From positions 1 through 64,000 of the forward strand of contig CAMKRZ010000001.1 in NCBI GenBank assembly GCA_946415315.1: a DNA stretch of 64,000 nucleotides. Reading direction: 5' to 3'. Position 1 is the stretch's first letter. Each line of letters starts with the position of its first letter. The notes below the pieces were generated by a model, which saw only the letters and a list, made by a program, of their open reading frames with translations, made no database searches and had not been told where the DNA came from. The stretch is from an uncultured Lachnoclostridium sp. (GTDB lineage Bacteria; Bacillota; Clostridia; Lachnospirales; Lachnospiraceae). The translations under genes were made by a program, and so were the position numbers. Positions 1-64,000 of the stretch are shown here, in pieces.

Positions 1-281
1 AATACTTCCGAGTGATAGGTGAGCTGGAATATGTCAGAAAGCTGTATATCGATCTACTTGGAGATCGATACCGGCTGGAGAGTAAGCTGAATCGCGAAAT
101 TGACAGGCTGCCGGAAGCTGAAAAAGCTGCAATCCGGAGCACATTTATCACCAGTGGAAACCCTGCGGAATTATGGGAAAAACTCATTAAATTGACAGAT
201 TTAATTTACAGGGAACTCGAAGGATATAGTGTACCTGTGACAAAGGAATTACTGCACAAGTATTTTAAGGGACTTATGTAA
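1..281 (+). CDS. C-terminal part of an unidentified protein, possibly a nucleotidyltransferase
   Basis: The reading frame is open from the left window edge (first full codon at 3) to TAA at 279-281, so only the C-terminus is present. A GTG at 12 could start a short protein, but no ribosome binding site can be seen before it and the frame continues upstream without a stop. The visible residues are helical and mixed-charge, with LLGDRYRLESKL near the left edge and ending HKYFKGLM. This resembles the helical C-terminal half of aminoglycoside-type nucleotidyltransferases, but the catalytic half is off the window, so the assignment is a guess. It is the first member of the same-strand gene array. 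Confidence 0.45.
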   Translation, partial: YFRVIGELEYVRKLYIDLLGDRYRLESKLNREIDRLPEAEKAAIRSTFITSGNPAELWEKLIKLTDLIYRELEGYSVPVTKELLHKYFKGLM

Positions 282-297
282 GACAGCTTACACTTGC

Positions 298-311
298 CAA
301 ATTCGAATTTG
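298..311. repeat. 14-bp palindrome CAAATTCGAATTTG, copy 1
   Basis: A perfect 14-bp palindrome 17 bases after the stop of the preceding gene and about 45 bases before the next start. It is followed by GTCGAGATTGTTAT. The same palindrome and a similar right flank recur at 21637-21650, and a degenerate version with a closely matching flank lies at 8114-8127. Confidence 0.75.
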
Positions 312-356
312 TCGAGATTGTTATCTTTTAATCTTTTTAGCGGAGGGAACTTACGC

Positions 357-644
357 ATGAATAAGAAAATGGTAATCATTAGAACTCTGGAGACTCTTCT
401 GCAAATACTTATTGTCCCTTGTTGTATCATAGGAGATTGGACAAGTACATATCAGGGATCGTATGGAATTGAATACCGAAAGGATAACTTCCTTGACGCG
501 GCAGTATTGTTTGATTCGGATTATCTGGCTACAATCGTTGTCGCTATGCTTGCTGTTGTGATTATAATTCTGATATGGACGAGGGCAGCAAGGTTTGCCT
601 TCATCCCTGCGATGTTGCAGTCGAGTAACTGGACCTGTGAGTAA
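357..644 (+). CDS. Small membrane protein of unknown function
   Basis: I do not recognise this 95-residue protein. The ATG at 357 is chosen because GCGGAGGG (about 341-348) sits at proper distance; an upstream frame extension has no ribosome binding site. Two hydrophobic segments are visible: one near the N-terminus (LLQILIVPCCIIG) and one about residues 63-78 (ATIVVAMLAVVIIILIW), each probably spanning the membrane, with an acidic/aromatic loop between. It ends shortly after the second segment with a polar tail (SSNWTCE), so it may be a truncated version of a longer protein. It lies directly behind the palindrome at 298-311. Confidence 0.6.
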   Translation: MNKKMVIIRTLETLLQILIVPCCIIGDWTSTYQGSYGIEYRKDNFLDAAVLFDSDYLATIVVAMLAVVIIILIWTRAARFAFIPAMLQSSNWTCE

Positions 645-785
645 TGTCGGTTAAATAAATATAGTAGCGACTGAGCCTCAATTGAAACATATAAAATGAA
701 GCCATTTTTATGAGATGTGATATCTGTGGAAATTACAAACTAAACGCGACTAATCATTATTCAAGTTGGATGGAGGCTCCTGATT

Positions 786-1859
786 ATGCCCAGATCAGTT
801 ATTGAAATGTTTGATATTCCTGAAGTGCTGGAACCTTCTTTCGTGGATTTGCTTTCTGATGGCGAGCTGTTTGGAATTAAAGGTATCTGGCAGCTTTCCT
901 ACCGTGATTTAAGAACTAAAAGAATTGCAATCAGTAATGAAGGTGATCTTTCGCGGTTTACGTTTAACGATGCGACGATTTTTCCGCCGGGATTATCTGA
1001 GATAGCGGGGAAGGTAATGGAAGAAGGTAAGTCAGGAAGAATCTTGAATCACGATGGCCTGACGGGAAAAGGGGTTAAGGTTGCCGTAATTGATAAGCCG
1101 TTGAACCCGAATCATAAGGAGTTTGAGTCAAGGCTCGAGGTAATTAAGGTCGAACCGGATAATGAGAACCATGATTCATTGGATTTTCACGGTATGACAT
1201 GTGCATCTCTTCTTGCCGGAAAATCTTGCGGGATCGCCCCGGAAGCAGTGATCAAATATTTTCAGATTCCTGATTCCGGAGACAGAAAGGAAATATCAAG
1301 GTATGCTCTTAAGGCTCTGAAAAAGATCGTCGAGTATAACCTGGAGAATACGGGGGATCCTATCCGATTGGTCAGCTGGTCCGGCGGGTTTACCGGGGAG
1401 GATATGGAGGAGAGAAACAACTACGCGCAAGTCCTTTCCGGAATGGGGTGTTATCTTATTGATGCCACAATGTTCATGCGCAATTTCGGCGGGATTGACT
1501 TCAACCCGTATGCTGAGTGCAATGAAAAGAAATATTCCTTGAATCAGTGGCAGTTAGATAATTATGAGAGAAACAAGGAGCGACCGGGTTTTACGGAGTG
1601 GTTTGAAAACTGCTGTTATGTACCTTCCTCGCGTTGCACTGCAGCTTCGGATGATATAGCAGACGGCTATATTCACTGGGGAAAAGCTGTTTCTGAAAGC
1701 TGGACAATACCGCAGGCCGTCGGTGCCATGGCTTTATGTCTGCAAAAGAGGCCTGAACTTACGTATGAATCATTTGTGGCATTAGCAAAGCAGTGCCCCA
1801 GATTGAATGGCTTCGTCATTTTGAATGTTGACAGCATTGTTGAGGCTTTGCAAAAATAG
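786..1859 (+). CDS. Intracellular subtilisin-like serine peptidase (S8 family)
   Basis: This is a 357-residue subtilase. The catalytic triad can be read as Asp103 in VAVIDKPLNPNH, His135 in DFHGMTCASLLAG and Ser305 in SESWTIPQAVG, which stands where most family members have GTSMAxP. The usual GTS is therefore altered although the serine is kept. There is no signal peptide, so it should act in the cytoplasm. The oxyanion-hole Asn is not obvious. A GGAGG (773-777) lies before the ATG. It is followed by the first two copies of the intergenic TTTCGG motif. Single-copy S8 enzymes of this type occur in clostridial genomes with unknown substrates; I infer peptide-bond hydrolysis only. Confidence 0.8.
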   Translation: MPRSVIEMFDIPEVLEPSFVDLLSDGELFGIKGIWQLSYRDLRTKRIAISNEGDLSRFTFNDATIFPPGLSEIAGKVMEEGKSGRILNHDGLTGKGVKVAVIDKPLNPNHKEFESRLEVIKVEPDNENHDSLDFHGMTCASLLAGKSCGIAPEAVIKYFQIPDSGDRKEISRYALKALKKIVEYNLENTGDPIRLVSWSGGFTGEDMEERNNYAQVLSGMGCYLIDATMFMRNFGGIDFNPYAECNEKKYSLNQWQLDNYERNKERPGFTEWFENCCYVPSSRCTAASDDIADGYIHWGKAVSESWTIPQAVGAMALCLQKRPELTYESFVALAKQCPRLNGFVILNVDSIVEALQK

Positions 1860-1867
1860 TTACGATA

Positions 1868-1881
1868 TATTTCGGAATTCC
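1868..1881 (+). repeat. Intergenic TTTCGG motif, copy 1 (TATTTCGGAATTCC)
   Basis: Begins 8 bases after the stop codon of the subtilase. It matches the left half of the array motif (consensus TATTTCGGnnTTACG); the right half is degenerate. Confidence 0.5.
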
Positions 1882-1906
1882 AGGCGATAGGAGACTATCT
1901 TTTAAG

Positions 1907-1920
1907 ATTTCGGTAATACG
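1907..1920 (+). repeat. Intergenic TTTCGG motif, copy 2 (ATTTCGGTAATACG)
   Basis: Second copy between the subtilase and the convergent LysR gene. It has a TTACG-like right half (TAATACG). Confidence 0.55.
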
Positions 1921-2000
1921 GAACGGATAATCAGTGTCATCGTGTCATCATAAATTAAGAGAAAATGCCGGCGAGAGACATCTTGCCGACCTTTTTATTG

Positions 2001-2885
2001 TTAATGGTTATTTGTAAACGATACATATAATTGCTCGAGAAATTTTTCCGCTATGGGTGTAAAAGTCTGGTAGCGGTTCCATGCGATATAAAGCTTTGTC
2101 TCCGCTTTCGGAGCGAGTGGTCGGAATACCAGTCCGCTGCCCTCTGAAGTATTAATCAGGTGATCGAAGGTCAGAAGGTATCCGAGACCTTCTTTGGCAA
2201 AGATGGAACCGTTGTAGGAAAGACGGAAGGAACCTTCCAACTTCATTTCGGAAAATGAAGACCCGGCCCACTCCTTTATCTCATTATTCCATGCCTGCTC
2301 AGAACAGAAAAGAGGCAGTCCGATCAGGTCTTTTGCATGGATAGTCTTTTTCCTTGCCAGCGGATCATCCGCGGGTATAACAAGACCCCATGTATCACCT
2401 TCCGGGAATTCGATGTATTCGTATTTGTGGCTGTCCGGGTACTCTGCAAGGACAAGAAAGTCCAACAGCCCTTTATCGAGTTTGTCTGCGATTTGTTCTG
2501 TGTCGCCGCTTGTGATGTGATAATGCAGGTTGGGATAACGTGACTTAAATTCTTTTATTACTCTCGCAAGGTATTTGATCCGGTAGGATTCCGCAAGACC
2601 CAGATAAAGTTCACCGCCGGTGATGTCATCGAGGGATACGAATTCCTGCTCTATCTTATCCGCCATGCTGATCAGGTCTTCCGCACGGTTCCTTAAGAGG
2701 ATGCCTTCGTCCGTAAGACGGATACTGAAGCTGTGACGGGTAAAGAGTTTCTTTCCCAGTTCGTCCTCAAGGGATTTTAATTGCTTGGAAAGCGTGGGCT
2801 GTGTGACATGCAGAAGTTCCGCAGCGCGGGTCATGTTTTCTTCCCTTGCAGCAGCAAGGAAGTATCTTAGTGTTCTGATTTCCAT
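2001..2885 (-). CDS. LysR-family transcriptional regulator
   Basis: The protein has about 294 residues, the normal length for LysR regulators. The N-terminal winged helix-turn-helix is clear (MEIRTLRYFLAAAREENMT, then RAAELLHVTQPTLSKQLKSL), followed by a linker helix and a substrate-binding domain (GELYLGLAESYRIKYLARVI). I use the ATG at 2885 rather than 2891 because AAAGGAAA is then 7-8 bases upstream, whereas it would overlap the other start too closely. It is transcribed divergently from the three genes starting at 3026, and a dyad at 2910-2934 lies between them, so it probably controls that operon and itself. The inducer is unknown. Confidence 0.92.
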   Translation of the reverse strand: MEIRTLRYFLAAAREENMTRAAELLHVTQPTLSKQLKSLEDELGKKLFTRHSFSIRLTDEGILLRNRAEDLISMADKIEQEFVSLDDITGGELYLGLAESYRIKYLARVIKEFKSRYPNLHYHITSGDTEQIADKLDKGLLDFLVLAEYPDSHKYEYIEFPEGDTWGLVIPADDPLARKKTIHAKDLIGLPLFCSEQAWNNEIKEWAGSSFSEMKLEGSFRLSYNGSIFAKEGLGYLLTFDHLINTSEGSGLVFRPLAPKAETKLYIAWNRYQTFTPIAEKFLEQLYVSFTNNH

Positions 2886-2909
2886 GAGCATTTTCCTTTC
2901 ATATTCGCT

Positions 2910-2934
2910 GTGATATGCATAATTGGAATATCAC
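2910..2934. promoter_or_regulatory. Probable LysR binding site
   Basis: GTGATAT and ATATCAC form a 7+7 dyad with an 11-base spacer, matching the T-N11-A architecture of LysR boxes. It is placed between the LysR gene and the divergent operon, where such sites normally lie. Confidence 0.6.
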
Positions 2935-3025
2935 GATATTCATTATAACCATTAGCGAAGAATCTTTCAAGCGTTTATGATAGGAACTGTAAAGAAAAGA
3001 ATTGATGCAGGAAGCGAGGAATGCT

Positions 3026-3262
3026 ATGGATCTGAAACGCTTGAAGCAGTATTTGTCTGATGCGGGGTGCTGCAAAAATACATCTGACGACATCATAAGG
3101 ATGTGTGAAGCCGGAAACATGGAAGGTGCCCTGCACATGATGAGAAAAGACCGGTGCAGGCTGATGGATGAGCTGCACGAGAGCGGGAGGAAGGTCGATT
3201 GCCTGGACTATCTGATCCGTACCACGGAAAATGCACTCAAAATGAGCCAGGTACATACGTGA
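3026..3262 (+). CDS. Small conserved helical protein, unknown function
   Basis: A 78-residue soluble protein beginning MDLKRLKQYLSDAGCC. The start at 3026 follows GAGGA with good spacing; earlier in-frame starts lack a site. It looks like two or three helices ending in HESGRKVDCLDYLIRTTE. I recall similar short proteins beside regulators in clostridial genomes, but I know of no experimental function. It is the first gene of the LysR-divergent operon, 62 bases before the hydrolase gene. The position suggests an accessory or adaptor role for that operon, which is inference. Confidence 0.65.
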   Translation: MDLKRLKQYLSDAGCCKNTSDDIIRMCEAGNMEGALHMMRKDRCRLMDELHESGRKVDCLDYLIRTTENALKMSQVHT

Positions 3263-3324
3263 AATATGTCATGAGGATGCGAAGCATTTGAGTGGCATGG
3301 CGAAAACAAAAAACGGAGGAAATC

Positions 3325-4320
3325 ATGATGATGAAGACAGAAGAACTGAAACTGACACAGGAATGGGATAAGACTTTTCCGAAAAATGACAAAGTCAATC
3401 ACAGTAAGGTGACATTTATCAATCACTTTGGGATTACACTTGCCGCAGATATGTATGTACCGAAGAGTTGCGAAGGAAAGTTTCCGGCAATCGCGGTTTC
3501 CGGACCGTTTGGAGCGATCAAGGAACAGTCCTCCGGGCTGTATGCGCAGGAGATGGCTTCGAGAGGATTTCTCGCAATCGCGTTTGATCCTTCTTTTACC
3601 GGCGAGTCCGGCGGATTTCCGAGGGACATGCACAGTCCGGATATCGACGTGGAAGACTTTCAGGCCGCGGTGGATTATCTTGTGAACCGGGACGATGTAG
3701 ACCCGGAGCGGATCGGGATCATCGGCATCTGCGGATGGGGCGGCATGGCGCTTCAGACGGCCTGCCTGGACACGCGGATCAAGGCAACCGTTACCTCCAC
3801 CATGTATGATATGTCCCGCGTGGCCGGGAATGGGTATTTCGACTCCGCAGACGACGAGGAATCGAGATATCAGATGCGCATGGCAATTAATCAGCAGCGG
3901 ACGGTAGATTACAAAAACGGCGGGTATGCCCATGCGGGCGGCGTCGTGGATCCGCTTCCGGAGGATGCGCCTTACTTTGTGAAAGATTACTATGCATACT
4001 ATAAGACATCGCGGGGATACCATGCGCGCAGCCTCAATTCCAACAACGGTTGGAACGTGACGGCAGGGACATCCTTGATGAACACACGCCTGTTCACGTA
4101 CGCGAAGGAGATCCGCAGCGCCGTATTGATGATTCACGGGGAGAAAGCGCACTCCTGCTACATGTCCAAAGACGCGTACGCGGACATGGTAAAGGACAGT
4201 AAGTACGCAGCGAACAAGGAACTGCTTATCATCCCCGGAGCAAGCCATACAGATCTTTATGACCGGATGGACATCATTCCTTTTGATCGGATCCAGGCAT
4301 TTTTCGAAGAAAATCTGTAG
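3325..4320 (+). CDS. Alpha/beta hydrolase with a cysteine nucleophile
   Basis: The protein has about 331 residues and is related to dienelactone-hydrolase-like and YcjY-like alpha/beta hydrolases. The nucleophile elbow reads GICGWGG, so Cys136 replaces the usual serine of GxSxG; cysteine is the known nucleophile of dienelactone hydrolase. The histidine of the triad is probably in PGASHTDLYD, and the acid is likely near MIHGEKAHS. There is no signal peptide. CGGAGGAAATC precedes three consecutive ATGs; I use the first. It is the second gene of the LysR-divergent operon, 17 bases before the metallo-hydrolase gene. The substrate is unknown, but detoxification or turnover of an ester or lactone is plausible. 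Confidence 0.82.
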   Translation: MMMKTEELKLTQEWDKTFPKNDKVNHSKVTFINHFGITLAADMYVPKSCEGKFPAIAVSGPFGAIKEQSSGLYAQEMASRGFLAIAFDPSFTGESGGFPRDMHSPDIDVEDFQAAVDYLVNRDDVDPERIGIIGICGWGGMALQTACLDTRIKATVTSTMYDMSRVAGNGYFDSADDEESRYQMRMAINQQRTVDYKNGGYAHAGGVVDPLPEDAPYFVKDYYAYYKTSRGYHARSLNSNNGWNVTAGTSLMNTRLFTYAKEIRSAVLMIHGEKAHSCYMSKDAYADMVKDSKYAANKELLIIPGASHTDLYDRMDIIPFDRIQAFFEENL

Positions 4321-4337
4321 GAAAAGAGGACAGGATA

Positions 4338-5828
4338 ATGCAAAAGAGAAAAATGAGAAAGGGAGTGAAGGTCTTGCTGATCGTTCTCGGAAGCATCGTT
4401 GGTCTGTGCCTTTTGGTTGCAATAGCCGGGCTTTTGTTTCTTTCGTTCTGGCCCTCGGTCGGGAAGATGCCGGGAAAGAAGGAACAGGAGGCATATGCGA
4501 AGAAGAGCGAGTTGTACTACGACAAGAAATTTCATAATGAGATTGATTTTACGGTAATGACCGGAAAGCAGGACACCACGAGTGATCGTAAAGTTCCCAA
4601 GGAACAGTTGAAGGCGGTAAATCCGACATATGCCGAGCACGGGCAGGAGGGCGGACTGGTGATCACCTGGATTGGTCATTCCTCGGTTTTACTGCAGCTA
4701 GGGACAACCAACATCCTGATCGATCCGGTGCTTGGAAACCGTTCCTCGCCTGTGTCATTTGTCGGACCGAAGCGTTTCTCAGAGTGCCCGGTGACCGCGG
4801 AGAGTCTCCCGGAAATAGATGTACTGTTCGTCTCCCATGATCACTATGACCATCTGGAGTACGGCACGATCAAAGACATCGATGCCAAGGTGAAGCGGTA
4901 TGTCGTGCCGCTCGGTGTGGATGTAATATTGAAAGGCTGGGGTGTATCCGAAGATAAGATTACTGCGCTTAACTGGTGGGAGGAAGTGACATGGGACAGC
5001 GTTACGTACGCGCTGACACCGTCGCTGCACTATACGGGACGGAATCCGCTTAAAGGAAACAGCACCCTCTGGGGCGGTTTGTTTGTAAATGACGGCGCCC
5101 ACAAGGTATACTACACCGGAGACGGCGGATACTACGATGTGTTCTCCCGCGTCTACGAAAAATACGGTGAAGTTGACTTGATGTTAGGGGATTCGGGACA
5201 GTATGACACCGCATGGGCGACTACGCACATGTTCCCGGAACAGACAGTGCAGGCAGCTATTGATGCACACGCAAAATGGCTCATTCCGGTGCATTGGGGA
5301 ACATTCTCCCTTGCCAACCACGCCTGGGATGATCCGATTATCCGCGTTGCCTCCGCAGCGGAAACCAAAGGGGTTAATCTGGCTACGCCGAGGCACGGAC
5401 AGACGATTGATTTTGCCGAGATATCGGTAAGCACGGAGCATTGGTGGGAGGACAATCGCAGAACAATGGAAGGAAAAGCCTTAAAACTCAGGATCGGGGA
5501 AACTGAAGTTTCCGTCGAATGGGAGGACAACGAATCAGTCAAGGCGCTTCAGGCGCTTGTCGCCGACAAACCGCTTACCATATCCATGTCGATGTACGGC
5601 GGGTTTGAACAGGTCGGCTCTCTCGGGACCGTACTTCCGAGACAGGACAAGGAGATCACCACCGAAGCCGGAGACATCGTGTTGTATTCGGGAAATCAGA
5701 TCGTTGTGTTTTACGGATCGAACTCATGGGCATACACAAAGCTTGGAAAGATCACGGACAGGACCGCTTCTGAGATGAAAAATCTGCTCGGAAACGGAAA
5801 TGTGTCTATTACTATTAGCACAGAATAA
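4338..5828 (+). CDS. Membrane-anchored metallo-beta-lactamase-fold hydrolase with cyclophilin-like C-terminal domain
   Basis: This 496-residue two-domain protein starts with one transmembrane helix (about residues 12-38). It continues with an MBL-fold domain of the UlaG/NAPE-PLD-like type: HSSVLLQ near 114 and the zinc motif HDHYDH at 167-172, then TGDGGYYD and PVHWGTF carrying further ligands. The last 115 residues (from about LKLRIGETEVSVEW) match a cyclophilin-like domain, ending in VSITISTE. The catalytic domain probably faces outward. It is the last gene of the LysR-divergent operon and is followed by a terminator at 5885-5908. It may hydrolyse lipid-derived or lactone substrates together with the preceding hydrolase; this is inference. 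Confidence 0.85.
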   Translation: MQKRKMRKGVKVLLIVLGSIVGLCLLVAIAGLLFLSFWPSVGKMPGKKEQEAYAKKSELYYDKKFHNEIDFTVMTGKQDTTSDRKVPKEQLKAVNPTYAEHGQEGGLVITWIGHSSVLLQLGTTNILIDPVLGNRSSPVSFVGPKRFSECPVTAESLPEIDVLFVSHDHYDHLEYGTIKDIDAKVKRYVVPLGVDVILKGWGVSEDKITALNWWEEVTWDSVTYALTPSLHYTGRNPLKGNSTLWGGLFVNDGAHKVYYTGDGGYYDVFSRVYEKYGEVDLMLGDSGQYDTAWATTHMFPEQTVQAAIDAHAKWLIPVHWGTFSLANHAWDDPIIRVASAAETKGVNLATPRHGQTIDFAEISVSTEHWWEDNRRTMEGKALKLRIGETEVSVEWEDNESVKALQALVADKPLTISMSMYGGFEQVGSLGTVLPRQDKEITTEAGDIVLYSGNQIVVFYGSNSWAYTKLGKITDRTASEMKNLLGNGNVSITISTE

Positions 5829-5884
5829 AGTCATCGTCATTGAGCACAGGAATTGAAGACAATTGATGTTTTCGGAACGCGCAG

Positions 5885-5908
5885 AAGGAGGACTGAGGTC
5901 CTCCTTTT
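5885..5908 (+). terminator. Rho-independent terminator of the LysR-divergent operon
   Basis: Perfect 9-bp stem AAGGAGGAC / GTCCTCCTT with loop TGAG, followed by a short T run. It lies 57 bases after the metallo-hydrolase stop. Confidence 0.8.
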
Positions 5909-5961
5909 GCTATAGACGGTTGTTTACGGATGTGTTAGAATAATTCGAAAGAACATCGTAG

Positions 5962-5976
5962 TATTTCGGAATTACG
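5962..5976 (+). repeat. Intergenic TTTCGG motif, copy 3 (TATTTCGGAATTACG)
   Basis: Exact consensus copy, 18 bases before the TTG start of the next gene. Together with AATTCGAAA at 5942-5950 it can fold into a stem with one unpaired G. Confidence 0.7.
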
Positions 5977-5993
5977 ATTTAAGGAGTTGCACG

Positions 5994-6245
5994 TTGAAGA
6001 CTTTGATCTATTACAAGCCGGAATTTGTTGACCCGGCAAGAAAGCTGCGCGAGAATTACATTGCACACCGTCACGAAATAGCGGATATCGTTTCTGAAGA
6101 AGAACAGAATGATATTGCATATGCAAGGAAAATGCTATATGACGAAGCAATATTCATTGAAGATTCAGAGACAGTAATTATCCATGACATTGCGTCGGGA
6201 AATACAAGAAGATGTCCTGTTACAGAAGTTTATTATCGGGATTGA
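5994..6245 (+). CDS. Hypothetical 83-residue protein with TTG start
   Basis: I do not recognise the family. The TTG at 5994 is chosen because AAGGAG at 5981-5986 is 7 bases upstream and no ATG is available. The protein is soluble and mixed-charge: KTLIYYKPEFVDPARKL, then a helix rich in Glu (IVSEEEQNDIAY), then a beta-rich end (FIEDSETVIIHDIASG). It sits between a TTTCGG motif and a member of the repeated GWKACYD family, in the gene array. Length and composition would suit a small antitoxin-like or regulatory protein, but there is no direct evidence. Confidence 0.55.
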   Translation: MKTLIYYKPEFVDPARKLRENYIAHRHEIADIVSEEEQNDIAYARKMLYDEAIFIEDSETVIIHDIASGNTRRCPVTEVYYRD

Positions 6246-6303
6246 TATTTTGGTTAGTAGGGCGATTATCGTTGAATAAAACGTGCGATGGAGAGAGCAA
6301 GGT

Positions 6304-6762
6304 ATGGCAAAAACTTCTAAAGAAAAGAAAAAAGCCAGACTTCCTGCAGAATACTCAGAGGGTATGCTTCATTTCAAGACAGGTCCGGGATGGAAGGCCT
6401 GTTATGACAGTGAAAGGGAGCTTTATACCGCTGAAAGCTTTTGGGAGGGTTACTACGATCTTTATGAGATTAACGAGGAAATATTTTACAAACTGAAGCC
6501 GAAAGGCAAAGATCGCAGAGAAGCCCATGAACTGATCCATACCGGCAGGCATTTGTATAAAAGCGTCAGTGACAACAACGGTTCATACGATATTGCACTT
6601 GATGAAGACTATGCCTCTTTCTGTCCATGGGCTGACATACAAAAAACAGGAGAGATGTGGGATTCGGAATTGACCGATCTGGCAGTGAATGTTTTTGAAT
6701 CCGAAAAACAAAATCGCGAACAGCGACGCAAAAGACGTGAAGAACAGGAACGGAAAAATTGA
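6304..6762 (+). CDS. Novel repeated-family protein A (GWKACYD/CPWA domain)
   Basis: This 152-residue protein is one of three relatives in the window (the others are at 15968 and in the N-terminus of the 22877 gene). Shared features in order are GWKACYDSERELYTA, a W-x-G-x-Y-x-LYEI segment, a GRHLYKSV segment, LDEDYASFCPWAD, a GExWDxExTD segment, and a basic coiled C-terminus (NREQRRKRREEQ). The N-terminus is also basic (KTSKEKKKAR). The start at 6304 follows GGAGAG. I know no named family for it. The Cys-Tyr-Asp and Cys-Pro-Trp positions are conserved, but no catalytic chemistry can be deduced. Confidence 0.7.
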   Translation: MAKTSKEKKKARLPAEYSEGMLHFKTGPGWKACYDSERELYTAESFWEGYYDLYEINEEIFYKLKPKGKDRREAHELIHTGRHLYKSVSDNNGSYDIALDEDYASFCPWADIQKTGEMWDSELTDLAVNVFESEKQNREQRRKRREEQERKN

Positions 6763-7017
6763 GTTGAGAGATACTATCTTTGGGATGATCTGAATGTCGC
6801 TCGGTTGAAGAGGCTTCACGCAGATATTGTCCTTTGGCCTGTTTATACGGATTTCAATTACGAAGAATGGAATAAAACCATAAAAAATGAGTATGCTGAA
6901 CAGGTTGCCCGCATTGGTCATGGCGTCTGTCTGGTAAATTCGGTATGCTTGGAGAGAGAAGGCTCTGAAATAATATTTCGGTATTGCGCGCTACAGGACG
7001 GAGTATGGCATGTTTGA
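6763..7017 (+). pseudogene. C-terminal fragment of a carbon-nitrogen hydrolase (nitrilase superfamily)
   Basis: In frame directly after the preceding stop, about 84 codons encode RYYLWDDLNVARLKRLHADIV and then LWPVYTDFNYEEWN and YAEQVARIGHGVCLVNSV. This resembles the segment following the nucleophile cysteine of nitrilase-type amidohydrolases. The N-terminal half with the Glu and Lys of the triad is missing, and Leu stands where CWD or CYD would be expected. No convincing start exists (the first TTG is at 6805). The last codons run through the TTTCGG motif at 6974, which suggests that the gene was cut at the motif. I read it as a decayed gene fragment. Confidence 0.5.
6974..6988 (+). repeat. 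Intergenic TTTCGG motif, copy 4 (TATTTCGGTATTGCG)
   Basis: Preceded by TAA as at other junctions (TAATATTTCGG) and followed by CGC. It lies 21 bases before the next start. Here the TAA is out of frame with the nitrilase fragment, so that frame reads through the motif. Confidence 0.65.
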
Positions 7018-7522
7018 GATACGATATAAAATTGTTCTTTCGGAGTATGACGATTTTAAAGGACAGGACGGTTTTCTGCAGATCAGAGCAGGTAATTTTT
7101 CGTTTGGAAAAATCTGGTCGGATGAGCTTGATGACATCATGCCGACGGAATCTCTGTGCGATTGGATGGAACGGCTGGTCCGGGTGTGCAAGTATCTGGA
7201 AACGGAGGACTACATTGCGTTAAGTATCGTGGATTTCTTTGACGACTGGCTCGAATTCCGACGAGAAGGCGAAACCGTTTTTGTTGGCGAAATTCATGCG
7301 CCGAAGAAAGTCGGGACTATGAATATCGAGCGAGAACAGCTGCAGGTGACGTCTTGCGAATGGAAAGACCAGCCCGTCAGTTACAAAGAACTCTGCGATG
7401 AAGTATATCGGAAAGCCGGCGAATACATCCGGTACTTGAAAGAGAACAACGAAGATGAGGATGGCTTCGAATGCCTGTTGAATGAATACGAAGTAATAAG
7501 AACAATTGAAAGCAAAGCATGA
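7010..7522 (+). CDS. Hypothetical 170-residue acidic protein
   Basis: I do not recognise the family with confidence. The ATG at 7010 follows GGACGGAG and overlaps the end of the fragment before it. The protein begins MFEIRYKIVLSEYDDF and is strongly acidic and aromatic, with a central helix (CDWMERLVRVCKYLETED) and a beta region (LEFRREGETVFVGEI). The composition resembles immunity proteins of polymorphic-toxin systems, but no toxin gene is adjacent, so this is only a compositional impression. It is a single-gene unit in the array, followed by a 150-base gap. Confidence 0.6.
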   Translation: MFEIRYKIVLSEYDDFKGQDGFLQIRAGNFSFGKIWSDELDDIMPTESLCDWMERLVRVCKYLETEDYIALSIVDFFDDWLEFRREGETVFVGEIHAPKKVGTMNIEREQLQVTSCEWKDQPVSYKELCDEVYRKAGEYIRYLKENNEDEDGFECLLNEYEVIRTIESKA

Positions 7523-7675
7523 TCAGATCGGCGGCTGGTGCCATAAGGATTTACGGATATTTTGACACCGGCGGAAAAGGTTTTATTTGTCGACGCAAAT
7601 TGAGGGGCATTTTGAGTGTGGATAGCACAACGTGAGATGTTGTAAGTAAATTCAAATTTGAGGAGAAAAGCAATC

Positions 7676-8113
7676 ATGAATATCGAACTTATTCCTTTAC
7701 TTCCCGGAGATAAAGATATAACGGATTTGATGCGAATACACGCTTCGCCGTCTGTTACAAAATATATTTCCATATCCGAAAATTTCTTTGACTATGTTGA
7801 CTATGTTACAAACACAGACAAAGTTATTTATTATAAAATAATGTGGAACAGGGTACTGGCAGGTGGCGTTCATTGCGAATATGCAGACGGAACGATGTTT
7901 CTCAGTATATGTATCGATGAAATATACCGTCGTCACGGTATCGCTGAAGCGGCATTGAATCAATTATTTCTTGCGCAAAGCAATGATGTCAATGTGATTG
8001 AAGTGAGCATTGACGAAACAAATGTGCCGTCACTTTCGCTTTTTCAAAAACTCGGATTTTCACAAATCGGCAGAGAAGATGAATTGATAATCCTGCGTAA
8101 GTTATTATGTTAA
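7676..8113 (+). CDS. GNAT-family N-acetyltransferase 1
   Basis: This protein of about 145 residues would transfer an acetyl group from acetyl-CoA to an unknown amine. The acetyl-CoA loop is visible as IYRRHGIAEAAL, followed by the C-terminal NVPSLSLFQKLGFSQ signature of GNAT enzymes. The start at 7676 follows AGGAGA. A near-palindrome, AAATTCAAATTTG at 7648-7660, lies just upstream of the ribosome binding site. It is the first of the ten GNAT genes or gene parts in this 28-kb array. Confidence 0.8.
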   Translation: MNIELIPLLPGDKDITDLMRIHASPSVTKYISISENFFDYVDYVTNTDKVIYYKIMWNRVLAGGVHCEYADGTMFLSICIDEIYRRHGIAEAALNQLFLAQSNDVNVIEVSIDETNVPSLSLFQKLGFSQIGREDELIILRKLLC

Positions 8114-8127
8114 CAAATTCCGGTTTG
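8114..8127. repeat. Degenerate copy 2 of the 14-bp palindrome (CAAATTCCGGTTTG)
   Basis: Starts immediately after the stop codon of the preceding gene. The right flank TAGAGATTATTAT matches the flank of the copy at 298-311, and it runs directly into a TTTCGG motif at 8140-8154, showing that the two motifs form one composite element. Confidence 0.65.
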
Positions 8128-8139
8128 TAGAGATTATTA

Positions 8140-8154
8140 TCTTTCGGCATTATG
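8140..8154 (+). repeat. Intergenic TTTCGG motif, copy 5 (TCTTTCGGCATTATG)
   Basis: Thirteen bases after the palindrome at 8114-8127, in the same orientation as all other copies. It lies 44 bases before the next start. Confidence 0.6.
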
Positions 8155-8198
8155 AACTGTAGAGAAAGACAAAGCGGAGCCTGTGGAGGTAAAACATT

Positions 8199-8750
8199 AT
8201 GGAACACCGGGGAACAAAAGAGATAGAAACCGAAAGACTAATCCTTCGACAGTTTACCAGATCCGACGCAGAAGCTATGTTTAAAAACTGGGAAAGTGAT
8301 CCAAGAGTTACGGAGTTTTTACGTTGGCCGACAGCAAAAGATGTCAGTGACGCGGAACAGGTTCTTGATGAATGGATCCGGGGGTATGATGATCCGGGTT
8401 TTTATCAGTGGGCAATCGTTTTAAAAGAGATCGGAGAGCCTATCGGTTCTATTAGTGTTGTGGGGAAAAACGAAAAACTGGATATTGTTCATATAGGATA
8501 TTGCATAGGCAGCAAATGGTGGCATAAAGGATTTACCACAGAGGCATTTAAAGCGATTATCCCTTTTTTCTTTAAAGAGGTCGGTGTAAACCGAATTGAA
8601 TCACAGCATGATCCCAACAATCCGAATTCAGGAAAAGTAATGCAAAAATGCGGATTAAAGTACGAGGGAACACTTCGCCAAGCGGATTGGAGTAACAAAG
8701 GTGTTGTAGATGCTTGTATGTATAGTTTATTGAAATCTGAATGGGAGTGA
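8199..8750 (+). CDS. GNAT-family N-acetyltransferase 2, RimJ/RimL type
   Basis: A 183-residue protein typical of the RimJ/RimL-like group. It has IETERLILRQFTRSDAEAMF at the N-terminus, GYCIGSKWWHKGFTTEA as the acetyl-CoA binding loop, and NPNSGKVMQKCGLKYEGT near the end. Such enzymes acetylate protein N-termini, other amines or antibiotics. The start follows TGGAGGT. The family is certain, the substrate unknown. Confidence 0.88.
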   Translation: MEHRGTKEIETERLILRQFTRSDAEAMFKNWESDPRVTEFLRWPTAKDVSDAEQVLDEWIRGYDDPGFYQWAIVLKEIGEPIGSISVVGKNEKLDIVHIGYCIGSKWWHKGFTTEAFKAIIPFFFKEVGVNRIESQHDPNNPNSGKVMQKCGLKYEGTLRQADWSNKGVVDACMYSLLKSEWE

Positions 8751-8781
8751 TAAATCAAATTCCATTTTAGATAGTTCTTTA

Positions 8782-8796
8782 GCTTTTGGCATTACG
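8782..8796 (+). repeat. Intergenic TTTCGG motif, copy 6 (GCTTTTGGCATTACG)
   Basis: Preceded at 8756 by CAAATTCCATTTTAGA, a worn form of the palindrome element, and followed by CGTA. It is the second junction where both elements occur together. The gap to the next gene (about 140 bases) holds nothing else that I can identify. Confidence 0.5.
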
Positions 8797-8935
8797 CGTA
8801 TACTTTTCAAGAACCAAACAAAGCGATTTGAAAACGGGATTCATGGAAATGTCAGAAATAGGGTGCAGTGGATTTATGAAATGCCGGTAAGAGATCGGCT
8901 ATGAGTAAATAACAACAGAAAGAGAGACGAATTTA

Positions 8936-9373
8936 ATGCTTGAATTAGTTGTACCCGCATTAGAAGATATGTGGTTTAGAGAGAGCCTTATGGCTGATGA
9001 GGAAACAATGTCCTATAATCATGCTTGGGGAGGAACAATACCATTTCCAAAAGAAAGATGGCAGGGGTGGTATGATTACTGGATTGTCAAACACGAAGGG
9101 CAGAGATTTTACAGATATCTGAAAGATGAGAATGGATTTGTGGGCGAAATAGCGTATCATTTCGATCCGGAGTATGATGGTTATGTTGCCGATGTTATAG
9201 TTTTTTCTAAGTATCGTGGAAAAGGCTATGGAGCAAACGGGTTAGAACTTCTTTGTGCTGCCGCCAAAGAAAATGGTATCTCTGTTCTTTATGATGATAT
9301 TGCAATCGATAATCCTGCAATCAGTCTTTTTCTGAAGAAAGGCTTTTATGAAGAGTACAGAACTGAAGATTAA
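8936..9373 (+). CDS. GNAT-family N-acetyltransferase 3
   Basis: A 145-residue acetyltransferase with the acetyl-CoA loop FSKYRGKGYGANGL and the C-terminal NPAISLFLKKGFYEEY signature. The first 70 residues are aromatic and acidic (RWQGWYDYWIV), unlike the other GNAT proteins here, so the substrate site is probably different. The start follows AGAGACGAAT, a weak ribosome binding site. Confidence 0.82.
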   Translation: MLELVVPALEDMWFRESLMADEETMSYNHAWGGTIPFPKERWQGWYDYWIVKHEGQRFYRYLKDENGFVGEIAYHFDPEYDGYVADVIVFSKYRGKGYGANGLELLCAAAKENGISVLYDDIAIDNPAISLFLKKGFYEEYRTED

Positions 9374-9473
9374 ATAATTTTAAAGAAAGAACTGTAGAAT
9401 GAAGAGTAAAAGCAGATGGATGCAAATGAAGTGGAGGGATTATTTACTAAAAAGTAGGGGGAGGCAGAAAAAC

Positions 9474-9800
9474 ATGGAAGAAAAATATCTGGAATTGGAA
9501 AAACGAGTTAAGATTCTTGAGGAAATGCTTAAGGGATTCCTTCAAACAGAGGGAAATGAGATTCATATTCAATTAGATCACTGTCAAGGGGATTTAATCG
9601 TTGGTGATAACTGTGATATAAATCTATCGCATTGTCCTGTCGGAACAATGATTCCGGGGAGTTTCGAAGACGCAGACTCCATGCTTGATGAAATTGAGGA
9701 TAGGATTGATGATCTGGATAGTGAAGTGGACCGGCTTGATAGCAGGATAGATGATGCAGAGAGCCGTGCAGAGCGGTTAAAATCGTCATTAGATCAATAA
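9474..9800 (+). CDS. Small coiled-coil protein
   Basis: A 108-residue protein of unknown function. The ATG at 9474 is preferred over an upstream frame extension because GGGGAGG lies about 10 bases before it. The N-terminal helix (EEKYLELEKRVKILEEML) and the C-terminal stretch with a 7-residue pattern (IDDLDSEVDRLDSRIDDAE) are coiled-coil-like. Between them is a beta-like stretch with two short similar units (LDHCQGDLIVGDNCDINLSHC) that hint at a small beta-helix. It may oligomerise. No similar named family comes to mind. Confidence 0.6.
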   Translation: MEEKYLELEKRVKILEEMLKGFLQTEGNEIHIQLDHCQGDLIVGDNCDINLSHCPVGTMIPGSFEDADSMLDEIEDRIDDLDSEVDRLDSRIDDAESRAERLKSSLDQ

Positions 9801-9813
9801 AGCGGCAGGAAAA

Positions 9814-9828
9814 TATTTCGGCATTACG
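9814..9828 (+). repeat. Intergenic TTTCGG motif, copy 7 (TATTTCGGCATTACG)
   Basis: Exact consensus copy, 13 bases after the preceding stop, followed by AGTCAGAGG. Confidence 0.7.
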
Positions 9829-9906
9829 AGTCAGAGGGTAACTGACGAATTGGGGCATAATATTGAGAGAATTACCGGAAGCGAAAATCAGAAGGAAGGA
9901 GCGATT

Positions 9907-10332
9907 ATGGAGAAAAACAATGAACTTGTACTGTTTGAAACGAAAGACAGGGAGATTCGGCTTGCTGTGCCAATCGAAAATGAAACAGTATGGCTTACGC
10001 AGGCGCAAATGACAGAACTGTTCTCGGTAGACAGATCCGTAATTACTCGTCATGTTAACAATATTTTCGCTGAAGGTGAACTAGAGAGAGAAAGCAATGT
10101 GCAAAAAATGCACATTGCAAATGCAGACAGGCCGGTTCAGCTTTATAGTCTTGATGTCATCATTTCTGTCGGATACCGGGTCAAATCACATCGGGGAATC
10201 GAATTCAGACAATGGGCTGGCAATGTGTTGAGAGACTACATCGTTCGTGGTTATGCCGTTAATGAAAAGCGTCTCGCCGCTCTGAAAAAGACCGTAGAAA
10301 TCCAGACAAAGATACGCTGCCGGATAAGATGA
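9907..10332 (+). pseudogene. RhuM-family protein, truncated to its N-terminal part
   Basis: About 141 residues match the N-terminal DNA-binding-like part of RhuM/virulence-associated proteins (VWLTQAQMTELFSVDRSVI, then TRHVNNIF, then SLDVIISVGYRVKSHRG and FRQWAGNVLRDYIVRGY). Full-length relatives continue for roughly another 150-200 residues. Here the frame stops at 10330-10332 just after LAALKKTVEIQTKI, and the following DNA belongs to a methyltransferase in another frame. The start at 9907 follows GAAGGAG. I read this as one half of a recombination junction near 10305; whether the short protein is still made is unknown. Confidence 0.7.
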
Positions 10333-10892
10333 TAACGGAATTCGTGAAAACGCACAACGTTAAGGATGCCGTCGAATTCGGATGCGGAGAAGGCAGAAAC
10401 GCAATCTATCTGGCAAAAAGTGGAATCGACGTGCTTGCAGTAGACTCTTCCGAAGTCGCAATCCGTAATGCAAAGGACAAGGCGGAAGGGCTTGAAAACG
10501 CAAGGTTTATCTGCAGTAATTTTCTGACGGTTGACTTTGAGGGCCGAAAGTACGACCTCGTGATCGACAGCGGAATGTTTCATCATCTGCCGCCGCACAG
10601 AAGACTGCAGTACAGAGAGCTTCTCAAGGCAATTCTGAAAGAGAACGGATACTTTGTCCTACTGTGTTTTTCGGCAGATGAAGACGGAGCCGAGGAGCTT
10701 GATGACCTGGAGTTTTACACGAAAAGGAACACGGGCGTGTCATTTTCGGAACAAAGACTACGGGTTTTTTTCGGTTCCGATTTTGAGATTGTCAGCATCA
10801 AAAAACGAGGTCAGGAAATGACGGAAGAATACATAGACATTCCATTGTTGTATGGTTGTGTCATGAAACTTGTGGAGGGGCTCATAAAGTGA
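10329..10892 (+). CDS. SAM-dependent methyltransferase, N-terminally truncated
   Basis: A 187-residue class I methyltransferase of the TehB-like type. The SAM-binding loop reads AVEFGCGEGRNAIYLAKSG, followed by DVLAVDSSEVAI and DLVIDSGMFHHLP. Relatives usually carry some 30-40 residues before this point. Upstream codons in the same frame (NPDKDTLPDK) look like a remnant of that leader and are joined to the broken RhuM gene. The ATG at 10329 has no clear ribosome binding site, so expression may depend on coupling to the RhuM fragment, whose stop at 10332 overlaps it. Its own stop overlaps the next gene by 4 bases. Confidence 0.75.
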   Translation: MITEFVKTHNVKDAVEFGCGEGRNAIYLAKSGIDVLAVDSSEVAIRNAKDKAEGLENARFICSNFLTVDFEGRKYDLVIDSGMFHHLPPHRRLQYRELLKAILKENGYFVLLCFSADEDGAEELDDLEFYTKRNTGVSFSEQRLRVFFGSDFEIVSIKKRGQEMTEEYIDIPLLYGCVMKLVEGLIK

Positions 10893-11974
10893 AAAATCTC
10901 ATCATACCGAAGAGGCTGAATGCGGGCGACAAAGTAGCGTTTATTTCTATATCGGGAGGGCGCGCCGGAGACAAGGACATGGTTCCCAGGTACATGCTCG
11001 GGAAGAGAAGATTCGAGAAAATCTTCAACGTGGAAGTGGTTGAAACGCCGAATGCGCTCAAGGGTAGCGATTACCTTTACGAGCATCCGGAGAAGCGCGC
11101 TGAGGATCTGATGTGGGCGTTGAAGGACGACTCCATCAAGGGAATCATCTGCAATCAGGGCGGAGACGATTCTTACCGGGTTCTTCCGTACATTGATCCG
11201 CAGGTCATTCACGATAATCCGAAGGTATTTATGGGCTTCTCCGATATCGCGACGTGGACGGCTGTCTTTTCGTATGCCGGAGTCCGCTCCTATTACGGTC
11301 CGACCGTTCTGACGCCGATCGCGCAGCCAGGAAAGCTTGATGAATACACGGAAAATGCGATCCGGCGCACGTTGTTCTCGAACGAAGTGATCGGTGAGAT
11401 CAAGCCGTCCGAATGGAACACGCCCATCGACTGGAAGACCACGTATACGATCGAAAAAGGACTGAGAACAATCCAAGTCGATCGCTTTTCGGAAAATGAT
11501 GCCATAGAAGATCCGAACGACAGGATTCCGTGGGAACCCGGAACCGGTTACAAAGTATTGCAGGGCTCCGGAAAGATCAGAGGACATATTATTCCGGTAT
11601 GCGGCGGTCCGCTCTGGCAGATCATGGGAACAAAGTTTTTTCCGACTGCCGATATGTGGGAAGATTCGATAATTGCGTTGGAGCACTGCAATATATACGA
11701 CAGCAAATTAGCAGGATTACATGAACTTCGCGCATTTGCTGCAGCAGGCGCATTTGACAAGGCAAAAGCAATCCTTACAGGGCCGCTTGATGATGACAGC
11801 AGGGAAACGCTTTTCCGGGTGATCAACAAGGAGGTTCAAAGACCGGATCTGGTGATTCTGGAGAATGTGGATTACATTCACAGAACGCCCATGACGGTGC
11901 TTCCGGTCGGAGCGCAGATGGAGATTGACTGCGATGCTCCGAAGATTGAAATTCTCGAATCGGGAGTATTATAA
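10889..11974 (+). CDS. MccF/LD-carboxypeptidase-like serine peptidase (S66 family)
   Basis: A 361-residue protein starting with GTG (4-base overlap with the methyltransferase stop; GGAGGGG 9 bases upstream). The nucleophile is Ser118 in FMGFSDIATW, the same motif and position as in microcin C7 immunity protein MccF. A Glu in IALEHCN fits the catalytic acid. Near the C-terminus, where family members often have a His, the sequence reads PVGAQMEID, so the third member of the triad is uncertain. MccF-type enzymes cleave aminoacyl-nucleotide antibiotics and related peptides in the cytoplasm. This fits the resistance flavour of the array, although the real substrate is not known. Confidence 0.85.
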   Translation: MKNLIIPKRLNAGDKVAFISISGGRAGDKDMVPRYMLGKRRFEKIFNVEVVETPNALKGSDYLYEHPEKRAEDLMWALKDDSIKGIICNQGGDDSYRVLPYIDPQVIHDNPKVFMGFSDIATWTAVFSYAGVRSYYGPTVLTPIAQPGKLDEYTENAIRRTLFSNEVIGEIKPSEWNTPIDWKTTYTIEKGLRTIQVDRFSENDAIEDPNDRIPWEPGTGYKVLQGSGKIRGHIIPVCGGPLWQIMGTKFFPTADMWEDSIIALEHCNIYDSKLAGLHELRAFAAAGAFDKAKAILTGPLDDDSRETLFRVINKEVQRPDLVILENVDYIHRTPMTVLPVGAQMEIDCDAPKIEILESGVL

Positions 11975-11989
11975 TATTTCGGGTTAACG
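11975..11989 (+). repeat. Intergenic TTTCGG motif, copy 8 (TATTTCGGGTTAACG)
   Basis: Begins at the base after the TAA stop of the peptidase gene, giving TAATATTTCGG, and continues CGCAGTTGGAGGGGG into the next ribosome binding site. Confidence 0.7.
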
Positions 11990-12008
11990 CGCAGTTGGAG
12001 GGGGCAAC

Positions 12009-12458
12009 ATGGAGTTTCAAGTATTGGGTCCGGATAACGTAAAACAGTATATCGAGTATCTGAAAACTGCAATGACAAAAGAGCCTGAGATGATGACGAC
12101 GGACATTGTTGACGAAGAGGGTGTTTTGGAAAGAGTCAGTGATCCATTCTATATGAAAACGACATCTGTCTTGGCAATAGAAAACGGAAGGGTTGTCGGA
12201 CGCATCGAATATCATTTCTATGGTTGTATGCAGGATGGATACCGCATGGCATATGTGGATTGGGTTTATGTGTTGCCGGAGTATCGCCATCAGGGAATAG
12301 CGCAAGGGTTATTTGGCGAATTGGAGAAAGACTGTAAGGCCAAAGGCATCAATCAGTATTATTTGATTAGGGCAACCAATCACGATGCGAACAGGTTTTA
12401 TCATGCTTTTGCGGAGGCGTCGCTAAGCGAAGCACCCTTGCTGCGTAAGTATTTATAA
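12009..12458 (+). CDS. GNAT-family N-acetyltransferase 4
   Basis: A 149-residue acetyltransferase with the acetyl-CoA loop VLPEYRHQGIAQGLFGEL and a C-terminal HDANRFYHAFAE stretch. GGAGGGGG lies 8 bases before the ATG. The last residues (SEAPLLRKYL) are less typical, and the end may have been altered, because an in-frame-like remnant follows at 12459-12563. Confidence 0.8.
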   Translation: MEFQVLGPDNVKQYIEYLKTAMTKEPEMMTTDIVDEEGVLERVSDPFYMKTTSVLAIENGRVVGRIEYHFYGCMQDGYRMAYVDWVYVLPEYRHQGIAQGLFGELEKDCKAKGINQYYLIRATNHDANRFYHAFAEASLSEAPLLRKYL

Positions 12459-12563
12459 GGCTGGCAGAGAGAAGGGCCTTACAGCGAAAAATACAGAATG
12501 TACGGACAAAACATATTTACCGAGGGAACTAAGGCAGGTATTACAATTATAATGAGCTGCTGA
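12459..12563 (+). other. Open remnant without start, unknown origin
   Basis: The frame directly after the acetyltransferase stop is open for about 34 codons (WQREGPYSEKYRMYG, then QNIFTEGTKAG) and ends in TGA. There is no start codon context. It looks like the 3' end of a lost gene. The rest of the gap to 12638 holds a degenerate TTATTTCG / TTAACGAG pair and an AT-rich stretch. Confidence 0.3.
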
Positions 12564-12638
12564 GGGTTAGGGTTATTTCGTTATATCATTTTGAATTAAC
12601 GAGAGAAAGAAAAATTTTGAGTTGGGAGAGTAAAGATC

Positions 12639-13007
12639 ATGCAAGAGATTTACAAAAGCGTATTGGAGGCAGATCGGGCTGCAATTGTCATTTGTGATCT
12701 TAACCATACAATCATATATATGAATCCGGTTGCGATCAGCAGATATGAAAAATGGGGCGGCAAGAGTCTGGTCGGAAGATGTTTGCTTGATTGTCATAAT
12801 GAGAAGTCGAGAGAGAAGATACACAGAGTGGTAGACTGGTTTAAGGCTTCAAAGGATAACAATCTGGTATACACTTTTTTCAACGAAAAAGAAAACAAAG
12901 ATGTCTATATGGTTGCCCTGCGCAATGATGAAGGTGATCTGATCGCATACTACGAGAAGCATGAGTATCGCAACAGGGAAACTATGAAGATGTATGATAT
13001 GAATTGA
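12639..13007 (+). CDS. Single PAS-domain protein
   Basis: A 122-residue protein consisting of one PAS fold: AIVICDLNHTIIYMNPVAI at the start, KSLVGRCLLDCHNEKSREKI in the middle, and VYMVALRNDEGDLIAYYEKH as the last strands. There is no output domain and no transmembrane segment, so it would act as a free-standing sensor or a partner for another protein. The ligand is unknown; similar stand-alone PAS proteins have been linked to haem or small-molecule sensing. The start follows GGGAGAG. The stop codon abuts a TTTCGG motif. Confidence 0.8.
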   Translation: MQEIYKSVLEADRAAIVICDLNHTIIYMNPVAISRYEKWGGKSLVGRCLLDCHNEKSREKIHRVVDWFKASKDNNLVYTFFNEKENKDVYMVALRNDEGDLIAYYEKHEYRNRETMKMYDMN

Positions 13008-13019
13008 TGTTTCGGTTAC
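13008..13019 (+). repeat. Intergenic TTTCGG motif, copy 9 (TGTTTCGGTTAC)
   Basis: Starts directly after the TGA of the PAS gene and lacks two bases of the spacer. The segment TTCGGTT here and AACCGAA at about 13034-13040 can pair, forming a short stem. Confidence 0.5.
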
Positions 13020-13168
13020 TGTCGTTGTAAAAAACCGAAGTGTCGGAAAGAGTCCGTATAATGCGATGATGTTTGAGCGGGAGGCTAGAGTTGTTGAATT
13101 GCTCATTGCCGAAGGAGTATTACCGCATCGCTGGATGTTGGAGCACAAAAGAAAAAGGAAAGACGACT

Positions 13169-13468
13169 ATGAATATAGCGTTAAAACAATTATCGGTGGA
13201 TATGGGAAAACCGGAATATGATATGCTGCAGGGAATTTCTGCTGTGGAAAACGGTTTTACGAACCCGGCATACAACCTGTCTTATGACGAGTATAAAGAG
13301 TGGCTTCGAATAACCGATAATAATTCCATAGGCAAAGATCTGCCGGAAGGCTGGATCCCGTTTACCACCTATTTTTTATATATCGACAATATTCCCGTCG
13401 GTTACGGCAGAGTCAGGCACTCGTCATCCGAGTATTTGGAAACGGTTGTCGGTGCGGGAGATCTTTAG
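13169..13468 (+). pseudogene. GNAT-type acetyltransferase, N-terminal half only
   Basis: About 100 codons encode a typical GNAT N-terminal half: EYDMLQGISAVENGFTNP, then EGWIPFTTYFLYIDNIPVGY and YLETVVGAGDL, where the frame stops. Relatives continue with a GYGIA..RGKGYG acetyl-CoA binding loop, which is absent. The ATG at 13169 follows AAAGGAAAG. Without the cofactor site the product should be inactive, so I call it a truncated gene. The next gene starts 39 bases later. Confidence 0.65.
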
Positions 13469-13506
13469 CTTGGAAAAAGATTTTTCTGCAATGAGGGGGG
13501 CGGAAA

Positions 13507-14106
13507 ATGAGTCAGATTGTTGAGAAAATGCGGCAGGAAATAATGAACCGCAGTGCCCGGTTTGAAGAACATACAAAGGGTACGAAGGATGAGTACAACA
13601 TATATCGGGAGCATATACAATATGTTCATAAATATGTGGTCGCGCTCTCGAAGGATAAAAACGTTGACAGGGAAGTACTGGAATTAGCAGCCTTTTTGCA
13701 TGACATCTCCATGACCGATATAAATTCGGACAGGAGCAGGCACAATGAATTCGGGGCAGAGATTGCGGAACAGTTACTAAGGGAAAATAATTATCCGGAA
13801 GATAAAACACAGCTCGTTAAAAAGTGTATTCTGAACCACAGTAAAAGAAGACAGGAGTACCGGAGTACAGAGGAAGAACAGATCCTGGTCGATGCGGACG
13901 GATTATCACATTTTGACGTTGCTAAATCGCTTTACTCATTGCCGAGCAAAGTCATGGGATTAAGCGAAGAAGATTCGGTACGTTTCGTGCAGAATAAACT
14001 GACCGGGGATTACGAAGAATTAAGCGATGATCTGAAACACCTGGTGAAAGAAAAATATGACAGAGTAATGGCAGCGAAATGTGCGGATGACCTGTTAGCC
14101 ATTTGA
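13507..14106 (+). CDS. HD-domain phosphohydrolase
   Basis: A 199-residue protein with the HD superfamily metal ligands: a His in REHIQYVHKY (36 or 41), His65-Asp66 in LAAFLHDISM, a later His in RSRHNEFGAEIAE, ILNHSK, and the terminal Asp in DADGLSHFD. Members hydrolyse phosphoester bonds of nucleotides or related molecules. There is no transmembrane segment or regulatory domain. GGGGGGCG lies before the ATG. The function in the cell is unspecified. Confidence 0.85.
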   Translation: MSQIVEKMRQEIMNRSARFEEHTKGTKDEYNIYREHIQYVHKYVVALSKDKNVDREVLELAAFLHDISMTDINSDRSRHNEFGAEIAEQLLRENNYPEDKTQLVKKCILNHSKRRQEYRSTEEEQILVDADGLSHFDVAKSLYSLPSKVMGLSEEDSVRFVQNKLTGDYEELSDDLKHLVKEKYDRVMAAKCADDLLAI

Positions 14107-14205
14107 CCACCGGATGAGACCATCAATCTTTCACTTTTATATTGATGAACTCGATATGTCCTTCTGGAGCGCAAGATTGTACAAAAGAACAGGCAGGGGT
14201 GAATA

Positions 14206-14922
14206 ATGGATAAAGAAATTGTTTTTTCGGCTATCAATAACAAATATGAAGAACTGAAAAAGGCACTGGAAGGAGACGATTTAGAGCGAATCCTTGAACT
14301 CGCATTGGAGTTGCATGCGATGGTTCACCCTGCAGAAATCTCAGAACGAACGGAAAAGACAGTTGCGGATTTTGTGTTGGATTACATGATGCAGGGGCAT
14401 CAGAACGAGTTGGTTCCGCGAGAGACATGGGATACGGATCTGCATTATGCAGGCAGCAAAACCGTTCCGATCTGCTGGCAATTTTGGCACATCTACAGAA
14501 TTGAAGACATAGTCAGCAACATTTTGATGGAGAACGGTCAGCAGATATTTAATGACGAGTGGAAGCGGAGAATAGGCTCTTCCATCTCGGACACCGGCAA
14601 TGCCCTGGAACCGAAAGAATTGATTGCCTGGAGTAAAAATATCAATGTGGACGAACTCCGGAATTATATCATAACTGTCGGTAAAAACACACGGCGGATT
14701 CTTTCGGGGTTGACCCTGAAGCAGATTAAATCCATGGTGCCGGAAGAATGGGTCATGCGGATTCTGGAAGAAGGCGGTGTGACAACGGATTTTCGCTCGG
14801 TATGGCTTCTTGTCTTCTGGGGCAGATTGACTGTCGGAGGTATGATCCTGACACCTATGACATCGCATCACATGATGCATTTGCCGACAAGTGTTGACTA
14901 TATCGTAAAGACGGTTGGTTAG
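14206..14922 (+). CDS. DinB-like domain protein
   Basis: A 238-residue protein fitting the DinB/YfiT-like four-helix metal-binding fold: CWQFWHIYRIEDIVSNI carries a His on the second helix, and the C-terminal FWGRLTVGGMILTPMTSHHM carries His residues on the last. Many relatives act as thiol transferases (bacillithiol or mycothiol) or have unknown roles. GGGGTGAATA precedes the ATG. The preceding 99 bases (14107-14205) contain no recognisable element. Confidence 0.7.
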   Translation: MDKEIVFSAINNKYEELKKALEGDDLERILELALELHAMVHPAEISERTEKTVADFVLDYMMQGHQNELVPRETWDTDLHYAGSKTVPICWQFWHIYRIEDIVSNILMENGQQIFNDEWKRRIGSSISDTGNALEPKELIAWSKNINVDELRNYIITVGKNTRRILSGLTLKQIKSMVPEEWVMRILEEGGVTTDFRSVWLLVFWGRLTVGGMILTPMTSHHMMHLPTSVDYIVKTVG

Positions 14923-14953
14923 GCAACTTTCAGTATAACAAAAGGAGAAGAAC

Positions 14954-15316
14954 ATAAAAAAGTGGTACGACGAAGAATATGAATTTACGGTTAAAGTAAC
15001 GGGCTTCCTGCATGGAGATCATACGGAGCGGTATTGCCGCAACGGTGAAGAAATCGGTGATGTCTACAAATGCACCTATGGATGTCCGGTTAATAAGGAT
15101 GGCTACGGAATTTGTTCAAAGACAATGATGATGCTGTATCCCTTGATGGAAGCTGTCAGAAGCGGCGGTGATCTGACCAAGGTCGGCGGCGACGGGAAAT
15201 ACTCCAAAACAGTCGTGTGCCCGGACGGATGCGTGATTTTTAAACTGACCGCAAAACCTTTGGGAAATGAAAACTTTCATACCGGAGGATTCTGGGAATA
15301 TCCGGATGAAACATAA
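14954..15316 (+). CDS. TIGR04076-family protein with an ATA in place of the start codon
   Basis: From ATA at 14954 an open frame of about 120 codons runs to the TAA at 15314-15316. It reads KKWYDEEYEFTVKVTGF, then YCRNGEEIGDVYKCTYGCP, then ICSKTMMMLYPLMEAVRSGG and VCPDGCVIFKLTAKPLGNEN. This is a full-length match to the cysteine-containing TIGR04076 family as I remember it. AAAGGAG at 14941-14947 is correctly spaced (6-7 bases) for initiation at the ATA, and no ATG, GTG or TTG exists in frame until about 15125. Either the start codon has mutated (ATG to ATA) or AUA is used inefficiently. The biochemical role of the family is not known. Confidence 0.7.
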   Translation: MKKWYDEEYEFTVKVTGFLHGDHTERYCRNGEEIGDVYKCTYGCPVNKDGYGICSKTMMMLYPLMEAVRSGGDLTKVGGDGKYSKTVVCPDGCVIFKLTAKPLGNENFHTGGFWEYPDET

Positions 15317-15902
15317 AGAAAAGCAACAAGCATACGGCGTGGTCGGAATAACAATATCATTGCAATCCGCGGAGTTCCTTTCTTATTACCGGCTCAAGGA
15401 AGAACTGGTACAATTCTGCCGGGCAAACGGGTTGCCGACTTCGGGCGGAAAGCAGGAGTTGACTGATCGCATAGCATGCTTTCTGGATACCGGTGCTATT
15501 ATGCCGGCAAACCGGAAACGAACCACGAAGCAAAGGGTTGCGGGTATCACCAAGGACAGCATTATTGAGTCGGGATTTGTTTGTTCGGAACTTCATCGTG
15601 CATTTTTCAAGCGAGAAATCGGCGATGGATTCTCCTTCAATGTGGCTTTTCAGAAATGGCTGAAGGAAAATGCCGGAAAGACGTACGCGGACGCAATTGC
15701 AGCCTATAAAGAACTGAAGAGTGCCGCCAGGGGGAAGCCGAAGATAATTGATAAACAGTTCGAGTATAATACGTACATACGTGATTTCTTTAACGATAAC
15801 AAAGGGGCCTCACTGAGTGATGCCATCAAATGCTGGAACTACAAAAAGAGTATCAAGGGTCATAACAAATATGAGCAATCGGATTTGAAGGCGTTGGAAT
15901 GA
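15306..15902 (+). CDS. SAP-domain protein
   Basis: The protein has about 198 residues and an N-terminal SAP motif (LKEELVQFCRANGLPTSGGK, then ELTDRIACFLDTG), a small helix-extension-helix that binds DNA. The second half (HRAFFKREIGDGFSFNVAFQ, then WLKENAGKTYADAIAAYKEL, then YNTYIRDFFNDNKG) repeats a short pattern seen in DUF6434-type proteins. The start is uncertain: ATG at 15306 overlaps the previous stop by 11 bases, and an ATG at 15267 would overlap more. I chose 15306 because GGAGGA lies at 15287. It is probably a chromatin- or DNA-associated protein of unknown role. Confidence 0.75.
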   Translation: MKHKEKQQAYGVVGITISLQSAEFLSYYRLKEELVQFCRANGLPTSGGKQELTDRIACFLDTGAIMPANRKRTTKQRVAGITKDSIIESGFVCSELHRAFFKREIGDGFSFNVAFQKWLKENAGKTYADAIAAYKELKSAARGKPKIIDKQFEYNTYIRDFFNDNKGASLSDAIKCWNYKKSIKGHNKYEQSDLKALE

Positions 15903-15967
15903 TAAGTTATCACAGCTCGTTACAGAAAAACAAAGACTAAATGGATAAGAAGCCGGGGAGAATGGGC

Positions 15968-16363
15968 ATGGAATTAAAAAAAGGCAACCAATGGAAATGC
16001 TGCTTTGATTCTGAAAGAGGATTGTATACTGCGCAAATAGGATACGGGGTAAATTGTACCTTATATGAGATTTCAAAAGAGATTTATGAAAATGTTGATG
16101 AGTCTGACGATGATTGGTCTACAGATTTGATTCGTGAAGGTCGACGTTTGTTCATGTCGGTAAATGATAAATGCGGATTGCCATATACAGTTGTCCTTGA
16201 TGCTGATTATGAAAAACTTTGCCCGTGGTCCGATGCAAAGGTTTCCGGAGAAACATGGGATGAAGACTTTACTGATGCGGTAGTTGAGAATTTGGCTTCA
16301 GAAGTCGACAACCGAGAACAGCGTCGTAAAAAACGTGAAGAGCGGCAAAAGAAAACTGAGTGA
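15968..16363 (+). CDS. Novel repeated-family protein B (GWKACYD/CPWA domain)
   Basis: A 131-residue paralogue of the 6304 protein. It keeps KCCFDSERGLYTAQ, LYEISKEIYENV, GRRLFMSV, LDADYEKLCPWSDAK, GETWDEDFTD and the basic tail NREQRRKKREERQ. The acidic insertion after the first block (DESDDDW) differs. ATG at 15968 is 7 bases after GGGGAG; upstream ATGs at 15941 and 15962 are less well placed. Its nearest neighbours are the SAP and amidohydrolase genes, different from those of the other two family members, so neighbourhood gives no hint of function. Confidence 0.7.
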   Translation: MELKKGNQWKCCFDSERGLYTAQIGYGVNCTLYEISKEIYENVDESDDDWSTDLIREGRRLFMSVNDKCGLPYTVVLDADYEKLCPWSDAKVSGETWDEDFTDAVVENLASEVDNREQRRKKREERQKKTE

Positions 16364-16426
16364 GTAAACAGTAATCCGAAGAGTGTTAATGAAAGATTGC
16401 GTTACGGCTAATTGAGAGGTCATAAT

Positions 16427-17305
16427 ATGGATTGGAAAACAATAAAAAAGATTGATGCACATGTACACATTATTCCGCCGGAAATACTGAAACTATACAA
16501 AGAAAATGAGCCGGAAAGTCCCTGGGCGCATGCGGATGCTGATGAATATCTCCGCATTATGGAACAATACAATGTTGAAAAGGCTATAATTGTTCCTAAT
16601 AACGACGGAAGGATGTACTATCCTAAGGCAGATGATACCAATAAATGGCTTGGTGAGTTGCAGAAGAAATACCCGGATAAGTTTCTGGCATTTGCGGACG
16701 TGAGAAAAGAGGGCAGTTATTTCATGGAGAATTCGCCCTATGACTTGCAGGATGCTGTTGAGGATTACGGATTAAAAGGACTCAAATTGCATCCGTCAAA
16801 TTTGCAGCTCGATGCGGATAGTCTGGAGATGGTGCCCGTACTTCGAAAGGCTGCCGAACTGAATGTTCCTGTAGCTATTCATTCCAATCCCTGCAGGGTA
16901 GGCTTTCATGATAATTGTGCGCCGGATAGAATCAATAAAATGATTCAGGTATTTCCCGACCTGACCATAATTACGGCGCATATGGGCGGAATGAAATGGC
17001 AGGATGCCATCTCCGGCTGCGGGTATGTGGATATTTCTTCTGTGCTTCCGGAATTTGTAAAACTATACGGAATTGAGCAGACCAATCGAATCCTGCGGGG
17101 ATTTGGCGTTGACAGACTGATTTTTGCAACGGATTATCCGGATGTGAGATATGTTGAGCCCGAAGAGGTTTATGAAACATATTGTAATATTCTGAATCAG
17201 ATGGATTTTACAGAAGAAGAGGCAAGCAAAATCGCTCATGGAAACATTTGGCGAATACTCAATCAGTCTTGTGAATGCGATAACGAAATCATAACGGAGA
17301 TTTGA
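16427..17305 (+). CDS. Amidohydrolase-2 family metal-dependent hydrolase
   Basis: A 292-residue TIM-barrel hydrolase of the amidohydrolase-related group. Metal ligands are visible as DAHVH (His12, His14), VAIHSNP, ITAHMGG and ATDYPD; KGLKLHPS adds another conserved barrel strand. Members decarboxylate or hydrolyse ring and amide substrates. The start at 16427 follows GAGAGGT. The stop is 2 bases before the next gene, whose ribosome binding site lies inside this gene, so the two are co-transcribed. Confidence 0.85.
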   Translation: MDWKTIKKIDAHVHIIPPEILKLYKENEPESPWAHADADEYLRIMEQYNVEKAIIVPNNDGRMYYPKADDTNKWLGELQKKYPDKFLAFADVRKEGSYFMENSPYDLQDAVEDYGLKGLKLHPSNLQLDADSLEMVPVLRKAAELNVPVAIHSNPCRVGFHDNCAPDRINKMIQVFPDLTIITAHMGGMKWQDAISGCGYVDISSVLPEFVKLYGIEQTNRILRGFGVDRLIFATDYPDVRYVEPEEVYETYCNILNQMDFTEEEASKIAHGNIWRILNQSCECDNEIITEI

Positions 17306-17307
17306 TC

Positions 17308-18273
17308 ATGAAGGAAAAACCGAAGGTGGTATACCACGGCAGTCAGTATTTGTTTGAGGTTTTGATGCCGCGGCAGGCGAACGGACAATGTGAGGCAGAG
17401 GCTCAAATGGGGATTTATGCGGCGGCAACAATGGAGGAAGTCATTCCTTTCGCACTGCCGTTTCGATTCTACCCGGACTGTCCAGACGGAAAACTTTCCT
17501 TTGATTCTGACGGGATCAAAAGCTACCTGCGCTACGGGTCAATAAATCCAAACGGAAAAGGTTATGTATATGTCCTGCCGTCGGACTCGTTTGAACTCGT
17601 CGACGAGTGGGAATGGCTTTCCAGAACACCGGTAAAACCAATTAAGATGATTGAGATTTCGGTCAAGGATTATTGGCATACGATTTCATTTTCCGAGGAG
17701 GCAGAGAAGATTCAACGGGAGTTGTACAGCGCGGATCCGGAATGCTTTTTCAAGGCGGCGGAGGCTGATTCCCCGAGTGAATATGTGTGCAAGATCGCTT
17801 CCATGGAGGAAGTGATCGAAAAATGGGACACTTTGGTGCAGGAGCATCCCGATGACTCGAACTGGGCGGTATGGAAGAAGGACATCATAGCAGAAATCTC
17901 TGCGGGCGGAGAGATCCCGTATTACGGGATTCTTGACGGGAAGATTATCTGCGAGGCATATGCTGTCCCAAATTATACGCCGGGAGAGGACGACGCCGGA
18001 CTTCGCGAGGAAGGGACTGCGTATCTGTCGGCGTTTCGCACGGTCAAGGAATATCGGGGCAAGGGGTATTTTTCGCGGCTGCTTCAATTTATGCTGGAAG
18101 ATCTCCGACAGAAGGGATTTGCAAGAGCGGTCCTCGGCGTCGAACCATGCGAAGTCCTCAACAAGCAGATGTATCTTCGGTGGGGATTTACCGAGAAGAT
18201 GTACACGGGAACCTGTACGTACCCGGACGGAACTGTCATTGAGGTGGAATACTACGGAAAAAAGCTGGGATGA
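17308..18273 (+). CDS. Two-domain protein: N-terminal HGS domain plus C-terminal GNAT
   Basis: A 321-residue protein. The N-terminal 115 residues (VVYHGSQYLFEVLMPRQA, then YVYVLPSDSFELVDEWEW) resemble small domains with a YHGS motif found in ADP-ribosyltransferase-like toxins and in DUFs; this part is only weakly recognised. The C-terminal part from about residue 155 is a GNAT fold with the acetyl-CoA loop TVKEYRGKGYFSRLL and an NKQMYLRWGFTEKMY signature. The ATG at 17308 is 7 bases after CGGAGA. The two-domain layout suggests that the N-terminal part recognises the substrate for acetylation, but that is inference. Confidence 0.75.
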   Translation: MKEKPKVVYHGSQYLFEVLMPRQANGQCEAEAQMGIYAAATMEEVIPFALPFRFYPDCPDGKLSFDSDGIKSYLRYGSINPNGKGYVYVLPSDSFELVDEWEWLSRTPVKPIKMIEISVKDYWHTISFSEEAEKIQRELYSADPECFFKAAEADSPSEYVCKIASMEEVIEKWDTLVQEHPDDSNWAVWKKDIIAEISAGGEIPYYGILDGKIICEAYAVPNYTPGEDDAGLREEGTAYLSAFRTVKEYRGKGYFSRLLQFMLEDLRQKGFARAVLGVEPCEVLNKQMYLRWGFTEKMYTGTCTYPDGTVIEVEYYGKKLG

Positions 18274-18359
18274 GTTTGGAAAAAGTAGTTGTTGCGTAAA
18301 AGAGATAATGTACTAAGGCACAAAGTCGCAGTTTGTAAACAAGACGAGAAAGGCTCAGA

Positions 18360-19007
18360 ATGTTGAAGCAATTTGAATTATTAGATATCGAGATAGAAGA
18401 CTTAACAAAAGACCAAACTATTTGCGGTGTATTGTTGAGTGGATCTCTTGCGTATGGGAAGGCAACAGAGTATTCCGATATTGATCTGATTGTCCTCAGC
18501 AATAAAGACGAATTCGTAAGCCGTCGAGTCGAAGGCATTCTGATCGAAGAGCATTTTCACACATACGAGAAATTGGTTGACGGGCTGGATAAAAAACCTG
18601 CTGAAGTATATAAATACATCTATTCAAAGATACTCTTTGACGATGGCAGACTGACGAACCTTATCAAGAAAGCCCAATTCCTCTACGACCACTACAAAAC
18701 GCCAATGGAAGAAAAAGGGAAGATAGATTACTGGCTCACAACAGTCAAAGACAAACTGAAAGGTGCCATTTCCAATAATGATAGTCTGAAAACATCGTAT
18801 TTGCTTTCGACAAGTTCATGGGAAGTGCTCAAAGGAGTCTGGGCTGTGAACGACAAGCCTATGCCGTCCTCAGGTATTGCATTTGCATTTTACCATTCGT
18901 TAGCGGTTGTTCCATTTGATAAATGGTTCGAGTCTCTGTTTGATATTGATATTAATTCGAGAGCGGAAAGCATGATAAGAATCATAGATTGGATAATAAA
19001 TCCTTAA
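18360..19007 (+). CDS. Nucleotidyltransferase of the aminoglycoside/MNT type
   Basis: A 215-residue protein with the polymerase-beta-like nucleotidyltransferase signature GVLLSGSLAYGKATEYSDID (GS followed by DxD), then the helical C-terminal half of the fold. Such proteins transfer AMP to aminoglycosides or act as antitoxins that AMPylate partner HEPN toxins. No HEPN gene is adjacent, so resistance or another small-molecule role is more likely. GAGAAAGG precedes the ATG. The TAA stop runs straight into a TTTCGG motif. Confidence 0.82.
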   Translation: MLKQFELLDIEIEDLTKDQTICGVLLSGSLAYGKATEYSDIDLIVLSNKDEFVSRRVEGILIEEHFHTYEKLVDGLDKKPAEVYKYIYSKILFDDGRLTNLIKKAQFLYDHYKTPMEEKGKIDYWLTTVKDKLKGAISNNDSLKTSYLLSTSSWEVLKGVWAVNDKPMPSSGIAFAFYHSLAVVPFDKWFESLFDIDINSRAESMIRIIDWIINP

Positions 19008-19019
19008 TATTTCGGTTAC
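19008..19019 (+). repeat. Intergenic TTTCGG motif, copy 10 (TATTTCGGTTAC)
   Basis: Begins at the base after the TAA stop (TAATATTTCGG), as at 11975. It shares the shortened right half of the copy at 13008. A second TTTCGGAGG 6 bases further on doubles as the next ribosome binding site. Confidence 0.55.
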
Positions 19020-19038
19020 TTTGATTTCGGAGGTACTA

Positions 19039-19461
19039 ATGCAGGACATAAGCAGTATTGAAAGATTCATTGATAAACAAAAAGTGAGCTTTATCGCATC
19101 GGTCGATGAAGATGGATTTCCAAATGTTAAGGCGATGCTGAGGCCAAGGAAACATGCAGGGTTGAAAGAATTCTGGTTCTCCACAAACACATCGTCCATG
19201 CGGGTGAAACAGTTCCGGAACAATCCCAAAGCCTGCATATATTTTTACCATAAAGGATTGATTAAATATGTAGGGGTTATGCTGACCGGTACGATGGAAG
19301 TTCTGACAGATCAGGAATCCAAGGACATGATATGGAAGAGGGGCGACACGTTGTTCTATAAGGGCGGTGTTACGGACCCGGATTACTGTGTCCTTAAGTT
19401 TACGGCTGAGAAGGGCCGGTATTATTGTGATTTAAAAACAGAAAGCTTCACGATAGAATAG
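19039..19461 (+). CDS. Pyridoxamine 5'-phosphate oxidase-like flavin-binding protein
   Basis: A 140-residue split-barrel protein of the PPOX/YhbP-like group: KVSFIASVDEDGFPNVKAML at the start, EFWFSTNTSSMRVKQFRNN in the middle and YVGVMLTGTMEVLTD after it. Members bind FMN or F420 and reduce unknown substrates; some inactivate nitroimidazoles. CGGAGGT sits 7 bases before the ATG at 19039. The last residues (KGRYYCDLKTESFTIE) are normal for the family. Confidence 0.85.
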   Translation: MQDISSIERFIDKQKVSFIASVDEDGFPNVKAMLRPRKHAGLKEFWFSTNTSSMRVKQFRNNPKACIYFYHKGLIKYVGVMLTGTMEVLTDQESKDMIWKRGDTLFYKGGVTDPDYCVLKFTAEKGRYYCDLKTESFTIE

Positions 19462-19481
19462 CGAGTTATATCGCAATTTAA
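19462..19481 (+). repeat. Second post-stop repeat, copy 1 (GAGTTATATCGCAATTT)
   Basis: Directly after the TAG of the PPOX-like gene comes CGAGTTATATCGCAATTTAA. The sequence GCAAGTTATATCGCAATTTT recurs after the next gene (20026-20045), so 16 of about 17 core bases are shared by two consecutive junctions. Confidence 0.55.
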
Positions 19482-19519
19482 CATCCGGCTGGTGTTATGA
19501 AAAATGTTGTGAGTAGGGT

Positions 19520-20023
19520 ATGAATATGCATAAATTAATCATGCTTCGTGGAAATTCCGGGAGCGGAAAAACAACGGTAGCAAAGGGACTTCAGGAACTT
19601 TTCGGACGAGGTACTATGGTTCTTTCACAAGATATGATTCGAAGAGAAGTGCTTAAAGAAAGAGATGGGATAGATCCGCCGGCGCTGCCACTTATAAAAC
19701 AGATTCTTGAGAATGGAAGCGAAAACTGCGAAGTGGTCATATTGGAAGGGATATTTATTGCAGACTGGTATCGAGAATTGTTTGAAGCAGCAATTGAATT
19801 GTATGGTTCGGACATATATGCGTATTATTTTGATATTCCTTTTGAAGAAACCGTAAGGCGTCATCAGACCAGATCGAAAGCAGCTGAATTTGGAGCCGAT
19901 GAGATGCGTGAATGGTGGAAAGAAAAGGATTATTTGGACATGATAAAAGAAAACATTATCACAGAGGACATGAGCAAGGATGAGATCATAAACGAGATAT
20001 ATTTAAGAGTTTGCAATGGGTAA
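19520..20023 (+). CDS. P-loop kinase (zeta-toxin/chloramphenicol phosphotransferase-like)
   Basis: A 167-residue kinase with the Walker A motif GNSGSGKT (residues 11-18), LSQDMIRREVLKERDG as the substrate-side loop, and VVILEGIFIADWYREL as the Walker B-like strand. Members phosphorylate small molecules such as nucleosides, UDP-sugars or antibiotics, using ATP. The protein is shorter than true zeta toxins and has no antitoxin beside it, so a metabolic or resistance kinase is more likely. The start follows GAGTAGGG. Confidence 0.82.
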   Translation: MNMHKLIMLRGNSGSGKTTVAKGLQELFGRGTMVLSQDMIRREVLKERDGIDPPALPLIKQILENGSENCEVVILEGIFIADWYRELFEAAIELYGSDIYAYYFDIPFEETVRRHQTRSKAAEFGADEMREWWKEKDYLDMIKENIITEDMSKDEIINEIYLRVCNG

Positions 20024-20025
20024 TG

Positions 20026-20045
20026 GCAAGTTATATCGCAATTTT
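20026..20045 (+). repeat. Second post-stop repeat, copy 2 (GCAAGTTATATCGCAATTTT)
   Basis: Two bases after the stop of the kinase gene. It nearly equals the sequence at 19462-19481. Confidence 0.55.
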
Positions 20046-20074
20046 CCTGCCTAAGCTTTATGCTCTAACATAAC

Positions 20075-20117
20075 AAACCCTTGTTACACAAAATACGAAT
20101 ATTGTGTAACAAGGTTT
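20075..20117. repeat. Long inverted repeat with one unpaired base
   Basis: AAACCCTTGTTACACAA (20075-20091) pairs with TTGTGTAACAAGGTTT (20102-20117). The stem has 16 pairs, one bulged C and a 10-base loop, AATACGAATA. There is no T run, so it is not a classical terminator. Part of the loop region (CACAAAATACGAA) is echoed as CACATAATACGAAG at 20123-20136. Apart from this and the repeat at 20026 the 176-base gap contains nothing I can identify. Confidence 0.7.
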
Positions 20118-20199
20118 AGTTCACATAATACGAAGATACTTGAGCAAGAAACTTTTGGTTTTATAGACGATAACAAATCGGCAGTTTATAGGAGACTTG

Positions 20200-20499
20200 A
20201 TGTTAGAAAAAATAACGTTTCCGAAACATGAATATGAGTCAGTGCAGAAATGGCTGGATAAACAAGGCTTTTGCTACACCACAAGGGTGTACAAAGAAGT
20301 TGGGAAGTACAAAGCTGGTGAATCTTACTTGGCCCCTTGGGGTGATGTGTTGATAATCGACGATGTTAAGACTTTTTCGAAAATATCAGAGCGGCCTTTT
20401 TATGACGAAATGAGTGAAGCGGAAAAGGAAGAAATCCGTAAATATTCAGAAGAAATGGGATTACCATACGAGTTTATAAGGTTTTCGAGGAAAGATTAG
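20200..20499 (+). CDS. Small protein, possibly PUA/ASCH-like
   Basis: A 99-residue soluble protein. VYKEVGKYKAGESYLAPWGD followed by VLIIDDVKTFSKI resembles the strand pattern of ASCH/PUA-type small RNA-binding domains, but the match is weak and no active-site residue is obvious. ATG at 20200 is preceded by AGGAG at 5-6 bases; a TTG 3 bases earlier is possible. The C-terminus is helical and acidic (DEMSEAEKEEIRKYSEEM). Confidence 0.55.
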   Translation: MLEKITFPKHEYESVQKWLDKQGFCYTTRVYKEVGKYKAGESYLAPWGDVLIIDDVKTFSKISERPFYDEMSEAEKEEIRKYSEEMGLPYEFIRFSRKD

Positions 20500-20562
20500 A
20501 GCAGGGTTACTTGGTTTATAGAATACGATTACTTCCAATTTGTGAGGGGATGGGAGATATTT

Positions 20563-21078
20563 ATGATCACAATTAAAGAATCAACACGTGAGGACGTCAA
20601 AAATATACAGAGTCTTTGGGCTGACGGAGACGTGATGGAATTTATCTGGCCGGGAGGATTACAGGAAACGGAGGAAGGTGTATGGGAATGGTTGAACAGA
20701 TCCATTTCCATCAAACCTTTGGGAAATCACTATTCCATATATGAAGACGGTAGATACTGTGGCGAGACTTCCTATAAAATTGATGAAGCCAATCGCTGTG
20801 CGGCATTGGATATAAAACTGTTTCGTTTTGCCAGAGGGCGAGGGATTGCAACCAGGGCATTATCATATTCCATTGAAGAAGCTTTTAAAAATGGCGCAGA
20901 AACACTTTGGGTGGATCCGCACCCTGCAAACAGTAAAGCAATTGCTTTATATGAGAGACTTGGATTTGTGCGGAAAGAAATGCCTGAGCATGTGATCGAA
21001 ATGGGAGAAGATCCAAACGTATTCGCATATATGGAGCTTCGTAAACAGACAAATCAAAATTTGTTGCAAAGTGGTTGA
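20563..21078 (+). CDS. GNAT-family N-acetyltransferase 5
   Basis: A 171-residue acetyltransferase: TIKESTREDVKNIQSLWADG at the start, LFRFARGRGIATRALSYSI as the acetyl-CoA loop, and NSKAIALYERLGFVRKE as the C-terminal signature, a well preserved GNAT. ATG at 20563 follows GGGAG. The next gene, also a GNAT, starts 29 bases after the stop, so the two are probably transcribed together. Confidence 0.87.
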   Translation: MITIKESTREDVKNIQSLWADGDVMEFIWPGGLQETEEGVWEWLNRSISIKPLGNHYSIYEDGRYCGETSYKIDEANRCAALDIKLFRFARGRGIATRALSYSIEEAFKNGAETLWVDPHPANSKAIALYERLGFVRKEMPEHVIEMGEDPNVFAYMELRKQTNQNLLQSG

Positions 21079-21107
21079 ATTAAATCGGCGTTTGACGAGG
21101 TAGCTGT

Positions 21108-21632
21108 ATGGTGCAACTGATAAAAAGATGTCCGGAATATGTGATGGGATACAAGGAGTATTGTCAGGAATTGTATGATAACCATGTCACCTATTTCAGA
21201 CCCACAAACCCAAAGAATATTGATAATGAATGGTTTTTTCGTACCAAGTCGTGGTATGACAGGAAAGAACAGGGATTGGTAGAAGGCCAACCCGTCAGTT
21301 TTCATTATTGGGCAATCGACAACGGAAAATTCATAGGAGAATTTCAACTCCGAACCGAATTTCCCGAAAAGGTAATGTTGGATATTGGAAGCATTGGTTA
21401 TGCAGTTAGAGTATCGGAACAAGGAAAAGGATATGGCAAAGAGATTCTTCGCCTTGGGTTGGAACTTGCAAAGCAACACGGCATGGAAAAAGTGTTGCTG
21501 ACAATCAACGACGAAAACAAAGCCTCCATTCAAGTATGTGAAAAACTGGGCGGTATCTGGAAAGACACCATAGAAGCATATAATGATGCGGAGGGGCAAC
21601 ATTTGTTAAGACGATATTGGATAACCCTTTAA
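21108..21632 (+). CDS. GNAT-family N-acetyltransferase 6, RimJ/RimL type
   Basis: A 174-residue acetyltransferase. GYAVRVSEQGKGYGKEILRL is the cofactor loop and NKASIQVCEKLGGIWKDTIE the C-terminal signature. The N-terminal YVMGYKEYCQELYDNHVTYF is unlike that of the other GNAT proteins here and probably sets a different substrate. GACGAGGTAG lies before the ATG. The stop is followed at once by the palindrome at 21637-21650. Confidence 0.87.
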   Translation: MVQLIKRCPEYVMGYKEYCQELYDNHVTYFRPTNPKNIDNEWFFRTKSWYDRKEQGLVEGQPVSFHYWAIDNGKFIGEFQLRTEFPEKVMLDIGSIGYAVRVSEQGKGYGKEILRLGLELAKQHGMEKVLLTINDENKASIQVCEKLGGIWKDTIEAYNDAEGQHLLRRYWITL

Positions 21633-21636
21633 TTGT

Positions 21637-21650
21637 CAAATTCGAATTTG
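21637..21650. repeat. 14-bp palindrome CAAATTCGAATTTG, copy 3
   Basis: Identical to the copy at 298-311, with the related right flank TTGAGGTTGATAT. It starts 5 bases after the preceding stop and 23 bases before the next start. Confidence 0.75.
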
Positions 21651-21672
21651 TTGAGGTTGATATAACGAATCA

Positions 21673-22254
21673 ATGATACTGACACTGTTTCTCACTTTTG
21701 CGAAAATCGGACTGTTCACCTTCGGCGGCGGATACGCCATGATCTCGATTATCGAGAATATTTGTGTGGAACAGAAAAAGTGGATCACGCATGATGAGAT
21801 GATGGAAGTCACGGTGATAGCCGAATCTACCCCGGGACCGATCGCGATCAATTGTGCAACGTATGTCGGCTACCGAAAGAAAGGAATGTGGGGTGCCATA
21901 GCGGCCACGCTCGGAGTTGTGTTGCCGTCTTTTATCATCATTTATCTGATCTCGGTTTTTTTGAATGATTTCCTGGAGATCACCTGGATTACAAATGCGT
22001 TTAAGGGAATTCGAATTGCAGTCGGAATACTGATTCTCGTCGCCGGGATCATCGTTGCCATGGGATGCTATATGATTCTGAAGAACTGTATTGTGCCGCT
22101 CAAGCAGCAGACAGCCGATCTGTGGCCTGCGCTTATGACATTGATACTGGCATTGTTGTATTTCGGTTCGCGAAAAGTTTCAAAAAGGAAAATGTCCCCC
22201 ATTCTGTTGATTGTAGTTTCGGCGGCTCTGGGAGTCGCGGTGTATGGGATTTAG
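21673..22254 (+). CDS. Chromate-transporter (CHR) family protein, one half of a usual pair
   Basis: A 193-residue membrane protein with about five hydrophobic segments. It carries the conserved GLFTFGGGYAMI near the N-terminus and AESTPGPIAINCATYVGYR in the following loop, both diagnostic of CHR proteins. In Firmicutes these short proteins normally come as two adjacent genes forming a heteromeric pair, but here only one is present. The N-terminus begins unusually close to the GGGYAMI motif and the ATG at 21673 lacks a good ribosome binding site, so the first 10-15 codons may have been replaced. Anion transport is inferred from the family. Confidence 0.8.
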   Translation: MILTLFLTFAKIGLFTFGGGYAMISIIENICVEQKKWITHDEMMEVTVIAESTPGPIAINCATYVGYRKKGMWGAIAATLGVVLPSFIIIYLISVFLNDFLEITWITNAFKGIRIAVGILILVAGIIVAMGCYMILKNCIVPLKQQTADLWPALMTLILALLYFGSRKVSKRKMSPILLIVVSAALGVAVYGI

Positions 22255-22303
22255 GGGGTAAATGATACAACGGATTGTAACAAGAAGACCATAGACAGGG
22301 ATA

Positions 22304-22318
22304 CTTTTCGGCTTTACG
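22304..22318 (+). repeat. Intergenic TTTCGG motif, copy 11 (CTTTTCGGCTTTACG)
   Basis: Fifty bases after the transporter stop and followed by CGCGTATAGTTG. The ribosome binding site AGGAGGGGG lies 18 bases downstream. Confidence 0.6.
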
Positions 22319-22351
22319 CGCGTATAGTTGCATTTAGGAGGGGGCTTCAAT

Positions 22352-22858
22352 ATGACGATTGATCGAGCAACAAGGGAAGATCTGGAGGCCATCCTTCAAC
22401 TTCAGTATCTGGCATATCAATCGGAGGCAGAACTGTTCGGAACGCAGGATATCCCGCCACTCAAACAAACACTGGATGAGGTCATCAGGGAGTATGAAGA
22501 CGGCATCATTTTGCGAATGACGGATGAACAAAACAGAATCATCGGTTCGATTCGTGCGAAGGAACAAGACGGAACGGTGTACATCGGCAAGCTTATGGTT
22601 CACCCGGAGTATCGACGCAGAGGGCTTGGATCCGCACTGCTTACGGAGATAGAGAAGTGGTATCCGGGCAAGCGATATGAGCTTTTCACCAGCACGCGGA
22701 GCGTTGACAATATCCGTCTGTATCGAAAAATGGGCTACACACCGTTCAGGCAGGAAGCTGTTACAGATGAATTGGTGTTTGTGTATTTAGAAAAACGTAA
22801 GCCGATTCAATGTTGCGAAAACCAAGCAAATACTAAGTACTACTTGTGTAGAAGATAA
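22352..22858 (+). CDS. GNAT-family N-acetyltransferase 7
   Basis: A 168-residue acetyltransferase. It starts TIDRATREDLEAILQLQYLA, has the cofactor loop VHPEYRRRGLGSALLTEIEK, and the signature VDNIRLYRKMGYTPFRQE. The last 20 residues (IQCCENQANTKYYLC) look unrelated to the fold and may be a read-through into foreign sequence. ATG at 22352 follows AGGAGGGGG. Confidence 0.85.
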   Translation: MTIDRATREDLEAILQLQYLAYQSEAELFGTQDIPPLKQTLDEVIREYEDGIILRMTDEQNRIIGSIRAKEQDGTVYIGKLMVHPEYRRRGLGSALLTEIEKWYPGKRYELFTSTRSVDNIRLYRKMGYTPFRQEAVTDELVFVYLEKRKPIQCCENQANTKYYLCRR

Positions 22859-22876
22859 GTTCAGGAGAGGAATGCA

Positions 22877-24178
22877 ATGCAATTCAAAGAAGGACTCGGA
22901 TGGAAAGCGTGCTATGACGAAGAGAGAAACATTTACACGGCACAGAGAAGCTGGCGGGGATTTTACCAGCTTTGTGAGATCGATGCCGAGACGTATCGTA
23001 AACTCGGCGATAGTGCAAAAGCTGATAAACTGATTGGCAGCGGCAGAGTTCTGTTCGAGTCGGATGATGATTATTATACGCAGCGGTATTACAGGATTGT
23101 TGACGAGAATTACGACGAGCTTGCACCTTGGGCGAGCGCAAAATGGATTGCCGGAAAGTCGGACGTACTGTACAAGAGGGAAGAGGTCACCGGTCGGTTT
23201 CCGGGAGTGGCGTTTGCCTACGGGACTGCGGAGGCAAACAGTGCACAGTATTTTGGAGCCTCTGACGAGGAAGGCAGAACCAGTGTGGACAAGGAAACGA
23301 TTTTTCCGGCTTGTTCCATCTCGAAGTTTGTCACCGCGATCTGTGTGATGAAAATGCAGGAACAGAAGATGCTGAACATTGATGAACGAGTCAATGACCG
23401 CCTGAATCAGTGGAAACTTCTCAACGCAGACGGAGTGGAAAGTGATGCGACAATCCGGGCCGTCCTGAGTCATACTGCCGGGATTATCGACGGTGAAGAG
23501 GCATTTTACGGACTGCGCATCGGAGACCCTGAGGTCAGCCTGCTTGATATTCTGGAAGGAAGAACGAAATATAACAACCGGCCTGTGAGAGCGGAGCAAT
23601 CGCAAGGGACAGCTTTTGAATATTCAGATGCCGGTTATTGTGTTCTGCAGCAGATGATTCAGGATGTTACAGGCAAAGAATTCGCTGCCCTGCTGAACGA
23701 GCTGGTGTTTGAAGAACTGGGGATGGAGCACACATTTTTCGCCTCGCCGGCCGAACGGGAAAAGCATGAAGCGAACATGGCGACCGGCTTTGACGATGAA
23801 GGTTTACCGATTCCCGGAAAATTCCCGGTAACGCCGGATCTTGCCGCGTCGGGATTGTGGAGCACACCGAAAGATCTTTTGCTTCTTGCCGCAGAATTCA
23901 TTCGAGCCCTTGATGGGAAAAGTACATTTTTACAGGCGGACAGCGCACGCGAAATCATAAAGCCCGTGGAGAATTTTCCGTGGGTCGGGCTCGGCGTCTT
24001 CCTCGACGGGGCGGACACCATTGTTTCCAAAGGGTGGGGAGAAAACGGGCAGTGCATGATGAAGCTGCACCTTCAGTCCGGTGAGATCTCCGTCGTTATG
24101 ACAAACAAAAACCCGGGCGTGGATCAGGCGGAATCCGGCGTTGAATGGCTGGTGGACAGTTACGGCTGGTTTCTTTGA
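22877..24178 (+). CDS. Novel repeated-family domain C fused to a class-C beta-lactamase-like serine hydrolase
   Basis: A 433-residue fusion. Residues 1-90 are the third copy of the family at 6304 and 15968 (GWKACYDEERNIYTAQRSW, GRVLFESDDDYY, VDENYDELAPWASAKW), without the basic tail. From about residue 100 a serine hydrolase of the AmpC/esterase type follows: SxxK is Ser147-Ile-Ser-Lys150 in ACSISKFV, the tyrosine motif is YSD at 249-251 in FEYSDAGYC (YxN in classical enzymes), and KGWGENG may correspond to the KTG-like triad. There is no signal peptide. ATG at 22877 follows AGGAGAGG. The hydrolase could be an esterase or peptidase; resistance activity is not implied by the fold. Confidence 0.85.
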   Translation: MQFKEGLGWKACYDEERNIYTAQRSWRGFYQLCEIDAETYRKLGDSAKADKLIGSGRVLFESDDDYYTQRYYRIVDENYDELAPWASAKWIAGKSDVLYKREEVTGRFPGVAFAYGTAEANSAQYFGASDEEGRTSVDKETIFPACSISKFVTAICVMKMQEQKMLNIDERVNDRLNQWKLLNADGVESDATIRAVLSHTAGIIDGEEAFYGLRIGDPEVSLLDILEGRTKYNNRPVRAEQSQGTAFEYSDAGYCVLQQMIQDVTGKEFAALLNELVFEELGMEHTFFASPAEREKHEANMATGFDDEGLPIPGKFPVTPDLAASGLWSTPKDLLLLAAEFIRALDGKSTFLQADSAREIIKPVENFPWVGLGVFLDGADTIVSKGWGENGQCMMKLHLQSGEISVVMTNKNPGVDQAESGVEWLVDSYGWFL

Positions 24179-24194
24179 GATTTTTCGAGGTCAT

Positions 24195-24209
24195 TATTTC
24201 GGTATTACG
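24195..24209 (+). repeat. Intergenic TTTCGG motif, copy 12 (TATTTCGGTATTACG)
   Basis: Exact consensus, 16 bases after the fusion-gene stop. It is preceded by TTTTTCGAGGTCAT, reminiscent of the palindrome flank. Confidence 0.7.
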
Positions 24210-24238
24210 ACGGAACAGGTATGATGGGGAGGTATATC

Positions 24239-24586
24239 ATGTATATTCTTTTGTATGTATGTACTGCAATTATCATGTTTTCTTCAGGGAAGGCAGGGTG
24301 TACATTACTCATGCAAATGCGCTGTAAAGGCTGTGCGACCGGTCGCTATCTGTACACGGAAAAGAGGTATCGTGTGTTCGGCCGATATGTGGAACCCTGT
24401 TGGAATCCTGTGTATGAATACTGCGTAGGGCAAGTAGTCTATAAGGTGGAAGCTGAGGTTATGAGTCCCACTGACCGGATTGAAGACAGCAGTGTGGAAG
24501 TAAAATACCTTCCCTCAGATCCGGAGATATGCTTTATTAATGGATTAAGGGGAAGAATCCGCGGTCGCAATTCGAAGATTGTATGA
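24239..24586 (+). CDS. Small membrane-anchored protein, DUF3592-like
   Basis: A 115-residue protein. The first 20 residues form a transmembrane helix (YILLYVCTAIIMFSSG), followed by a beta-rich domain (RYLYTEKRYRVFGRYVEPC, then YCVGQVVYKVEAEV, then VEVKYLPSDPEICF). The pattern of short strands with a YLPSDP turn is the one I associate with DUF3592-type membrane proteins, whose role is unknown. ATG at 24239 follows GGGGAGG with 6-base spacing. Confidence 0.6.
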   Translation: MYILLYVCTAIIMFSSGKAGCTLLMQMRCKGCATGRYLYTEKRYRVFGRYVEPCWNPVYEYCVGQVVYKVEAEVMSPTDRIEDSSVEVKYLPSDPEICFINGLRGRIRGRNSKIV

Positions 24587-24612
24587 ACGTGGATACTTGG
24601 AGGTTTTGAAAA

Positions 24613-25122
24613 ATGAGCAATTTGCAGATCAGAAAAATGACATACGATGATATCCCTCTTATATGCAAGGCGGAAAATGATGAAGCAGAATCCAATGTTG
24701 AGTATCTGAAGAATCACATGGAAAACCAGGAGAACAAAAAGTGCTCAGCGTTGATCGCGCTCTATGATGATCAAATCGCCGGACATGTGTTCTTATACTA
24801 CGAATGTAAGTGGGGCGGTTTGAAAAAACAAGGATTGCCAAGCGTGGTGGATTTAGCTGTGTATGAATTGTACAGAAGAAAAGGCATTGCAACAGCGCTG
24901 ATGGATGCTGCGGAAAGCGAAGCGCGAAAGTTTCATTCAAAGATCTATCTGGATGTCTGTTTGAACAGTGAGTATGGCCCGGCACAATGTTTTTACATAA
25001 AGAGAGGGTATGTTCCCGATGGCGCGGGGGTTTATTTTGAGGGGGAAGTACTCGGATTAAACGCGCCGTGCAGAAATGATGATGAATTATCACTGTGTCT
25101 TGTGAAGGAGTTGAAAGGATAA
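24613..25122 (+). CDS. GNAT-family N-acetyltransferase 8
   Basis: A 169-residue acetyltransferase: LQIRKMTYDDIPLICKAEND at the start, LAVYELYRRKGIATALMDAA as the cofactor loop, and PAQCFYIKRGYVPDGAGVYF as the C-terminal signature. TTGGAGGTTTTG lies before the ATG. The stop overlaps the start of a partial TTTCGG-like motif. Confidence 0.88.
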   Translation: MSNLQIRKMTYDDIPLICKAENDEAESNVEYLKNHMENQENKKCSALIALYDDQIAGHVFLYYECKWGGLKKQGLPSVVDLAVYELYRRKGIATALMDAAESEARKFHSKIYLDVCLNSEYGPAQCFYIKRGYVPDGAGVYFEGEVLGLNAPCRNDDELSLCLVKELKG

Positions 25123-25136
25123 TTCTGTATTACGAG
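25123..25136 (+). repeat. Intergenic TTTCGG-like motif, copy 13 (TTCTGTATTACGAG)
   Basis: Starts right after the TAA stop. The right half TATTACGAG is intact; the left half has TTCTG in place of TTTCGG. Confidence 0.4.
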
Positions 25137-25155
25137 CAAAAAAGGAGGTGCTTTC

Positions 25156-25563
25156 ATGACTTATGCAGTAAGGTATTATACCAAGACAGGAAACACGAAG
25201 CGGCTTGCGGAGGCAATCGCCAAGGAACTGGGAGTAGAGGCGCTCCCCATCAGCGAACCGGTCAATGAGGCAGTGGACTATCTGTTCCTCGGGAATTCGT
25301 ACTATGCCTTCACGATCGATCCGGAAGTGAAGGCGTTTGTGGCGTCTCTTGACAAGAGTAAGATCGGAAAGATCGTCAATTTCGGTTCTGCCGCGATGCT
25401 CAACTCGACGTACAAGAAAGTGAAGAAGGTAGCCGACAAAGTAGGGATTGCCATGGATGAGAAAGAGTTTCACTGCAGGGGTGAATTCAAGGGCGTCCAT
25501 AAGGGCAGACCGAATGAGGAGGATATCGCCGCGGCAGTTGAATTTGCTAAGCAATACAAGTAA
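25156..25563 (+). CDS. Flavodoxin-like protein
   Basis: A 135-residue protein with the flavodoxin fold. The FMN phosphate loop reads YTKTGNTKRLAEAIA after the first strand, followed by FLGNSYYAFTIDP and IVNFGSAAMLNSTYKKV. It is expected to carry electrons in the cytoplasm using FMN. GGAGGTG lies before the ATG. The stop is 19 bases before the next gene, so the two are likely co-transcribed. Confidence 0.85.
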   Translation: MTYAVRYYTKTGNTKRLAEAIAKELGVEALPISEPVNEAVDYLFLGNSYYAFTIDPEVKAFVASLDKSKIGKIVNFGSAAMLNSTYKKVKKVADKVGIAMDEKEFHCRGEFKGVHKGRPNEEDIAAAVEFAKQYK

Positions 25564-25582
25564 TCAGTAATGGGTGAAGCTC

Positions 25583-26224
25583 ATGAAATACGGAGAATCG
25601 ACATTTGATATTTTATATCTGCTGTTTGTGATCACAGCCGGATGCATCATCCTCAGGAGAGCGAAGGACAGAACGGAAAGGTATATGGGCATCGCAGCAA
25701 TTCTGCTGGGGTGCGGAGACGCATTTCATCTGGTGCCGCGGGTCCTGAATTATTTTACGGATGCGGATCTGACTGCGCCGCTCGGCATCGGCAAGTTGAT
25801 CACATCCATCACCATGACTGTGTTCTATGTGCTTCTCTATTATGTCTGGCTCGGGCACTACAACGAAAAGAGTGATAAAACTCTGACAATTACTATATGG
25901 TGCCTGGCAGCGGTCAGAATTCTGCTGTGCCTGTTCCCGCAAAACGGATGGCTGCAAAACAGCAGCGATATGACGTGGGGAATCATCAGAAACATTCCGT
26001 TTGTCATTCTCGGAGCGATCATTTGCTTCCTGTTTTACCGAAACAGGAAGAAGGATGCTGCATTTGGCCTTTTGTGGCTGTATATCCTGCTGTCCTTTGC
26101 GTTCTATATTCCGGTTGCCGTCGGCGCAGGACTGGTGCCGATCCTTGGGATGCTGATGTTGCCGAAGACCGTGTGCTATATACTGATGGTAGTGGCGTTT
26201 TTACGGCAGCAAAGGGGCGACTGA
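25583..26224 (+). CDS. Multi-pass membrane protein of unknown function
   Basis: A 213-residue protein with about seven hydrophobic segments, for example FDILYLLFVITAGCIIL, MTVFYVLLYYVWLGHY, TITIWCLAAVRILLCLFP and VLGAIICFLFY. The order is segment-RRAKDRTERY-segment, with a conserved-looking GDAFHLVPR in the second half of the first hairpin. I do not know a named family. ATG at 25583 is used; an in-frame GTG at 25574 is possible. It is probably co-transcribed with the flavodoxin gene. Confidence 0.65.
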   Translation: MKYGESTFDILYLLFVITAGCIILRRAKDRTERYMGIAAILLGCGDAFHLVPRVLNYFTDADLTAPLGIGKLITSITMTVFYVLLYYVWLGHYNEKSDKTLTITIWCLAAVRILLCLFPQNGWLQNSSDMTWGIIRNIPFVILGAIICFLFYRNRKKDAAFGLLWLYILLSFAFYIPVAVGAGLVPILGMLMLPKTVCYILMVVAFLRQQRGD

Positions 26225-26225
26225 C

Positions 26226-26316
26226 ATGAAAAGAAAAACAGCAAAAGAAATCCCCGCAGATTCCTTTCAGGAGCTTGCGGCGGAAAAAAAGCATCGATAA
26301 GATTACGATCATTGCG
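26226..26316 (+). pseudogene. N-terminal remnant of a TetR/AcrR-type regulator, frameshifted
   Basis: ATG at 26226 begins KRKTAKEIPADSFQELAAEK, which matches the start of TetR-type regulators. After a run of seven adenines the frame shifts to HR-stop, while the +1 frame continues SIDKITI, the expected continuation. The sequence then runs into a terminator at 26317. Only about 30 codons survive, so it is a relic. Confidence 0.6.
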
Positions 26317-26341
26317 AAAGGAGAGCTTCGGCTCTCCTTTT
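26317..26341 (+). terminator. Rho-independent terminator with TTCG tetraloop
   Basis: Perfect 10-bp stem AAAGGAGAGC / GCTCTCCTTT around a TTCG loop, followed by TG. It lies after the flavodoxin/membrane-protein unit and the TetR relic. Confidence 0.8.
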
Positions 26342-26440
26342 GTGATGGACGCGGACATCCGAATATGGTACAATAGAAAGAAACCATTTTTCGGTGTTTC
26401 GATATACGGGGATGACAGCCACCGGGGAGGAGTAATAGAT

Positions 26441-26547
26441 ATGTCGGCAACAGGCAGAGATTCGCGGGATGCGATGGACAAGGAAACAATGAGGATACGG
26501 ATGGATTCAAACGCTTGCTGAACAAATACGTGGAATACAGTGCATGA
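26441..26547 (+). pseudogene. Frameshifted remnant of an unidentified small gene
   Basis: ATG at 26441 follows GGGGAGGAG and reads SATGRDSRDAMDKE before stopping at 26521. The frame entered near 26490 continues EDTDGFKRLLNKYVEYSA to 26547. The two look like one broken coding sequence. The upstream 95 bases (26342-26440) contain a degenerate TTTTTCGG motif at 26385 and no gene. Confidence 0.35.
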
Positions 26548-26560
26548 CAGGAGAACGCAA

Positions 26561-27040
26561 ATGGATACTTGCAATTGGTGCAACTTATCGGAAGAAGATA
26601 AACAATTTCAGTTGTGCGAAAGCAAATCATGGTATGTGTTCCTTTCCGATGAGCAGGACTATATCGGACGATGCATATTGGTTTTGAAGCGTCATTGCAA
26701 CTCCTTGTCGGAGCTGAAGGATGATGAATGGGACGAGCTTCGTGATCTGATTGGTAAAGTGGAGGAGTGTCTAAAGACTGTTTTAGGGGCAACTCTATGT
26801 AATTGGAGCTGTCTGATGAATAGCTTCTATAAAGAACCGGCGCCTGATCCACATCTTCATATTCACGTAAGGCCGAGATATGACAAGCCGGTAGTGCTTA
26901 ACGGGCACACTTATACGGATAGCGAGTTCGGTCATCATTACGCATTGAAAAAGAGCGTGGTTATACTTGCCGAAGATAAGAACGAATTGTTCAGACAGCT
27001 AAAAGAATGGCTGAATTTGCAAAACTGCGATGAGGAGTAA
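26561..27040 (+). CDS. HIT-family nucleotide-binding protein
   Basis: A 159-residue HIT (histidine triad) protein. The signature HLHIHVRPR near the C-terminal third is the phosphate-binding active site, and the N-terminal CNWCNLSEEDKQFQLCES contributes cysteines that could bind zinc. Members hydrolyse or transfer nucleotidyl groups. ATG at 26561 is 7 bases after AGGAG. It overlaps a possible upstream start of the rhomboid gene by 11 bases. Confidence 0.87.
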   Translation: MDTCNWCNLSEEDKQFQLCESKSWYVFLSDEQDYIGRCILVLKRHCNSLSELKDDEWDELRDLIGKVEECLKTVLGATLCNWSCLMNSFYKEPAPDPHLHIHVRPRYDKPVVLNGHTYTDSEFGHHYALKKSVVILAEDKNELFRQLKEWLNLQNCDEE

Positions 27041-27056
27041 GGATGATTATCGGGAA

Positions 27057-27665
27057 ATGAAACAAAAGAAACTGACTTGTATAGCGATTATTTCAATGGT
27101 TATCATTTTTCTGGCGAATCTTCTGGCTTCGACAGAATACAATCTGTCTGCCGTTTTCCTGACCGGCGGAGGAAATCTGGTGGATTATCTGGGAGTATCC
27201 AAAACGACCGTTTTTGAGCAATACCAACTGTACCGTCTGATCACGTATGGTTTCACTCAGGCATCCGTAATTCACCTTTTGGCGAATAGCATTGCCTTGT
27301 GGTTTGTGGGGGGATTCTTCGAAAAATACGTAGGCAAAACAAAACTGATCATCATATTCCTTGTGGGGCTGATCATCCCGGGAAGTGGTTTGGCTTTCCT
27401 GTTCCCTGAGGGCTTGCATTATGGTGCTTCGCCCGCGATCTTTGCACTTATCGGAGTTCTGGTGAGCTGGGCGTTGAGAGAGAAAGACTTGTGGAAGACA
27501 TACAGGGCACAGATGGGATTTGGATATGTTGTCGGCTATTTCTTTCTGGGAAATATTTTAGGCGTCGCAACACTTGTGTTTCATTTGTTGGGGTTTGGCA
27601 CAGGGCTTCTGTCAGGGCTCGTATTGAAAAGAAAGGGGTATGTAAATGAACACCGTCTGGTCTGA
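27057..27665 (+). CDS. Rhomboid-family intramembrane serine protease
   Basis: A membrane protein of about 202 residues with six hydrophobic segments. The catalytic serine is in HYGASPAIFAL (GxS motif) and the histidine in LVFHLLGFGTGLLSG; HLLANSIALWFVGGFFEKYV is the conserved HxxxN segment on the second helix. It cleaves transmembrane substrates within the lipid bilayer. The start is uncertain: ATG at 27057, or ATG at 27030 with no ribosome binding site. I use 27057 with GAGGAGTAAGGA 12 or more bases upstream. Confidence 0.85.
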   Translation: MKQKKLTCIAIISMVIIFLANLLASTEYNLSAVFLTGGGNLVDYLGVSKTTVFEQYQLYRLITYGFTQASVIHLLANSIALWFVGGFFEKYVGKTKLIIIFLVGLIIPGSGLAFLFPEGLHYGASPAIFALIGVLVSWALREKDLWKTYRAQMGFGYVVGYFFLGNILGVATLVFHLLGFGTGLLSGLVLKRKGYVNEHRLV

Positions 27666-27703
27666 AAATGTTCAGGGGCTTGCGATTGATCAGGAGGAAG
27701 AAG

Positions 27704-28159
27704 ATGACAGAAAAACAGATTAAAGCAACAGAGTGTTTCAACAATCATATGCACTGCTCACAGTCCGTTCTGTTCGCATTTGCCGAAGAATGCGGGATTA
27801 CGGAAGAAACGGCATTTCGACTGGGCTCGTGCTTCGGGAGCGGGATGCGAAAGGGCAACGTATGCGGAGCCTGCACCGGGGCGCTTATGGTCCTGGGGTT
27901 ATTGTTCGGTGAACGCCGTATGGGTGACAGCGAAGAGAGGCAGCGGTCAAATCGGATCAACGATGAGTTTATGAACCGCTTTGCGATGGCAAATGGGACG
28001 TGCATCTGCAACGAACTGCTCGGCTGCGACATTTCCACGCCGGAAGGCGTTCAGTATGCAAGGGACAACGGCCTGTTCAAAGATTTCTGTCCCAAGATGG
28101 TCGAAAGCGCGGTCAAAATACTGGAAGACATGATCGCGGAACAAAGAAATGCCGAATAA
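27704..28159 (+). CDS. C-GCAxxG-C-C family redox-type protein
   Basis: A 151-residue protein of the C_GCAxxG_C_C family. Cysteines are visible in HMHCSQSVLFAF, LGSCFGSGMRKGNVCGACTG, NGTCICNELLGC and DFCPKM, the expected spacing. Members are thought to bind metals or iron-sulfur clusters and often sit beside redox genes; no enzymatic activity is established. ATG at 27704 follows AGGAGG. Confidence 0.85.
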   Translation: MTEKQIKATECFNNHMHCSQSVLFAFAEECGITEETAFRLGSCFGSGMRKGNVCGACTGALMVLGLLFGERRMGDSEERQRSNRINDEFMNRFAMANGTCICNELLGCDISTPEGVQYARDNGLFKDFCPKMVESAVKILEDMIAEQRNAE

Positions 28160-28179
28160 ACAAGATTGTTACGGAAAGT

Positions 28180-28335
28180 AGCAGCCCTGTTACGGTTCGT
28201 TTCTTGACCGTTGCGAAACTTCTGGATGTGAGCACGGACTATTTTCTGGATGACGGCGCCACGCTGGATATTACGGATAAGAAATTTGAGATCGGTGACA
28301 AAAAGTTCCGGGTAATGGGGATTGTGAAAGAGTAA
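28180..28335 (+). pseudogene. Fragment of an XRE-type regulator
   Basis: The frame read from about 28180 encodes VRFLTVAKLLDVSTDYFLDD, a typical end of an XRE helix-turn-helix domain, then a tail (DITDKKFEIGDKKFRVMG) and TAA at 28333-28335. No start or DNA-binding helices 1-3 are present, so only the C-terminal part of the gene remains. With the terminator and promoter below it explains most of the 345-base gap between flanking genes. Confidence 0.5.
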
Positions 28336-28366
28336 TCTTTCTTCTGCGTTGAAAGGAAAACTAAGG

Positions 28367-28410
28367 AATACCAAGAGCTGAAGGCATTTGCTTTCGGCTC
28401 TTTTGGTATT
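28367..28410 (+). terminator. Inverted repeat, probable terminator at the end of the array
   Basis: AATACCAAGAGCTGAAGG (28367-28384) pairs imperfectly with CTTTCGGCTCTTTTGGTATT (28391-28410). Long stem with a few mismatches, short loop. No strong T run on either side, so termination is likely but not certain. Confidence 0.5.
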
Positions 28411-28444
28411 TCCAATGTGTGAATCGTTTTACGGAAAATGTACG

Positions 28445-28473
28445 TTGACAACGTATAGACGATGTGCTATACT
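28445..28473 (+). promoter_or_regulatory. Strong sigma-A promoter of the XRE gene
   Basis: TTGACA (28445-28450), 17-base spacer, TATACT (28468-28473). It sits 32 bases before the start codon and overlaps a palindrome. Confidence 0.75.
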
Positions 28474-28487
28474 TTGATAAAGTATAG
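28467..28487. promoter_or_regulatory. Palindromic operator CTATACTTT-GAT-AAAGTATAG
   Basis: Perfect 9-bp arms with a 3-base centre covering the -10 element and likely start point. This is the position expected for autorepression by the XRE protein encoded just downstream. Confidence 0.65.
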
Positions 28488-28504
28488 TTTGCGGAGGTGT
28501 TTGC

Positions 28505-28717
28505 ATGGATGTTTCGGAACGAATACGGGAATTGCGAAAGAATACCGGGTTGTCGCAGAGTAAATTTTCCGCAAAATTCGGGATACCGGTAAGGACGCTT
28601 CAACAGTGGGAGCAAGGCGCCAGCGCACCTCCGGAATACGTGGCCAGGATGATGGCATATATCCTGCAGATGGAGGAGATGGAGGACAGCAGACAGGACC
28701 GCGGGGAACCGGTATGA
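28505..28717 (+). CDS. XRE-family helix-turn-helix regulator (short)
   Basis: A 70-residue single-domain DNA-binding protein: RIRELRKNTGLSQSKFSAKF, then GIPVRTLQQWEQGASAPP. It has no effector domain. GCGGAGGTG lies 5-6 bases before the ATG. The palindrome over its own promoter suggests autoregulation. The next gene follows 62 bases later. It could be an antitoxin-like regulator, but there is no toxin gene beside it. Confidence 0.85.
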   Translation: MDVSERIRELRKNTGLSQSKFSAKFGIPVRTLQQWEQGASAPPEYVARMMAYILQMEEMEDSRQDRGEPV

Positions 28718-28779
28718 TCCGATTAAGACCGGTAACGTAATTGTGAAAGTCACGGTATTGTGCACGGGAAGGAGGAGAC

Positions 28780-29535
28780 ATGATCTATATCACGGGAGAT
28801 ACGCATGCGGATTTTGAACTCCGCTTCAATACGGAGAATTTTCCGGAGCAGAAGGAGATGACGAAGGACGACTATGTCATCATCTGCGGTGACTTCGGGG
28901 GCGTGTGGGAGCAGGTCGAGGACAGGCGCGAGCGCTGGTGGCTGAACTGGTTCGAGTCGCGTCCCTACACGCTGCTTTTCATCGACGGAAACCACGAGAA
29001 TCATGAGCGTCTTGCCTCCTACCCCGTGAAGGAGTGGAACGGCGGCAAGGTTCATGAGATCCGTCCGCACGTTCTGCATCTGATGCGCGGGCAGGTGTTC
29101 ACCCTTCAGGATAAGACATTTTTCACGTTCGGCGGCGCAAAGAGCCATGACATTCAGGGCGGTGTGCTGGAGCCGGAGGATCCGGATTACAAGTCGAAGC
29201 TGAGAGAGGCATTCGACAGGGGCCTTCCGTTCCGTATCAACCATGTTTCGTGGTGGGCCGGTGAAATGCCCTCGGAGGAAGAGATGAGGGAAGGTCTCCG
29301 CAATCTGGCAGCGCACGATAACACCGTGGATTTTGTCGTGACGCATTGCTGCCCGTCGTCCACGCAGGTGCTGTTGCGTGGCTCGATGTATGAGCCGGAT
29401 TTCGCTACAAGATATTTGGAGGAGATCCGCAACTCCGTGAACTACACAAAATGGTTCTTCGGCCACTACCACGACAACCGCAACGTTACCGCTAAAGACA
29501 TCCTGCTGTATGAGCAGCTGATCCGGATTGTATGA
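28780..29535 (+). CDS. Calcineurin-like metallophosphoesterase
   Basis: A 251-residue phosphoesterase with all metal motifs in order: YITGDTHADF, IICGDFGGVW, LLFIDGNHENHERL, FVVTHCCPSS and FFGHYHDNR. The dinuclear-metal centre is therefore intact. Substrates in this family are phosphoesters of nucleotides, nucleic acids or proteins, and are not predictable here. GGAAGGAGGAG lies before the ATG. Another phosphoesterase gene follows with its own promoter. Confidence 0.92.
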   Translation: MIYITGDTHADFELRFNTENFPEQKEMTKDDYVIICGDFGGVWEQVEDRRERWWLNWFESRPYTLLFIDGNHENHERLASYPVKEWNGGKVHEIRPHVLHLMRGQVFTLQDKTFFTFGGAKSHDIQGGVLEPEDPDYKSKLREAFDRGLPFRINHVSWWAGEMPSEEEMREGLRNLAAHDNTVDFVVTHCCPSSTQVLLRGSMYEPDFATRYLEEIRNSVNYTKWFFGHYHDNRNVTAKDILLYEQLIRIV

Positions 29536-29587
29536 TCATCGGAGGGCAATTCCGTTTTGGGATTGCCCGGCAGAGTTGAGAAAGTAC

Positions 29588-29616
29588 TTTCCCGGGAGAC
29601 GCCGTTATGCTATACT
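29588..29616 (+). promoter_or_regulatory. Extended -10 promoter of the second phosphoesterase gene
   Basis: TATGCTATACT (TGn-TATACT, -10 at 29611-29616) about 50 bases before the start codon; the -35 (TTTCCC at 29588) is weak. Confidence 0.4.
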
Positions 29617-29667
29617 GTAACGAAATATACTGAGCACTGTCGTGTGCCTTTTGGGAGGAATTGTCGG

Positions 29668-30360
29668 ATGAAAATAGTAGTTTTGGCAGATCTTCACGGA
29701 AACATGGTTGCCACTGAGGCGATGGAGCGGGAGCTTGAGAGAATACAGCCGGATGATGTCTGGTTTTTGGGAGATGCGGTCGGTAAGGGACCGGAGAGCG
29801 ATAAGACCATTGACTGGGTCAGAACGCATTGCAAACACTGGATTGCCGGGAACTGGGATCGTGTTCTGAGTCAGTTTCCGGACTATAATGCGTTCGTCAT
29901 TAAGCAGATCGGGCAGGAGCGGCTCGACTGGCTGAATTCCCTTCCGTTGGAGGATGAGCTGGAGATCAGCGGCCTCCGTTTTCGTCTTGTTCACGGGAGA
30001 TTCCTGGATCCCATGTATGTCAGTGACGACCCGGATGAGAAACTCAGGGAAGGATTTCGTTTTCACGACGGAAGACCGGAGGCAAACGGCCTGATCTGTG
30101 CGGACACGCACACCCCGTTTATCCGCCCGTTGGAGGACGGATACGCGATCAATACGGGAAGCATCGGGAACAATCTCGGCGTGGCGAGAGCGCATGCATT
30201 GCTGCTGGAGGGAGAACAGGGGCCTGCTCCGCTGAGGATTACGATCCTGTCTGTTCCGTACGACAATCAGAAGGCGGCGGACATCGCGGATCAGTATCCT
30301 GACCTGCCCCGCAAGGAGGCCTATCAGAAGGAAGTCATGATGGGCGTGTACTCCCGATAG
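29668..30360 (+). CDS. YfcE/MJ0936-like metallophosphoesterase
   Basis: A 230-residue phosphoesterase of the small YfcE-like group. It has VLADLHGNMVA, VWFLGDAVGKGP, GNWDRV (a GNxD/H variant), LVHGRFLD and ADTHTPF. ATG at 29668 follows GGGAGGAATT; in-frame codons upstream have no ribosome binding site. The motif GNWD in place of GNHE is normal for part of this group. Its role is unknown; diadenosine-type or other phosphodiester hydrolysis is possible. Confidence 0.88.
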   Translation: MKIVVLADLHGNMVATEAMERELERIQPDDVWFLGDAVGKGPESDKTIDWVRTHCKHWIAGNWDRVLSQFPDYNAFVIKQIGQERLDWLNSLPLEDELEISGLRFRLVHGRFLDPMYVSDDPDEKLREGFRFHDGRPEANGLICADTHTPFIRPLEDGYAINTGSIGNNLGVARAHALLLEGEQGPAPLRITILSVPYDNQKAADIADQYPDLPRKEAYQKEVMMGVYSR

Positions 30361-30407
30361 TAAATCGGAGTGCATGGTGACAATAATTTGCCGAATGAGA
30401 CATCACA

Positions 30408-31133
30408 ATGGAAAAACGAATGCATGATCGGGATATGCGGGAACCGCTCTTCGACTATCTGGAGGAGCAATATGGGAAAATCCGCATACTCGAGGAGAAA
30501 ACAATAGGAAAATCCCGCGCGGATGTCGTAATGGTCACGCCGGAGAGCCTGTACGGAATTGAGATCAAGAGCGACGCCGACACGTATGTCAGGCTGCAGG
30601 GCCAGGTGCGCGACTATGATCGATACTACGACTACAACATAGTAGCGGTCGGAACGAGCCATGCGGGGCACATCGAGGAGCATGTGCCGGTGCACTGGGG
30701 GATCATCACGGCGGAGATCGTCGATGGCGAGTTCGATTTCTACATGCTCAGGAAGCCGAAGCAGAATCCGAAGAGGACGCTTGCACGAAAGCTGGAATTT
30801 CTGTGGCGCCCGGAGCTAGCGCAGTTACAACAGCTGAACTCCATGCCGAAATACAAGGACAAGCGCAAGGATTTTGTCATCGACAAGGTTGTTTCGCTCG
30901 TCCCGGAGAAGGTTGCCGAGGAGACGATCCATCGGCAGATCAGCGAGATCCTGTTCGAGCGCGACTACACCACCGTGGAGGAGACGCTTCGGGAATACCG
31001 CAAGGGGGAACTTCAGAAAGCCATCGAGGCAGAGGAAGATCCCGGCAGAAAGATGGAATTGATGATGCTGCAGGCGGAGAAGAAAGCAGCATTCCCGCAG
31101 AAACGTCGCAGACGGCGTTCGAGGCGGAAGTAG
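30408..31133 (+). CDS. MmcB/sce7726-like DNA-repair nuclease
   Basis: A 241-residue protein with a PD-(D/E)XK-like N-terminal domain: RADVVMVTPESLYGIEIKSD carries the Asp and the ExK, and VRDYDRYYDYNIVAVGTSH follows. MmcB in Caulobacter helps with DNA-damage translesion synthesis; relatives are thought to be nucleases. The C-terminus is helical and ends in a strongly basic run (KRRRRRSRRK) that may bind DNA. The start is the ATG at 30408. A terminator follows at 31184. Confidence 0.75.
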   Translation: MEKRMHDRDMREPLFDYLEEQYGKIRILEEKTIGKSRADVVMVTPESLYGIEIKSDADTYVRLQGQVRDYDRYYDYNIVAVGTSHAGHIEEHVPVHWGIITAEIVDGEFDFYMLRKPKQNPKRTLARKLEFLWRPELAQLQQLNSMPKYKDKRKDFVIDKVVSLVPEKVAEETIHRQISEILFERDYTTVEETLREYRKGELQKAIEAEEDPGRKMELMMLQAEKKAAFPQKRRRRRSRRK

Positions 31134-31183
31134 TGTGTGATGGGGAAGTTGTTGGGGAGGTTTGTATGGCACAAAACATCCGG

Positions 31184-31211
31184 CGGAGGTCATCGCATGG
31201 CCTCCGTTTTT
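31184..31211 (+). terminator. Rho-independent terminator
   Basis: CGGAGGTCAT / ATGGCCTCCG stem (10 pairs, one T-G wobble), CGC loop, five T residues. Fifty bases after the nuclease gene. Confidence 0.8.
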
Positions 31212-31213
31212 AG

Positions 31214-31242
31214 TTGATTGCAAGGAGGTTACATGGTATAAT
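31214..31242 (+). promoter_or_regulatory. Sigma-A promoter of the envelope gene cluster
   Basis: TTGATT (31214-31219), 17-base spacer ending TGG, TATAAT (31237-31242). It starts right after the preceding terminator. Confidence 0.75.
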
Positions 31243-31296
31243 GTAAGTTGGGTTTGCATGTGGTTGCCGAACCCCGCGTTTTGAGAGTTATGAAGA

Positions 31297-32031
31297 ATGG
31301 ACAGATATATGCGAAACAAAGCGAAACAGACAATTGCATTGGCAATGCTGGCGGTGTTAACGCTCGTGCTGTTCACTGCGTGCGGTGAACGCCGCGGTGC
31401 TCCGTCCGACGACGGTGCGGTGCGTGTTGTGCTCGGGATCGGAGAGGGGGACGGTGACAGCCGTGAGTACGTCGATACCGACGAGCCGGTTTACACTGCG
31501 ACGCCCACACCGACGCCTACGCCCACACCGACTCTGACCGTTGTCACGCCGACGGGCAGCGTGACGGGAGCGCCGGAACCGAGCAAGACGCCGACCGACA
31601 CGCCGGATCAGAAGGGAACCTTCAAGAGCGACGATTGTGCCGTGGTGGTTGGCAAGGTTACCGTCCGACCGCACATGGATTTTTCGGGCAAGGAAAATGA
31701 TGCCGGCAAGGTTGTCGAGAAGCTGGAAGGACAATCCTGCCTGGAAAGCGGTTATGACATCAATTATTACTACGACGGTTACAATATCGACACGATCACG
31801 CAGAACGGTAAGCAGCTGGTATATATGGCCGCTTTCAATGGCGGCGGAGCGAAAACGCTGCGTGATATCGGCATCGGTGCTTCGGTGATGGAAGTGATCG
31901 CCGCGTACGGTGAGCCGACAGAGGACAGCGGCGTCAGTCTGGCGTATGTCGATGGGGATATCCAGCTGATGTTTTATCTGGACGACGACGTTGTGTCCGA
32001 GATGGTGATCGTGGATACGAGTTTCAAGTAA
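31297..32031 (+). CDS. Lipoprotein with a TP-rich linker
   Basis: A 244-residue secreted protein. The N-terminus has basic residues, a hydrophobic stretch (TIALAMLAVLTLVLF) and the lipobox LFTAC, so the mature protein should be anchored to the outer membrane face through Cys29. A Thr-Pro repeat linker (TATPTPTPTPTPT) follows at about residues 68-80, then a C-terminal domain of about 140 residues with INYYYDGYNIDT and LRDIGIGASVMEVIAAYGEP. I know similar domains in clostridial lipoproteins but no function. It is the first gene of the cell-envelope cluster that continues to 39169. Confidence 0.75.
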   Translation: MDRYMRNKAKQTIALAMLAVLTLVLFTACGERRGAPSDDGAVRVVLGIGEGDGDSREYVDTDEPVYTATPTPTPTPTPTLTVVTPTGSVTGAPEPSKTPTDTPDQKGTFKSDDCAVVVGKVTVRPHMDFSGKENDAGKVVEKLEGQSCLESGYDINYYYDGYNIDTITQNGKQLVYMAAFNGGGAKTLRDIGIGASVMEVIAAYGEPTEDSGVSLAYVDGDIQLMFYLDDDVVSEMVIVDTSFK

Positions 32032-32086
32032 CACGAGTTTCCAGCGCGTGAGTCTAATTTTTCGTGCGGGGTTGTGAGGGCAAATT

Positions 32087-33820
32087 GTGAAGGAAATCAG
32101 GAACAATCACAAGAGCAGGAAGAAGAGGCGCAAGAAGATCATGCGAACTCTCCGCTACACGGTTGTGATTACCGTTGCTGTTGCGATCCTTGCTGTGGCG
32201 ATCGCGCTGCTGATCAGGGGCGCGAAGGACATCTTACGGGATCCGGATGACAAGGGTGATCAGGGCGGAGATCGTACCGTGACGGTCACGGAACCCGTAC
32301 AGCCAAGCGGTGCGCAGAATGACAAACCGAGCAGCACGCCGACCGCGACTCCGACAGGCGGACAAGTCCCGGAACCGACCGCAACACCGACAGGAGAGCC
32401 GACCGTAACACCGACGCCGACGCAGGGACCGGTCGTGCCTGTCTTGCAACTGGATAAGGTAACCGGGAACACAGCCTCATTTTCCATGTCGGGATTCCCG
32501 GAAGAAACGATGCAGTACATGCTGCGATACAAGCCATCCGACGCGACCGAATGGATGGGAGTTTCCAACGAAAACACGATCGGCGCATTGATTGCCGGAA
32601 AGCAGTACGACGCCGAACTGATTGTATATTACGAAAATTCCGTACCGTATGTCTCGGAGATCATCCGGTTTACGCCGGAGGGTAACGGCTTCGGGGATCC
32701 GTTCAAAAATGCCTGCGCTATCCTGCAGGTCAACGGCGAGTCGAGGACAGTGAACTACACGAAGCCGGAAGGCTGCCTCGGCGTTAACGCCTGGATGGAA
32801 TTTGACGAAGGCTTATACACGAGCGCGGACCTCACGGAGAAAGTGCGTGATCTCATCGGCGGAACGGCGATGCGGATCACCGAGGATGAGAACGGGCAGT
32901 ATGTCTGCAGCCTCGGGGCAAACCGGTATGCCGTTCATGTCACCGTGGTGGGTGTTGCGAACGGCGAGGCGGACAACAGTGATGTGAAGGACGGATGGGT
33001 CCTCGGCAATGCGATCCTTGTGGACTTGGCGATGATCTTCCCGAGCGAGTCCCCGTACTCCATTCAGAATGACCGCACGAACTCGTACAGTTCAATCTTC
33101 ACCTGCGGCGGTGATCCGCTACAGATAGACGCGGACTCCCCGGAGGAGACACGATATGACCCGTTGCGCACGGCAGATGGCGCAACATCGCTGGTGACGG
33201 GCGGCCGCAATGTGATTGATGATGTTACCGGGCAGGCGCTTCCGAACTACGGAGCAAGCACGCAAATGCCGGCGGTATGGGATCTGGCGCTGCAGCTTCT
33301 GACTGCGCAGAGAAACGCGCTTGCGAAGGGCTGCTGCCTGCTGATCTACGAGTCCTACCGGCCGAATTCGACTTCGAAGGCTGTGTACAAAGCCATGAAG
33401 GCATACGGGTATTTCCGGACGGAGATCTCCGTTATGATGGACGTGGACGGCAAGGAGCAGGAGAAGAAACTGACGCTTGCCAACGGTTTCCTCGATATGA
33501 AACTTGCCGAGGAGAATTACATCGCGATCGATTCCAATCATAACAAGGGAATTGCACTCGACCTGACGATACGGCGGTATGACACGATCAGTGAGCTCGG
33601 CGCGGAGGTCGAGATGCAGACCAAGATGCACGCTCTGGACTATCGTTCCAACATGGACTACAACACGGAGGAAGCCAAGCTGCTGTACTCGATCATGACC
33701 GAGGGCACGGGATTGATCCCGTTGCGCAGGCAGCAGGAGTGGTGGCATTTTGAGCTGAATAAAAATGTTGAAGATTTTCCGTGCATCACGCAGTACGTGT
33801 TTGCGGATTACGAGTTGTGA
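32087..33820 (+). CDS. Membrane-anchored D-Ala-D-Ala dipeptidase-like protein (VanX/M15 family)
   Basis: A 577-residue protein with a GTG start (GTTGTGAGGG upstream). A transmembrane helix (VVITVAVAILAVAIALLI, about residues 26-43) follows a very basic N-terminus. Next come a TP-rich linker and a fibronectin-III-like domain (around 140-210). The C-terminal catalytic domain has the VanX/M15D signatures YESYRPN, SNHNKGIALDLTI and QEWWHFELN, which hold the zinc ligands and the catalytic Glu. It should act outside the membrane on D-Ala-containing peptidoglycan peptides. It forms an envelope cluster with its neighbours; vancomycin resistance is not implied because vanH and vanA are absent. Confidence 0.85.
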   Translation: MKEIRNNHKSRKKRRKKIMRTLRYTVVITVAVAILAVAIALLIRGAKDILRDPDDKGDQGGDRTVTVTEPVQPSGAQNDKPSSTPTATPTGGQVPEPTATPTGEPTVTPTPTQGPVVPVLQLDKVTGNTASFSMSGFPEETMQYMLRYKPSDATEWMGVSNENTIGALIAGKQYDAELIVYYENSVPYVSEIIRFTPEGNGFGDPFKNACAILQVNGESRTVNYTKPEGCLGVNAWMEFDEGLYTSADLTEKVRDLIGGTAMRITEDENGQYVCSLGANRYAVHVTVVGVANGEADNSDVKDGWVLGNAILVDLAMIFPSESPYSIQNDRTNSYSSIFTCGGDPLQIDADSPEETRYDPLRTADGATSLVTGGRNVIDDVTGQALPNYGASTQMPAVWDLALQLLTAQRNALAKGCCLLIYESYRPNSTSKAVYKAMKAYGYFRTEISVMMDVDGKEQEKKLTLANGFLDMKLAEENYIAIDSNHNKGIALDLTIRRYDTISELGAEVEMQTKMHALDYRSNMDYNTEEAKLLYSIMTEGTGLIPLRRQQEWWHFELNKNVEDFPCITQYVFADYEL

Positions 33821-33890
33821 TGTACGGGAGTGAAGTTTGCTAAATGCGAGCATAATGTTCGGAAAATGTTGATAACACAGTGAATGTTGA

Positions 33891-33928
33891 GGTTCCCGCG
33901 CCGGATGAGTGGGAGCGCGGACCTTTTT
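33891..33928 (+). terminator. Rho-independent terminator after the dipeptidase gene
   Basis: CCGCGC / GCGCGG stem with GGT / ACC outer pairs, then five T residues. It ends 14 bases before the start of the next gene and rules out a GTG start at 33880. Confidence 0.7.
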
Positions 33929-33942
33929 GTTGGGGATATAGG

Positions 33943-36291
33943 ATGGATCAGAATTCGCAACAATTGATTCAGGATGAGGACGAGTACCTCGAGGACGAAG
34001 ACTTTGAGAACGAAGCTTTCGATGAAGACGGCTTCGCGGACGAGGACTTTGAGGACGAATACCTCGAAGACGAGTACTCTGAGGGCGAAAACTCTGAGGA
34101 CGATTACTCCGAGGACGAAGTCCCGGTAGTTACGGCTTCTGAGGAGCAGAACAGTCCGGAAGATCCTGGCGATAACCGGCTCCGCGAGTGGAGGCCCCGG
34201 ATGCGCAGGCAACTGCGCCGCCGGCAGCGGCATCTCGCGGTTCTTTTGGTGCTTTCCATACTGTTCCTGGTCGGCATCGTAGTCTTCCGAAGAGCTGCGA
34301 TGAGCGACGGCTGGCATGATACAGAGGCCGGCAGGATTTATCGGCAGGATGGCAAGAGAGCGATCGGGCAGCGGATGATCGACGGCGTGCTCTACCTGTT
34401 CGACGGCGACGGTTACCTGATCGAGGGACCGGCCGAGGACGGCGGTGATGTCTACTATTCCACGGCGTCCGGTATTCGCAAGGGCGTCGCGACGATCGAC
34501 GGTGAGGACTACCTGTTCGACGAGACGGACGGCAAGCTCAAGCGCGGCTTCTATACGGAGAACGGCGTTCTTTACTTCCGCAATTCCCGCGGCTTCATCG
34601 AGCCGGGGATCCGGGAGATCGATGGGCATGTGTACCAGATCGCCTCGGATGGAAGAGTACTGTCCGGGTGGCTTGAGTGTGAGGCGGGAAGCCGTTATTT
34701 TGCGCCGGAAGATAACGTCATGCAGACGGGCATGTGCGAGATCGACGGGAAGCAGTACGCGTTTGACTGGAACGGGTACCTGCTGAAAGGGTTTGTAAAG
34801 ACCGCAAACAGCCTGTATTACGCCTCGGAAGAGACCGGAGCGCTCAGCTTCGGGCGGATCACGGTCGACGGCAAGGAGTATTATTTTTCGGAGGACGGGG
34901 CAAGGCTGAACGGTGCCGTGGAGATCGACGGGCAGCACTGGTACCTGGAGGACAACGTGTTCCACTACGGCTGGATCGAGGACAGCACGGGAACGTTCTA
35001 CAGCACGGAGACGGGCGGGCTGGTTGTCGGCTCGCAGAAGATCAACGGCAGGAATTACTATTTCGAAGAGGATTACCGGCTGGCGCGCGGCTGGGTTTCG
35101 CGCAGCGGAAACCGGTTCTACTACGACACGGACGGCGCGATGCTGACCGGCTGGCAGACGATCGACGGGGTTCGGTATTGCTTCTCGGATTCCGGCGTGC
35201 TGCGCACCGGCGAAGTGGAGATCGACGGCACGAAGTACCGGTTCCGCGAGGACGGCGCGTACTTCGACGGTTACGTTACGACGGAGCTCGGAGAGCAGTA
35301 TTACAAGCGCGGATACCTTCAGACCGGAATTACGAAGATCGGTGACAAATACTACTATCTCGACAGCAACGGCGTCGTGAGCGGCGGCAGACACACCGTC
35401 GACGGCAAGGCTGCATTTTACAATGAAGACGGCAGCGCCATGACCGGCTGGCAGAAGATCGACGGCAAGAAATACTACCTCGGCTCCGACGGCGTGATGA
35501 AGCAGGGCATAACGGAGATCGGCGGCAAATACTATTACCTTGCCAAGGAAGGCGGCCTTCTGTCGGAGGGCTGGCATTCGGTCGGCGGCAAGATTTACTG
35601 CTATTCGGACGGTTCGATGGCGGTCGGCGTGACGAAGATTGACGGGTCTCTGTACGCCTTCAGCGACTCCGGAATTTTGATTACAAAAGAGGGCATCCAG
35701 AGGGTTGACGGCAAGAACCGTTACGTCTATTCCGACGGCAGGATCGCAGTGAGCACCGAGATCACAGTCAGCGGACAGAAGTACACGATCGACTCGAAGG
35801 GCGTTGCGACGAAGAAGTTCAGCAGCGTGAACGAGGACAACATCGAGGAATACCTGAAGTACGTGATCGAGAACGAGATCAAGAGCAAGGACATCAAGTC
35901 GCTTTACAACTGGGTGAAGCGCAAGATCGGCTACTATTCCTACTATTCCTCCGGTAGCAAGAGCACGAAGACGCTTGCTGTCGAGGCGCTCAACAAGCGG
36001 TGCGGCGCATGCTGGCATTACGCGGCGTTGATGACGATGATCCTCAAGGCAGCGGGCTATGACGCGCGCGTGCTCAAGGGCGGCGGGCATACATTCGCGG
36101 AGCACCAGTGGACGATCGTCAAGAAGGACGGCGTGTGGTACCACATCGACGCAATGCGCTCCAGCGTCTACATGGTGACGACGGAGAAACTGAAAGAGTA
36201 TAAATTCACCTATCAGGATTCGCGGTACGGCCCGAGAAAGGGCGAGAAGGGATACACCGCAGAGTACTATTACGGCTATACGATGCCGTAA
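33943..36291 (+). CDS. Membrane-anchored wall-repeat protein with C-terminal transglutaminase-like domain
   Basis: A 782-residue protein. Residues 10-70 are almost entirely Asp/Glu with some Tyr and Phe (EDEYLEDEDFENEAFDEDGF). After a basic patch a single transmembrane helix follows (HLAVLLVLSILFLVGIVVF). The next roughly 500 residues are about twenty degenerate 20-residue repeats of the choline-binding/glucan-binding type (GWQKIDGKKYYLGSDGVM). The last about 150 residues are a transglutaminase-like domain: Cys in CGACWHYAALMTMILKAAGY, His in EHQWTIV and Asp in YHIDAM. ATG at 33943 follows TGGGGAT. The domain probably faces the wall and crosslinks or cleaves a surface component; this is inference. 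Confidence 0.88.
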   Translation: MDQNSQQLIQDEDEYLEDEDFENEAFDEDGFADEDFEDEYLEDEYSEGENSEDDYSEDEVPVVTASEEQNSPEDPGDNRLREWRPRMRRQLRRRQRHLAVLLVLSILFLVGIVVFRRAAMSDGWHDTEAGRIYRQDGKRAIGQRMIDGVLYLFDGDGYLIEGPAEDGGDVYYSTASGIRKGVATIDGEDYLFDETDGKLKRGFYTENGVLYFRNSRGFIEPGIREIDGHVYQIASDGRVLSGWLECEAGSRYFAPEDNVMQTGMCEIDGKQYAFDWNGYLLKGFVKTANSLYYASEETGALSFGRITVDGKEYYFSEDGARLNGAVEIDGQHWYLEDNVFHYGWIEDSTGTFYSTETGGLVVGSQKINGRNYYFEEDYRLARGWVSRSGNRFYYDTDGAMLTGWQTIDGVRYCFSDSGVLRTGEVEIDGTKYRFREDGAYFDGYVTTELGEQYYKRGYLQTGITKIGDKYYYLDSNGVVSGGRHTVDGKAAFYNEDGSAMTGWQKIDGKKYYLGSDGVMKQGITEIGGKYYYLAKEGGLLSEGWHSVGGKIYCYSDGSMAVGVTKIDGSLYAFSDSGILITKEGIQRVDGKNRYVYSDGRIAVSTEITVSGQKYTIDSKGVATKKFSSVNEDNIEEYLKYVIENEIKSKDIKSLYNWVKRKIGYYSYYSSGSKSTKTLAVEALNKRCGACWHYAALMTMILKAAGYDARVLKGGGHTFAEHQWTIVKKDGVWYHIDAMRSSVYMVTTEKLKEYKFTYQDSRYGPRKGEKGYTAEYYYGYTMP

Positions 36292-36303
36292 ACGGAGGAA
36301 TCG

Positions 36304-37713
36304 ATGGTTTTCAGCTCGGTTACATTTCTGTGCATTTTCTTTCCAATCGTGTTTCTGCTGCACGCGGTTCTTCCGAACGGCAAAGCGAGAAACGCGGCGC
36401 TGATCCTCGCGAGCATACTGTTCTATGCTTACGGGGAGCCTGTCTATGTCATCCTTTTGCTGATTTCCGTCATTTGCAACTATCTGTTCGGTCTGGGTGT
36501 CACGGGCGAGCGTCGGAAAATGGTGCTGACGTTCGCGGTCATCGTGAACATCGGCCTGTTGTTCGTGTTCAAGTACGCGGGCTTCTTTGTTACCTCCCTG
36601 AACAGCATGCTGCCGGCGAAGGCAGCGCTGCCGGTGCCGAAGCTGTCGCTTCCGATCGGTATTTCCTTCTACACATTCCAGGCGCTGTCGTACGTGATCG
36701 ACGTGTACCGCGGCAAGGCCGAGGTACAGCGGAACTTCTTCCGGCTGCTTCTGTACGTCTCGTTCTTCCCGCAGCTGATCGCAGGCCCGATCGTCAAGTA
36801 CCATGACATCGAAAATGAGATCCGCACGAGAAACGCGACGGTGGACGACATTTTCTACGGGCTCACGCGCTTCAGCATCGGCCTCGGAAAGAAGGTGCTG
36901 ATCGCCAATACGATGGCATTTGTCGCGGACTCGATCTTTGCGATGCCGAAGTCCTACATCGGGCTTCTGGCGTCGTGGGTGGCGGCGATCGCGTACCTGA
37001 TGCAGATTTACTTTGACTTCTCGGGATATTCCGACATGGCGATCGGACTCGGTCGGATGTTCGGGTTCCATTTTCAGGAGAATTTCAACTATCCGTACAT
37101 TGCGGACAGCATTCGCGAATTCTGGAGACGGTGGCATATCTCGCTGTCGACGTGGTTCCGCGATTACCTTTACATTCCACTCGGCGGAAACCGCAAGGGC
37201 AAGGCGCGCACGATCCTCAACAAGTACATCGTGTTCTTCTGCACCGGTTTCTGGCACGGCGCCAACTGGACGTTTATTGTTTGGGGCCTGTTCCACGGCA
37301 CGCTGCAGATGTGCGAGGAGAAGGAGTGGATCCCGGTTCACCGCGGGTGGAAGGTGTTCAATCACATCTATGCGCTTCTCATGGTGACGATCGGCTTCGT
37401 CGTGTTCCGCGCGGATACGCTGTCGCAGGCCGGCGCGATGATCGCCGCGATGTTCGGCTTCGGCGCGAACAACGGCTATGGTTTTGTGAAGACGGCGGCG
37501 TTGCTGTCGCCGTACGTGATCTTCGTGATGCTGTGCGCATTTGTCGGCTGTACGCCGCTTCCGTCGCTTTTGGCTAAGCGCCTGTGCGCGCCCCGCGACC
37601 GGAAGACGATCGGCGACTATGCCGCAATGGCGCTGTCGCTTGTCATCCTCGGCCTTGCGCTGATGGCGCTGGCTGCGGAGAGTTACAACCCGTTCATTTA
37701 CTTCCGATTCTGA
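36304..37713 (+). CDS. MBOAT-family O-acetyltransferase (AlgI/PatA-like)
   Basis: A 469-residue protein with about 11 transmembrane helices. The family signatures are LPIGISFYTFQALSYVIDVY, FFPQLIAGPIVKY, MQIYFDFSGYSDMAIGLGRM, and the active-site histidine region FWRRWHISLSTWFRDYLYIP and TGFWHGANW. It moves acetyl groups from the cytoplasm across the membrane onto a cell-wall or exopolysaccharide substrate. AACGGAGG lies before the ATG. It forms a pair with the AlgJ/X-like gene 49 bases downstream. Confidence 0.93.
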   Translation: MVFSSVTFLCIFFPIVFLLHAVLPNGKARNAALILASILFYAYGEPVYVILLLISVICNYLFGLGVTGERRKMVLTFAVIVNIGLLFVFKYAGFFVTSLNSMLPAKAALPVPKLSLPIGISFYTFQALSYVIDVYRGKAEVQRNFFRLLLYVSFFPQLIAGPIVKYHDIENEIRTRNATVDDIFYGLTRFSIGLGKKVLIANTMAFVADSIFAMPKSYIGLLASWVAAIAYLMQIYFDFSGYSDMAIGLGRMFGFHFQENFNYPYIADSIREFWRRWHISLSTWFRDYLYIPLGGNRKGKARTILNKYIVFFCTGFWHGANWTFIVWGLFHGTLQMCEEKEWIPVHRGWKVFNHIYALLMVTIGFVVFRADTLSQAGAMIAAMFGFGANNGYGFVKTAALLSPYVIFVMLCAFVGCTPLPSLLAKRLCAPRDRKTIGDYAAMALSLVILGLALMALAAESYNPFIYFRF

Positions 37714-37762
37714 CCCGCGTACGGCGCGGTGCTGATACTTGTGAAACTTTGCTGGAGGCTGC

Positions 37763-39169
37763 ATGAAGAAGAAACTGGCATTCATCGTGATCTACCTTCT
37801 GGTCTGCCTGGTGCCCCTGGTCACCGTCGGGCTTTCGAAGGACACGTCTGCGTCGGAGAAGCGGGAGAGCGCCGAGTTTCCGAAGGCAGTCAGTGACGGC
37901 AAATTGAATACCTCATTTTTCACGCAGTTCGACGCGTGGTTCTCCGACCACATGGGCGGCCGGTCCTTCCTGGTCAGCGCCGAGACGAAGATGAAGGAGA
38001 AAATCTTCGGCGAATCCGCGGAGAGCTCCGTGATTCTCGGCAAGGACGGCTGGCTCTTCTACGAGAAGACCGTGGATGACTACTGCCACGTGCGCACGAT
38101 GACCGATCGGAACGTGGAAAATGCGGCCCGCACGCTTCAGATGATGTCTGATTACTGCGCGGCGCAGGGCGCGGAGTTCGTGTTCACGGTCGCGCCCAAC
38201 AAGAATACGCTCTATCCCGAGTATATGCCTGACCGGTACGACAAGGCGGACGGCATGAGCAACCTCGAGGCGCTCGCTGCGGCGCTGCCGCGGTACGGCG
38301 TGACGTACGTGAACCTGGTGACGGCTTTTTCCGGGGAGGACAAGGTGCTGTACCAGCCGCGCGACTCCCACTGGACGTACGAGGGAGGCATGCTTGCCTA
38401 CCGCAGGATCGTCGATGCGCTGACGAAGGAGCATGACCATTTTGCGGATGTGACTTATACGGTGAAAAATGACTGGGACGCGGACCTTGCGAACATGATC
38501 TATCCCGACGCTCCTGACGAGGATGAACAGACGTATCCGAACATCGATTACACGTTCACTGTCAAGGGCGGCAGCACGGTGTTCGACGAGGCGCTGGTCA
38601 TCGAGACGCTCGGCGGGCCGGGGACAGGCAATCTTCTGATGTTCCGCGACTCGTTCGGCAACACGACGTGGCGGTATTTTGCGCAGGGGTTCTCCAAGGC
38701 GGAGTTCCAGCGTGCGGTGCCGTACCGCATGAACTCGGTGCAGCGGCTCGGGGCGGACGCGGTCGTGCTGGAAATCGTTGAGCGTAATCTGATCAATCTG
38801 GTGGAGAAGGCGCCGCTGATGGAGGCACCGAAGGCGGAACTCGACATACTCGACGCTGTGGATATGAAGGACGCCGCCAATCATATGGAAAATGAGTCGG
38901 TGAGCAGCTTCCTTCACGTTTACGGCTGGATCGACGAGAAATGGCTCGGAGATCGCTACCGCGTCTACATGGTCGTGAACGAGAACGGGACAAATGCCTT
39001 CTATGAGGCGTTTCCTTCGTTCGAGCGGGAGCTGTTCGGGAAGGAAGAGAGCGGCGACAACGGTTTCTCCGCTTATCTGCCGGAGAGCGTGACGGTCGAG
39101 GCGGTCAAGGGCATCCTCGTGGAGACGAACGGAAGATACTACTATGCGCCGAGCGAGACGATGAAGTAA
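37763..39169 (+). CDS. AlgJ/AlgX-like SGNH-type protein, partner of the MBOAT acetyltransferase
   Basis: A 468-residue protein with an N-terminal signal or anchor segment (FIVIYLLVCLVPLVTVGL). The catalytic-type motifs of the DHHW/AlgX group are visible: YQPRDSHWTYEGGMLAYRRI contains the Asp-His pair and MFRDSFGNTTW the serine. ILGKDGWLFYEKTVDD is a conserved landmark. It is proposed to receive acetyl from the MBOAT protein and place it on an extracellular glycan. A terminator follows. Confidence 0.88.
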   Translation: MKKKLAFIVIYLLVCLVPLVTVGLSKDTSASEKRESAEFPKAVSDGKLNTSFFTQFDAWFSDHMGGRSFLVSAETKMKEKIFGESAESSVILGKDGWLFYEKTVDDYCHVRTMTDRNVENAARTLQMMSDYCAAQGAEFVFTVAPNKNTLYPEYMPDRYDKADGMSNLEALAAALPRYGVTYVNLVTAFSGEDKVLYQPRDSHWTYEGGMLAYRRIVDALTKEHDHFADVTYTVKNDWDADLANMIYPDAPDEDEQTYPNIDYTFTVKGGSTVFDEALVIETLGGPGTGNLLMFRDSFGNTTWRYFAQGFSKAEFQRAVPYRMNSVQRLGADAVVLEIVERNLINLVEKAPLMEAPKAELDILDAVDMKDAANHMENESVSSFLHVYGWIDEKWLGDRYRVYMVVNENGTNAFYEAFPSFERELFGKEESGDNGFSAYLPESVTVEAVKGILVETNGRYYYAPSETMK

Positions 39170-39186
39170 GAAAGTTGGATTTTACG

Positions 39187-39223
39187 AGAGCATTCCGAAA
39201 AGGATTCGGGGTGCTCTTTTTTT
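39187..39223 (+). terminator. Rho-independent terminator of the envelope cluster
   Basis: AGAGCATTCCGAA / TTCGGGGTGCTCT stem (two T-G pairs) with an AAGGA loop, and seven T residues. It ends the envelope cluster. Confidence 0.85.
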
Positions 39224-39349
39224 GTTGTCATGTTATTCTACAAGAGTAGTCCATTGATCGGCAAGGGCTTTGCGAGAATCCCAGAGCATCGGCAGCGCTT
39301 TTTCAATGTGGAAAAACCGTGAAACCGATGTGAACAAAACAAAAAAATA

Positions 39350-39378
39350 TTGCATTTTCCGTGAAAACAAAGTATAAT
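39350..39378 (+). promoter_or_regulatory. Sigma-A promoter of the second XRE gene
   Basis: TTGCAT (39350-39355), 17-base spacer, TATAAT (39373-39378). It gives a leader of about 90 bases. The region 39224-39349 before it shows no gene. Confidence 0.7.
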
Positions 39379-39473
39379 ATGTGCAACGAAAGTTTAAGGA
39401 CGTTATACGAAAGTGTAATAAGTTTAACGAAGATATAAGAATCGGGGCAAAATCGACCGGGAGAGGGAAGAAA

Positions 39474-39998
39474 ATGGGTACCTACGAAGACAAAATCGGC
39501 ACCAACATTCGTGAAGCACGGCTGAACAAGCGACTTTCACAGGAAAAACTTGCGGACTTGTGCGGAATTTCCAACACGACGTTGAGCGCGTATGAGAATT
39601 CCAAGAAGATTCCCAATCTCACGACGGTTGCCAAGATCGCGCGCAGCCTGGATGTGAGCATTGAGAGGCTGTATTACGGCGACGATGCGGCACCGATCGC
39701 AAGCGAGCCGAACGAAGGCAAGAGAGTGGTCAACGCCATCTACACGCTGTGGAGCATGGGCGTGATCTCGTACTACGAGAGCTTTACCGCGGGCGTGATG
39801 ATCCACTATGATCAGACGGAAGCAATCGGAACGATGCTGGTGTTGAACCGGTATAAAGACCAGATCCGCCGGCTGATCGGTCTTCTGGACGAATTCAAGA
39901 TCAGGCGCAAGACCTATCCTGAGCCGGAGAAGTATCTGGAGCTGATCCTTGCGTCGGTTGCGGCGGAGATCAATGAGGAAATCCTGCGGAAAGGCTGA
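39474..39998 (+). CDS. XRE-family regulator with a C-terminal helical domain
   Basis: A 174-residue protein. The N-terminal domain is a standard helix-turn-helix (IGTNIREARLNKRLSQEKLA, then DLCGISNTTLSAYENSKKIP). The remaining 90 residues are helical (IYTLWSMGVISYYESFTAGV, then LNRYKDQIRRLIGLLDEFKI) and may sense a ligand or dimerise. ATG at 39474 follows GAGAGGG. Its 3' end runs into a 33-bp tandem repeat. The target is unknown; glmS, the next gene, has its own start signals. Confidence 0.85.
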   Translation: MGTYEDKIGTNIREARLNKRLSQEKLADLCGISNTTLSAYENSKKIPNLTTVAKIARSLDVSIERLYYGDDAAPIASEPNEGKRVVNAIYTLWSMGVISYYESFTAGVMIHYDQTEAIGTMLVLNRYKDQIRRLIGLLDEFKIRRKTYPEPEKYLELILASVAAEINEEILRKG

Positions 39999-40125
39999 CG
40001 AAAGTCGGAAGGAAGCCCGGCCGAAAGCTGACGAAAGTAGGAAAGAAGCCCGACCGAAGGCTGACGAAAGTAGGAAGGAAGCCCGGATGAAGGCTGACGA
40101 AAGCAGGACGGAAACACGACTCAAG
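39994..40125 (+). repeat. 33-bp tandem repeat, four units
   Basis: Units begin GCTGACGAAAG at 39994, 40027, 40060 and 40093, exactly 33 bases apart, with a diverging last copy. The first unit holds the stop codon of the XRE gene. In the +1 frame they encode an 11-residue basic/acidic repeat (KADESRKEARP) from about 39949 to 40134; whether it is translated is unknown. Such minisatellites change length by slippage. Confidence 0.85.
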
Positions 40126-40203
40126 ATGAATTAACTCGGGGCGCGGTGAAAGACTGATGTTTTGGACATCAGGTTGATAACATAATAAAGGAGTGCGATT
40201 TTT

Positions 40204-42042
40204 ATGTGCGGAATTATCGGATATGCGGGACGCTCGGAGGCAGTGCCGATCCTTTTGGACGGTTTGGAGAGACTGGAATACCGGGGATACGACTCGGCCG
40301 GTGTGGCAGTTGTCTCGCCGGAAAATGAACTGCAGGTCGTAAAGACGAAAGGACGCCTCTCGGTGCTGCGGGAGCATTTGGCGGAGCAGGATCCTTTGAA
40401 GGGCCAGATCGGCATCGGCCATACGCGCTGGGCAACCCACGGCGAGCCGAACGATACGAACGCGCATCCGCACGTCGGAGCTGACGGCAAGATTGCCGTT
40501 GTGCACAACGGAATCATTGAAAATTACCTGGAGATCCGCGCTTCGCTTGAGCGGAAAGGGATTCATTTTGCGTCGGAGACCGACACTGAGGTCATCGCGC
40601 AGTTGATGGAGTATTACTACCGCAAGCTCGGCAACCTGATGAATGCGGTGTACGCAGTGCTCGGACGTATTCAGGGCGCGTACGCGATGGGCATTCTGTG
40701 CCGAGATGTGCCCGGGCAGATGATCGCGGCCCGCAAGGATGCGCCGCTTCTTATCGGCTACGGCGAGGACGGCAACTACATTGCGTCTGACGTGACGGCG
40801 CTTCTCGCGCACACGCGCACCGTGACGTACATGGAGGACGGCGAGGTGGCCGTGCTTACCGCGGACAGCGTGCAGATCTACGACCGTGAGCGCGCGCCGA
40901 TCGACAGGGAAAAGCACACGGTTGACTGGGACGTGAGCGCAGCGGAGAAGGGCGGTTACGCGCACTTTATGCTGAAAGAGATCATGGAGCAGGGCGAGGC
41001 GGTCCGCAAGACCGTGTCCCCGAGACTGCAGGACGGCCGTATTGTGCTGCCGGAGCTCGCGGAGTCGGCGGAGTTCTTGAAGGGAATTCGCAAGATCAAC
41101 ATCGTCGCCTGCGGTTCGGCATACCATGTCGGCATGGTCGGCAAATACGTCCTCGAGAAGCTTCTGAGAATCCCCGTTGACGCATACCTTGCGTCGGAAT
41201 TCCGTTACAGCGAACCGCTGCTCGGTGAGGATACGCTCGTGATCGTCATCAGCCAGTCCGGTGAGACGCTCGACTCGATGGCAGCGCTCCGCGAGGCGAA
41301 GAAGGGCGGATCGAAGGTGCTCTCCATCGTGAACGTGATGGGCAGCTCGATCGCGAGAGAGTCCGACATCGTACTGTACACGTGGGCGGGCCCGGAGATC
41401 GCGGTCGCGACCACGAAGGCGTACACGACGCAGATGGTGCTTCTCATCATGCTCGGCATCTACATGGCGGACGTGAACGGGCGCGTGGCGGCAGATGAAT
41501 ACGCCGCACTGGTGAACGGGATCACGGAGCTGCCGGAGAAAATCGAATCGCTGCTCGGCGATGTCGACATTTGCCAGAAGGCTGCATCGCACTATTTCAA
41601 CCGCAACAGCGTGTTCTTCATCGGCCGTAACCTTGACTACGCACTCGGCCTGGAAGGTTCACTGAAACTCAAGGAAATCTCATACATCCACTCCGAGTCC
41701 TACGCGGCCGGAGAGCTCAAGCACGGCACGATCTCGCTGATCGAGCCCGGCACACTCGTCGTAGCGCTCGCAACATACGCGCCGCTTCTCGAAAAGACGC
41801 GCTCCAACATTGTGGAGGTTCGATCCCGCGGCGCCGACGTCATTGTTGTTGCGACGGAGGAGACCGCGCCGGCGGTTCGCGACCAGGCGACGGAACTTCT
41901 GATCATTCCTTCGACGCATCCGCTGCTGCAGCCCGTGCTCGGTGTCATGCCTCTCCAGATTTTCGCATACTATGTAGCGCTCAACCGTGGCTGCGACATT
42001 GACAAGCCGAGAAACCTTGCGAAATCCGTAACGGTAGAGTAA
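40204..42042 (+). CDS. glmS: Glutamine--fructose-6-phosphate aminotransferase (isomerizing)
   Basis: A 612-residue enzyme, full length for the family. The N-terminal glutaminase starts with Cys2 (MCGIIGYAGRSEA) and carries ATHGEPNDTNAHPH. The two SIS domains (IVACGSAYHVGMVGKYV, SQSGETLDSMAALREAKKGG, LKHGTISLIEP) bind fructose 6-phosphate, and the C-terminal NLAKSVTVE is diagnostic. It makes glucosamine 6-phosphate, the first step to UDP-GlcNAc and the cell wall. AAGGAG precedes the ATG. The only 205 bases between it and the XRE gene contain the tandem repeat, so the glmS ribozyme found before many Gram-positive glmS genes is not present here. Confidence 0.97.
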   Translation: MCGIIGYAGRSEAVPILLDGLERLEYRGYDSAGVAVVSPENELQVVKTKGRLSVLREHLAEQDPLKGQIGIGHTRWATHGEPNDTNAHPHVGADGKIAVVHNGIIENYLEIRASLERKGIHFASETDTEVIAQLMEYYYRKLGNLMNAVYAVLGRIQGAYAMGILCRDVPGQMIAARKDAPLLIGYGEDGNYIASDVTALLAHTRTVTYMEDGEVAVLTADSVQIYDRERAPIDREKHTVDWDVSAAEKGGYAHFMLKEIMEQGEAVRKTVSPRLQDGRIVLPELAESAEFLKGIRKINIVACGSAYHVGMVGKYVLEKLLRIPVDAYLASEFRYSEPLLGEDTLVIVISQSGETLDSMAALREAKKGGSKVLSIVNVMGSSIARESDIVLYTWAGPEIAVATTKAYTTQMVLLIMLGIYMADVNGRVAADEYAALVNGITELPEKIESLLGDVDICQKAASHYFNRNSVFFIGRNLDYALGLEGSLKLKEISYIHSESYAAGELKHGTISLIEPGTLVVALATYAPLLEKTRSNIVEVRSRGADVIVVATEETAPAVRDQATELLIIPSTHPLLQPVLGVMPLQIFAYYVALNRGCDIDKPRNLAKSVTVE

Positions 42043-42077
42043 CAAAACAATTACTGAGAGCTCCTCAGACACAAAAG

Positions 42078-42110
42078 TGCCCGATTATTCGCAGTGCGGA
42101 TGATCGGGCA
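42078..42110. terminator. Bidirectional terminator between glmS and higA
   Basis: TGCCCGAT / ATCGGGCA stem with inner TATTCGCA / TGCGGATG pairing. On the minus strand it is followed by a T run. It lies between convergent genes. Confidence 0.65.
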
Positions 42111-42131
42111 TCTTGCTTTGCAATATCATTC

Positions 42132-43025
42132 TTAATTAACCGACGGGCACAACATCTTGTTCGCCCAATTGTCAGACTCCTTCTCCTCCTTGGCTGTTGT
42201 ACCGTTGGGGAGTTCAAGGTGGCCGAGCAAAATGTGGGCAATTTCATGGAACAAACTGAAACGAAAACTTTCTCTGGCAGAAGGCTCTTCGCAAAGGCCG
42301 ATAATGACTTTGCCCTCTGCGGAAAATGTAATACCGCGCAGTGACGACTGTTCCCGACGTGGCAGCATAACCAAAGCCACGCCGCATCCCGCGAGAAGAT
42401 TGCGGATTTTGGTGACTGTGGCTGAGGAAGCATCGGTGGACAGTTTGCGTATTTCGGGCAGTTTTGCCTCAAGTTTATTTGACTTGAAGGTTTTTGTCTC
42501 TATATCGCGCGCCAAAATGCGAGCCTGTTGTGCCCACGCGAGAATCGCCAGGTCATCCTTTCGGGAAGGATTAAGTCGATGACAGGCTATATGGGATAGT
42601 TGCTTGTCCGCAAGAAGTGAGAGAGAGACCATCTCAAAGTAGCGGTGAAGATGACCGGCTTTATCCTCAGTGGTCTCGGCGGGAGGAACCCAGCCGAAAT
42701 CTACGATTTCCGCATAGGGAAATTTACGTACGAGAGCAAGATCCGTTTTCTTCGCAGCTCGGGCCAGGATTCGCTCAATTTTCTCACGATAGAGTGCCTC
42801 AAGTCCGTTCCAATAATGTGCGGGAACGCCGAGAACGGTTTCAAGACGCAGAGCAACATCGTGTGTCAGTTGGACTTCGCCGTTGATCAGCTTGCTGATG
42901 TGCTTCTCTGACATATCCATCCGTACAGCGAATTCTTTCTGCGTCATGTGCCGATACTGAAGCTGCTCCTTAATATCGGCTCCCGGTGGAACAGCAATGT
43001 AGATCTCATCTCTGTATATCTTCAT
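42132..43025 (-). CDS. higA: HigA-type antitoxin fused to an ImmA/IrrE-like metallopeptidase domain
   Basis: A 298-residue protein. The N-terminal XRE domain (QLQYRHMTQKEFAVRMDMSE, then KHISKLINGEVQLTHDVALR) is typical of HigA antitoxins. The C-terminal part has FHEIAHILLGH, a zinc metallopeptidase motif of the M78/ImmA type. Long HigA proteins with this tail occur in Firmicutes. The start at 43025 follows GGAGGTAGG. The partner toxin gene lies immediately upstream (higB, 43048-43340) and is frameshifted. HigA should bind the two TTACC-type operators at 43357-43428 and repress the operon. Confidence 0.88.
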   Translation of the reverse strand: MKIYRDEIYIAVPPGADIKEQLQYRHMTQKEFAVRMDMSEKHISKLINGEVQLTHDVALRLETVLGVPAHYWNGLEALYREKIERILARAAKKTDLALVRKFPYAEIVDFGWVPPAETTEDKAGHLHRYFEMVSLSLLADKQLSHIACHRLNPSRKDDLAILAWAQQARILARDIETKTFKSNKLEAKLPEIRKLSTDASSATVTKIRNLLAGCGVALVMLPRREQSSLRGITFSAEGKVIIGLCEEPSARESFRFSLFHEIAHILLGHLELPNGTTAKEEKESDNWANKMLCPSVN

Positions 43026-43047
43026 AATTCCTACCTCCACAGGTTCG

Positions 43048-43340
43048 CTAATGATAATCCACGATTTCCAATATGTTTACGATGTTCAAGTGGTCTCTTT
43101 CCTGCTCAAACACTAACCGATAAGGATGAGGTCCATTGCGTATTGTCCGGCACGGTTTTGCGTCAGCGCATGACATCGCCCGATGCGAAAGCGGATTAGT
43201 TGCTCAACATTTTCCGCAAGTTGAATGCTACTAATCCTTTGGTGTATTTTATCCGCCATCGGAAGGCCATATATTTTCTCCGAATAGCGTCGCTCGGTAC
43301 AGACTCTCTCGAGCTTCCCGGTACTGAATGTAATTTCCAC
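43048..43340 (-). pseudogene. higB: HigB toxin gene, frameshifted near its 3' end
   Basis: From the GTG at 43340 (GGGGGAAC upstream) the frame reads EITFSTGKLERVCTERRYSE, the start of RelE-like HigB mRNA interferases, and continues LIRFRIGRCHALTQNRAGQY. It stops at 43113 (DLILIG-stop), while the next frame continues HPYRLVFEQERDHLNIVNIL to 43048, the exact end of the family. A small deletion of one or two bases near 43125-43131 therefore truncates the toxin, which loses its last helix and strand. A pseudogene is the best reading; sequencing error should be excluded. Intact higA behind it may be retained for autoregulation or for another toxin. Confidence 0.75.
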
Positions 43341-43356
43341 ATTTGTTCCCCCAAAA

Positions 43357-43373
43357 TTTACCTCTCCGGTAAA
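43357..43373. promoter_or_regulatory. HigA operator, proximal copy
   Basis: TTTACCTCTCCGGTAAA, an imperfect palindrome (TTTACC / GGTAAA). It lies between the promoter and the higB start, and pairs with the copy at 43413-43428. Confidence 0.65.
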
Positions 43374-43376
43374 CAA

Positions 43377-43405
43377 AACGTAGCATAATCGGCGGAAAAA
43401 GTCAA
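43377..43405 (-). promoter_or_regulatory. Promoter of the higBA operon
   Basis: On the minus strand: TTGACT (43405-43400), 17-base spacer, TACGTT (43382-43377). It is flanked by the two operator copies. Confidence 0.6.
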
Positions 43406-43412
43406 GAGAAAA

Positions 43413-43428
43413 TTACCTCTCAGGTAAA
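43413..43428. promoter_or_regulatory. HigA operator, distal copy
   Basis: TTACCTCTCAGGTAAA, the same palindromic unit as 43357-43373, upstream of the -35 element. Two operators around one promoter allow tight autorepression. Confidence 0.65.
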
Positions 43429-43470
43429 TAATCCACGCCATCCGCGTCCTCGGGAAATGCGCTGATACCA

Positions 43471-43499
43471 TTGACACTATAGTGCGGAAATGTTACTAT
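43471..43499 (+). promoter_or_regulatory. Sigma-A promoter of the HD-GYP gene
   Basis: TTGACA (43471-43476), 17-base spacer, TACTAT (43494-43499). It gives a leader of about 100 bases before the ATG, with no further feature in it that I can name. Confidence 0.6.
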
Positions 43500-43603
43500 A
43501 TCAGCGTAATCCCGCGTAGGAAAACGGGTTACGTGCGTATAGAGGAAAAAAGCTTCTTACGGATAGGCCGACGCAGCGCAGGCGCCGGCGAAGGAGGCTA
43601 TGC

Positions 43604-45349
43604 ATGATTGCATATTATCAGATTTTGCTGGCAATTTCTGTCGTGTTGACGATGCTTTACTTTCTGTCGTGGCATAAGCATTTTGATGTTCATGTCACGC
43701 TGATTTTTTTACTGATCCCGATCGCCATCCTGGGCAACGTGCTGACCGCGCGCTCGACCGTGATGGAGGAGGCGATCGTGGCCAACAAGATCACGTATTT
43801 CGGCGGCACGTATCTGCTGCTGATGATCACTCTGTCCATCATCAACCTGTGTGAGATCACGCTGCCGAGGATGCTGCGGTTCGCGATGTTTTTGGTCAGC
43901 ACGATGGTGTACTTCGGCTCGTTGACGGTCGGCGACAAAACATGGTTCTACAAGTCCTGCAGCTTTACGGTCGAGGACGGCTGCGGCCGGCTGACCGACA
44001 AGGTGTACGGGCCGCTCCACACGGTGTACGTTCTGCTGGTGATGGTTTATTTTGCGATCGGGCTTGCGGCGCTTGTGTACAGCTACATCCGCAAGAAAAG
44101 CGTTCCGAACAAGATTATTTTGCTGTTGTTTATACCGGAGACTGTGGCGATCTTCGCGTTTTACGGGGGCCGCGCGGTCATCACGGACCGCATAGAGCTT
44201 CTGCCGATCGCGTATGTGTTCGCGCAGATCATGTACCTGGTCATCATCCACCAGGTGTGTCTCTATGACATCACCGACAGCGGCATCGATTCGATCGTGC
44301 AGAAGGGCGACAAGGGCTTCCTGTCGTTCGACTTCAAGCGGCATTATCTCGGCTGCAACGAGACCGCGCTCGCGGTGTTCCCGGAGCTTAAGAATCTCAA
44401 CGTGGACCGTTTTCTGCCCGCGGACACGGCGGTCGCGAAGAGCGTGAACCGGTGGCTCGACACTTACGAGCACGACCAGAGCAACAGCGATTTCCGGTAT
44501 CGGACCGGGGAAAATATCTACCTCGTCTCGATCACCTACCTCTACTCCGGCAAGCGGAAGAGAGGCTACCAGTTCTTCCTCACGGACGACACGAAGCGCC
44601 AGCAGTATGTCGAGCTGCTGAACAACTTCAACGGCAAGCTCAAGGAGCAGGTCGCAGAGAAGACGCAGCACATCGAAGAGATGCACGACAAGCTGATCTT
44701 AGGCATGGCAACCATGGTTGAAAGTCGCGACAACTCGACCGGTGGCCACATTCGCCGCACGAGCGAGGGCGTGCGCATACTGACCGACGAGATTGTTAAA
44801 GACAATGTTCTACAGTTGTCGAATGACTTTATCAAAAACCTTATCAAGGCGGCTCCGATGCACGATCTCGGCAAGATCGCGGTCGACGATGTGATCCTCC
44901 GCAAGCCTGGCCGGTTCGAGCCCGAGGAGTTTGAGAAAATGAAGGCTCACGCGAGAGAGGGTGCGCGCATCGTGCATGCGATCCTGGAGGGAACGGACGA
45001 CGAAGAGTTCCATGAGATTGCGGAAAATGTCGCTCACTACCACCACGAGCGCTGGGACGGCTCGGGCTACCCCGAGGGGCTCAAGGGCGAGGAGATCCCG
45101 ATCGAGGCGCGCATCATGGCGATCGCGGACGTGTACGACGCGCTTGTGAGCAAACGCGTGTACAAGGAGAGTATGTCGTTCGAGAAGGCCGACAGCATCA
45201 TCATGGGCGGCATGGGAACGCAGTTCGACCCGCAGCTGGAGCGGTATTATCTGGCGGCGAAGCCGCGCCTTGAGAAGTACTACAGCGAGCAGGAAGCTGT
45301 CGCTGACGGCTCGGGCTTTGTCGGCGGTGAAATGTGCAAATTACATTAG
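43604..45349 (+). CDS. HD-GYP c-di-GMP phosphodiesterase with an N-terminal 7TM sensor
   Basis: A 581-residue protein. Seven hydrophobic segments in the first 225 residues match the 7TM histidine-kinase-type N-terminal domain. A PAS-like region follows (LSFDFKRHYLGCNETALAVF), then a coiled-coil (KLKEQVAEKTQHIEEMHDKL), then an HD-GYP domain with HDLGKIAVDDVILRKPG, HHERWDGSGYPEGLKGEEIP and IADVYDALVSKRVYK, all metal and active-site motifs present. It should degrade the second messenger c-di-GMP in response to a ligand sensed at the membrane. GGAGG precedes the ATG. Confidence 0.92.
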   Translation: MIAYYQILLAISVVLTMLYFLSWHKHFDVHVTLIFLLIPIAILGNVLTARSTVMEEAIVANKITYFGGTYLLLMITLSIINLCEITLPRMLRFAMFLVSTMVYFGSLTVGDKTWFYKSCSFTVEDGCGRLTDKVYGPLHTVYVLLVMVYFAIGLAALVYSYIRKKSVPNKIILLLFIPETVAIFAFYGGRAVITDRIELLPIAYVFAQIMYLVIIHQVCLYDITDSGIDSIVQKGDKGFLSFDFKRHYLGCNETALAVFPELKNLNVDRFLPADTAVAKSVNRWLDTYEHDQSNSDFRYRTGENIYLVSITYLYSGKRKRGYQFFLTDDTKRQQYVELLNNFNGKLKEQVAEKTQHIEEMHDKLILGMATMVESRDNSTGGHIRRTSEGVRILTDEIVKDNVLQLSNDFIKNLIKAAPMHDLGKIAVDDVILRKPGRFEPEEFEKMKAHAREGARIVHAILEGTDDEEFHEIAENVAHYHHERWDGSGYPEGLKGEEIPIEARIMAIADVYDALVSKRVYKESMSFEKADSIIMGGMGTQFDPQLERYYLAAKPRLEKYYSEQEAVADGSGFVGGEMCKLH

Positions 45350-45359
45350 GGTAATTCTG

Positions 45360-45378
45360 GGCGGCTGCGGCCGCCTTT
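45360..45378 (+). terminator. Short GC-rich terminator hairpin
   Basis: GGCGGC / GCCGCC stem with TGCG loop and three T residues, 11 bases after the HD-GYP stop. The short T tract makes it weak. Confidence 0.5.
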
Positions 45379-45405
45379 GAAGTATATAACAAAGGGGGAC
45401 ACAAT

Positions 45406-46509
45406 ATGATCCGGGCAGTAATTTTCGACATGTTTGAGACGCTGGTGACACTCTTCACGGGGCGGACGTACTTCAGCGAAAACATCGCGGAGGACCTCGG
45501 AGTGCCGCTCACGGAGTTCCGCGACGCATGGCACGCGACGGAGGTCGAGCGAACCATCGGAAAATACACGATGGAGGAAGGATTTTCCGAGACGCTGCGG
45601 AAACTCAATCTGTACAGGGAAGACTGGGTCGAGCTTGTGTGCAGGAAGAGACGAGAGGCGTTGGGGGACACATTTTCCGCGATACCGGAAGAGTCGGTGC
45701 AGCTTCTGAAGGACCTCAGGGCGCACGGCATCCGCACGGCGCTGATCAGCAACTGCTTCTCGGACGAGTGCAAGTTGATCCACGAAAGCGTGCTGTATCC
45801 TTTGTTTGACACGGTGAGACTGTCCTACGAGCAGGGCGTCAAGAAGCCGGATCCGTCGATGTATCAAAGCATCATGGAGGAGTTCGGAGTGACGCCGGCG
45901 GAGTGCCTCTACATCGGCGACGGCGGCTCGCATGAGCTGCAGGCGGCGCGGAAAATAGGGATGAACGCGGCGCAGGCGATGTGGTTCCGGCCCGGGATGT
46001 TTGAACCGCATGTGTCCTGTCCGGTGTTCAGTGATTTTCCGCATCTGGAACGCCAGGCGGACGTGGTCGCGGAGGCGCTTCGGATTGACTATGATGTGAC
46101 CGACTACATTACCCCCGAGGAGTATATGGAAATGCGCCGGCAGGTTGAGTGGAGCGAGTTCCCGCTTGAGCAGGCCGCGGAGGGATTGAGCCATTCGTCG
46201 TTCCTGTGCTGCTTCCGCCGCGAGGGCAAGCCGATCGGGCTTGCGCGCGTCATCTGGGACCATGGATACGTTGTGTACATCGCGGACATCATTGTGCTGC
46301 CGTCGTACCAGAAGGGCGGTCTCGGGCGGGATCTGATGAACCGCGTGATGGGATTTATCGAGAGAATTCTCAAGCCGGGCTACCGCGTGATGATCAGTCT
46401 GCAGGCGGCCAAGGGCAAGGAGAATTTCTACCGCAAGTTCGGCTTTGAGCCGCGGCCCACGGACAATCACGGCTGCGGCATGCACCAGTGGATGGAAGCG
46501 AAGAAATAA
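45406..46509 (+). CDS. HAD-type phosphatase fused to a GNAT acetyltransferase
   Basis: A 367-residue fusion. Residues 1-215 are a haloacid-dehalogenase-type hydrolase: FDMFETLV is the nucleophile motif (DxFxT in place of DxDxT), TALISNCFSDE is motif II, KKPDPSMYQSIMEEFG holds the Lys of motif III, and YIGDGGSHELQAARKIGM is motif IV. Residues 225-367 are a GNAT acetyltransferase with VLPSYQKGGLGRDLMNRVMG as the cofactor loop and KENFYRKFGFEPRP as the signature. Two separate catalytic functions on one chain suggest sequential action on a shared small molecule; the substrate is unknown. GGGGG lies before the ATG. Confidence 0.9.
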   Translation: MIRAVIFDMFETLVTLFTGRTYFSENIAEDLGVPLTEFRDAWHATEVERTIGKYTMEEGFSETLRKLNLYREDWVELVCRKRREALGDTFSAIPEESVQLLKDLRAHGIRTALISNCFSDECKLIHESVLYPLFDTVRLSYEQGVKKPDPSMYQSIMEEFGVTPAECLYIGDGGSHELQAARKIGMNAAQAMWFRPGMFEPHVSCPVFSDFPHLERQADVVAEALRIDYDVTDYITPEEYMEMRRQVEWSEFPLEQAAEGLSHSSFLCCFRREGKPIGLARVIWDHGYVVYIADIIVLPSYQKGGLGRDLMNRVMGFIERILKPGYRVMISLQAAKGKENFYRKFGFEPRPTDNHGCGMHQWMEAKK

Positions 46510-46528
46510 CAAAGCTCTGAAACGATCT

Positions 46529-46549
46529 GCAATGCCCGGGAGGCATTGC
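46529..46549 (+). promoter_or_regulatory. Hairpin immediately upstream of the glycerate kinase ribosome binding site
   Basis: GCAATGCC / GGCATTGC stem (8 pairs) with CGGGA loop, ending two bases before AGGAGG. It could shape translation initiation or be the remnant of a terminator of the preceding gene; it has no T run. Confidence 0.4.
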
Positions 46550-46561
46550 GAGGAGGTATGA

Positions 46562-48280
46562 GTGAAGATCGTCGTCGCAATGGATTCGTTCAAGGGCTGC
46601 CTGAGCTCGCGCGACGCGGGAAATGCAGCAGCTGAGGGCATCCGGCATGTTTGGCCGGATGCCGAAGTTGTCGTGCGTCCGCTTGCGGACGGCGGCGAGG
46701 GAACCGTTGCGGCATTGACGGAGGGCACGACCGAGCGGGTGATTGTCACAGGGCCGCTCGGCGAGCCTGTGGAGTGCGAATACGGGATCATACAGGGAGA
46801 CGAGCCGCTCGCTGTCATCGAATGCAGCGGTGCCTGCGGGCTGCCGCTCGTGCCTCAGGAGCAGCGGAATCCGATGTACACGACGACCTACGGCCTTGGC
46901 GAAGTGATCCTCGACGCCGTGTCGAAAGGCTGCAGGAGATTTCTGATCGGCCTCGGCGGAAGCTCGACCAATGACGGCGGCGCGGGCATGCTGCAGGCGC
47001 TCGGATACCGTCTGACGGACGCGGAGGGAAACGACATCGGACGCGGCGCGGCAGGACTGATGACACTTGCGGCGATCGCACCGCCCGCGACAACGCGCCC
47101 CGGCGAATCAGCAGAAACGGTTGACGGCGCACCGGCCGAACCAAACCCCGGCAAATTGGCCGAACCAAACCCCGGCGCACTGCACGAAATCATCAAGAAA
47201 TGCACCTTCCGCGTCGCCTGCGACGTGACCAACCCTCTGTGCGGACCGCTTGGCTGCAGCGCGGTGTTCGGGCCGCAGAAGGGAGCGAGAGCGGAGGACA
47301 TTCCCGTGATGGACGAGGCGCTTCGACGGTACGCGGAGCTGGTACGTGAATTCTGTGGGAAACATGACCCCGCCACCCCGGGCTCCGGCGCGGCAGGCGG
47401 CCTGGGCTTTGCGTTCCGCGCGATGCTCGGCGCGGAGTTGTTGCCCGGCTCGCAGCTCGTGATCCGGGAAACCAAACTGGAACAATACATCGCGGACGCC
47501 GACCTGGTCTTCACCGGCGAGGGGCGGCTCGATGAGCAGACCGCGATGGGCAAGGCACCCGCAGCGGTGGCGGCGCTTGCGCAGGCGCACGGAGTGCCCG
47601 TGATCGCGCTCGCGGGCAGCGTGGAGGCGGAGGAGAGCATCCTTCGGAAAATGGGCCTGACCGCGTGGTACGGGATCAACGACCGCACGGACGATGATCT
47701 CGCGACAGCGATGAGACCGGAGGTAGCGCGACACAACATGGCGGAGACAGCGGCGCGCGCAGTGAAGCTGATACCGCCCCATTTGCCGATGGGCCTGAAG
47801 GTGGTCGGGCAGGATCTCTTCACTGCCCGCGACTTTGATATCTACAAAGGCGTTCTGGAGCATTATCGGGGGGGAACGGAGGAAGTGAGGATACCCGAGG
47901 GAATCACGGAGATCGGCAGAAGCGCTTTTCTCAACAATGCCGTGGTCCGGCGCGTGATCATCCCGGACGGCGTGACCAAGATCGGATACAATGCGTTCGG
48001 CGGCTGCAGCCATTTGCGTGAGGTTGTCATCCCCGACAGCGTAGAAGAGATTGGAGCGCGGGCATTTCTCTCATGCAAGGAACTTCAGAGACTCCGCATC
48101 CCCGCGAGCGTAAAACGGATCGGAGAGCACGCGATCGCCGAGCACGTGAAGTACCTTTTTGACGCGCCGATGCCCAATGATGTATACAAACGATACTCGC
48201 CCTTCACACTGTACGGCTATGCAGACAGTGCAGCTGAGTTGTATGCGAAGAGGAACGACATCTACTTCGAGAGGATATAG
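46562..48280 (+). CDS. Glycerate kinase fused to a leucine-rich-repeat domain
   Basis: A 572-residue protein with a GTG start (AGGAGG upstream). Residues 1-410 are a glycerate kinase of the GarK/GlxK type: VVAMDSFKGCLSSRDAGNAA, PLADGGEGTVAALTEG, GLGGSSTNDGGAGML and TPGSGAAGGLGFAFRAM are typical. Within it lies an unusual insertion (about residues 180-208) with the direct repeat GKLAEPNPGALHE / AEPNPGKL. From about residue 437 a BspA-type leucine-rich-repeat domain follows (IPEGITEIGRSAFLNN, then IPDGVTKIGYNAFGGC and IPDSVEEIGARAFLSC). Such repeats usually bind proteins, so this metabolic enzyme may be part of a larger assembly. It phosphorylates glycerate using ATP. A terminator follows. Confidence 0.9.
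   Translation: MKIVVAMDSFKGCLSSRDAGNAAAEGIRHVWPDAEVVVRPLADGGEGTVAALTEGTTERVIVTGPLGEPVECEYGIIQGDEPLAVIECSGACGLPLVPQEQRNPMYTTTYGLGEVILDAVSKGCRRFLIGLGGSSTNDGGAGMLQALGYRLTDAEGNDIGRGAAGLMTLAAIAPPATTRPGESAETVDGAPAEPNPGKLAEPNPGALHEIIKKCTFRVACDVTNPLCGPLGCSAVFGPQKGARAEDIPVMDEALRRYAELVREFCGKHDPATPGSGAAGGLGFAFRAMLGAELLPGSQLVIRETKLEQYIADADLVFTGEGRLDEQTAMGKAPAAVAALAQAHGVPVIALAGSVEAEESILRKMGLTAWYGINDRTDDDLATAMRPEVARHNMAETAARAVKLIPPHLPMGLKVVGQDLFTARDFDIYKGVLEHYRGGTEEVRIPEGITEIGRSAFLNNAVVRRVIIPDGVTKIGYNAFGGCSHLREVVIPDSVEEIGARAFLSCKELQRLRIPASVKRIGEHAIAEHVKYLFDAPMPNDVYKRYSPFTLYGYADSAAELYAKRNDIYFERI
47134..47176 (+). repeat. Two copies of a 24-base in-frame repeat inside the glycerate kinase gene
   Basis: GGCCGAACCAAACCCCGGC occurs at 47134-47152 and 47158-47176, exactly 24 bases apart, coding for AEPNPGKL-like units in a proline-rich insertion. 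Confidence 0.8.
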
Positions 48281-48313
48281 CCATATTCGGAAACAGAGAC
48301 TGTAAAACGACGG

Positions 48314-48340
48314 AAGCGCCCACTACGGTGGGCGCTTTTT
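48314..48340 (+). terminator. Rho-independent terminator
   Basis: Perfect 10-bp stem AAGCGCCCAC / GTGGGCGCTT with TACG loop, followed by a T run. Last feature before the AT-rich island. Confidence 0.9.
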
Positions 48341-48429
48341 GCGTATTCACCGCGAATTCATACGGAAAATGATTAAATTTACGACATATCTCGATAACAG
48401 AAAATATCAATCAATATCAGGCAGTAGCG

Positions 48430-48458
48430 TTGCCTTCAGCCCCTATATATGGTATAAT
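48430..48458 (+). promoter_or_regulatory. Sigma-A promoter at the start of the AT-rich island
   Basis: TTGCCT (48430-48435), 17-base spacer ending TGG, TATAAT (48453-48458). The leader is about 45 bases. Confidence 0.7.
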
Positions 48459-48508
48459 TAATCAGATAATTTCCAACCGAAACAAGCGTGTTTTGTAAGG
48501 AGGCGCCG

Positions 48509-48715
48509 ATGGAAACGAATACACAGGACAACTACATCAGTCTGGACGAAGCCGCAAAGTATCTGGATGTGAAACCGATCACCATACGCACCTGGATCCG
48601 GAACTCGAAGAACGGTATCCCTGCGCGGAAAATAGGCCGCTGCTGGAAGTTCAAACGCTCGGAGATTGACGAGTGGGTGAAGAGCGGGAAGAGTGCGATT
48701 GAGGAGGAAAAATGA
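48509..48715 (+). CDS. Excisionase-like helix-turn-helix protein
   Basis: A 68-residue MerR/excisionase-type DNA-binding protein: NYISLDEAAKYLDVKPITIR, then TWIRNSKNGIPARKIGR, then CWKFKRSEIDEWVKSG. Proteins of this size serve as recombination directionality factors of mobile elements or as DNA-binding helpers in accessory loci. ATG at 48509 follows AAGGAGG. No integrase gene lies within the window. It is the first gene of the island. Confidence 0.85.
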   Translation: METNTQDNYISLDEAAKYLDVKPITIRTWIRNSKNGIPARKIGRCWKFKRSEIDEWVKSGKSAIEEEK

Positions 48716-48716
48716 A

Positions 48717-48996
48717 ATGTCCGAGAAGCGTGGTGAAGAAGTGCGATTCAAGAATATCGATTGGTATTGTGATCGTTGTAAGCATTAAAGAACTTCCCAA
48801 AGTATATTTGGCATCTCCGGAAGAGATTGCGCAGCGCTTGAAAGAATCGGCGGGCGGACGAGGGGAAACAATCCTGTATGAAAACCATACTTGGGGACCG
48901 CGCGCGCAAGCATGCAATACGACGGATAAGATCCCGGATGAATGGAGACTGTCGGAAGAGAGAATTGAGGAAATGTTCAAACTATACGGACGCTGA
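48717..48996 (+). pseudogene. Broken zinc-finger gene joined to an unrelated C-terminal fragment
   Basis: ATG at 48717 begins SEKRGEEVRFKNIDWYCDRC, which I know as the start of short CxxC zinc-ribbon proteins common in Lachnospiraceae, but the frame ends after CKH at 48788. A frame starting at 48712 (overlapping the excisionase stop) stays open to 48996 and reads VYLASPEEIAQRLKESAGG, then ILYENHTWGPRAQACN and EWRLSEERIEEMFKLYG. The N-terminal 25 codons of that second frame look like noise. The likely history is two partial genes joined near 48785. The ribosome binding site GAGGAGG serves the 48717 start. Confidence 0.5.
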
Positions 48997-49020
48997 TATA
49001 CAAAGTACGAGGATAAGTAT

Positions 49021-49704
49021 ATGAATACGCTTGAACACATCATCGCTTCTGCCACCACCTTTTATAACAATCTTAAGACTGATAAGAACGGCCGCTATCG
49101 CTCTTGGGAGCATTGTTATAAATGCTTTCATGATGCGCGGTACAATATTGATCCGGACTATGATTACCTGAGCTTGCAGCTAGCGTTCTATCTTGCCAGC
49201 TGGGGTATGTACCGCGGCTCATCCTTTTTGTTGCAGAAGGACTATAAGGTACATGCTCCGGTAGTGAAGGAGATACTGGATAAGAGGTATGATTGCCTGT
49301 TTGGACTTGAATGCCGCGATTTGCGGAAGGATGAAGTCTGGAACTGTCTTTGTCTGTTGGAAGAGGATCTAAAACAGTATTATGATGACGTTCGCAGAAG
49401 CATTGAAGAGTTCGCGGACGTGAAGAAGGAAATCTCCGACACCTTGATCACAAAGATAATGATGGGGACCCTTGGCTGCGTGCCTGCGTATGATCGGTAC
49501 TTTGTTGAAGGAGTGAAAGACCAGAAAATCACTTCGGGGATATACACTCGCAAATCCCTCTTGCGCTTGGCGGAGTTCTATGAAGAGAACAGCGAAAAGC
49601 TAGAAGAAGTGCGATGTAGCATGAAGGTGTATGATCTTCCGTATCCACAAATGAAACTGTTGGATATGGGGGTTGGAAGATTGGTTTTGACAAGGAATAT
49701 GTGA
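49021..49704 (+). CDS. Conserved hypothetical protein of defence-type islands
   Basis: A 227-residue soluble protein. Landmarks are YRSWEHCYKCFHDARYNIDP, YLSLQLAFYLASWGMYRGSS, then FLLQKDYKVHAPVVKEILD, and in the last part LITKIMMGTLGCVPAYDRYF. I recall close relatives in many bacteria, often in accessory islands and next to restriction genes, without known function. The start follows GAGGATAAG. The gap of 108 bases to the next gene leaves open whether they share a transcript. Confidence 0.6.
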   Translation: MNTLEHIIASATTFYNNLKTDKNGRYRSWEHCYKCFHDARYNIDPDYDYLSLQLAFYLASWGMYRGSSFLLQKDYKVHAPVVKEILDKRYDCLFGLECRDLRKDEVWNCLCLLEEDLKQYYDDVRRSIEEFADVKKEISDTLITKIMMGTLGCVPAYDRYFVEGVKDQKITSGIYTRKSLLRLAEFYEENSEKLEEVRCSMKVYDLPYPQMKLLDMGVGRLVLTRNM

Positions 49705-49812
49705 AGGGGAAAGCGGCACACTAGACCTTGCTGTTGATGCAACATACTATCATGTGATTTGCATATGAGGCAAATTAATGCAATTCTCGACTAACGGAAT
49801 GCGGAGGTATCT

Positions 49813-51735
49813 ATGCTTGCGTATAGCAAAACTTATGAGGATTTCTGCGGTGATATCAACGGTGGTGTAATTGTCTCGCAGATTCAATCAGCACTGCAAC
49901 GCGATTTCTCGGAAAGCGAACAGAAGGCTTTTCGGGTTTCGTTAAGTTCGGTTAAAAACGCACTTGCAAACGTAGTGATTCCCTCCAAAGCACAGGTTGG
50001 TCTGGAGTTGACGGTTCCGCTCACGAGCAAACGAATTGACTTTATTATTGCGGGTGAGGATGACCATCAGCAGAAAAATGTTGTTATTGTTGAACTAAAG
50101 CAATGGGAAAAAGTCAAGCATACGGACATGAGTGATATTGTTTTGCTGGGGACGGAAGAACGTGTGCATCCGTCTTGGCAGGCATTTTCCTATGGAACGA
50201 CCATTACAAACTTTAACGAGTACGTAGAAGAAAACCCTGTAAATATTTATTCTTGCTGCTTCTTGCATGATTACAAGACAGAGTACACGGACGAAATCCG
50301 AAATGAGGTTTACTCGGAGGGATTGGCGAAGGCGCCGGCGTTCCTCAGCAACGAGTGGGTCAATTTTGCTAAATTTATAAGCGGGAAGATTTGTAAGGAG
50401 TCGCAGGTCGACCTTTTGTATGAGATCAGCAATGGAAGGATCAAACCGTCCAAGTTTCTTGTCGACAGCCTCACAGATTCGTTGAACGGTAATAACAAGA
50501 TTGAGCTGATCGACCAGCAGCGAGTTGCATTTTCCAACATAAAACAGGAACTGAAAAAAGCATTTGCCACGAACACGCGTAAGGTGATCATTGTTAAGGG
50601 TGGAGCTGGTACAGGAAAATCTTTGATTGCGCTCCATCTGCTCGGGGAACTGCATCGGCAGGGGAAGACTGCATTCTATGTGGCGAAGAGTAGTTATATC
50701 AAGGAGTCGTATTACAAGATGCTTTCCAGGGATATCCCGGATTACAAGATTTTCCGAACGTTGTTCCGTGGTTCCGGTGATTTCCGAAAAGACAGCTTTA
50801 ACATGGACAAGCAGTTCGATTGCTTGATTGTTGATGAGGCACACCGCCTGACTGAGAAGACTAAAGTCTCCTTCATGTTCTACGGGAATAATCAAATTCA
50901 GGAAATCATCCACGCTTCGAAAGTTTCCGTGTTCTTTATCGACGAGACGCAACAAATTGATATCAAGGACTTTGGAACCGTAGCAAATATACGCGAGGCT
51001 GCGAAAGCCGAAGGCGCGGAAGTGATCGAGGATGATAAGTATGTCTTGAAGTCGCAATTCCGCTGCAATGGTTCGGAAGAATACATTAATTGGGTCGAGA
51101 GTACGCTGTACAATAAGCCTATAGAGCCGATGACACAATTGATGGACTATGAGATTCGGCTTTTCGACAATCTGGTCGAGATGCAGGACGCAATCCGCCA
51201 GAAGAACGAAGAATGTGAGCACCCGTGCCGTATGCTGAGTGGTGATGTCTTTCCTTGGATCAGCATGGATGATAAATCCCAGATTGATATCAATATCGGA
51301 GACTTCCATGCGCAGTGGAATAAGTCGAAGGCTTTTGCTGTCGACCCGAAGTCCATCGATGAAGTTGGCTGCATTCACACATCGCAGGGAATGGAATTTG
51401 AATATGTCGGCTTGATTGTCGGAGATGATCTTTTGTATAGAAACGGTCACATCATTACCGACTATACGAAGCATCCGAAGGGATCCGGCGAGTTCAAGAG
51501 ACCGCATCAGAAATACCCGAACCCAGACGATTATGAGATTATTGATCGTATCATTCGGAACACATATAAGGTGCTTTTCACCAGAGGACAAAAGGGTTTG
51601 TATCTCTATGTCATGGATGAAGAACTCAGAAATTATTTGCGTGTGGAGATTGAGAAGGTGGAAAGCGGGCAGAGAAGGTTGCTGGAGTATATGAAGAAGG
51701 CAAAAAGGTCGTATGACGAGGATAGTAAAGCATGA
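49813..51735 (+). CDS. PD-(D/E)XK nuclease - DUF2075/SF1 helicase fusion
   Basis: A 640-residue protein. In the first 120 residues RIDFIIAG followed by VVIVELKQWEKVKH carries the Asp and ExK of a PD-(D/E)XK-like nuclease. The second half is a P-loop NTPase of the DUF2075/Schlafen-helicase group: VKGGAGTGKSLIAL (Walker A, about residues 264-271), CLIVDEAHRLTEKTK (Walker B, about 336), LKSQFRCNGSEEYINWVE, and the SF1 signature HTSQGMEFEYVGLIVGDDL near 519, then VLFTRGQKGLYLYV. It likely cuts and unwinds nucleic acid. The ATG follows GCGGAGGT. Its stop overlaps the EVE gene by 4 bases (ATGA), so both are translated together. Confidence 0.85.
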   Translation: MLAYSKTYEDFCGDINGGVIVSQIQSALQRDFSESEQKAFRVSLSSVKNALANVVIPSKAQVGLELTVPLTSKRIDFIIAGEDDHQQKNVVIVELKQWEKVKHTDMSDIVLLGTEERVHPSWQAFSYGTTITNFNEYVEENPVNIYSCCFLHDYKTEYTDEIRNEVYSEGLAKAPAFLSNEWVNFAKFISGKICKESQVDLLYEISNGRIKPSKFLVDSLTDSLNGNNKIELIDQQRVAFSNIKQELKKAFATNTRKVIIVKGGAGTGKSLIALHLLGELHRQGKTAFYVAKSSYIKESYYKMLSRDIPDYKIFRTLFRGSGDFRKDSFNMDKQFDCLIVDEAHRLTEKTKVSFMFYGNNQIQEIIHASKVSVFFIDETQQIDIKDFGTVANIREAAKAEGAEVIEDDKYVLKSQFRCNGSEEYINWVESTLYNKPIEPMTQLMDYEIRLFDNLVEMQDAIRQKNEECEHPCRMLSGDVFPWISMDDKSQIDINIGDFHAQWNKSKAFAVDPKSIDEVGCIHTSQGMEFEYVGLIVGDDLLYRNGHIITDYTKHPKGSGEFKRPHQKYPNPDDYEIIDRIIRNTYKVLFTRGQKGLYLYVMDEELRNYLRVEIEKVESGQRRLLEYMKKAKRSYDEDSKA

Positions 51736-52124
51736 AAATATACTATGAACCGGTTAATGTGAACCAATGGAACATTTTTGAAAAAGTCTCCGGAATCGGA
51801 CATGTTGAACCGTTCTTGGCAACAAAGTCGATGGAAGAAGGCGATTTAGTTCTGTTGCATGTCGGCAGTCAGAATAAAAAGTATGAGAGCGGCATATATG
51901 CGTACGGAACAATCGTCAAAGGGCCATATATTTTGAGGAACAGTCCAAGTGACTACTGTAATAACAAAAATACATGTGATATTAGGATCGATTATATCTG
52001 TTACGGAACGCCTTTAATCTCACATGCTGAGGCGACAAGATTTGTCATGCAGTTCAGAACTGTCCATATGATTGATCAGGAGCATTATGCAGATGTTCTT
52101 TTAAAGATTGGATTGAAAAAGTGA
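51732..52124 (+). CDS. EVE-domain protein (PUA-like), coupled to the nuclease-helicase
   Basis: A 130-residue protein. MKIYYEPVNVNQWNIFEKVS, then MEEGDLVLLHVGSQN and SGIYAYGTIVKGPYI match the fold of EVE/PUA-type domains, which bind modified bases in DNA (or RNA) in several modification-dependent restriction systems. The residues of the base pocket cannot be assigned with certainty. The ATG overlaps the upstream stop, so a fixed stoichiometry is expected. The function I infer is recognition of a modified base to guide the nuclease-helicase. Confidence 0.7.
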   Translation: MKIYYEPVNVNQWNIFEKVSGIGHVEPFLATKSMEEGDLVLLHVGSQNKKYESGIYAYGTIVKGPYILRNSPSDYCNNKNTCDIRIDYICYGTPLISHAEATRFVMQFRTVHMIDQEHYADVLLKIGLKK

Positions 52125-52281
52125 CTATATGATTCAACCGGATTTGGGATGGTTTTTATACGGCTGAGACAAAGGCAACATGCATTTTGCAGAGACCAGC
52201 TATGAAAAGTCAAGAATTAATTCCTAAGATTTTTATTATGGCTGTATGTCGAAAAAAGGCTCAACTTTAATAAGACCTCGG

Positions 52282-52319
52282 GCAGAGGCCTTCAAAAACA
52301 GTTGTGATTGGCCTCCTGC
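52282..52319. repeat. Inverted repeat in a 262-base gene-free stretch
   Basis: GCAGAGGCC (52282-52290) pairs with GGCCTCCTGC (52310-52319) with one bulged base and a 19-base loop. It is AT-rich on both sides, without a T tract. The whole gap 52125-52386 contains no recognisable gene. It could be a leader structure or a small RNA. Confidence 0.4.
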
Positions 52320-52386
52320 TTAATTAGTCAGTAATTGGGAACTAAAAACTTGATTGGAATCAATATCCCCTAGGAGACCTATATAC

Positions 52387-53109
52387 ATGGAAGACTTGTT
52401 TTACAAAGAGTATGCCAAGGCGTTAGGCAAAGAAAACATTGGAAAGTTTTCACCAAGACAATCAAGAGTATGCTGGTGTTTACTGACCATGATGGGTGGG
52501 GCGGCAGTTGTTGCATTCATTGTTGCGGTGCTAAAACTGAAGACATTTTTATGGGTATGCCTTGCAATATACATTAGTATCGCAATTATTCTTGAATGTA
52601 TATTAAATTGGTTTGAAAAAAAGACAAGAGGAAGTTTGTACACGGGTAATTGTGATAAGCGTATTATGTGTATGTTAAGCACAATTGGTCTTTTTTTGAA
52701 ACCGGAAAGATATGAAGAAAAGATTGACTTTCTGGTAAACGTCTTTGAAAAAGCGCTAAAAAAACGCGAGGAACGCGAAAAAACAATTAAGAAGATCGCG
52801 GTGACGGCATTGTCCGTTTTTGGCGTGATAACTACTAATGCTATCAACGCACCGGAAAACACTGGATGGCAAGGATTACTTCTTGTCCTTGTTGTGGCAT
52901 TGTTTATTGCAACGCTTGTAATTGTGCCATTATTATTTGCTGGAGCATTTGATTCACATAAGAAAACATATAACTTTATGATTTTGGAATTACAGTCTGT
53001 TAGGCTTATGATGTCTAAAGAAGATCTACAGGATGATAAGACGACGATGGGCACCCCTGAGTCGAAGGGCAAGAATAAAAGGAGTAATACAGTAAAAAAC
53101 AAAGAGTGA
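52387..53109 (+). CDS. Membrane protein of unknown function, first of a pair
   Basis: A 240-residue protein with four hydrophobic segments: two around LLTMMGGAAVVAFIVAVL and FLWVCLAIYISIAIILECIL, and two after a charged cytoplasmic helix (KALKKREEREKTIKKIAVTA, then LLLVLVVALFIATLVIVPLL). The C-terminus is basic and low-complexity. ATG at 52387 follows TAGGAGACC. Its AT-rich codon use differs from the flanking GC-rich genes. It and the next gene (11 bases apart) could encode a membrane complex, possibly a defence effector; no known family is recognised. Confidence 0.6.
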   Translation: MEDLFYKEYAKALGKENIGKFSPRQSRVCWCLLTMMGGAAVVAFIVAVLKLKTFLWVCLAIYISIAIILECILNWFEKKTRGSLYTGNCDKRIMCMLSTIGLFLKPERYEEKIDFLVNVFEKALKKREEREKTIKKIAVTALSVFGVITTNAINAPENTGWQGLLLVLVVALFIATLVIVPLLFAGAFDSHKKTYNFMILELQSVRLMMSKEDLQDDKTTMGTPESKGKNKRSNTVKNKE

Positions 53110-53119
53110 GGAAATGCCT

Positions 53120-53788
53120 ATGAAGATACAATCGAAGCAAATCACTTGTTATATTGGATTTGCATATATAACCTTAGCCTTTGTTTCCTTGGTCGCAGAT
53201 TTACCGGTCAGAGTTGTTAACTGTATTTCTTTAGGAGCTTTGCTCATATCTATTGCTGAATTAATTCTGGCGATAAGTAACTTGAGAAAACCAAAAGAGT
53301 CTCGGGTTAGCGCCAAAGATCTTGAGTCATTATCAGACCAGCTGGATTTAGCCTCTTTTTTCTTAAAAAAAACGTTGGAGGCAAAGGCTAGAGTATACAA
53401 ATCTAATAACAAGGTGACATTTTTGGTAGGATTTCTATACTCGTTTTCGTTTGTTGTTGTTATAGCATGGGCAAATAGTAGTGTATATAACTTTCTAGAA
53501 TGGAATAAACTTGGGGTCTTTTGCACGGTAGCTTCGTTGGGAGTAATTCTTCTTTCGAGATTCATTTCAGAAGTGGGAGACGAGCGAATAGAGGTTGAAC
53601 GAGAACTCGCTTTTTACGATATGTTCAACCATTATTTGGATTCGGTGACCAAAGCCATTAATCAGGCAACCGATAAACAAAATAGAATTGAGCATGCAGA
53701 GCAAAAAGAAGACATTCTAGTTGAGAATAAAGAAGACGCAGGAAGAAGTATTGAGAAGAAAAGAAAGAAAAAGAAGCGTCAAAAGTAA
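53120..53788 (+). CDS. Membrane protein of unknown function, second of the pair
   Basis: A 222-residue protein with four hydrophobic segments in two pairs: one pair at the N-terminus (TCYIGFAYITLAFVSLVADL, then CISLGALLISIAELILAI) and another after the connecting stretch (VTFLVGFLYSFSFVVVIAWA, then LGVFCTVASLGVILLSRFI). Between the pairs is a charged helix (SDQLDLASFFLKKTLEAKAR), and the C-terminus is a very basic tail (KKRKKKKRQK). The two-helix-pair layout recalls SLATT-type effector proteins, but this is only a shape resemblance. I use ATG 53120 for its ribosome-binding-site spacing; ATG 53114 is possible. AT-rich like its neighbour. Confidence 0.6.
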   Translation: MKIQSKQITCYIGFAYITLAFVSLVADLPVRVVNCISLGALLISIAELILAISNLRKPKESRVSAKDLESLSDQLDLASFFLKKTLEAKARVYKSNNKVTFLVGFLYSFSFVVVIAWANSSVYNFLEWNKLGVFCTVASLGVILLSRFISEVGDERIEVERELAFYDMFNHYLDSVTKAINQATDKQNRIEHAEQKEDILVENKEDAGRSIEKKRKKKKRQK

Positions 53789-53832
53789 AGCGATTATTCA
53801 AAAGTAATTACTATATGTGCAAGGAGGGACCT

Positions 53833-54018
53833 ATGCAATTTGGAATGCCAACCCTAATTGAATGCCGCACCCTGGAGGACAACCTTATGTTGTGCCGGGA
53901 ACTGGGGCTTTCATTCATCGAGCTGAATATGAATTTTCCGAAGTACCAGGTGCAGTGCCCGGAGTATACGGACGTGCTTTAGGAGTTTGCCGGGAAGGCG
54001 GGGTTTTATTTTCAATAA
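53833..54018 (+). pseudogene. 5' duplicate of the sugar-phosphate isomerase gene, with stop codons
   Basis: From ATG 53833 (GGAGGGAC upstream) the reading is MQFGMPTLIECRTLEDNL, almost identical to the start of the intact gene at 54415 over about 60 codons. It is interrupted by TAG at 53980-53982 and ends at TAA 54016-54018. The DNA matches the intact copy at roughly 8 of 10 positions or better by eye. The sequence then turns into an unrelated small gene. It is a relic left by the insertion or duplication that brought the 54048 gene. Confidence 0.85.
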
Positions 54019-54047
54019 TGGATTGCAAAGAAGAAGGAGGTTATCTT

Positions 54048-54395
54048 ATGTCAACAGATTTTGAAAAACCGCAATCAAAGCAGATTGAATACGTCGGCTT
54101 AGAATCATTATTTTCGTTTTACTTTTTCCATAATATGCCGGACCAGTTTAGATTGGTACCGGGGCAGAAAAGGGTATTGGGTATCGATAATACTGATATC
54201 AGCTCGATCCGGATAGAGGAAGACGGAAGCGTTAAACTTGAGGGAACTGCCTGCATCCACATCGGGTACTTCGGCTCTCCGAATCCAAGAGACGAAGACT
54301 ATGGAACATTCGACGAGTCTACGAGGAGTTTTTCTTTCCGCATAAGTATTACTGACGGCGAAATCGACAAGGGCGCATATTTCGAGTTTGAGTAA
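54048..54395 (+). CDS. Small beta-rich protein between the two isomerase copies
   Basis: I do not recognise this 115-residue protein. ATG at 54048 follows AAGGAGG. It is beta-rich and acidic, with no membrane segment: IEYVGLESLFSFYFFHN, then DISSIRIEEDGSVKLEGTA, then FSFRISITDGEIDKGAYFEF. It fills the space between the partial and the complete isomerase gene, so it probably arrived together with the duplication. Its stop is 19 bases before the intact isomerase start. Confidence 0.6.
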   Translation: MSTDFEKPQSKQIEYVGLESLFSFYFFHNMPDQFRLVPGQKRVLGIDNTDISSIRIEEDGSVKLEGTACIHIGYFGSPNPRDEDYGTFDESTRSFSFRISITDGEIDKGAYFEFE

Positions 54396-54414
54396 GATAT
54401 TGGAGGATACTGAT

Positions 54415-55245
54415 ATGCAATTCGGAATGCCAACTTTAATCGAAAACCGCACCCTGGAGGACAACCTCGCGTTGTGCCGGGAACTGGGGCTTTCGTTTGT
54501 GGAACTGAATATGAATTTTCCGGAGTACCAGGTGAATTGCCTGGAGTGGACGGATGCGCTGAAGGAGTTTGCCGAGAAGGCGGGTGTTTATTTTACGATT
54601 CATCTGGATGAGCAGCTGAATATCGCGGACTTCAATCCGCTGGTGGCGGGGGCGTATCTGGAGACAGTGAGACGGACGATCGAGGTGGCAAAGAAGCTGC
54701 TGCCGCTGCGGGATAAGTACGGGGATCCGAGCCAGCCGCTGACGCTCAACATGCATATGCACCACGGCATTTACATCACGCTGCCGGACCGGAAGGTGCA
54801 AATGTATGAGCGGGATTTTGCGACGTACATCGGTGCATGGGAGTTCTTCCGCGACCGGTGCGAGGAGTGGATCGGTGACAGTGACGTCCGCATTGTGATC
54901 GAAAATACCGATGGTTTCAAGGATTATGAGATGCGTGCCATCGAGATCGCGCTGATGAGCCCGAAGTTCGGGCTGACGTGGGATATCGGGCACTCGAAGG
55001 GCGTGAAGGAGATTGATGTGCCGTTCATCCGCGCGCACGAGGATCGCCTGCTGCACATGCACGTGCACGATGCGACCGAGGAGGGGCGGAATCATTTGGC
55101 GCTCGGTGACGGTGAGTTGGATCTGGCGGAGCGGCTTGCGACCGCGGAGCGTCACAACGCACGTTGCGTGCTGGAGACGAAGACCATTGAGGCGCTGCGG
55201 AAGTCGGTGGCGTGGCTTGATGAGAATACGTCGTACCGAGGGTAG
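54415..55245 (+). CDS. Sugar-phosphate isomerase/epimerase (AP-endonuclease-2 TIM barrel)
   Basis: A 276-residue TIM-barrel protein of the xylose-isomerase-like group. The metal ligands can be followed: the first strand FGMPTLIENRTLEDNL, LNMNFPEYQV, FTIHLDEQLN, VIENTDGF (Glu), FGLTWDIGHSKG (Asp-His), HMHVHDAT (His) and VLETK (Glu). The sugar substrate is unknown. ATG at 54415 follows GGAGG. The last codons (ENTSYRG-stop) are the first unit of a tandem repeat running to 55319. Confidence 0.85.
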   Translation: MQFGMPTLIENRTLEDNLALCRELGLSFVELNMNFPEYQVNCLEWTDALKEFAEKAGVYFTIHLDEQLNIADFNPLVAGAYLETVRRTIEVAKKLLPLRDKYGDPSQPLTLNMHMHHGIYITLPDRKVQMYERDFATYIGAWEFFRDRCEEWIGDSDVRIVIENTDGFKDYEMRAIEIALMSPKFGLTWDIGHSKGVKEIDVPFIRAHEDRLLHMHVHDATEEGRNHLALGDGELDLAERLATAERHNARCVLETKTIEALRKSVAWLDENTSYRG

Positions 55246-55319
55246 GAGAATACGTCATACCGAGGGTAGGGGAAATACGTTGTATCGGGCGTAGGAAAAT
55301 TATGTCGCAATGGGCGTAG
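55222..55319 (+). repeat. Tandem repeat containing the stop codon, four units of 24-25 bases
   Basis: Units start GAGAATACGTCGTACCGAG (55222), GAGAATACGTCATACCGAG (55246), GGGAAATACGTTGTATCG (55270) and GAAAATTATGTCGCAATG (55295). The first is coding and ends in the TAG of the isomerase gene; each later unit ends in TAG. Similarity declines from the gene outwards, as expected for slippage copies of the gene end. Confidence 0.85.
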
Positions 55320-55342
55320 GAGACGAAAGGCAGGTATAGAAC

Positions 55343-55642
55343 ATGGGAGATGATCGGAAATCCTGGGTTCCAAGCGATCCTTCATACACGATCATTCTGA
55401 GACAATTAAAGCCTGAGCATAACAGGGGCGCACTGATGAGATACCTTCGAGACTTATTTAACATAGGGGTTTCGGAGGCAAATGACTACCTGAATGGCCT
55501 TCCGGACAAGCCGATCGGGCTTACGAAGAGCTGTGAGCTCACGTGTGGTCAGGCGGAGAAGTATGTGAAGCCCATCCTGGAGAAACTGGATCAATTGGGA
55601 TTAATTGCAGACTGGGTCTACGATTGGGGCGATTGGGAATGA
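55343..55642 (+). CDS. Small protein with ribosomal L7/L12 C-terminal-like fold
   Basis: A 99-residue protein. YTIILRQLKPEHNRGALMRY, then LRDLFNIGVSEANDYLNGLP, then QAEKYVKPILEKLDQLGLIA follows the alpha-beta pattern of the L7/L12 C-terminal domain and of small homologues in clostridia. It is not the ribosomal protein itself, because the N-terminal dimer domain and linker are missing. AAGGCAGG lies before the ATG. The stop is immediately followed by the next gene (1-base gap). No function known. Confidence 0.55.
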   Translation: MGDDRKSWVPSDPSYTIILRQLKPEHNRGALMRYLRDLFNIGVSEANDYLNGLPDKPIGLTKSCELTCGQAEKYVKPILEKLDQLGLIADWVYDWGDWE

Positions 55643-55643
55643 T

Positions 55644-56144
55644 ATGAGACTGTTTATTGCGATACAATTCGATGACACTGTGCTGGAGGCGCTGACGGGG
55701 CTGCAGGAGTCGCTGCGCGGGCAGCGTGTCGGAGGGAATTATACGCCGCGGGAAAATCTTCACCTGACGCTTGCGTTCATCGGCGATTATGACGATCCGG
55801 AGGCGGTGCTCGAGGCGCTCGATCGCGCGGAGTTCCGCCCGATGGAGCTCTCGCTTGACGGCGTCGGCTGCTTCGGCGATCTGTTCTGGGTCGGTCTCGC
55901 GGAAAATAAAGCCCTCCAAGTCTATGTGAAGCGGCTCCGCAGGGAACTTGCGGACGCGGGAATTCCGTTCGACAGGAAACGGTTCTCGCCGCACATCACG
56001 CTGGTCCGCAGAGTTTCCGTGCCCGGCGGCGGGACGATGGTTCCCGTGTCGGAGGGGCCGAAGGGGAGCATGCGCGCGACCCACGTGTCGCTGATGCGTT
56101 CAGACCGTGGGAAAAACGGGATGATCTATACTGAAATCAATTAG
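55644..56144 (+). CDS. thpR: RNA 2',3'-cyclic phosphodiesterase (2'-5' RNA ligase-like)
   Basis: A 166-residue protein of the 2H phosphoesterase family. Both HxTx motifs are present: HLTLAFIGDYDDPEAV and HITLVRRVSV, with RPMELSLDGVGCF between. Family members hydrolyse 2',3'-cyclic phosphate ends of RNA. The start at 55644 is coupled to the preceding stop. It is not known whether the L7/L12-like protein acts with it. The symbol is used by family resemblance only. Confidence 0.88.
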   Translation: MRLFIAIQFDDTVLEALTGLQESLRGQRVGGNYTPRENLHLTLAFIGDYDDPEAVLEALDRAEFRPMELSLDGVGCFGDLFWVGLAENKALQVYVKRLRRELADAGIPFDRKRFSPHITLVRRVSVPGGGTMVPVSEGPKGSMRATHVSLMRSDRGKNGMIYTEIN

Positions 56145-56155
56145 GGGGTAATCCA

Positions 56156-56437
56156 ATGTACGATTTTTTCATGGACCTGTTTGAACGCTACCCGAGTTTC
56201 TTCACATTTTTCGTGATCCTCTGTGCGATCGGCCTGCTGGCTGTGCTTTATATCATCGCACTTATTTTCTACAAGATCATCGCAGGAGTTAAGGGCAGCC
56301 CGAAGGCGATCCAGAGTGACATTGACAAAAAGCAGAACGAAGCCATCGAATCACTGACGAAGGAGACGAAGAAGGCGCTCGCCCTGGAGAAGGAACTTGC
56401 TGAAATACGGGAAAGACTCAAAGACTCGAACCGTTGA
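56156..56437 (+). CDS. Small membrane protein with a cytoplasmic coiled coil
   Basis: A 93-residue protein with one strong transmembrane helix (FFVILCAIGLLAVLYIIALI) after a short N-terminus, and a long charged helix (IDKKQNEAIESLTKETKKAL, then ALEKELAEIRERLKD) that should form a coiled coil. It is probably an oligomeric membrane anchor. AGGGGGTAA lies before the ATG, 11 bases after the preceding stop. No known family. Confidence 0.6.
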   Translation: MYDFFMDLFERYPSFFTFFVILCAIGLLAVLYIIALIFYKIIAGVKGSPKAIQSDIDKKQNEAIESLTKETKKALALEKELAEIRERLKDSNR

Positions 56438-56522
56438 GCGCATACGCCAAGATATTCCGAAAGTGGAATCGAAAAGCCATTGTATTTTGCAATACTACTA
56501 TTGTAGAATAAGCACAGGAAAA

Positions 56523-56557
56523 TCCCGTTAAGACGGTGCTTGGCCATCTTAACGGGA
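56523..56557 (-). terminator. Terminator of the PspC gene (minus strand)
   Basis: TCCCGTTAAGA / TCTTAACGGGA perfect 11-bp stem; on the minus strand it is followed by TTTTCC. The rest of the 210-base gap shows no gene. Confidence 0.7.
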
Positions 56558-56648
56558 ATTATAGGGGACTTCCGAATTGACGATTTGAATCGATAGATGC
56601 TTTTGCGTCAATCGCCGCGAATGCTCTATTGAGACACTGATCGGCGTT

Positions 56649-56909
56649 TCAATAGTTGTCGTAATAGTAGGTGCTGTCGTAGTTGCTGACCGGGCTCTTG
56701 TAACCGGTGTAACCCTGGTAGTAGTTCTTCGGAGCGGGGCTCATAACGATCGCTGCGATGATGTAAACCCAGATGCTCATGCCTGCGAAGAGCACGAGAA
56801 GAACGGTGATAAGGCGAACGGTCGAAGAATCAACATTGAAGTACTCGGCAAGTCCACCGCACACGCCGCAGATCTTTTTGTCATTTTCGGATTTGTAAAG
56901 TTTTTTCAT
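56649..56909 (-). CDS. PspC-domain membrane protein
   Basis: An 86-residue protein. [19 protein letters not shown] is the PspC signature, followed by one transmembrane region ([20 protein letters not shown]) and a Tyr/Gly-rich tail ([18 protein letters not shown]). PspC proteins take part in the phage-shock or envelope-stress response. GGAGAT is upstream of the ATG on the minus strand. It is the only minus-strand gene in this half of the window apart from the higBA pair. A hairpin at 56523-56557 ends it. Confidence 0.9.
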
Positions 56910-57055
56910 GGTTGTATCTCCTTTGAGTTTTTAATTTTTCGATTTAGGCAATTTCCTGTTCCCCTCGGAACGATTTCAGGATAACAGAGGAATATGAAAA
57001 GGTCTTTGAAGAAAGATTAGAGTTTGATTAAAAATTTAGAAACGAGGTTGAGGGT

Positions 57056-58030
57056 ATGGAGAAAGTAAAATGGGGTGTCCTCGGCACGGCCAACATCGCG
57101 CGCTGGTGCACGATCCCGGGAATGAAGAAGGCGGAGCACTGCGAGCTTTACGCGATCGCAGGGCGGAAAATAGAGAAAGCGCAGGTGTACGCCGCGGACT
57201 TCGGTTTTGCGAAGGCGTACGGTAGCTATGATGAGCTGCTGGCGGACGAGGAGGTTCAGGCGGTCTACATTCCGCTCCCGAATGATCTGCACAAGCCCTG
57301 GGTGACGAAGGCGCTGCAGACGGGCAAGCACGTTCTGTGCGAAAAACCGTTGGCTCTCGATGCGGAGGAGGCTCGTGAGATGTACGAAACCGCCCGCGAA
57401 AACGGAGTCATCCTGATGGAGGCGTACGCGTACCTGCACAGCCCGTACGTGGAGAGCCTGGTAAATGACGTAAAGAGCGGCGTCATCGGTGATGTCGACT
57501 TCATCGACACCGCGTTCGTGACGCAGGGCTATAAGGAGGATTTCCGCCTGCATAAGGAACACGGCGGCGGGGCGATGTACGACCTCGGTTGCTACTGCAC
57601 GACGATGATCTTGTCGCTGATCGACAGCGATGTGTCGATGGTGAAGGCTTCGGCGGAGTTCACCGAGCTTGGCGTGGACATGCTCACGACGGCGCAGATG
57701 AAATTCGAGAACGGCGCGCGCGCTTCGTTCACGGTCGGCATGAACTTGGGCGTAGGAACGAACTCGCGCTTTGACCGTCTCTATATCCACGGTTCAAAGG
57801 GTACAATTCGGTCGGATGTGGAGTATAATCAGGAGGGAACGCTTCACTACGAGATCCGCACGGCGGACGGGCGCATTGAGCGCGAGGTGTTCGTTCCGCA
57901 GAATTACTCGCTCGAGCTCGAGCAGCTGAACCGCTGCATCTTAGAGGGCGAGAAACCGCATATTTCGGAAGCATTTTCCGTGAAAAATGCGGTGCTGATC
58001 GACCGCGTGCTGCGGGGAATCGGGTACTGA
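57056..58030 (+). CDS. Gfo/Idh/MocA-family NAD(P)-dependent oxidoreductase
   Basis: A 324-residue enzyme. The Rossmann fold starts KWGVLGTANIARWCTIPGM; EEVQAVYIPLPNDLHKPWV and KHVLCEKPLALDAEEAREMY are family motifs, the latter with the catalytic Lys of EKP, and FIDTAFVTQGYKED starts the C-terminal domain. It oxidises or reduces a sugar or inositol-like substrate. GTTGAGGG lies before the ATG. The isochorismatase gene follows 70 bases later. Confidence 0.93.
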   Translation: MEKVKWGVLGTANIARWCTIPGMKKAEHCELYAIAGRKIEKAQVYAADFGFAKAYGSYDELLADEEVQAVYIPLPNDLHKPWVTKALQTGKHVLCEKPLALDAEEAREMYETARENGVILMEAYAYLHSPYVESLVNDVKSGVIGDVDFIDTAFVTQGYKEDFRLHKEHGGGAMYDLGCYCTTMILSLIDSDVSMVKASAEFTELGVDMLTTAQMKFENGARASFTVGMNLGVGTNSRFDRLYIHGSKGTIRSDVEYNQEGTLHYEIRTADGRIEREVFVPQNYSLELEQLNRCILEGEKPHISEAFSVKNAVLIDRVLRGIGY

Positions 58031-58100
58031 GCAATGCGGGACCGGTCGGACGCCTGATCGGACCCGGGTAGTGCAATACGAAGACAGGAGGACTTGTATC

Positions 58101-58619
58101 ATGAAAGCATTGATCGTGATCGACATGCAGAAGGACTTTATCGACGGCAGTCTCGGTACGGCTGAGGCCGTGGCCATCGTGCCCGCGGTGGCGGAGAAGA
58201 TCCGCGCGCGCAAGGCGGAAGGGTGGCAGGTGATCTTCACGCGCGACACGCACGGGGAAAACTACATGGAATCCAACGAGGGCAAGCACCTTCCGGTGGT
58301 TCACTGCATCGAGGAGACGCCGGGCTGGATGATCAACGAGTCGCTCGATACCTCGGGCGCGCTGATCGTCAACAAGCCGTCGTTCGGCTTCACGGGCTGG
58401 TCGGACGTGCTCGACGACATGATCGGCGGTGGCGTTGAGGAGATTGAGCTGGTCGGCCTGTGCACGGACATTTGCGTCGTTTCGAACGCGCTGATCCTCA
58501 AGGCTCTCTACCCCGAGATCCGCATCAGCGTGGATCCCGCGTGCTGCGCGGGTGTGACGCCCGCTACGCATGAGGCTGCGCTCACGACGATGAAAATGTG
58601 CCAGATTGAGATTGCGTAG
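58101..58619 (+). CDS. Isochorismatase-family cysteine hydrolase (nicotinamidase-like)
   Basis: A 172-residue protein. The catalytic Asp is in ALIVIDMQKDFIDGSLG, a Lys region in VNKPSFGFTGWSDV, and the nucleophile Cys in VGLCTDICVVSNAL, which is the classic triad. The spacing fits nicotinamidases, and FTRDTHGENYMESNEGKHLP resembles their metal-binding loop. It probably converts nicotinamide to nicotinate for NAD salvage, or hydrolyses a related amide. ATG at 58101 follows AGGAGGAC. Confidence 0.88.
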   Translation: MKALIVIDMQKDFIDGSLGTAEAVAIVPAVAEKIRARKAEGWQVIFTRDTHGENYMESNEGKHLPVVHCIEETPGWMINESLDTSGALIVNKPSFGFTGWSDVLDDMIGGGVEEIELVGLCTDICVVSNALILKALYPEIRISVDPACCAGVTPATHEAALTTMKMCQIEIA

Positions 58620-58641
58620 ACTTCTGTTGCGGCCTGCCGCG

Positions 58642-58669
58642 GCACTCCGACCGCGGTCGGACGGAGTGC
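58642..58669. repeat. GC-rich inverted repeat between genes
   Basis: GCACTCCG / CGGAGTGC arms enclose a second palindrome (CCGACCGCGGTCGG) in the loop. No T tract follows. It could be a processing site, a weak terminator or a translational element for the following gene. Confidence 0.5.
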
Positions 58670-58706
58670 TGCCGGCGGGCTGCGTTGCTTTGGTGAGGAA
58701 TATTCA

Positions 58707-59732
58707 ATGATACCTGATATCACACTCGGCCGGACCGGCATCACGGTTCCGCAAAATGCCTTCGGCGCCCTGCCGATCCAGCGTGTCGACGTTGACACGG
58801 CGGTTCGGCTTCTTCGCCGTGCCTATGAAGGCGGCATCCGCTTCTTCGACACCGCGCACGCCTACACGGACAGCGAGCGGAAGCTCGGGGAGGCATTTGC
58901 CGGCATGCGTGAGAAGGTCTTCATCGCGACGAAGACGCAGGCGAAGACCGGCGACAAGCTGCGCGAGGAACTTGCCGCGAGCCTTGAGGCGCTTCGCACG
59001 GATTACATCGACATTTACCAGCTTCACTGCGCGCCGCAGTGCTTCCGCCCGGGCGACGGGACGGGCCTTTACGAGGCGCTCTGCGAGGCGAAGGAGCAGG
59101 GGCTCGTGCGCCACATCGGCATCACCGCGCACAAGATCGGTGTCGCCGAGGAGATCGTGGCGAGCGGGCTCTATGAGACGCTGCAGTTTCCGTTTTCCTA
59201 CCTCGCGAGCGAACGCGACATCGCGCTTGTCAAATCGACCACGGAGGCCGACATGGGCTTCATCGCGATGAAGGGGCTCTCGGGCGGTCTGCTGACAAAC
59301 TCGGCGGCGTGCATGGCGTTCATGCTGCAGTACCCGGCGCTGCCGATCTGGGGCGTTCAGAGGGACTCGGAACTTGAGGAGTGGCTGTCGTATTTTACGA
59401 AAGATGCTGCGATGACGGACGAGCTGCGCGAGTTCATCGAGCGCGACCGCAAGGAGCTGCTCGGCGAATTCTGCCGCGGTTGCGGTTACTGCTCACCGTG
59501 CACGGTGGGCATCGTGATCAACCAGTGCGCGCGCATGTCGCAGATGATCCGCCGCGCGCCATCGCAGGCCTGGCTTTCGGACTACTGGAAGGCGGAGATG
59601 GCGCGGATCGACGAGTGCGTGGACTGCGGCCTGTGCAAGACGCGCTGCCCGTACGAGCTTGACATTCCGAATTTGCTTCGCAAAAATCTTGCGGATTACA
59701 ATGATATTCTCGCGGGGCGTGTGAAGGTGTGA
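58707..59732 (+). CDS. Aldo/keto reductase with a C-terminal ferredoxin-like domain
   Basis: A 341-residue protein. The N-terminal part is an aldo/keto reductase barrel: RFFDTAHAYTDSERKLGEAF contains the catalytic Asp and Tyr, VFIATKTQAKTGDKL the Lys and YIDIYQLHCAPQCFRPGD the His. The C-terminal part carries two cysteine clusters, CRGCGYCSPC and CVDCGLCKTRCPY, of the 4Fe-4S type, as in several anaerobic members. It may couple NAD(P)H oxidation to electron transfer. The stop overlaps the next gene by 4 bases. Confidence 0.92.
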   Translation: MIPDITLGRTGITVPQNAFGALPIQRVDVDTAVRLLRRAYEGGIRFFDTAHAYTDSERKLGEAFAGMREKVFIATKTQAKTGDKLREELAASLEALRTDYIDIYQLHCAPQCFRPGDGTGLYEALCEAKEQGLVRHIGITAHKIGVAEEIVASGLYETLQFPFSYLASERDIALVKSTTEADMGFIAMKGLSGGLLTNSAACMAFMLQYPALPIWGVQRDSELEEWLSYFTKDAAMTDELREFIERDRKELLGEFCRGCGYCSPCTVGIVINQCARMSQMIRRAPSQAWLSDYWKAEMARIDECVDCGLCKTRCPYELDIPNLLRKNLADYNDILAGRVKV

Positions 59733-60412
59733 GTGAGATGAACATCGAGCGAAAACGGAGAATCGCATTTTACCTGAACTGCGCGGTTATCGTGTTCGCG
59801 GTGACCGGCACGGTTTTGATGCTTTTCTTTCGCGGCAACAATGAGGAACTGCTGGCGGACGGCATCGAGAACTATAAGTATTTTACGGTGCTTTCCAACG
59901 AATTTTGCGGCGTCATCGCGGTGGTGAGCCTGATCCGGTCACTCCGCGGAAAGGCGCAGTCGATGCTGGCGAAATTCATGGCGGCAGCGGCGGTCGGGTT
60001 GACGTTCCTTGTGATCATCGGATTCCTGGGTCCGCTGTACGGTCTTCTGAAAATGTACCGCGGCGCCAATTTCTTCTTCCACCTGATCCTGCCGCTCACG
60101 GCGATGGCGGAGTTCGTGTTCAGCCCGGGTGACGCAGAGCCCGTTCCGTTCCGATGGACTCTGTACACGATGATCCCGGTGGCATTGTACGGCGCGTTTT
60201 ATCTCGGGAATAACATGATCAACGGCATCGGCGAATGGCCGCACACCAACGATTTCTATGGATTCCTGAACTGGGGCCTGCCGGTCGGACTCCTGATCTT
60301 TGCATTTATCATGCTTGCAATCTGGGGCATAGCGTGCGCGCTGCGCGCGGTGCGGAAGAAAATTCAGCAGTCCGAAGTGAGCGCTGGGGAAGACAGCACT
60401 GCCGGGATGTGA
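59729..60412 (+). CDS. Pr6Pr-type multi-pass membrane protein
   Basis: A 227-residue protein with six transmembrane helices, for example LNCAVIVFAVTGTVLMLFF and FFFHLILPLTAMAEFVF. YKYFTVLSNEFCGVIAVVSL is the typical first loop of this family. The function is unknown. The GTG at 59729 overlaps the preceding stop; ATG at 59738 is a possible alternative. Confidence 0.75.
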   Translation: MSEMNIERKRRIAFYLNCAVIVFAVTGTVLMLFFRGNNEELLADGIENYKYFTVLSNEFCGVIAVVSLIRSLRGKAQSMLAKFMAAAAVGLTFLVIIGFLGPLYGLLKMYRGANFFFHLILPLTAMAEFVFSPGDAEPVPFRWTLYTMIPVALYGAFYLGNNMINGIGEWPHTNDFYGFLNWGLPVGLLIFAFIMLAIWGIACALRAVRKKIQQSEVSAGEDSTAGM

Positions 60413-60481
60413 GCGAAGAGCCGGGCGTTGAAGCGAGCGCATTTTCCGCACCATTATTCAGTAGAGGAGAGGGAAACAACG

Positions 60482-61336
60482 ATGTTTATCACAAAGTTGC
60501 TCGGACATAAATTCCGTGAGGATGAGTTTGTGTCCTGCTCGGTGTCCACCGGCGGCGGTATGACCGGCGGCTCCAGGATTGTTGAACTGCGGCGCGAGAA
60601 GGACGGCAGCGTGACGCTTACGGTACGGGGCAGGGAGTGGCATTATGAGCGCGAGGAGAAGACGGTGTATCCCGCTTCGGAGGAAGCAATCGCGCATGTC
60701 GCGGAGATCGTGAATAAGTACAGCTTATATGCCGCGAGCAAGCGACGGATGAGCAATATTGAGATTCTCGACGGCGACACGACCACGGTGAGTTTTCATT
60801 TCGGCAAGAGATATTTCAGCATACGGCAGCTGCAGCGGAAGTGGCCGAGCGGGCGGAAGGGCTATATGGAGACGATCCGGTACCTGAATTCGCTGGAGCA
60901 GGGAGAAGGTGTAACGACCCGCGAGCCGCAGCATCTCCGTCTGTTGCTGCACGGTTACAATCTGTTTTTCAATGTTGAGGACGCATGGGACGGAAAATTA
61001 GATGAGATCCTGAGCGAGGACCATGAGGTGTCTCGTTTCGAGGACTGTGGGATCGTGCTCTGCGCGGGCGTGGAACTGACTGCGGGCGGCGCCGGGACGG
61101 CGGATGGTTTGGAGACTGCCGAAGGCACCGCAACTGCCGGTGAAGTACAGCCGGTGACAACCGCGGAAGCTTGCGACCTTGTCTATGCCCCTGCGAGCGG
61201 AAGTATCATCCTGCTTTACGGGGAGCATGCATTTTCCGAGCCGGTCTATCTGCTGGCGAAAATCGACGGATACGCGAAAACAGCGGCGCCGCTTGTAGAG
61301 AAGATGGAAGGGGAATACAGTTTTTATATCAATTAG
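60482..61336 (+). CDS. Hypothetical 284-residue protein
   Basis: I do not recognise it. The N-terminal half has FREDEFVSCSVSTGGGMTGG and a KDGSVTLTVRGREWHYEREE strand pair, then a central DGDTTTVSFHFGKRYFSIRQ segment. A low-complexity Gly/Ala/Thr stretch around residue 200 (TAGGAGTADGLETAEGTATA) separates the C-terminal domain, whose LVYAPASGSIILLYGEHAF and EPVYLLAKIDGYA recall the cyclophilin-like barrel seen at the end of the 4338 protein. ATG at 60482 follows GAGGAGAGGG. It is co-oriented with the LUD gene 18 bases downstream, suggesting one transcript. Confidence 0.6.
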   Translation: MFITKLLGHKFREDEFVSCSVSTGGGMTGGSRIVELRREKDGSVTLTVRGREWHYEREEKTVYPASEEAIAHVAEIVNKYSLYAASKRRMSNIEILDGDTTTVSFHFGKRYFSIRQLQRKWPSGRKGYMETIRYLNSLEQGEGVTTREPQHLRLLLHGYNLFFNVEDAWDGKLDEILSEDHEVSRFEDCGIVLCAGVELTAGGAGTADGLETAEGTATAGEVQPVTTAEACDLVYAPASGSIILLYGEHAFSEPVYLLAKIDGYAKTAAPLVEKMEGEYSFYIN

Positions 61337-61354
61337 TTACTTGGGAGGTGCAGA

Positions 61355-61984
61355 ATGAACGAGATGACGCGGAAACGGAACCGCCTGCTGGCGGAGAAGG
61401 TGATCAAGGGCCTGGAGTCCCGCAACATGACGGGCTACTATGCCGAGACGAGCGATGAGGCGCTGCAGATGGCGCTTGAGCTCATTCCCGAGGGGGCAAG
61501 CGTCGGCATGGGCGGCTGCATGAGCGCGAAGGAGATCGGGCTGACGGACGCGCTTCGGAGCGGAAAATACGATTTCATCGACCGCGACGCAACGCCGAAT
61601 AAACGCGAGGCGATGCTGGCGACGTACGATGCGGACTACTTCATCGCAAGCGCCAACGCGATGACGGAGGACGGCGTGATCATCAACATCGACGGCAATG
61701 CAAACCGTGTCTCCGCAATTGCGCAGGGGCCGCGCTATGTGGTCTTTATCGTCGGGATGAACAAGGTTTGCAAGGATGTGGACCATGCGATGAAGCGCGC
61801 CCGCAATGTGGCTGCGCCGATCAACTCGCAGCGTTTCGGTCTCTCGACGCCGTGCACGAAAACCGGTTCCTGCATGGACTGCAAATCGCCGGACACGATT
61901 TGCTGCCAGATCCTGATCACGCGCTACTCGCGCCACGAGGGCCGCATTCACGTAATTCTGGTCAACGAAGATTTAGGGTATTGA
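61355..61984 (+). CDS. LUD-domain protein (lactate-utilisation/YkgG-like)
   Basis: A 209-residue protein with the LUD fold. [20 protein letters not shown] and [20 protein letters not shown] are landmarks. [20 protein letters not shown] contains a cysteine cluster that could bind an iron-sulfur centre. Relatives such as LutC act with lactate-oxidising complexes, but the other lut genes are not nearby. GGGAGG lies before the ATG. Confidence 0.88.
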
Positions 61985-61988
61985 TGCT

Positions 61989-63104
61989 ATGGGACTTTTT
62001 TCCAAAAAGAAAAACGGAATCAGTGAGACCGAGCGCAAGCGCCTGTGGGACGGCCTTGCGGAGTTTCTGCGCCTGAACTTCAAGCCGGACGAGGCGCCGC
62101 GCGCAGATGCCTGCGGAGCTTCCGCTCCCACATCGATGAACAATGCGATGCTTGGAGCGGCCGCGACAGTGGCCGGTGCCCGCAACGAAGCGGTATCGAC
62201 GTTTATGATGAATGCCGCGATGCCCATGGCCATGCAGGCGGCGATGCCGGCAGACACGTCGCAGGTCTATGCGGAAGCTGCGGAGATAGAAGAGGACGCC
62301 GCGGGGATTGCAGAAGAGACCTTTGCTGAGATTTGCGAAGAGGCGGAGGAAGTAACAGAGGCCGCGGAGAAGAAAGCCGTGGAGACCGCGGAAGCAAACT
62401 TTGCTGAGGTTTGTGACGCGGCTGAGGAAGTTACCGAGACTGAGGAAGAGGAACTCGCAGAGTTGGCGGAAGATGCCGTTGAGGACGCCGCACATTCGTT
62501 CCCCGTCTCACCGGAAACGCTCAAGTATAAGGAGAGAAAATCCGGAATCAGCCTGCTTCGAAAGAAGAGCTTGCGCCGTGAAGATGCGTGCTACGGGGCC
62601 GCTTCGAAGGAGGAGCGCGCTGATGCAACGCAGTTTGACAAAGCCGATGCCATGCAGATGATGAGCATGGACATGATGCGCGACGAGGCAGCGCCTTCCA
62701 TGAAGGAGACAGCAGCTAAGTCTGCAGCGAAGAAGCGCTCCCTCACGGACGTGGTCTCCCAGGTCGGGGAGACGTGGCAGCAGAGCCTGCTCCGCAAGAT
62801 TGACGAGAAAGGATTTTCCGACTCCGAGGTCTATAAGCGCGCCGGGCTCGACCGCAAGCTGTTCTCGAAGATCCGCTGCAACGAGGCGTACCAGCCGAAG
62901 AAGTCCACGGCGGTGGCATTTGCGCTTGCGCTGCAGCTGTCGCTCGACGAGACGAGGGACATGCTTTCGCGCGCCGGTTACGCGTTATCGCCGAGCAGCC
63001 GCTTCGACCTGATCGTAGAGTATTTTATTGAAAATGATGTCTTCGACATCGACACCATCAACGAGGCCCTGTTTGATCACGGGGAAGCGCTGTTGGGAGC
63101 ATAA
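61989..63104 (+). CDS. Ala/Glu-rich protein with a C-terminal helical DNA- or protein-binding domain
   Basis: A 371-residue protein. It starts [20 protein letters not shown], continues with a long Ala/Glu/Met-rich low-complexity stretch (residues about 50-170), and has a basic patch before the C-terminal domain. The last 115 residues ([20 protein letters not shown], then [20 protein letters not shown], then [20 protein letters not shown]) form a helical domain that I know as a tail on macro-domain, phosphatase and vWA proteins of clostridia. The next genes, a flavoprotein and a vWA protein, fit such a context. Only TAGGGTATTG precedes the ATG. Confidence 0.6.
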
Positions 63105-63121
63105 CGGAGGAATACGGGAAT

Positions 63122-63751
63122 ATGGAGAAGAAATTGAAAGTTTTGATGATCAACGGAAGTCCGCGTAAAAACGGTAACATTGCGCTTGCATTTTCCGAGA
63201 TGGAGAAGGTTTTTGAGGAGAACGGCGTTGAGTACGAGAACATTCTGCTCGGTACAACGCCGATCCGAGGCTGCATCGCATGCGAGTCATGCCGCAAGAC
63301 CGGACGGTGCGTGTTCGACGACAAGGTGAACGAGCTCTCCGCCAAATTTGAGGAGGCCGACGGCCTCGTGATCGGTTCGCCGGTCTACTACGGATCTGCC
63401 AACGGAACGCTGCTCGCGGCGTTGCAGAGAATGTTTTACAGCTCGCATTTTGACAAGAGTCTCAAGGTTGGTGCCAGCGTTGTGAGCGCGAGACGCTCCG
63501 GCTGCACGGCGACATTTGACGAGCTGAACCGCTTCTTCACGCTCTCGAACATGCCTGTGGCGACAAGCCAGTACTGGAACAACATTTACGGCTGGGAGCC
63601 CGGCGAGGGGCGCGTCGACGCGGAAGGATGCCAGGTCATGCGCGTTCTGGCGCGCAACATGGTCTTCCTCATGCAGAGCATTGAGCTTGGCAAGAAGGAA
63701 GTTGGCCTTCCGAAGACGGAGCCGCGGGTGTGGACGAATTTTACGCGGTAA
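63122..63751 (+). CDS. NAD(P)H-dependent FMN reductase-like flavoprotein
   Basis: A 209-residue protein with the flavodoxin-like fold. VLMINGSPRKNGNIALAFSE is the FMN phosphate loop, ADGLVIGSPVYYGSANGTL the second binding loop and VSARRSGCTATFDELNRFFT follows. Two cysteines in RGCIACESCRKTGRC suggest an iron-sulfur or redox site as in iron-sulfur flavoproteins. It likely transfers electrons from NAD(P)H. GGAGG lies 18 bases after the preceding stop. A terminator follows. Confidence 0.9.
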   Translation: MEKKLKVLMINGSPRKNGNIALAFSEMEKVFEENGVEYENILLGTTPIRGCIACESCRKTGRCVFDDKVNELSAKFEEADGLVIGSPVYYGSANGTLLAALQRMFYSSHFDKSLKVGASVVSARRSGCTATFDELNRFFTLSNMPVATSQYWNNIYGWEPGEGRVDAEGCQVMRVLARNMVFLMQSIELGKKEVGLPKTEPRVWTNFTR

Positions 63752-63777
63752 CAATTTACAAGGGAATCGTAAAGCAA

Positions 63778-63811
63778 GGGAAACGTCGATGATCCGGCGT
63801 TTCCTTTTTTT
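63778..63811 (+). terminator. Rho-independent terminator
   Basis: GGAAACG / CGTTTCC stem with further inner pairing and seven T residues, 26 bases after the flavoprotein stop. Confidence 0.85.
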
Positions 63812-63936
63812 CGGGGAATCGGACACGCCAACACAATGTCGCCTGACGGGCGACCATTTTCCGAATCCGAAATGATATAGTGACCTCAGAAAGAAAAAAC
63901 ACGGGCCGCACAAAGCGGCGGAAAGGGAGGCACACT

Positions 63937-64000
63937 ATGAAGAAGGGTTTGACTGAGATCATTTACATTCTGGACAGAAGCGGTTCGATGGGAGGCCTGG
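63937..64000 (+). CDS. von Willebrand factor A domain protein, N-terminal part only
   Basis: ATG at 63937 follows AAAGGGAGG. The 21 visible codons begin KKGLTEIIYILDRSGSMGG: the Asp-x-Ser-x-Ser MIDAS motif of vWA domains is visible. The gene continues beyond the right window edge. Members bind metal and mediate protein-protein contacts. It follows the 61989 protein and a flavoprotein. Confidence 0.85.
   Translation, partial: MKKGLTEIIYILDRSGSMGGL

Follow-up and report, generated by a model that had tools for sequence, protein, structure and literature searches.

Several described systems come close to the locus that we report here. The chromosomal (super-)integrons: these combine IntI with attI and attC sites, the attC ends reading RYYYAAC and GTTRRRY and the integron crossover falling at G^TTRRRY. 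Like them, our locus is a long one-way array of small genes with a fixed leader entry site and interspecies exchange of units; unlike them, no IntI was found, and its short, sequence-conserved site lacks a hairpin signal and has arms resembling dif. The array is not a classical integron. The pdif (Re27, XerC/D) modules of Acinetobacter plasmids: on the excerpted account in PMC7399989, these carry small accessory genes between dif-like borders and are thought to be moved by host Xer. The array likewise has dif-like borders and small accessory genes; it differs in being chromosomal and in its dozens of units, one recombinase, leader site and private spacer TTTCGG, and whereas pdif sites are mostly in opposite orientation, the strong array sites have a single one (46 forward, 0 reverse). 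The phages and islands exploiting host Xer: as in the array, these feature a dif-like site with one better arm (excerpted parts of PMC5357621); the array units, in contrast, are single genes and would recombine into their own array, not into dif. The XerS/difSL system of streptococci and lactococci: here too there is a single recombinase, best matched by the XerS model, whose site adjoins its gene. The same excerpts give difSL as 31 bp with an 11-bp centre, whereas the dif here is 11-6-11 and palindromic, and the protein falls below the XerS model cut-off.

The window, that is the whole stretch of 64,000 nt that was analysed, comes from a ruminant-gut lineage. On balance, its first 28 kb are probably part of a chromosomal gene-capture array, the host XerS-like recombinase being the presumed enzyme. 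In the open-access PMC literature searched, no chromosomal cassette array with Xer sites turned up for this clade. An integron-like array built on Xer-like sites would reveal how single genes pass between gut bacteria, would open to testing how a chromosome-dimer recombinase becomes a device for gene capture, and would add a second natural chemistry for shuffling cassettes.

The array and its sites

Gene calls, junctions, GC and units in common with relatives delimit the array:

1..28400 (+): cassette array, from the contig start to the last cassettes

It has 43 called genes, 42 of them on the + strand and one, at 2001-2885, on the - strand. Its GC is 39-50%; past its end GC exceeds 49% in 15 of 18 2-kb steps. 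Pfam recognizes nine GNATs among the 40 array proteins scanned, where the original prediction had ten. An Rfam search of the window gave no match, and neither did a search of plasmids with the unit 786-1856.

The element TATTTCGGNNTTACG occurs 40 times in the window at up to 3 mismatches, against 17.06 in 100 shuffles (sd 4.58, largest 32), none of which reached 40. The strong copies predicted at 5962, 6974, 9814, 11975, 22304 and 24195 are all present on the + strand with 0-2 mismatches. The complete site spans 28 bp, an 11-bp arm, a 6-bp spacer (TTTCGG in the array) and an 11-bp arm, with the crossover at TTTCGG^NATTACG. EM motif discovery run on the whole intergenic sequence ended up on a weak, T-rich pattern, and a site-built weight matrix was used instead. 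A + strand scan with it gave 14 sites in 13 of the 42 junctions between the called genes, in agreement with the thirteen motif-bearing segments originally described. The modules are bordered by 11-6-11 dif-like sites, with a clear site in these 13 junctions only: the motif lies between genes as claimed, but 29 junctions have no recognizable copy. The sites of the window are:

714..741 (+): diverged site that forms the left border of unit 733-1878; arms GATGTGATATC / AATTACAAACT, spacer TGTGGA; from the arms-only matrix
1859..1886 (+): 28-bp site, crossover after 1875; unit end 3 bp off
1897..1924 (+): 28-bp site, following its pair partner by 38 bp, with convergent genes on either side
5953..5980 (+): 28-bp site, crossover after 5969; terminator/promoter-like block in front
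6965..6992 (+): 28-bp site
8131..8158 (+): 28-bp site
8773..8800 (+): 28-bp site
9805..9832 (+): 28-bp site, crossover after 9821
11966..11993 (+): 28-bp site, crossover after 11982; borders two different exchanged units
12999..13026 (+): site with degenerate right arm, missed in the window by the matrix; the breakpoint against relative stretch L099 puts the crossover after 13015
14917..14944 (+): weaker 28-bp site, spacer TTTCAG
20142..20169 (+): weaker 28-bp site, spacer TTTTGG
22295..22322 (+): 28-bp site
24186..24213 (+): 28-bp site
25111..25138 (+): 28-bp site, spacer ATTCTG
26378..26405 (+): 28-bp site, terminator/promoter-like block in front

The unit border at ~731-733 was mapped independently as a breakpoint and is recovered by the arms-only matrix despite its other spacer; the L099 copy of the site at 12999..13026 is recognized by the matrix.

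Array sites having served to train the matrix, its matches are fairly judged against strand and background. With both strands of the whole window scanned at a score of at least 10.5, the + strand of the array has 14 intergenic matches and 1 in-gene, its - strand 0 and 4, and the window outside the array 0 and 4, which bears out the view that the other 36 kb hold no comparable series; at the laxer score of 9 the array - strand and the window outside the array have one intergenic match each. A matrix built from 46 sites gave, at 13.5 or above, the 46 forward and 0 reverse matches in nine array stretches of three genomes, and 4 matches in ten non-array stretches of the window's own genome (176 kb, both strands). 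Intergenic matches at a laxer score in 23 stretches are 77 forward versus 6 reverse (76 distinct sites once near-identical flanks are merged). At up to 1 mismatch the whole genome has 10 matches, 6 of them in positions 1-28,400, of which one is reverse and in-gene (26866). The motif is hence not equally frequent in the other genome stretches examined. Its predicted orientation with the genes holds as a strand bias, but not at the 1868/1906 pair, which lies between convergent genes, the gene at 2001-2885 being on the - strand.

Exchanged units and the leader site

Fifteen units of the window are also present in other species of the genus in scrambled order, at 90-99.6% identity (at least 92% in 12), versus ~77-78% for aligned core DNA (computed from aligned HSPs 500 bp or longer in the stretches compared, with the C23/G005 flank excluded and given separately). 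Array units of the relative G005 have a mean identity of 95.3%, with 14 of 20 HSPs reaching at least 92%. The flanks of array loci are 77-93% identical, most above 86%; as these are more alike than the core average, the contrast between unit and flank is smaller than that between unit and core. Of these, fourteen are exchanged units and one, at 25156..25563, is a shared unit:

733..1878 (+): subtilase-like protein; 96.8% to G005, neighbours differ
1924..5972 (+): 4-kb unit of LysR (- strand), small protein, alpha/beta hydrolase and metallo-beta-lactamase-fold/cyclophilin-like; 98.7% to G005
6261..6764 (+): small protein, no Pfam; 95-97% in G005 and G014
7655..8124 (+): GNAT; 93% to G005, where it directly adjoins unit 733-1878
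8182..8747 (+): GNAT; 98.8% to G005; right end off-site
8906..9480 (+): GNAT; 99.1% to G014; ends away from window sites
9467..9817 (+): small protein, below the cut-off of every Pfam family; 92% to G005
10312..11982 (+): methyltransferase and S66 peptidase; 96.5% to G014
11976..12475 (+): GNAT; 98% to G005
12614..13015 (+): PAS-fold protein; 98% to G005
21082..21648 (+): GNAT; 99.6% to G002
22334..22810 (+): GNAT; 91.4% to G013
22853..24187 (+): beta-lactamase-fold (PF00144) protein; 90% to G013
25156..25563 (+): flavodoxin-domain protein; 90.4% to G010
26536..27102 (+): HIT-domain protein; 97.9% to G005; right end off-site, within the next gene

Compared with those of relatives, single units differ in their presence, their location and their order, with ends that cluster at the motif. 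With one comparison per unit, 15 of 41 ends lie within 10 bp of the motif crossover (4.5 expected) and 8 within 3 bp (1.5 expected); over all comparisons 17 of 63 lie within 10 bp (6.3 expected), and random intergenic placement of ends matched the observed 10-bp count in 0 of 2000 runs for each set. These counts exclude comparisons under 88% identity or 180 bp, those inside a single genome and those whose ends lie 60 bp or less from the edge of a stretch. Exchange at the site is thus well supported, and the scrambled high-identity units together with the end clustering support the earlier suggestion that the motif marks exchange boundaries. As 26 of the 41 ends are more than 10 bp from any recognized site, the site is not the sole source of rearrangement: some ends fall inside genes (11344 against L099, 27102 against L113), and the one at 6764 against L114 resembles a microhomology deletion.

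A leader of ~100 bp ending in a site is common to two chromosomal loci, and four copies of it were found. Their left flanks are conserved, and the first units after them are four different, unrelated ones (no blastn match above chance among them): as in integrons, there is an attI-like fixed site with a variable first cassette. With regard to an integron-type Pc promoter reading into the array, the leader includes a conserved TATGTTACAAT, and a consensus promoter scan of the leader found nothing.

The XerS-like gene and its dif-like site

The original prediction had looked to the neighbouring sequence for a recombinase gene. None lies in the array: recombinase domains are found in 0 of the 40 array proteins scanned, and the only PF00589 match in the window's own genome G000 (97.5% complete) is a XerS-like gene on a contig other than that of the array (C3, L131:9280-10335), coding for 351 aa. 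The XerS model NF003462 is the best one for its product, at 187.6 bits, below the cut-off of 267. The integron integrase model TIGR02249 gives it 69 bits versus a cut-off of 265, and no integron integrase gene was found with this model in G000. The genome G014 also has one PF00589 match, and neither of the two has a PF00239 (serine recombinase) match.

Just upstream of the XerS-like gene, all 10 genomes for which this stretch was compared have a 28-mer resembling dif, the site with which a cell separates its chromosomes; in four of them the arms vary. In G000 the one Xer gene adjoins its dif site. This dif is a palindromic 11-6-11 site with the spacer CGCAGG. Fold and arm analyses used 57-58 array sites (score at least 12, 12 named stretches of five genomes, enough flank). 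An arms-only matrix from 57 of these ranks the dif of G000 within the top 2.2e-5 among 1.38 million positions; the G008 variant scores lower (top 7e-4). When all 48 placements along the 51-bp dif region are scored, the expected one ranks first with 13.6, followed by its palindromic mate at 10.0 and the next at 3.5, and the left-arm score against spacer lengths of 0-15 has its maximum at 6. The arm match has p=1.4e-4 against composition-shuffled arms and p=9e-4 against mirror-permuted ones, the layout having been chosen after the right-arm match was noticed, for which a 54-placement correction leads to ~1e-3. With the right-arm matrix alone, another dif stretch (TATTTCGCTAA, TATTGCGCTAA in G000) scores nearly as well, 8.0-8.7 versus 8.8. 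In RGIG7104 (G042) no dif of its own was recognized in the 22.5-kb contig bearing its XerS-like gene; the isolate AB2028, which has a few sites akin to those of the array, and P6A3 have 11-6-11 dif-like sites near XerS-like genes, chosen by resemblance among several palindromes.

Proposed mechanism and alternatives

We propose that a unit would be a small gene or a few genes, with the right half-site (NATTACG...) as its left border and the left half-site plus 6-bp spacer (...ATA-TTTCGG) as its right border. Freed as a putative circle, it would have one complete 28-bp site of arm, TTTCGG spacer and arm. A single host XerS-like recombinase, normally acting on dif, would recognize the arms of the array sites and recombine one unit with another, or a unit with the fixed leader site that opens the array. 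Because their spacer is TTTCGG and that of dif is CGCAGG, units would be expected to enter the array rather than dif. We infer the circular intermediates, XerS as the enzyme and the route of DNA between cells.

Exchange could also be site-specific but the work of another recombinase, lost from the genome or supplied by a mobile element, with the arrays being relics or dependent on help. We regard this as unlikely: the array proteins without recombinase domains, the patchy leader (3 of 22 genus genomes) and the five PF00589 and six PF00239 matches of G005 would fit it, whereas the array arms match dif, and G000 and G014, with one PF00589 match each, have units in common at up to 99% identity, implying that exchange is recent. 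Against our own proposal stands that PF00589 is found in 20 of the 22 genomes, the remaining two being 82% and 79% complete; set against the leader in 3, the enzyme alone is no predictor of arrays. Alternatively, the motif might be a regulatory element (promoter or leader), with units shuffled by illegitimate or homologous recombination, as could be read from the several sites closely preceding start codons, the terminator/promoter-like blocks before the sites at 5953 and 26378, and microhomology at some ends; the location of the 1868/1906 pair between convergent genes, the clustering of ends within 3 bp of the crossover and a GNAT-rich region of C10 with no intergenic match among the best 70 make it improbable. 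That the array is a true integron, or a CALIN (attC sites with no integrase close by), served by a distant IntI is highly improbable, for despite the same architecture (a one-way array of cassettes with a leader site and small accessory genes) and a few CALINs reported in Firmicutes (excerpted parts of PMC9024848), the sole tyrosine recombinase scores far below the TIGR02249 cut-off, the crossover is G^N and not G^TTRRRY, the sites are conserved in sequence, and attC-like hairpins were rejected, the 57 sites having a mean fold z of -0.14 (sem 0.14) and no stem diagonal showing clear covariation.

Proceeding from exchange by the XerS-like enzyme, a wider and more tentative reading, with chances a little short of even, is that ruminant-gut Lachnospiraceae evolved an IntI-independent integron, in which XerS was co-opted, the sites derive from dif and a private spacer excludes dif. 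This would be a third way to cassette arrays, besides integrons and plasmid pdif modules. As to the cargo, among ten selected array proteins searched with PADLOC defence models, seven have no match, two have weak ones, and a RhuM-like fragment matches the candidate families PDC-S05/S23.

Gene content of the array and distribution of its site

Window positions 1-28,400 hold 43 called genes separated by 42 junctions, with 42 of the genes on the + strand. The remaining one is:

2001-2885, - strand: LysR gene, the sole - strand gene of the array

The GC content of the array is 39-50% in 2-kb steps, and 15 of the 18 later steps of the window exceed 49%. A Pfam scan of 40 array proteins recovered nine GNATs, together with proteins of the following types: subtilase-like, alpha/beta hydrolase, metallo-beta-lactamase-fold, S66 peptidase, methyltransferase, HD, PNPOx-like, AAA kinase-like, nucleotidyltransferase, chromate transporter, PF00144 beta-lactamase-fold, flavodoxin, HIT, rhomboid and C_GCAxxG_C_C; several proteins have no Pfam family. 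The original prediction of small, GNAT-rich genes holds, with nine GNATs among the proteins scanned rather than ten. A recombinase gene, which it had suggested seeking in the neighbouring sequence, is absent from these 40 proteins by the Pfam scan, as is any transposase. A RhuM-like N-terminal fragment (window 9907-10332) matches the candidate defence families PDC-S05/S23; its ORF runs into the beginning of the methyltransferase gene and contains the left end of an exchanged unit (10312-11982).

The recurring motif can be read as a 28-bp site with two 11-bp arms around a 6-bp spacer. As had been claimed, it is real, oriented with the genes and concentrated in this region: at a matrix score of at least 9, 14 intergenic + strand sites occupy 13 of the 42 junctions. 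A second GNAT-rich cluster of the source genome (contig C10:32,000-63,700; L029-L031), which accounts for 16 of the 57 Acetyltransf_1 matches in the genome, is a useful negative control: none of the 70 best matches in the stretches scanned is an intergenic site in this cluster, hence the distribution of the motif is not simply that of GNAT genes. This genome comprises 2.93 Mb in 42 contigs and is 97.5% complete. Its array lies in several pieces: one is in the window, at the start of C1, another, of ~12 kb, is on the reverse strand of C25, and a third occupies the end of C23, with one further site on C40; contig breaks may interrupt the arrays.

Exchange of units at the crossover point

The array was compared with stretches of 13 same-genus relatives and later with additional stretches. 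Fifteen window units recur in relatives with identities of 90-99.6%, 12 of them reaching at least 92%; other blastn alignment segments (HSPs) are more diverged; the order of the units is scrambled relative to the window, as the proposed synteny check was meant to reveal. On contig C18 of the relative G005 the shared units run, in array direction, 12614, 9467, 8182, 1924-5972, 10312; in G005 unit 7655-8124 is directly joined to 733-1878, which precedes it by 5.8 kb in the window. The aligned core is 77.1% identical between the source genome and G005 (13 HSPs, 29 kb) and 78.1% for the relative G014 (13 HSPs, 24 kb); the array units are 95.3% (20 HSPs, 14 of which reach at least 92%) and 94.5% (4 HSPs) identical, respectively. 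DNA flanking the array loci is more alike than the core is on average: on the guaA side 89.5 and 84.8% (G005) and 91.6 and 86.8% (G014), and 93.0, 92.1, 91.1, 86.6 and 76.5% on the C23 side against G005. Several units, at 97-99.6%, lie above every flank and core figure, and these identities indicate that they moved recently between species. A cassette 95-96% identical is found in L165 and L168, stretches from MAGs binned as Spirochaetaceae and Paludibacteraceae, which are probably misbinned Lachnospiraceae contigs.

The ends of the shared units concentrate at the site, which supports its proposed role as an exchange boundary. The 34 cross-genome HSPs yield 63 internal ends, 17 of them within 10 bp of a site crossover; with one HSP per unit (23 clusters), 15 of 41 ends fall within 10 bp and eight within 3 bp. 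When ends were re-placed randomly in intergenic DNA, the respective means were 6.3, 4.5 and 1.5, and the observed counts were matched in none of 2000 runs (a uniform null was also run). At the right ends 5972, 11982 and 13015 identity includes TTTCGG and breaks off after it, which places the crossover at TTTCGG^N, with N part of the following unit. In a unit at 99.6% identity (L034 6757 / L113), the stretch at the spacer position differs between the two places; hence, exchange is also possible at the spacer's left edge. For the other 26 of the 41 ends, any recognised site is more than 10 bp away; some of these ends are inside genes, and the end at 6764 against L114 resembles a deletion between short repeats.

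The leader and the dif-like arms

On the left flank, C23 and G005 are colinear (91-92% identity) as far as ...GATAACTTTTGG^ and a few shared bases; beyond these they diverge. The ~100 bp before this crossover, the leader, occurs in four copies, which define two loci: one common to C23 and G005 C16, the other, adjoining guaA, common to C25 and G014 C37. A search with a 25-mer allowing up to three mismatches recovered it in 3 of 22 genus genomes; it was not found at the G005 C18 array, which likewise adjoins guaA. No two of the sequences 3' of the four leaders match each other above chance by blastn, and their first genes differ: the leader resembles the integron attI in being a fixed site with a varying first unit. 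It carries a conserved TATGTTACAAT; a consensus scan recovered no promoter in it. To the right of its array the window is colinear with G014 contig C27, where array units are present too. A terminator-like hairpin with a promoter-like block is seen at four places (window ~5885-5970 and ~26319-26401; L037 ~3398-3482; L048 ~6004-6070), three of them immediately upstream of an array site; these are perhaps secondary leaders.

The only PF00589 (tyrosine recombinase) match in the source genome is a 351-aa XerS-like protein, whose best NCBIfam model is XerS (187.6 bits, under the 267 cut-off). Upstream of its gene, in all 10 genus genomes with that stretch compared, is a near-palindromic 28-mer (a dif-like site, called dif below) of the same 11-6-11 layout, most commonly ATTTCGCTAAA-CGCAGG-TTTTACGAAAT; the arms vary in four genomes (source genome: ATTGCGCTAAA...). 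Pattern matches are found beside the XerS-like gene, or up to 4 kb from it, in YSB2008, AC2028 and NK2B42, and similar palindromes with lineage-specific spacers lie ~3-4 kb from it in two further genomes:

L285 16586-16613: dif-like 11-6-11 palindrome of AB2028, spacer GTCTCA
L287 12185-12212: dif-like 11-6-11 palindrome of P6A3, spacer TGCGGA

The spacers of 57 array sites are chiefly TTTCGG (33), TTTTGG (7) and TTTCAG (6). With the spacer masked, the matrix of the array arms places the source genome's dif in the top 2.2e-5 of 1.38 million positions, and the G008 variant only in the top 7e-4. When all 48 placements on the 51-bp dif region are scored, the expected placement is clearly best in the source genome, G005 and G014 (13.6-14.2), followed by its palindromic mate (10.0-10.8) and others at 5.1 or less. 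Shuffled arms reach the score of the source genome's dif in 1.4e-4 of trials, and mirror-symmetric permutations in 9e-4. Single-arm shuffles give 1.3e-2 (left) and 1.7e-3 (right). When the right arm is kept fixed, the score of the left arm peaks at spacer 6 among 0-15; by the right-arm matrix alone a second dif stretch scores nearly equally. The layout was chosen after the right-arm similarity was noticed, and correction of the dif match for 54 placements gives ~1e-3. The arms-only matrix also ranks window 714-741 high; this site has a different spacer and borders exchanged unit 733-1878 on the left. Among the stretches of the source genome, the arms-only matrix scores highest at a near-perfect palindrome, GTAATGATATA-CTATAT-CATTACGAGCT (L043 482-509; C13 ~44,481), and the adjoining DNA is 90% identical to a stretch of the G005 array contig C16.

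Proposed mechanism and wider occurrence

Integrons are already known, and a classical one is rejected here. No integrase IntI was found in the source genome, where the sole PF00589 protein scores 69 bits against a model cut-off of 265. The 57 array sites show no clear pairing covariation and have ordinary folding energies, unlike attC sites, which one account describes as recognised in the form of folded single strands (PMC8618304). No serine recombinase was found in the source genome. We propose instead that a unit circle would carry one complete site; the XerS-like protein, as the candidate enzyme, would bind the site's arms and pair the circle's site with that of the leader or another array site, with strand exchange across the 6-bp spacer. 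The common spacer would allow units to recombine with one another, and the differing dif spacer would exclude them from dif. A vehicle would presumably carry units between cells. The open-access literature searched yielded no report of a one-way array on a chromosome that combines a leader, dif-like arms, a private spacer and a single Xer. Acinetobacter plasmids are already known to carry gene modules with Xer sites at their borders (pdif; PMC7399989); compared with these as described there, the present system is chromosomal and one-way, with its leader, private spacer and single Xer.

Outside this genus array-type sites are probably present as well, on evidence thinner than that within it. 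RGIG7104, whose XerS-like protein is 51% identical, has a gene row in which 5 of the 11 + strand matches lie in junctions (spacers TTTTGG/TTTTGA), and AB2028 has two or three intergenic matches. Of 433 candidate stretches in the genome collection, 272 encode relatives of the small unknown protein of unit 6304-6759; many titles among the best 80 relatives listed name ruminant gut samples, and named relatives within the genus include MAGs from such samples. The family of this small protein, which has no Pfam match, recurs in the arrays as separate cassettes and also makes up the N-terminal portion of a beta-lactamase-fold protein (window 6304-6759, 15968-16360, 22877-23140).
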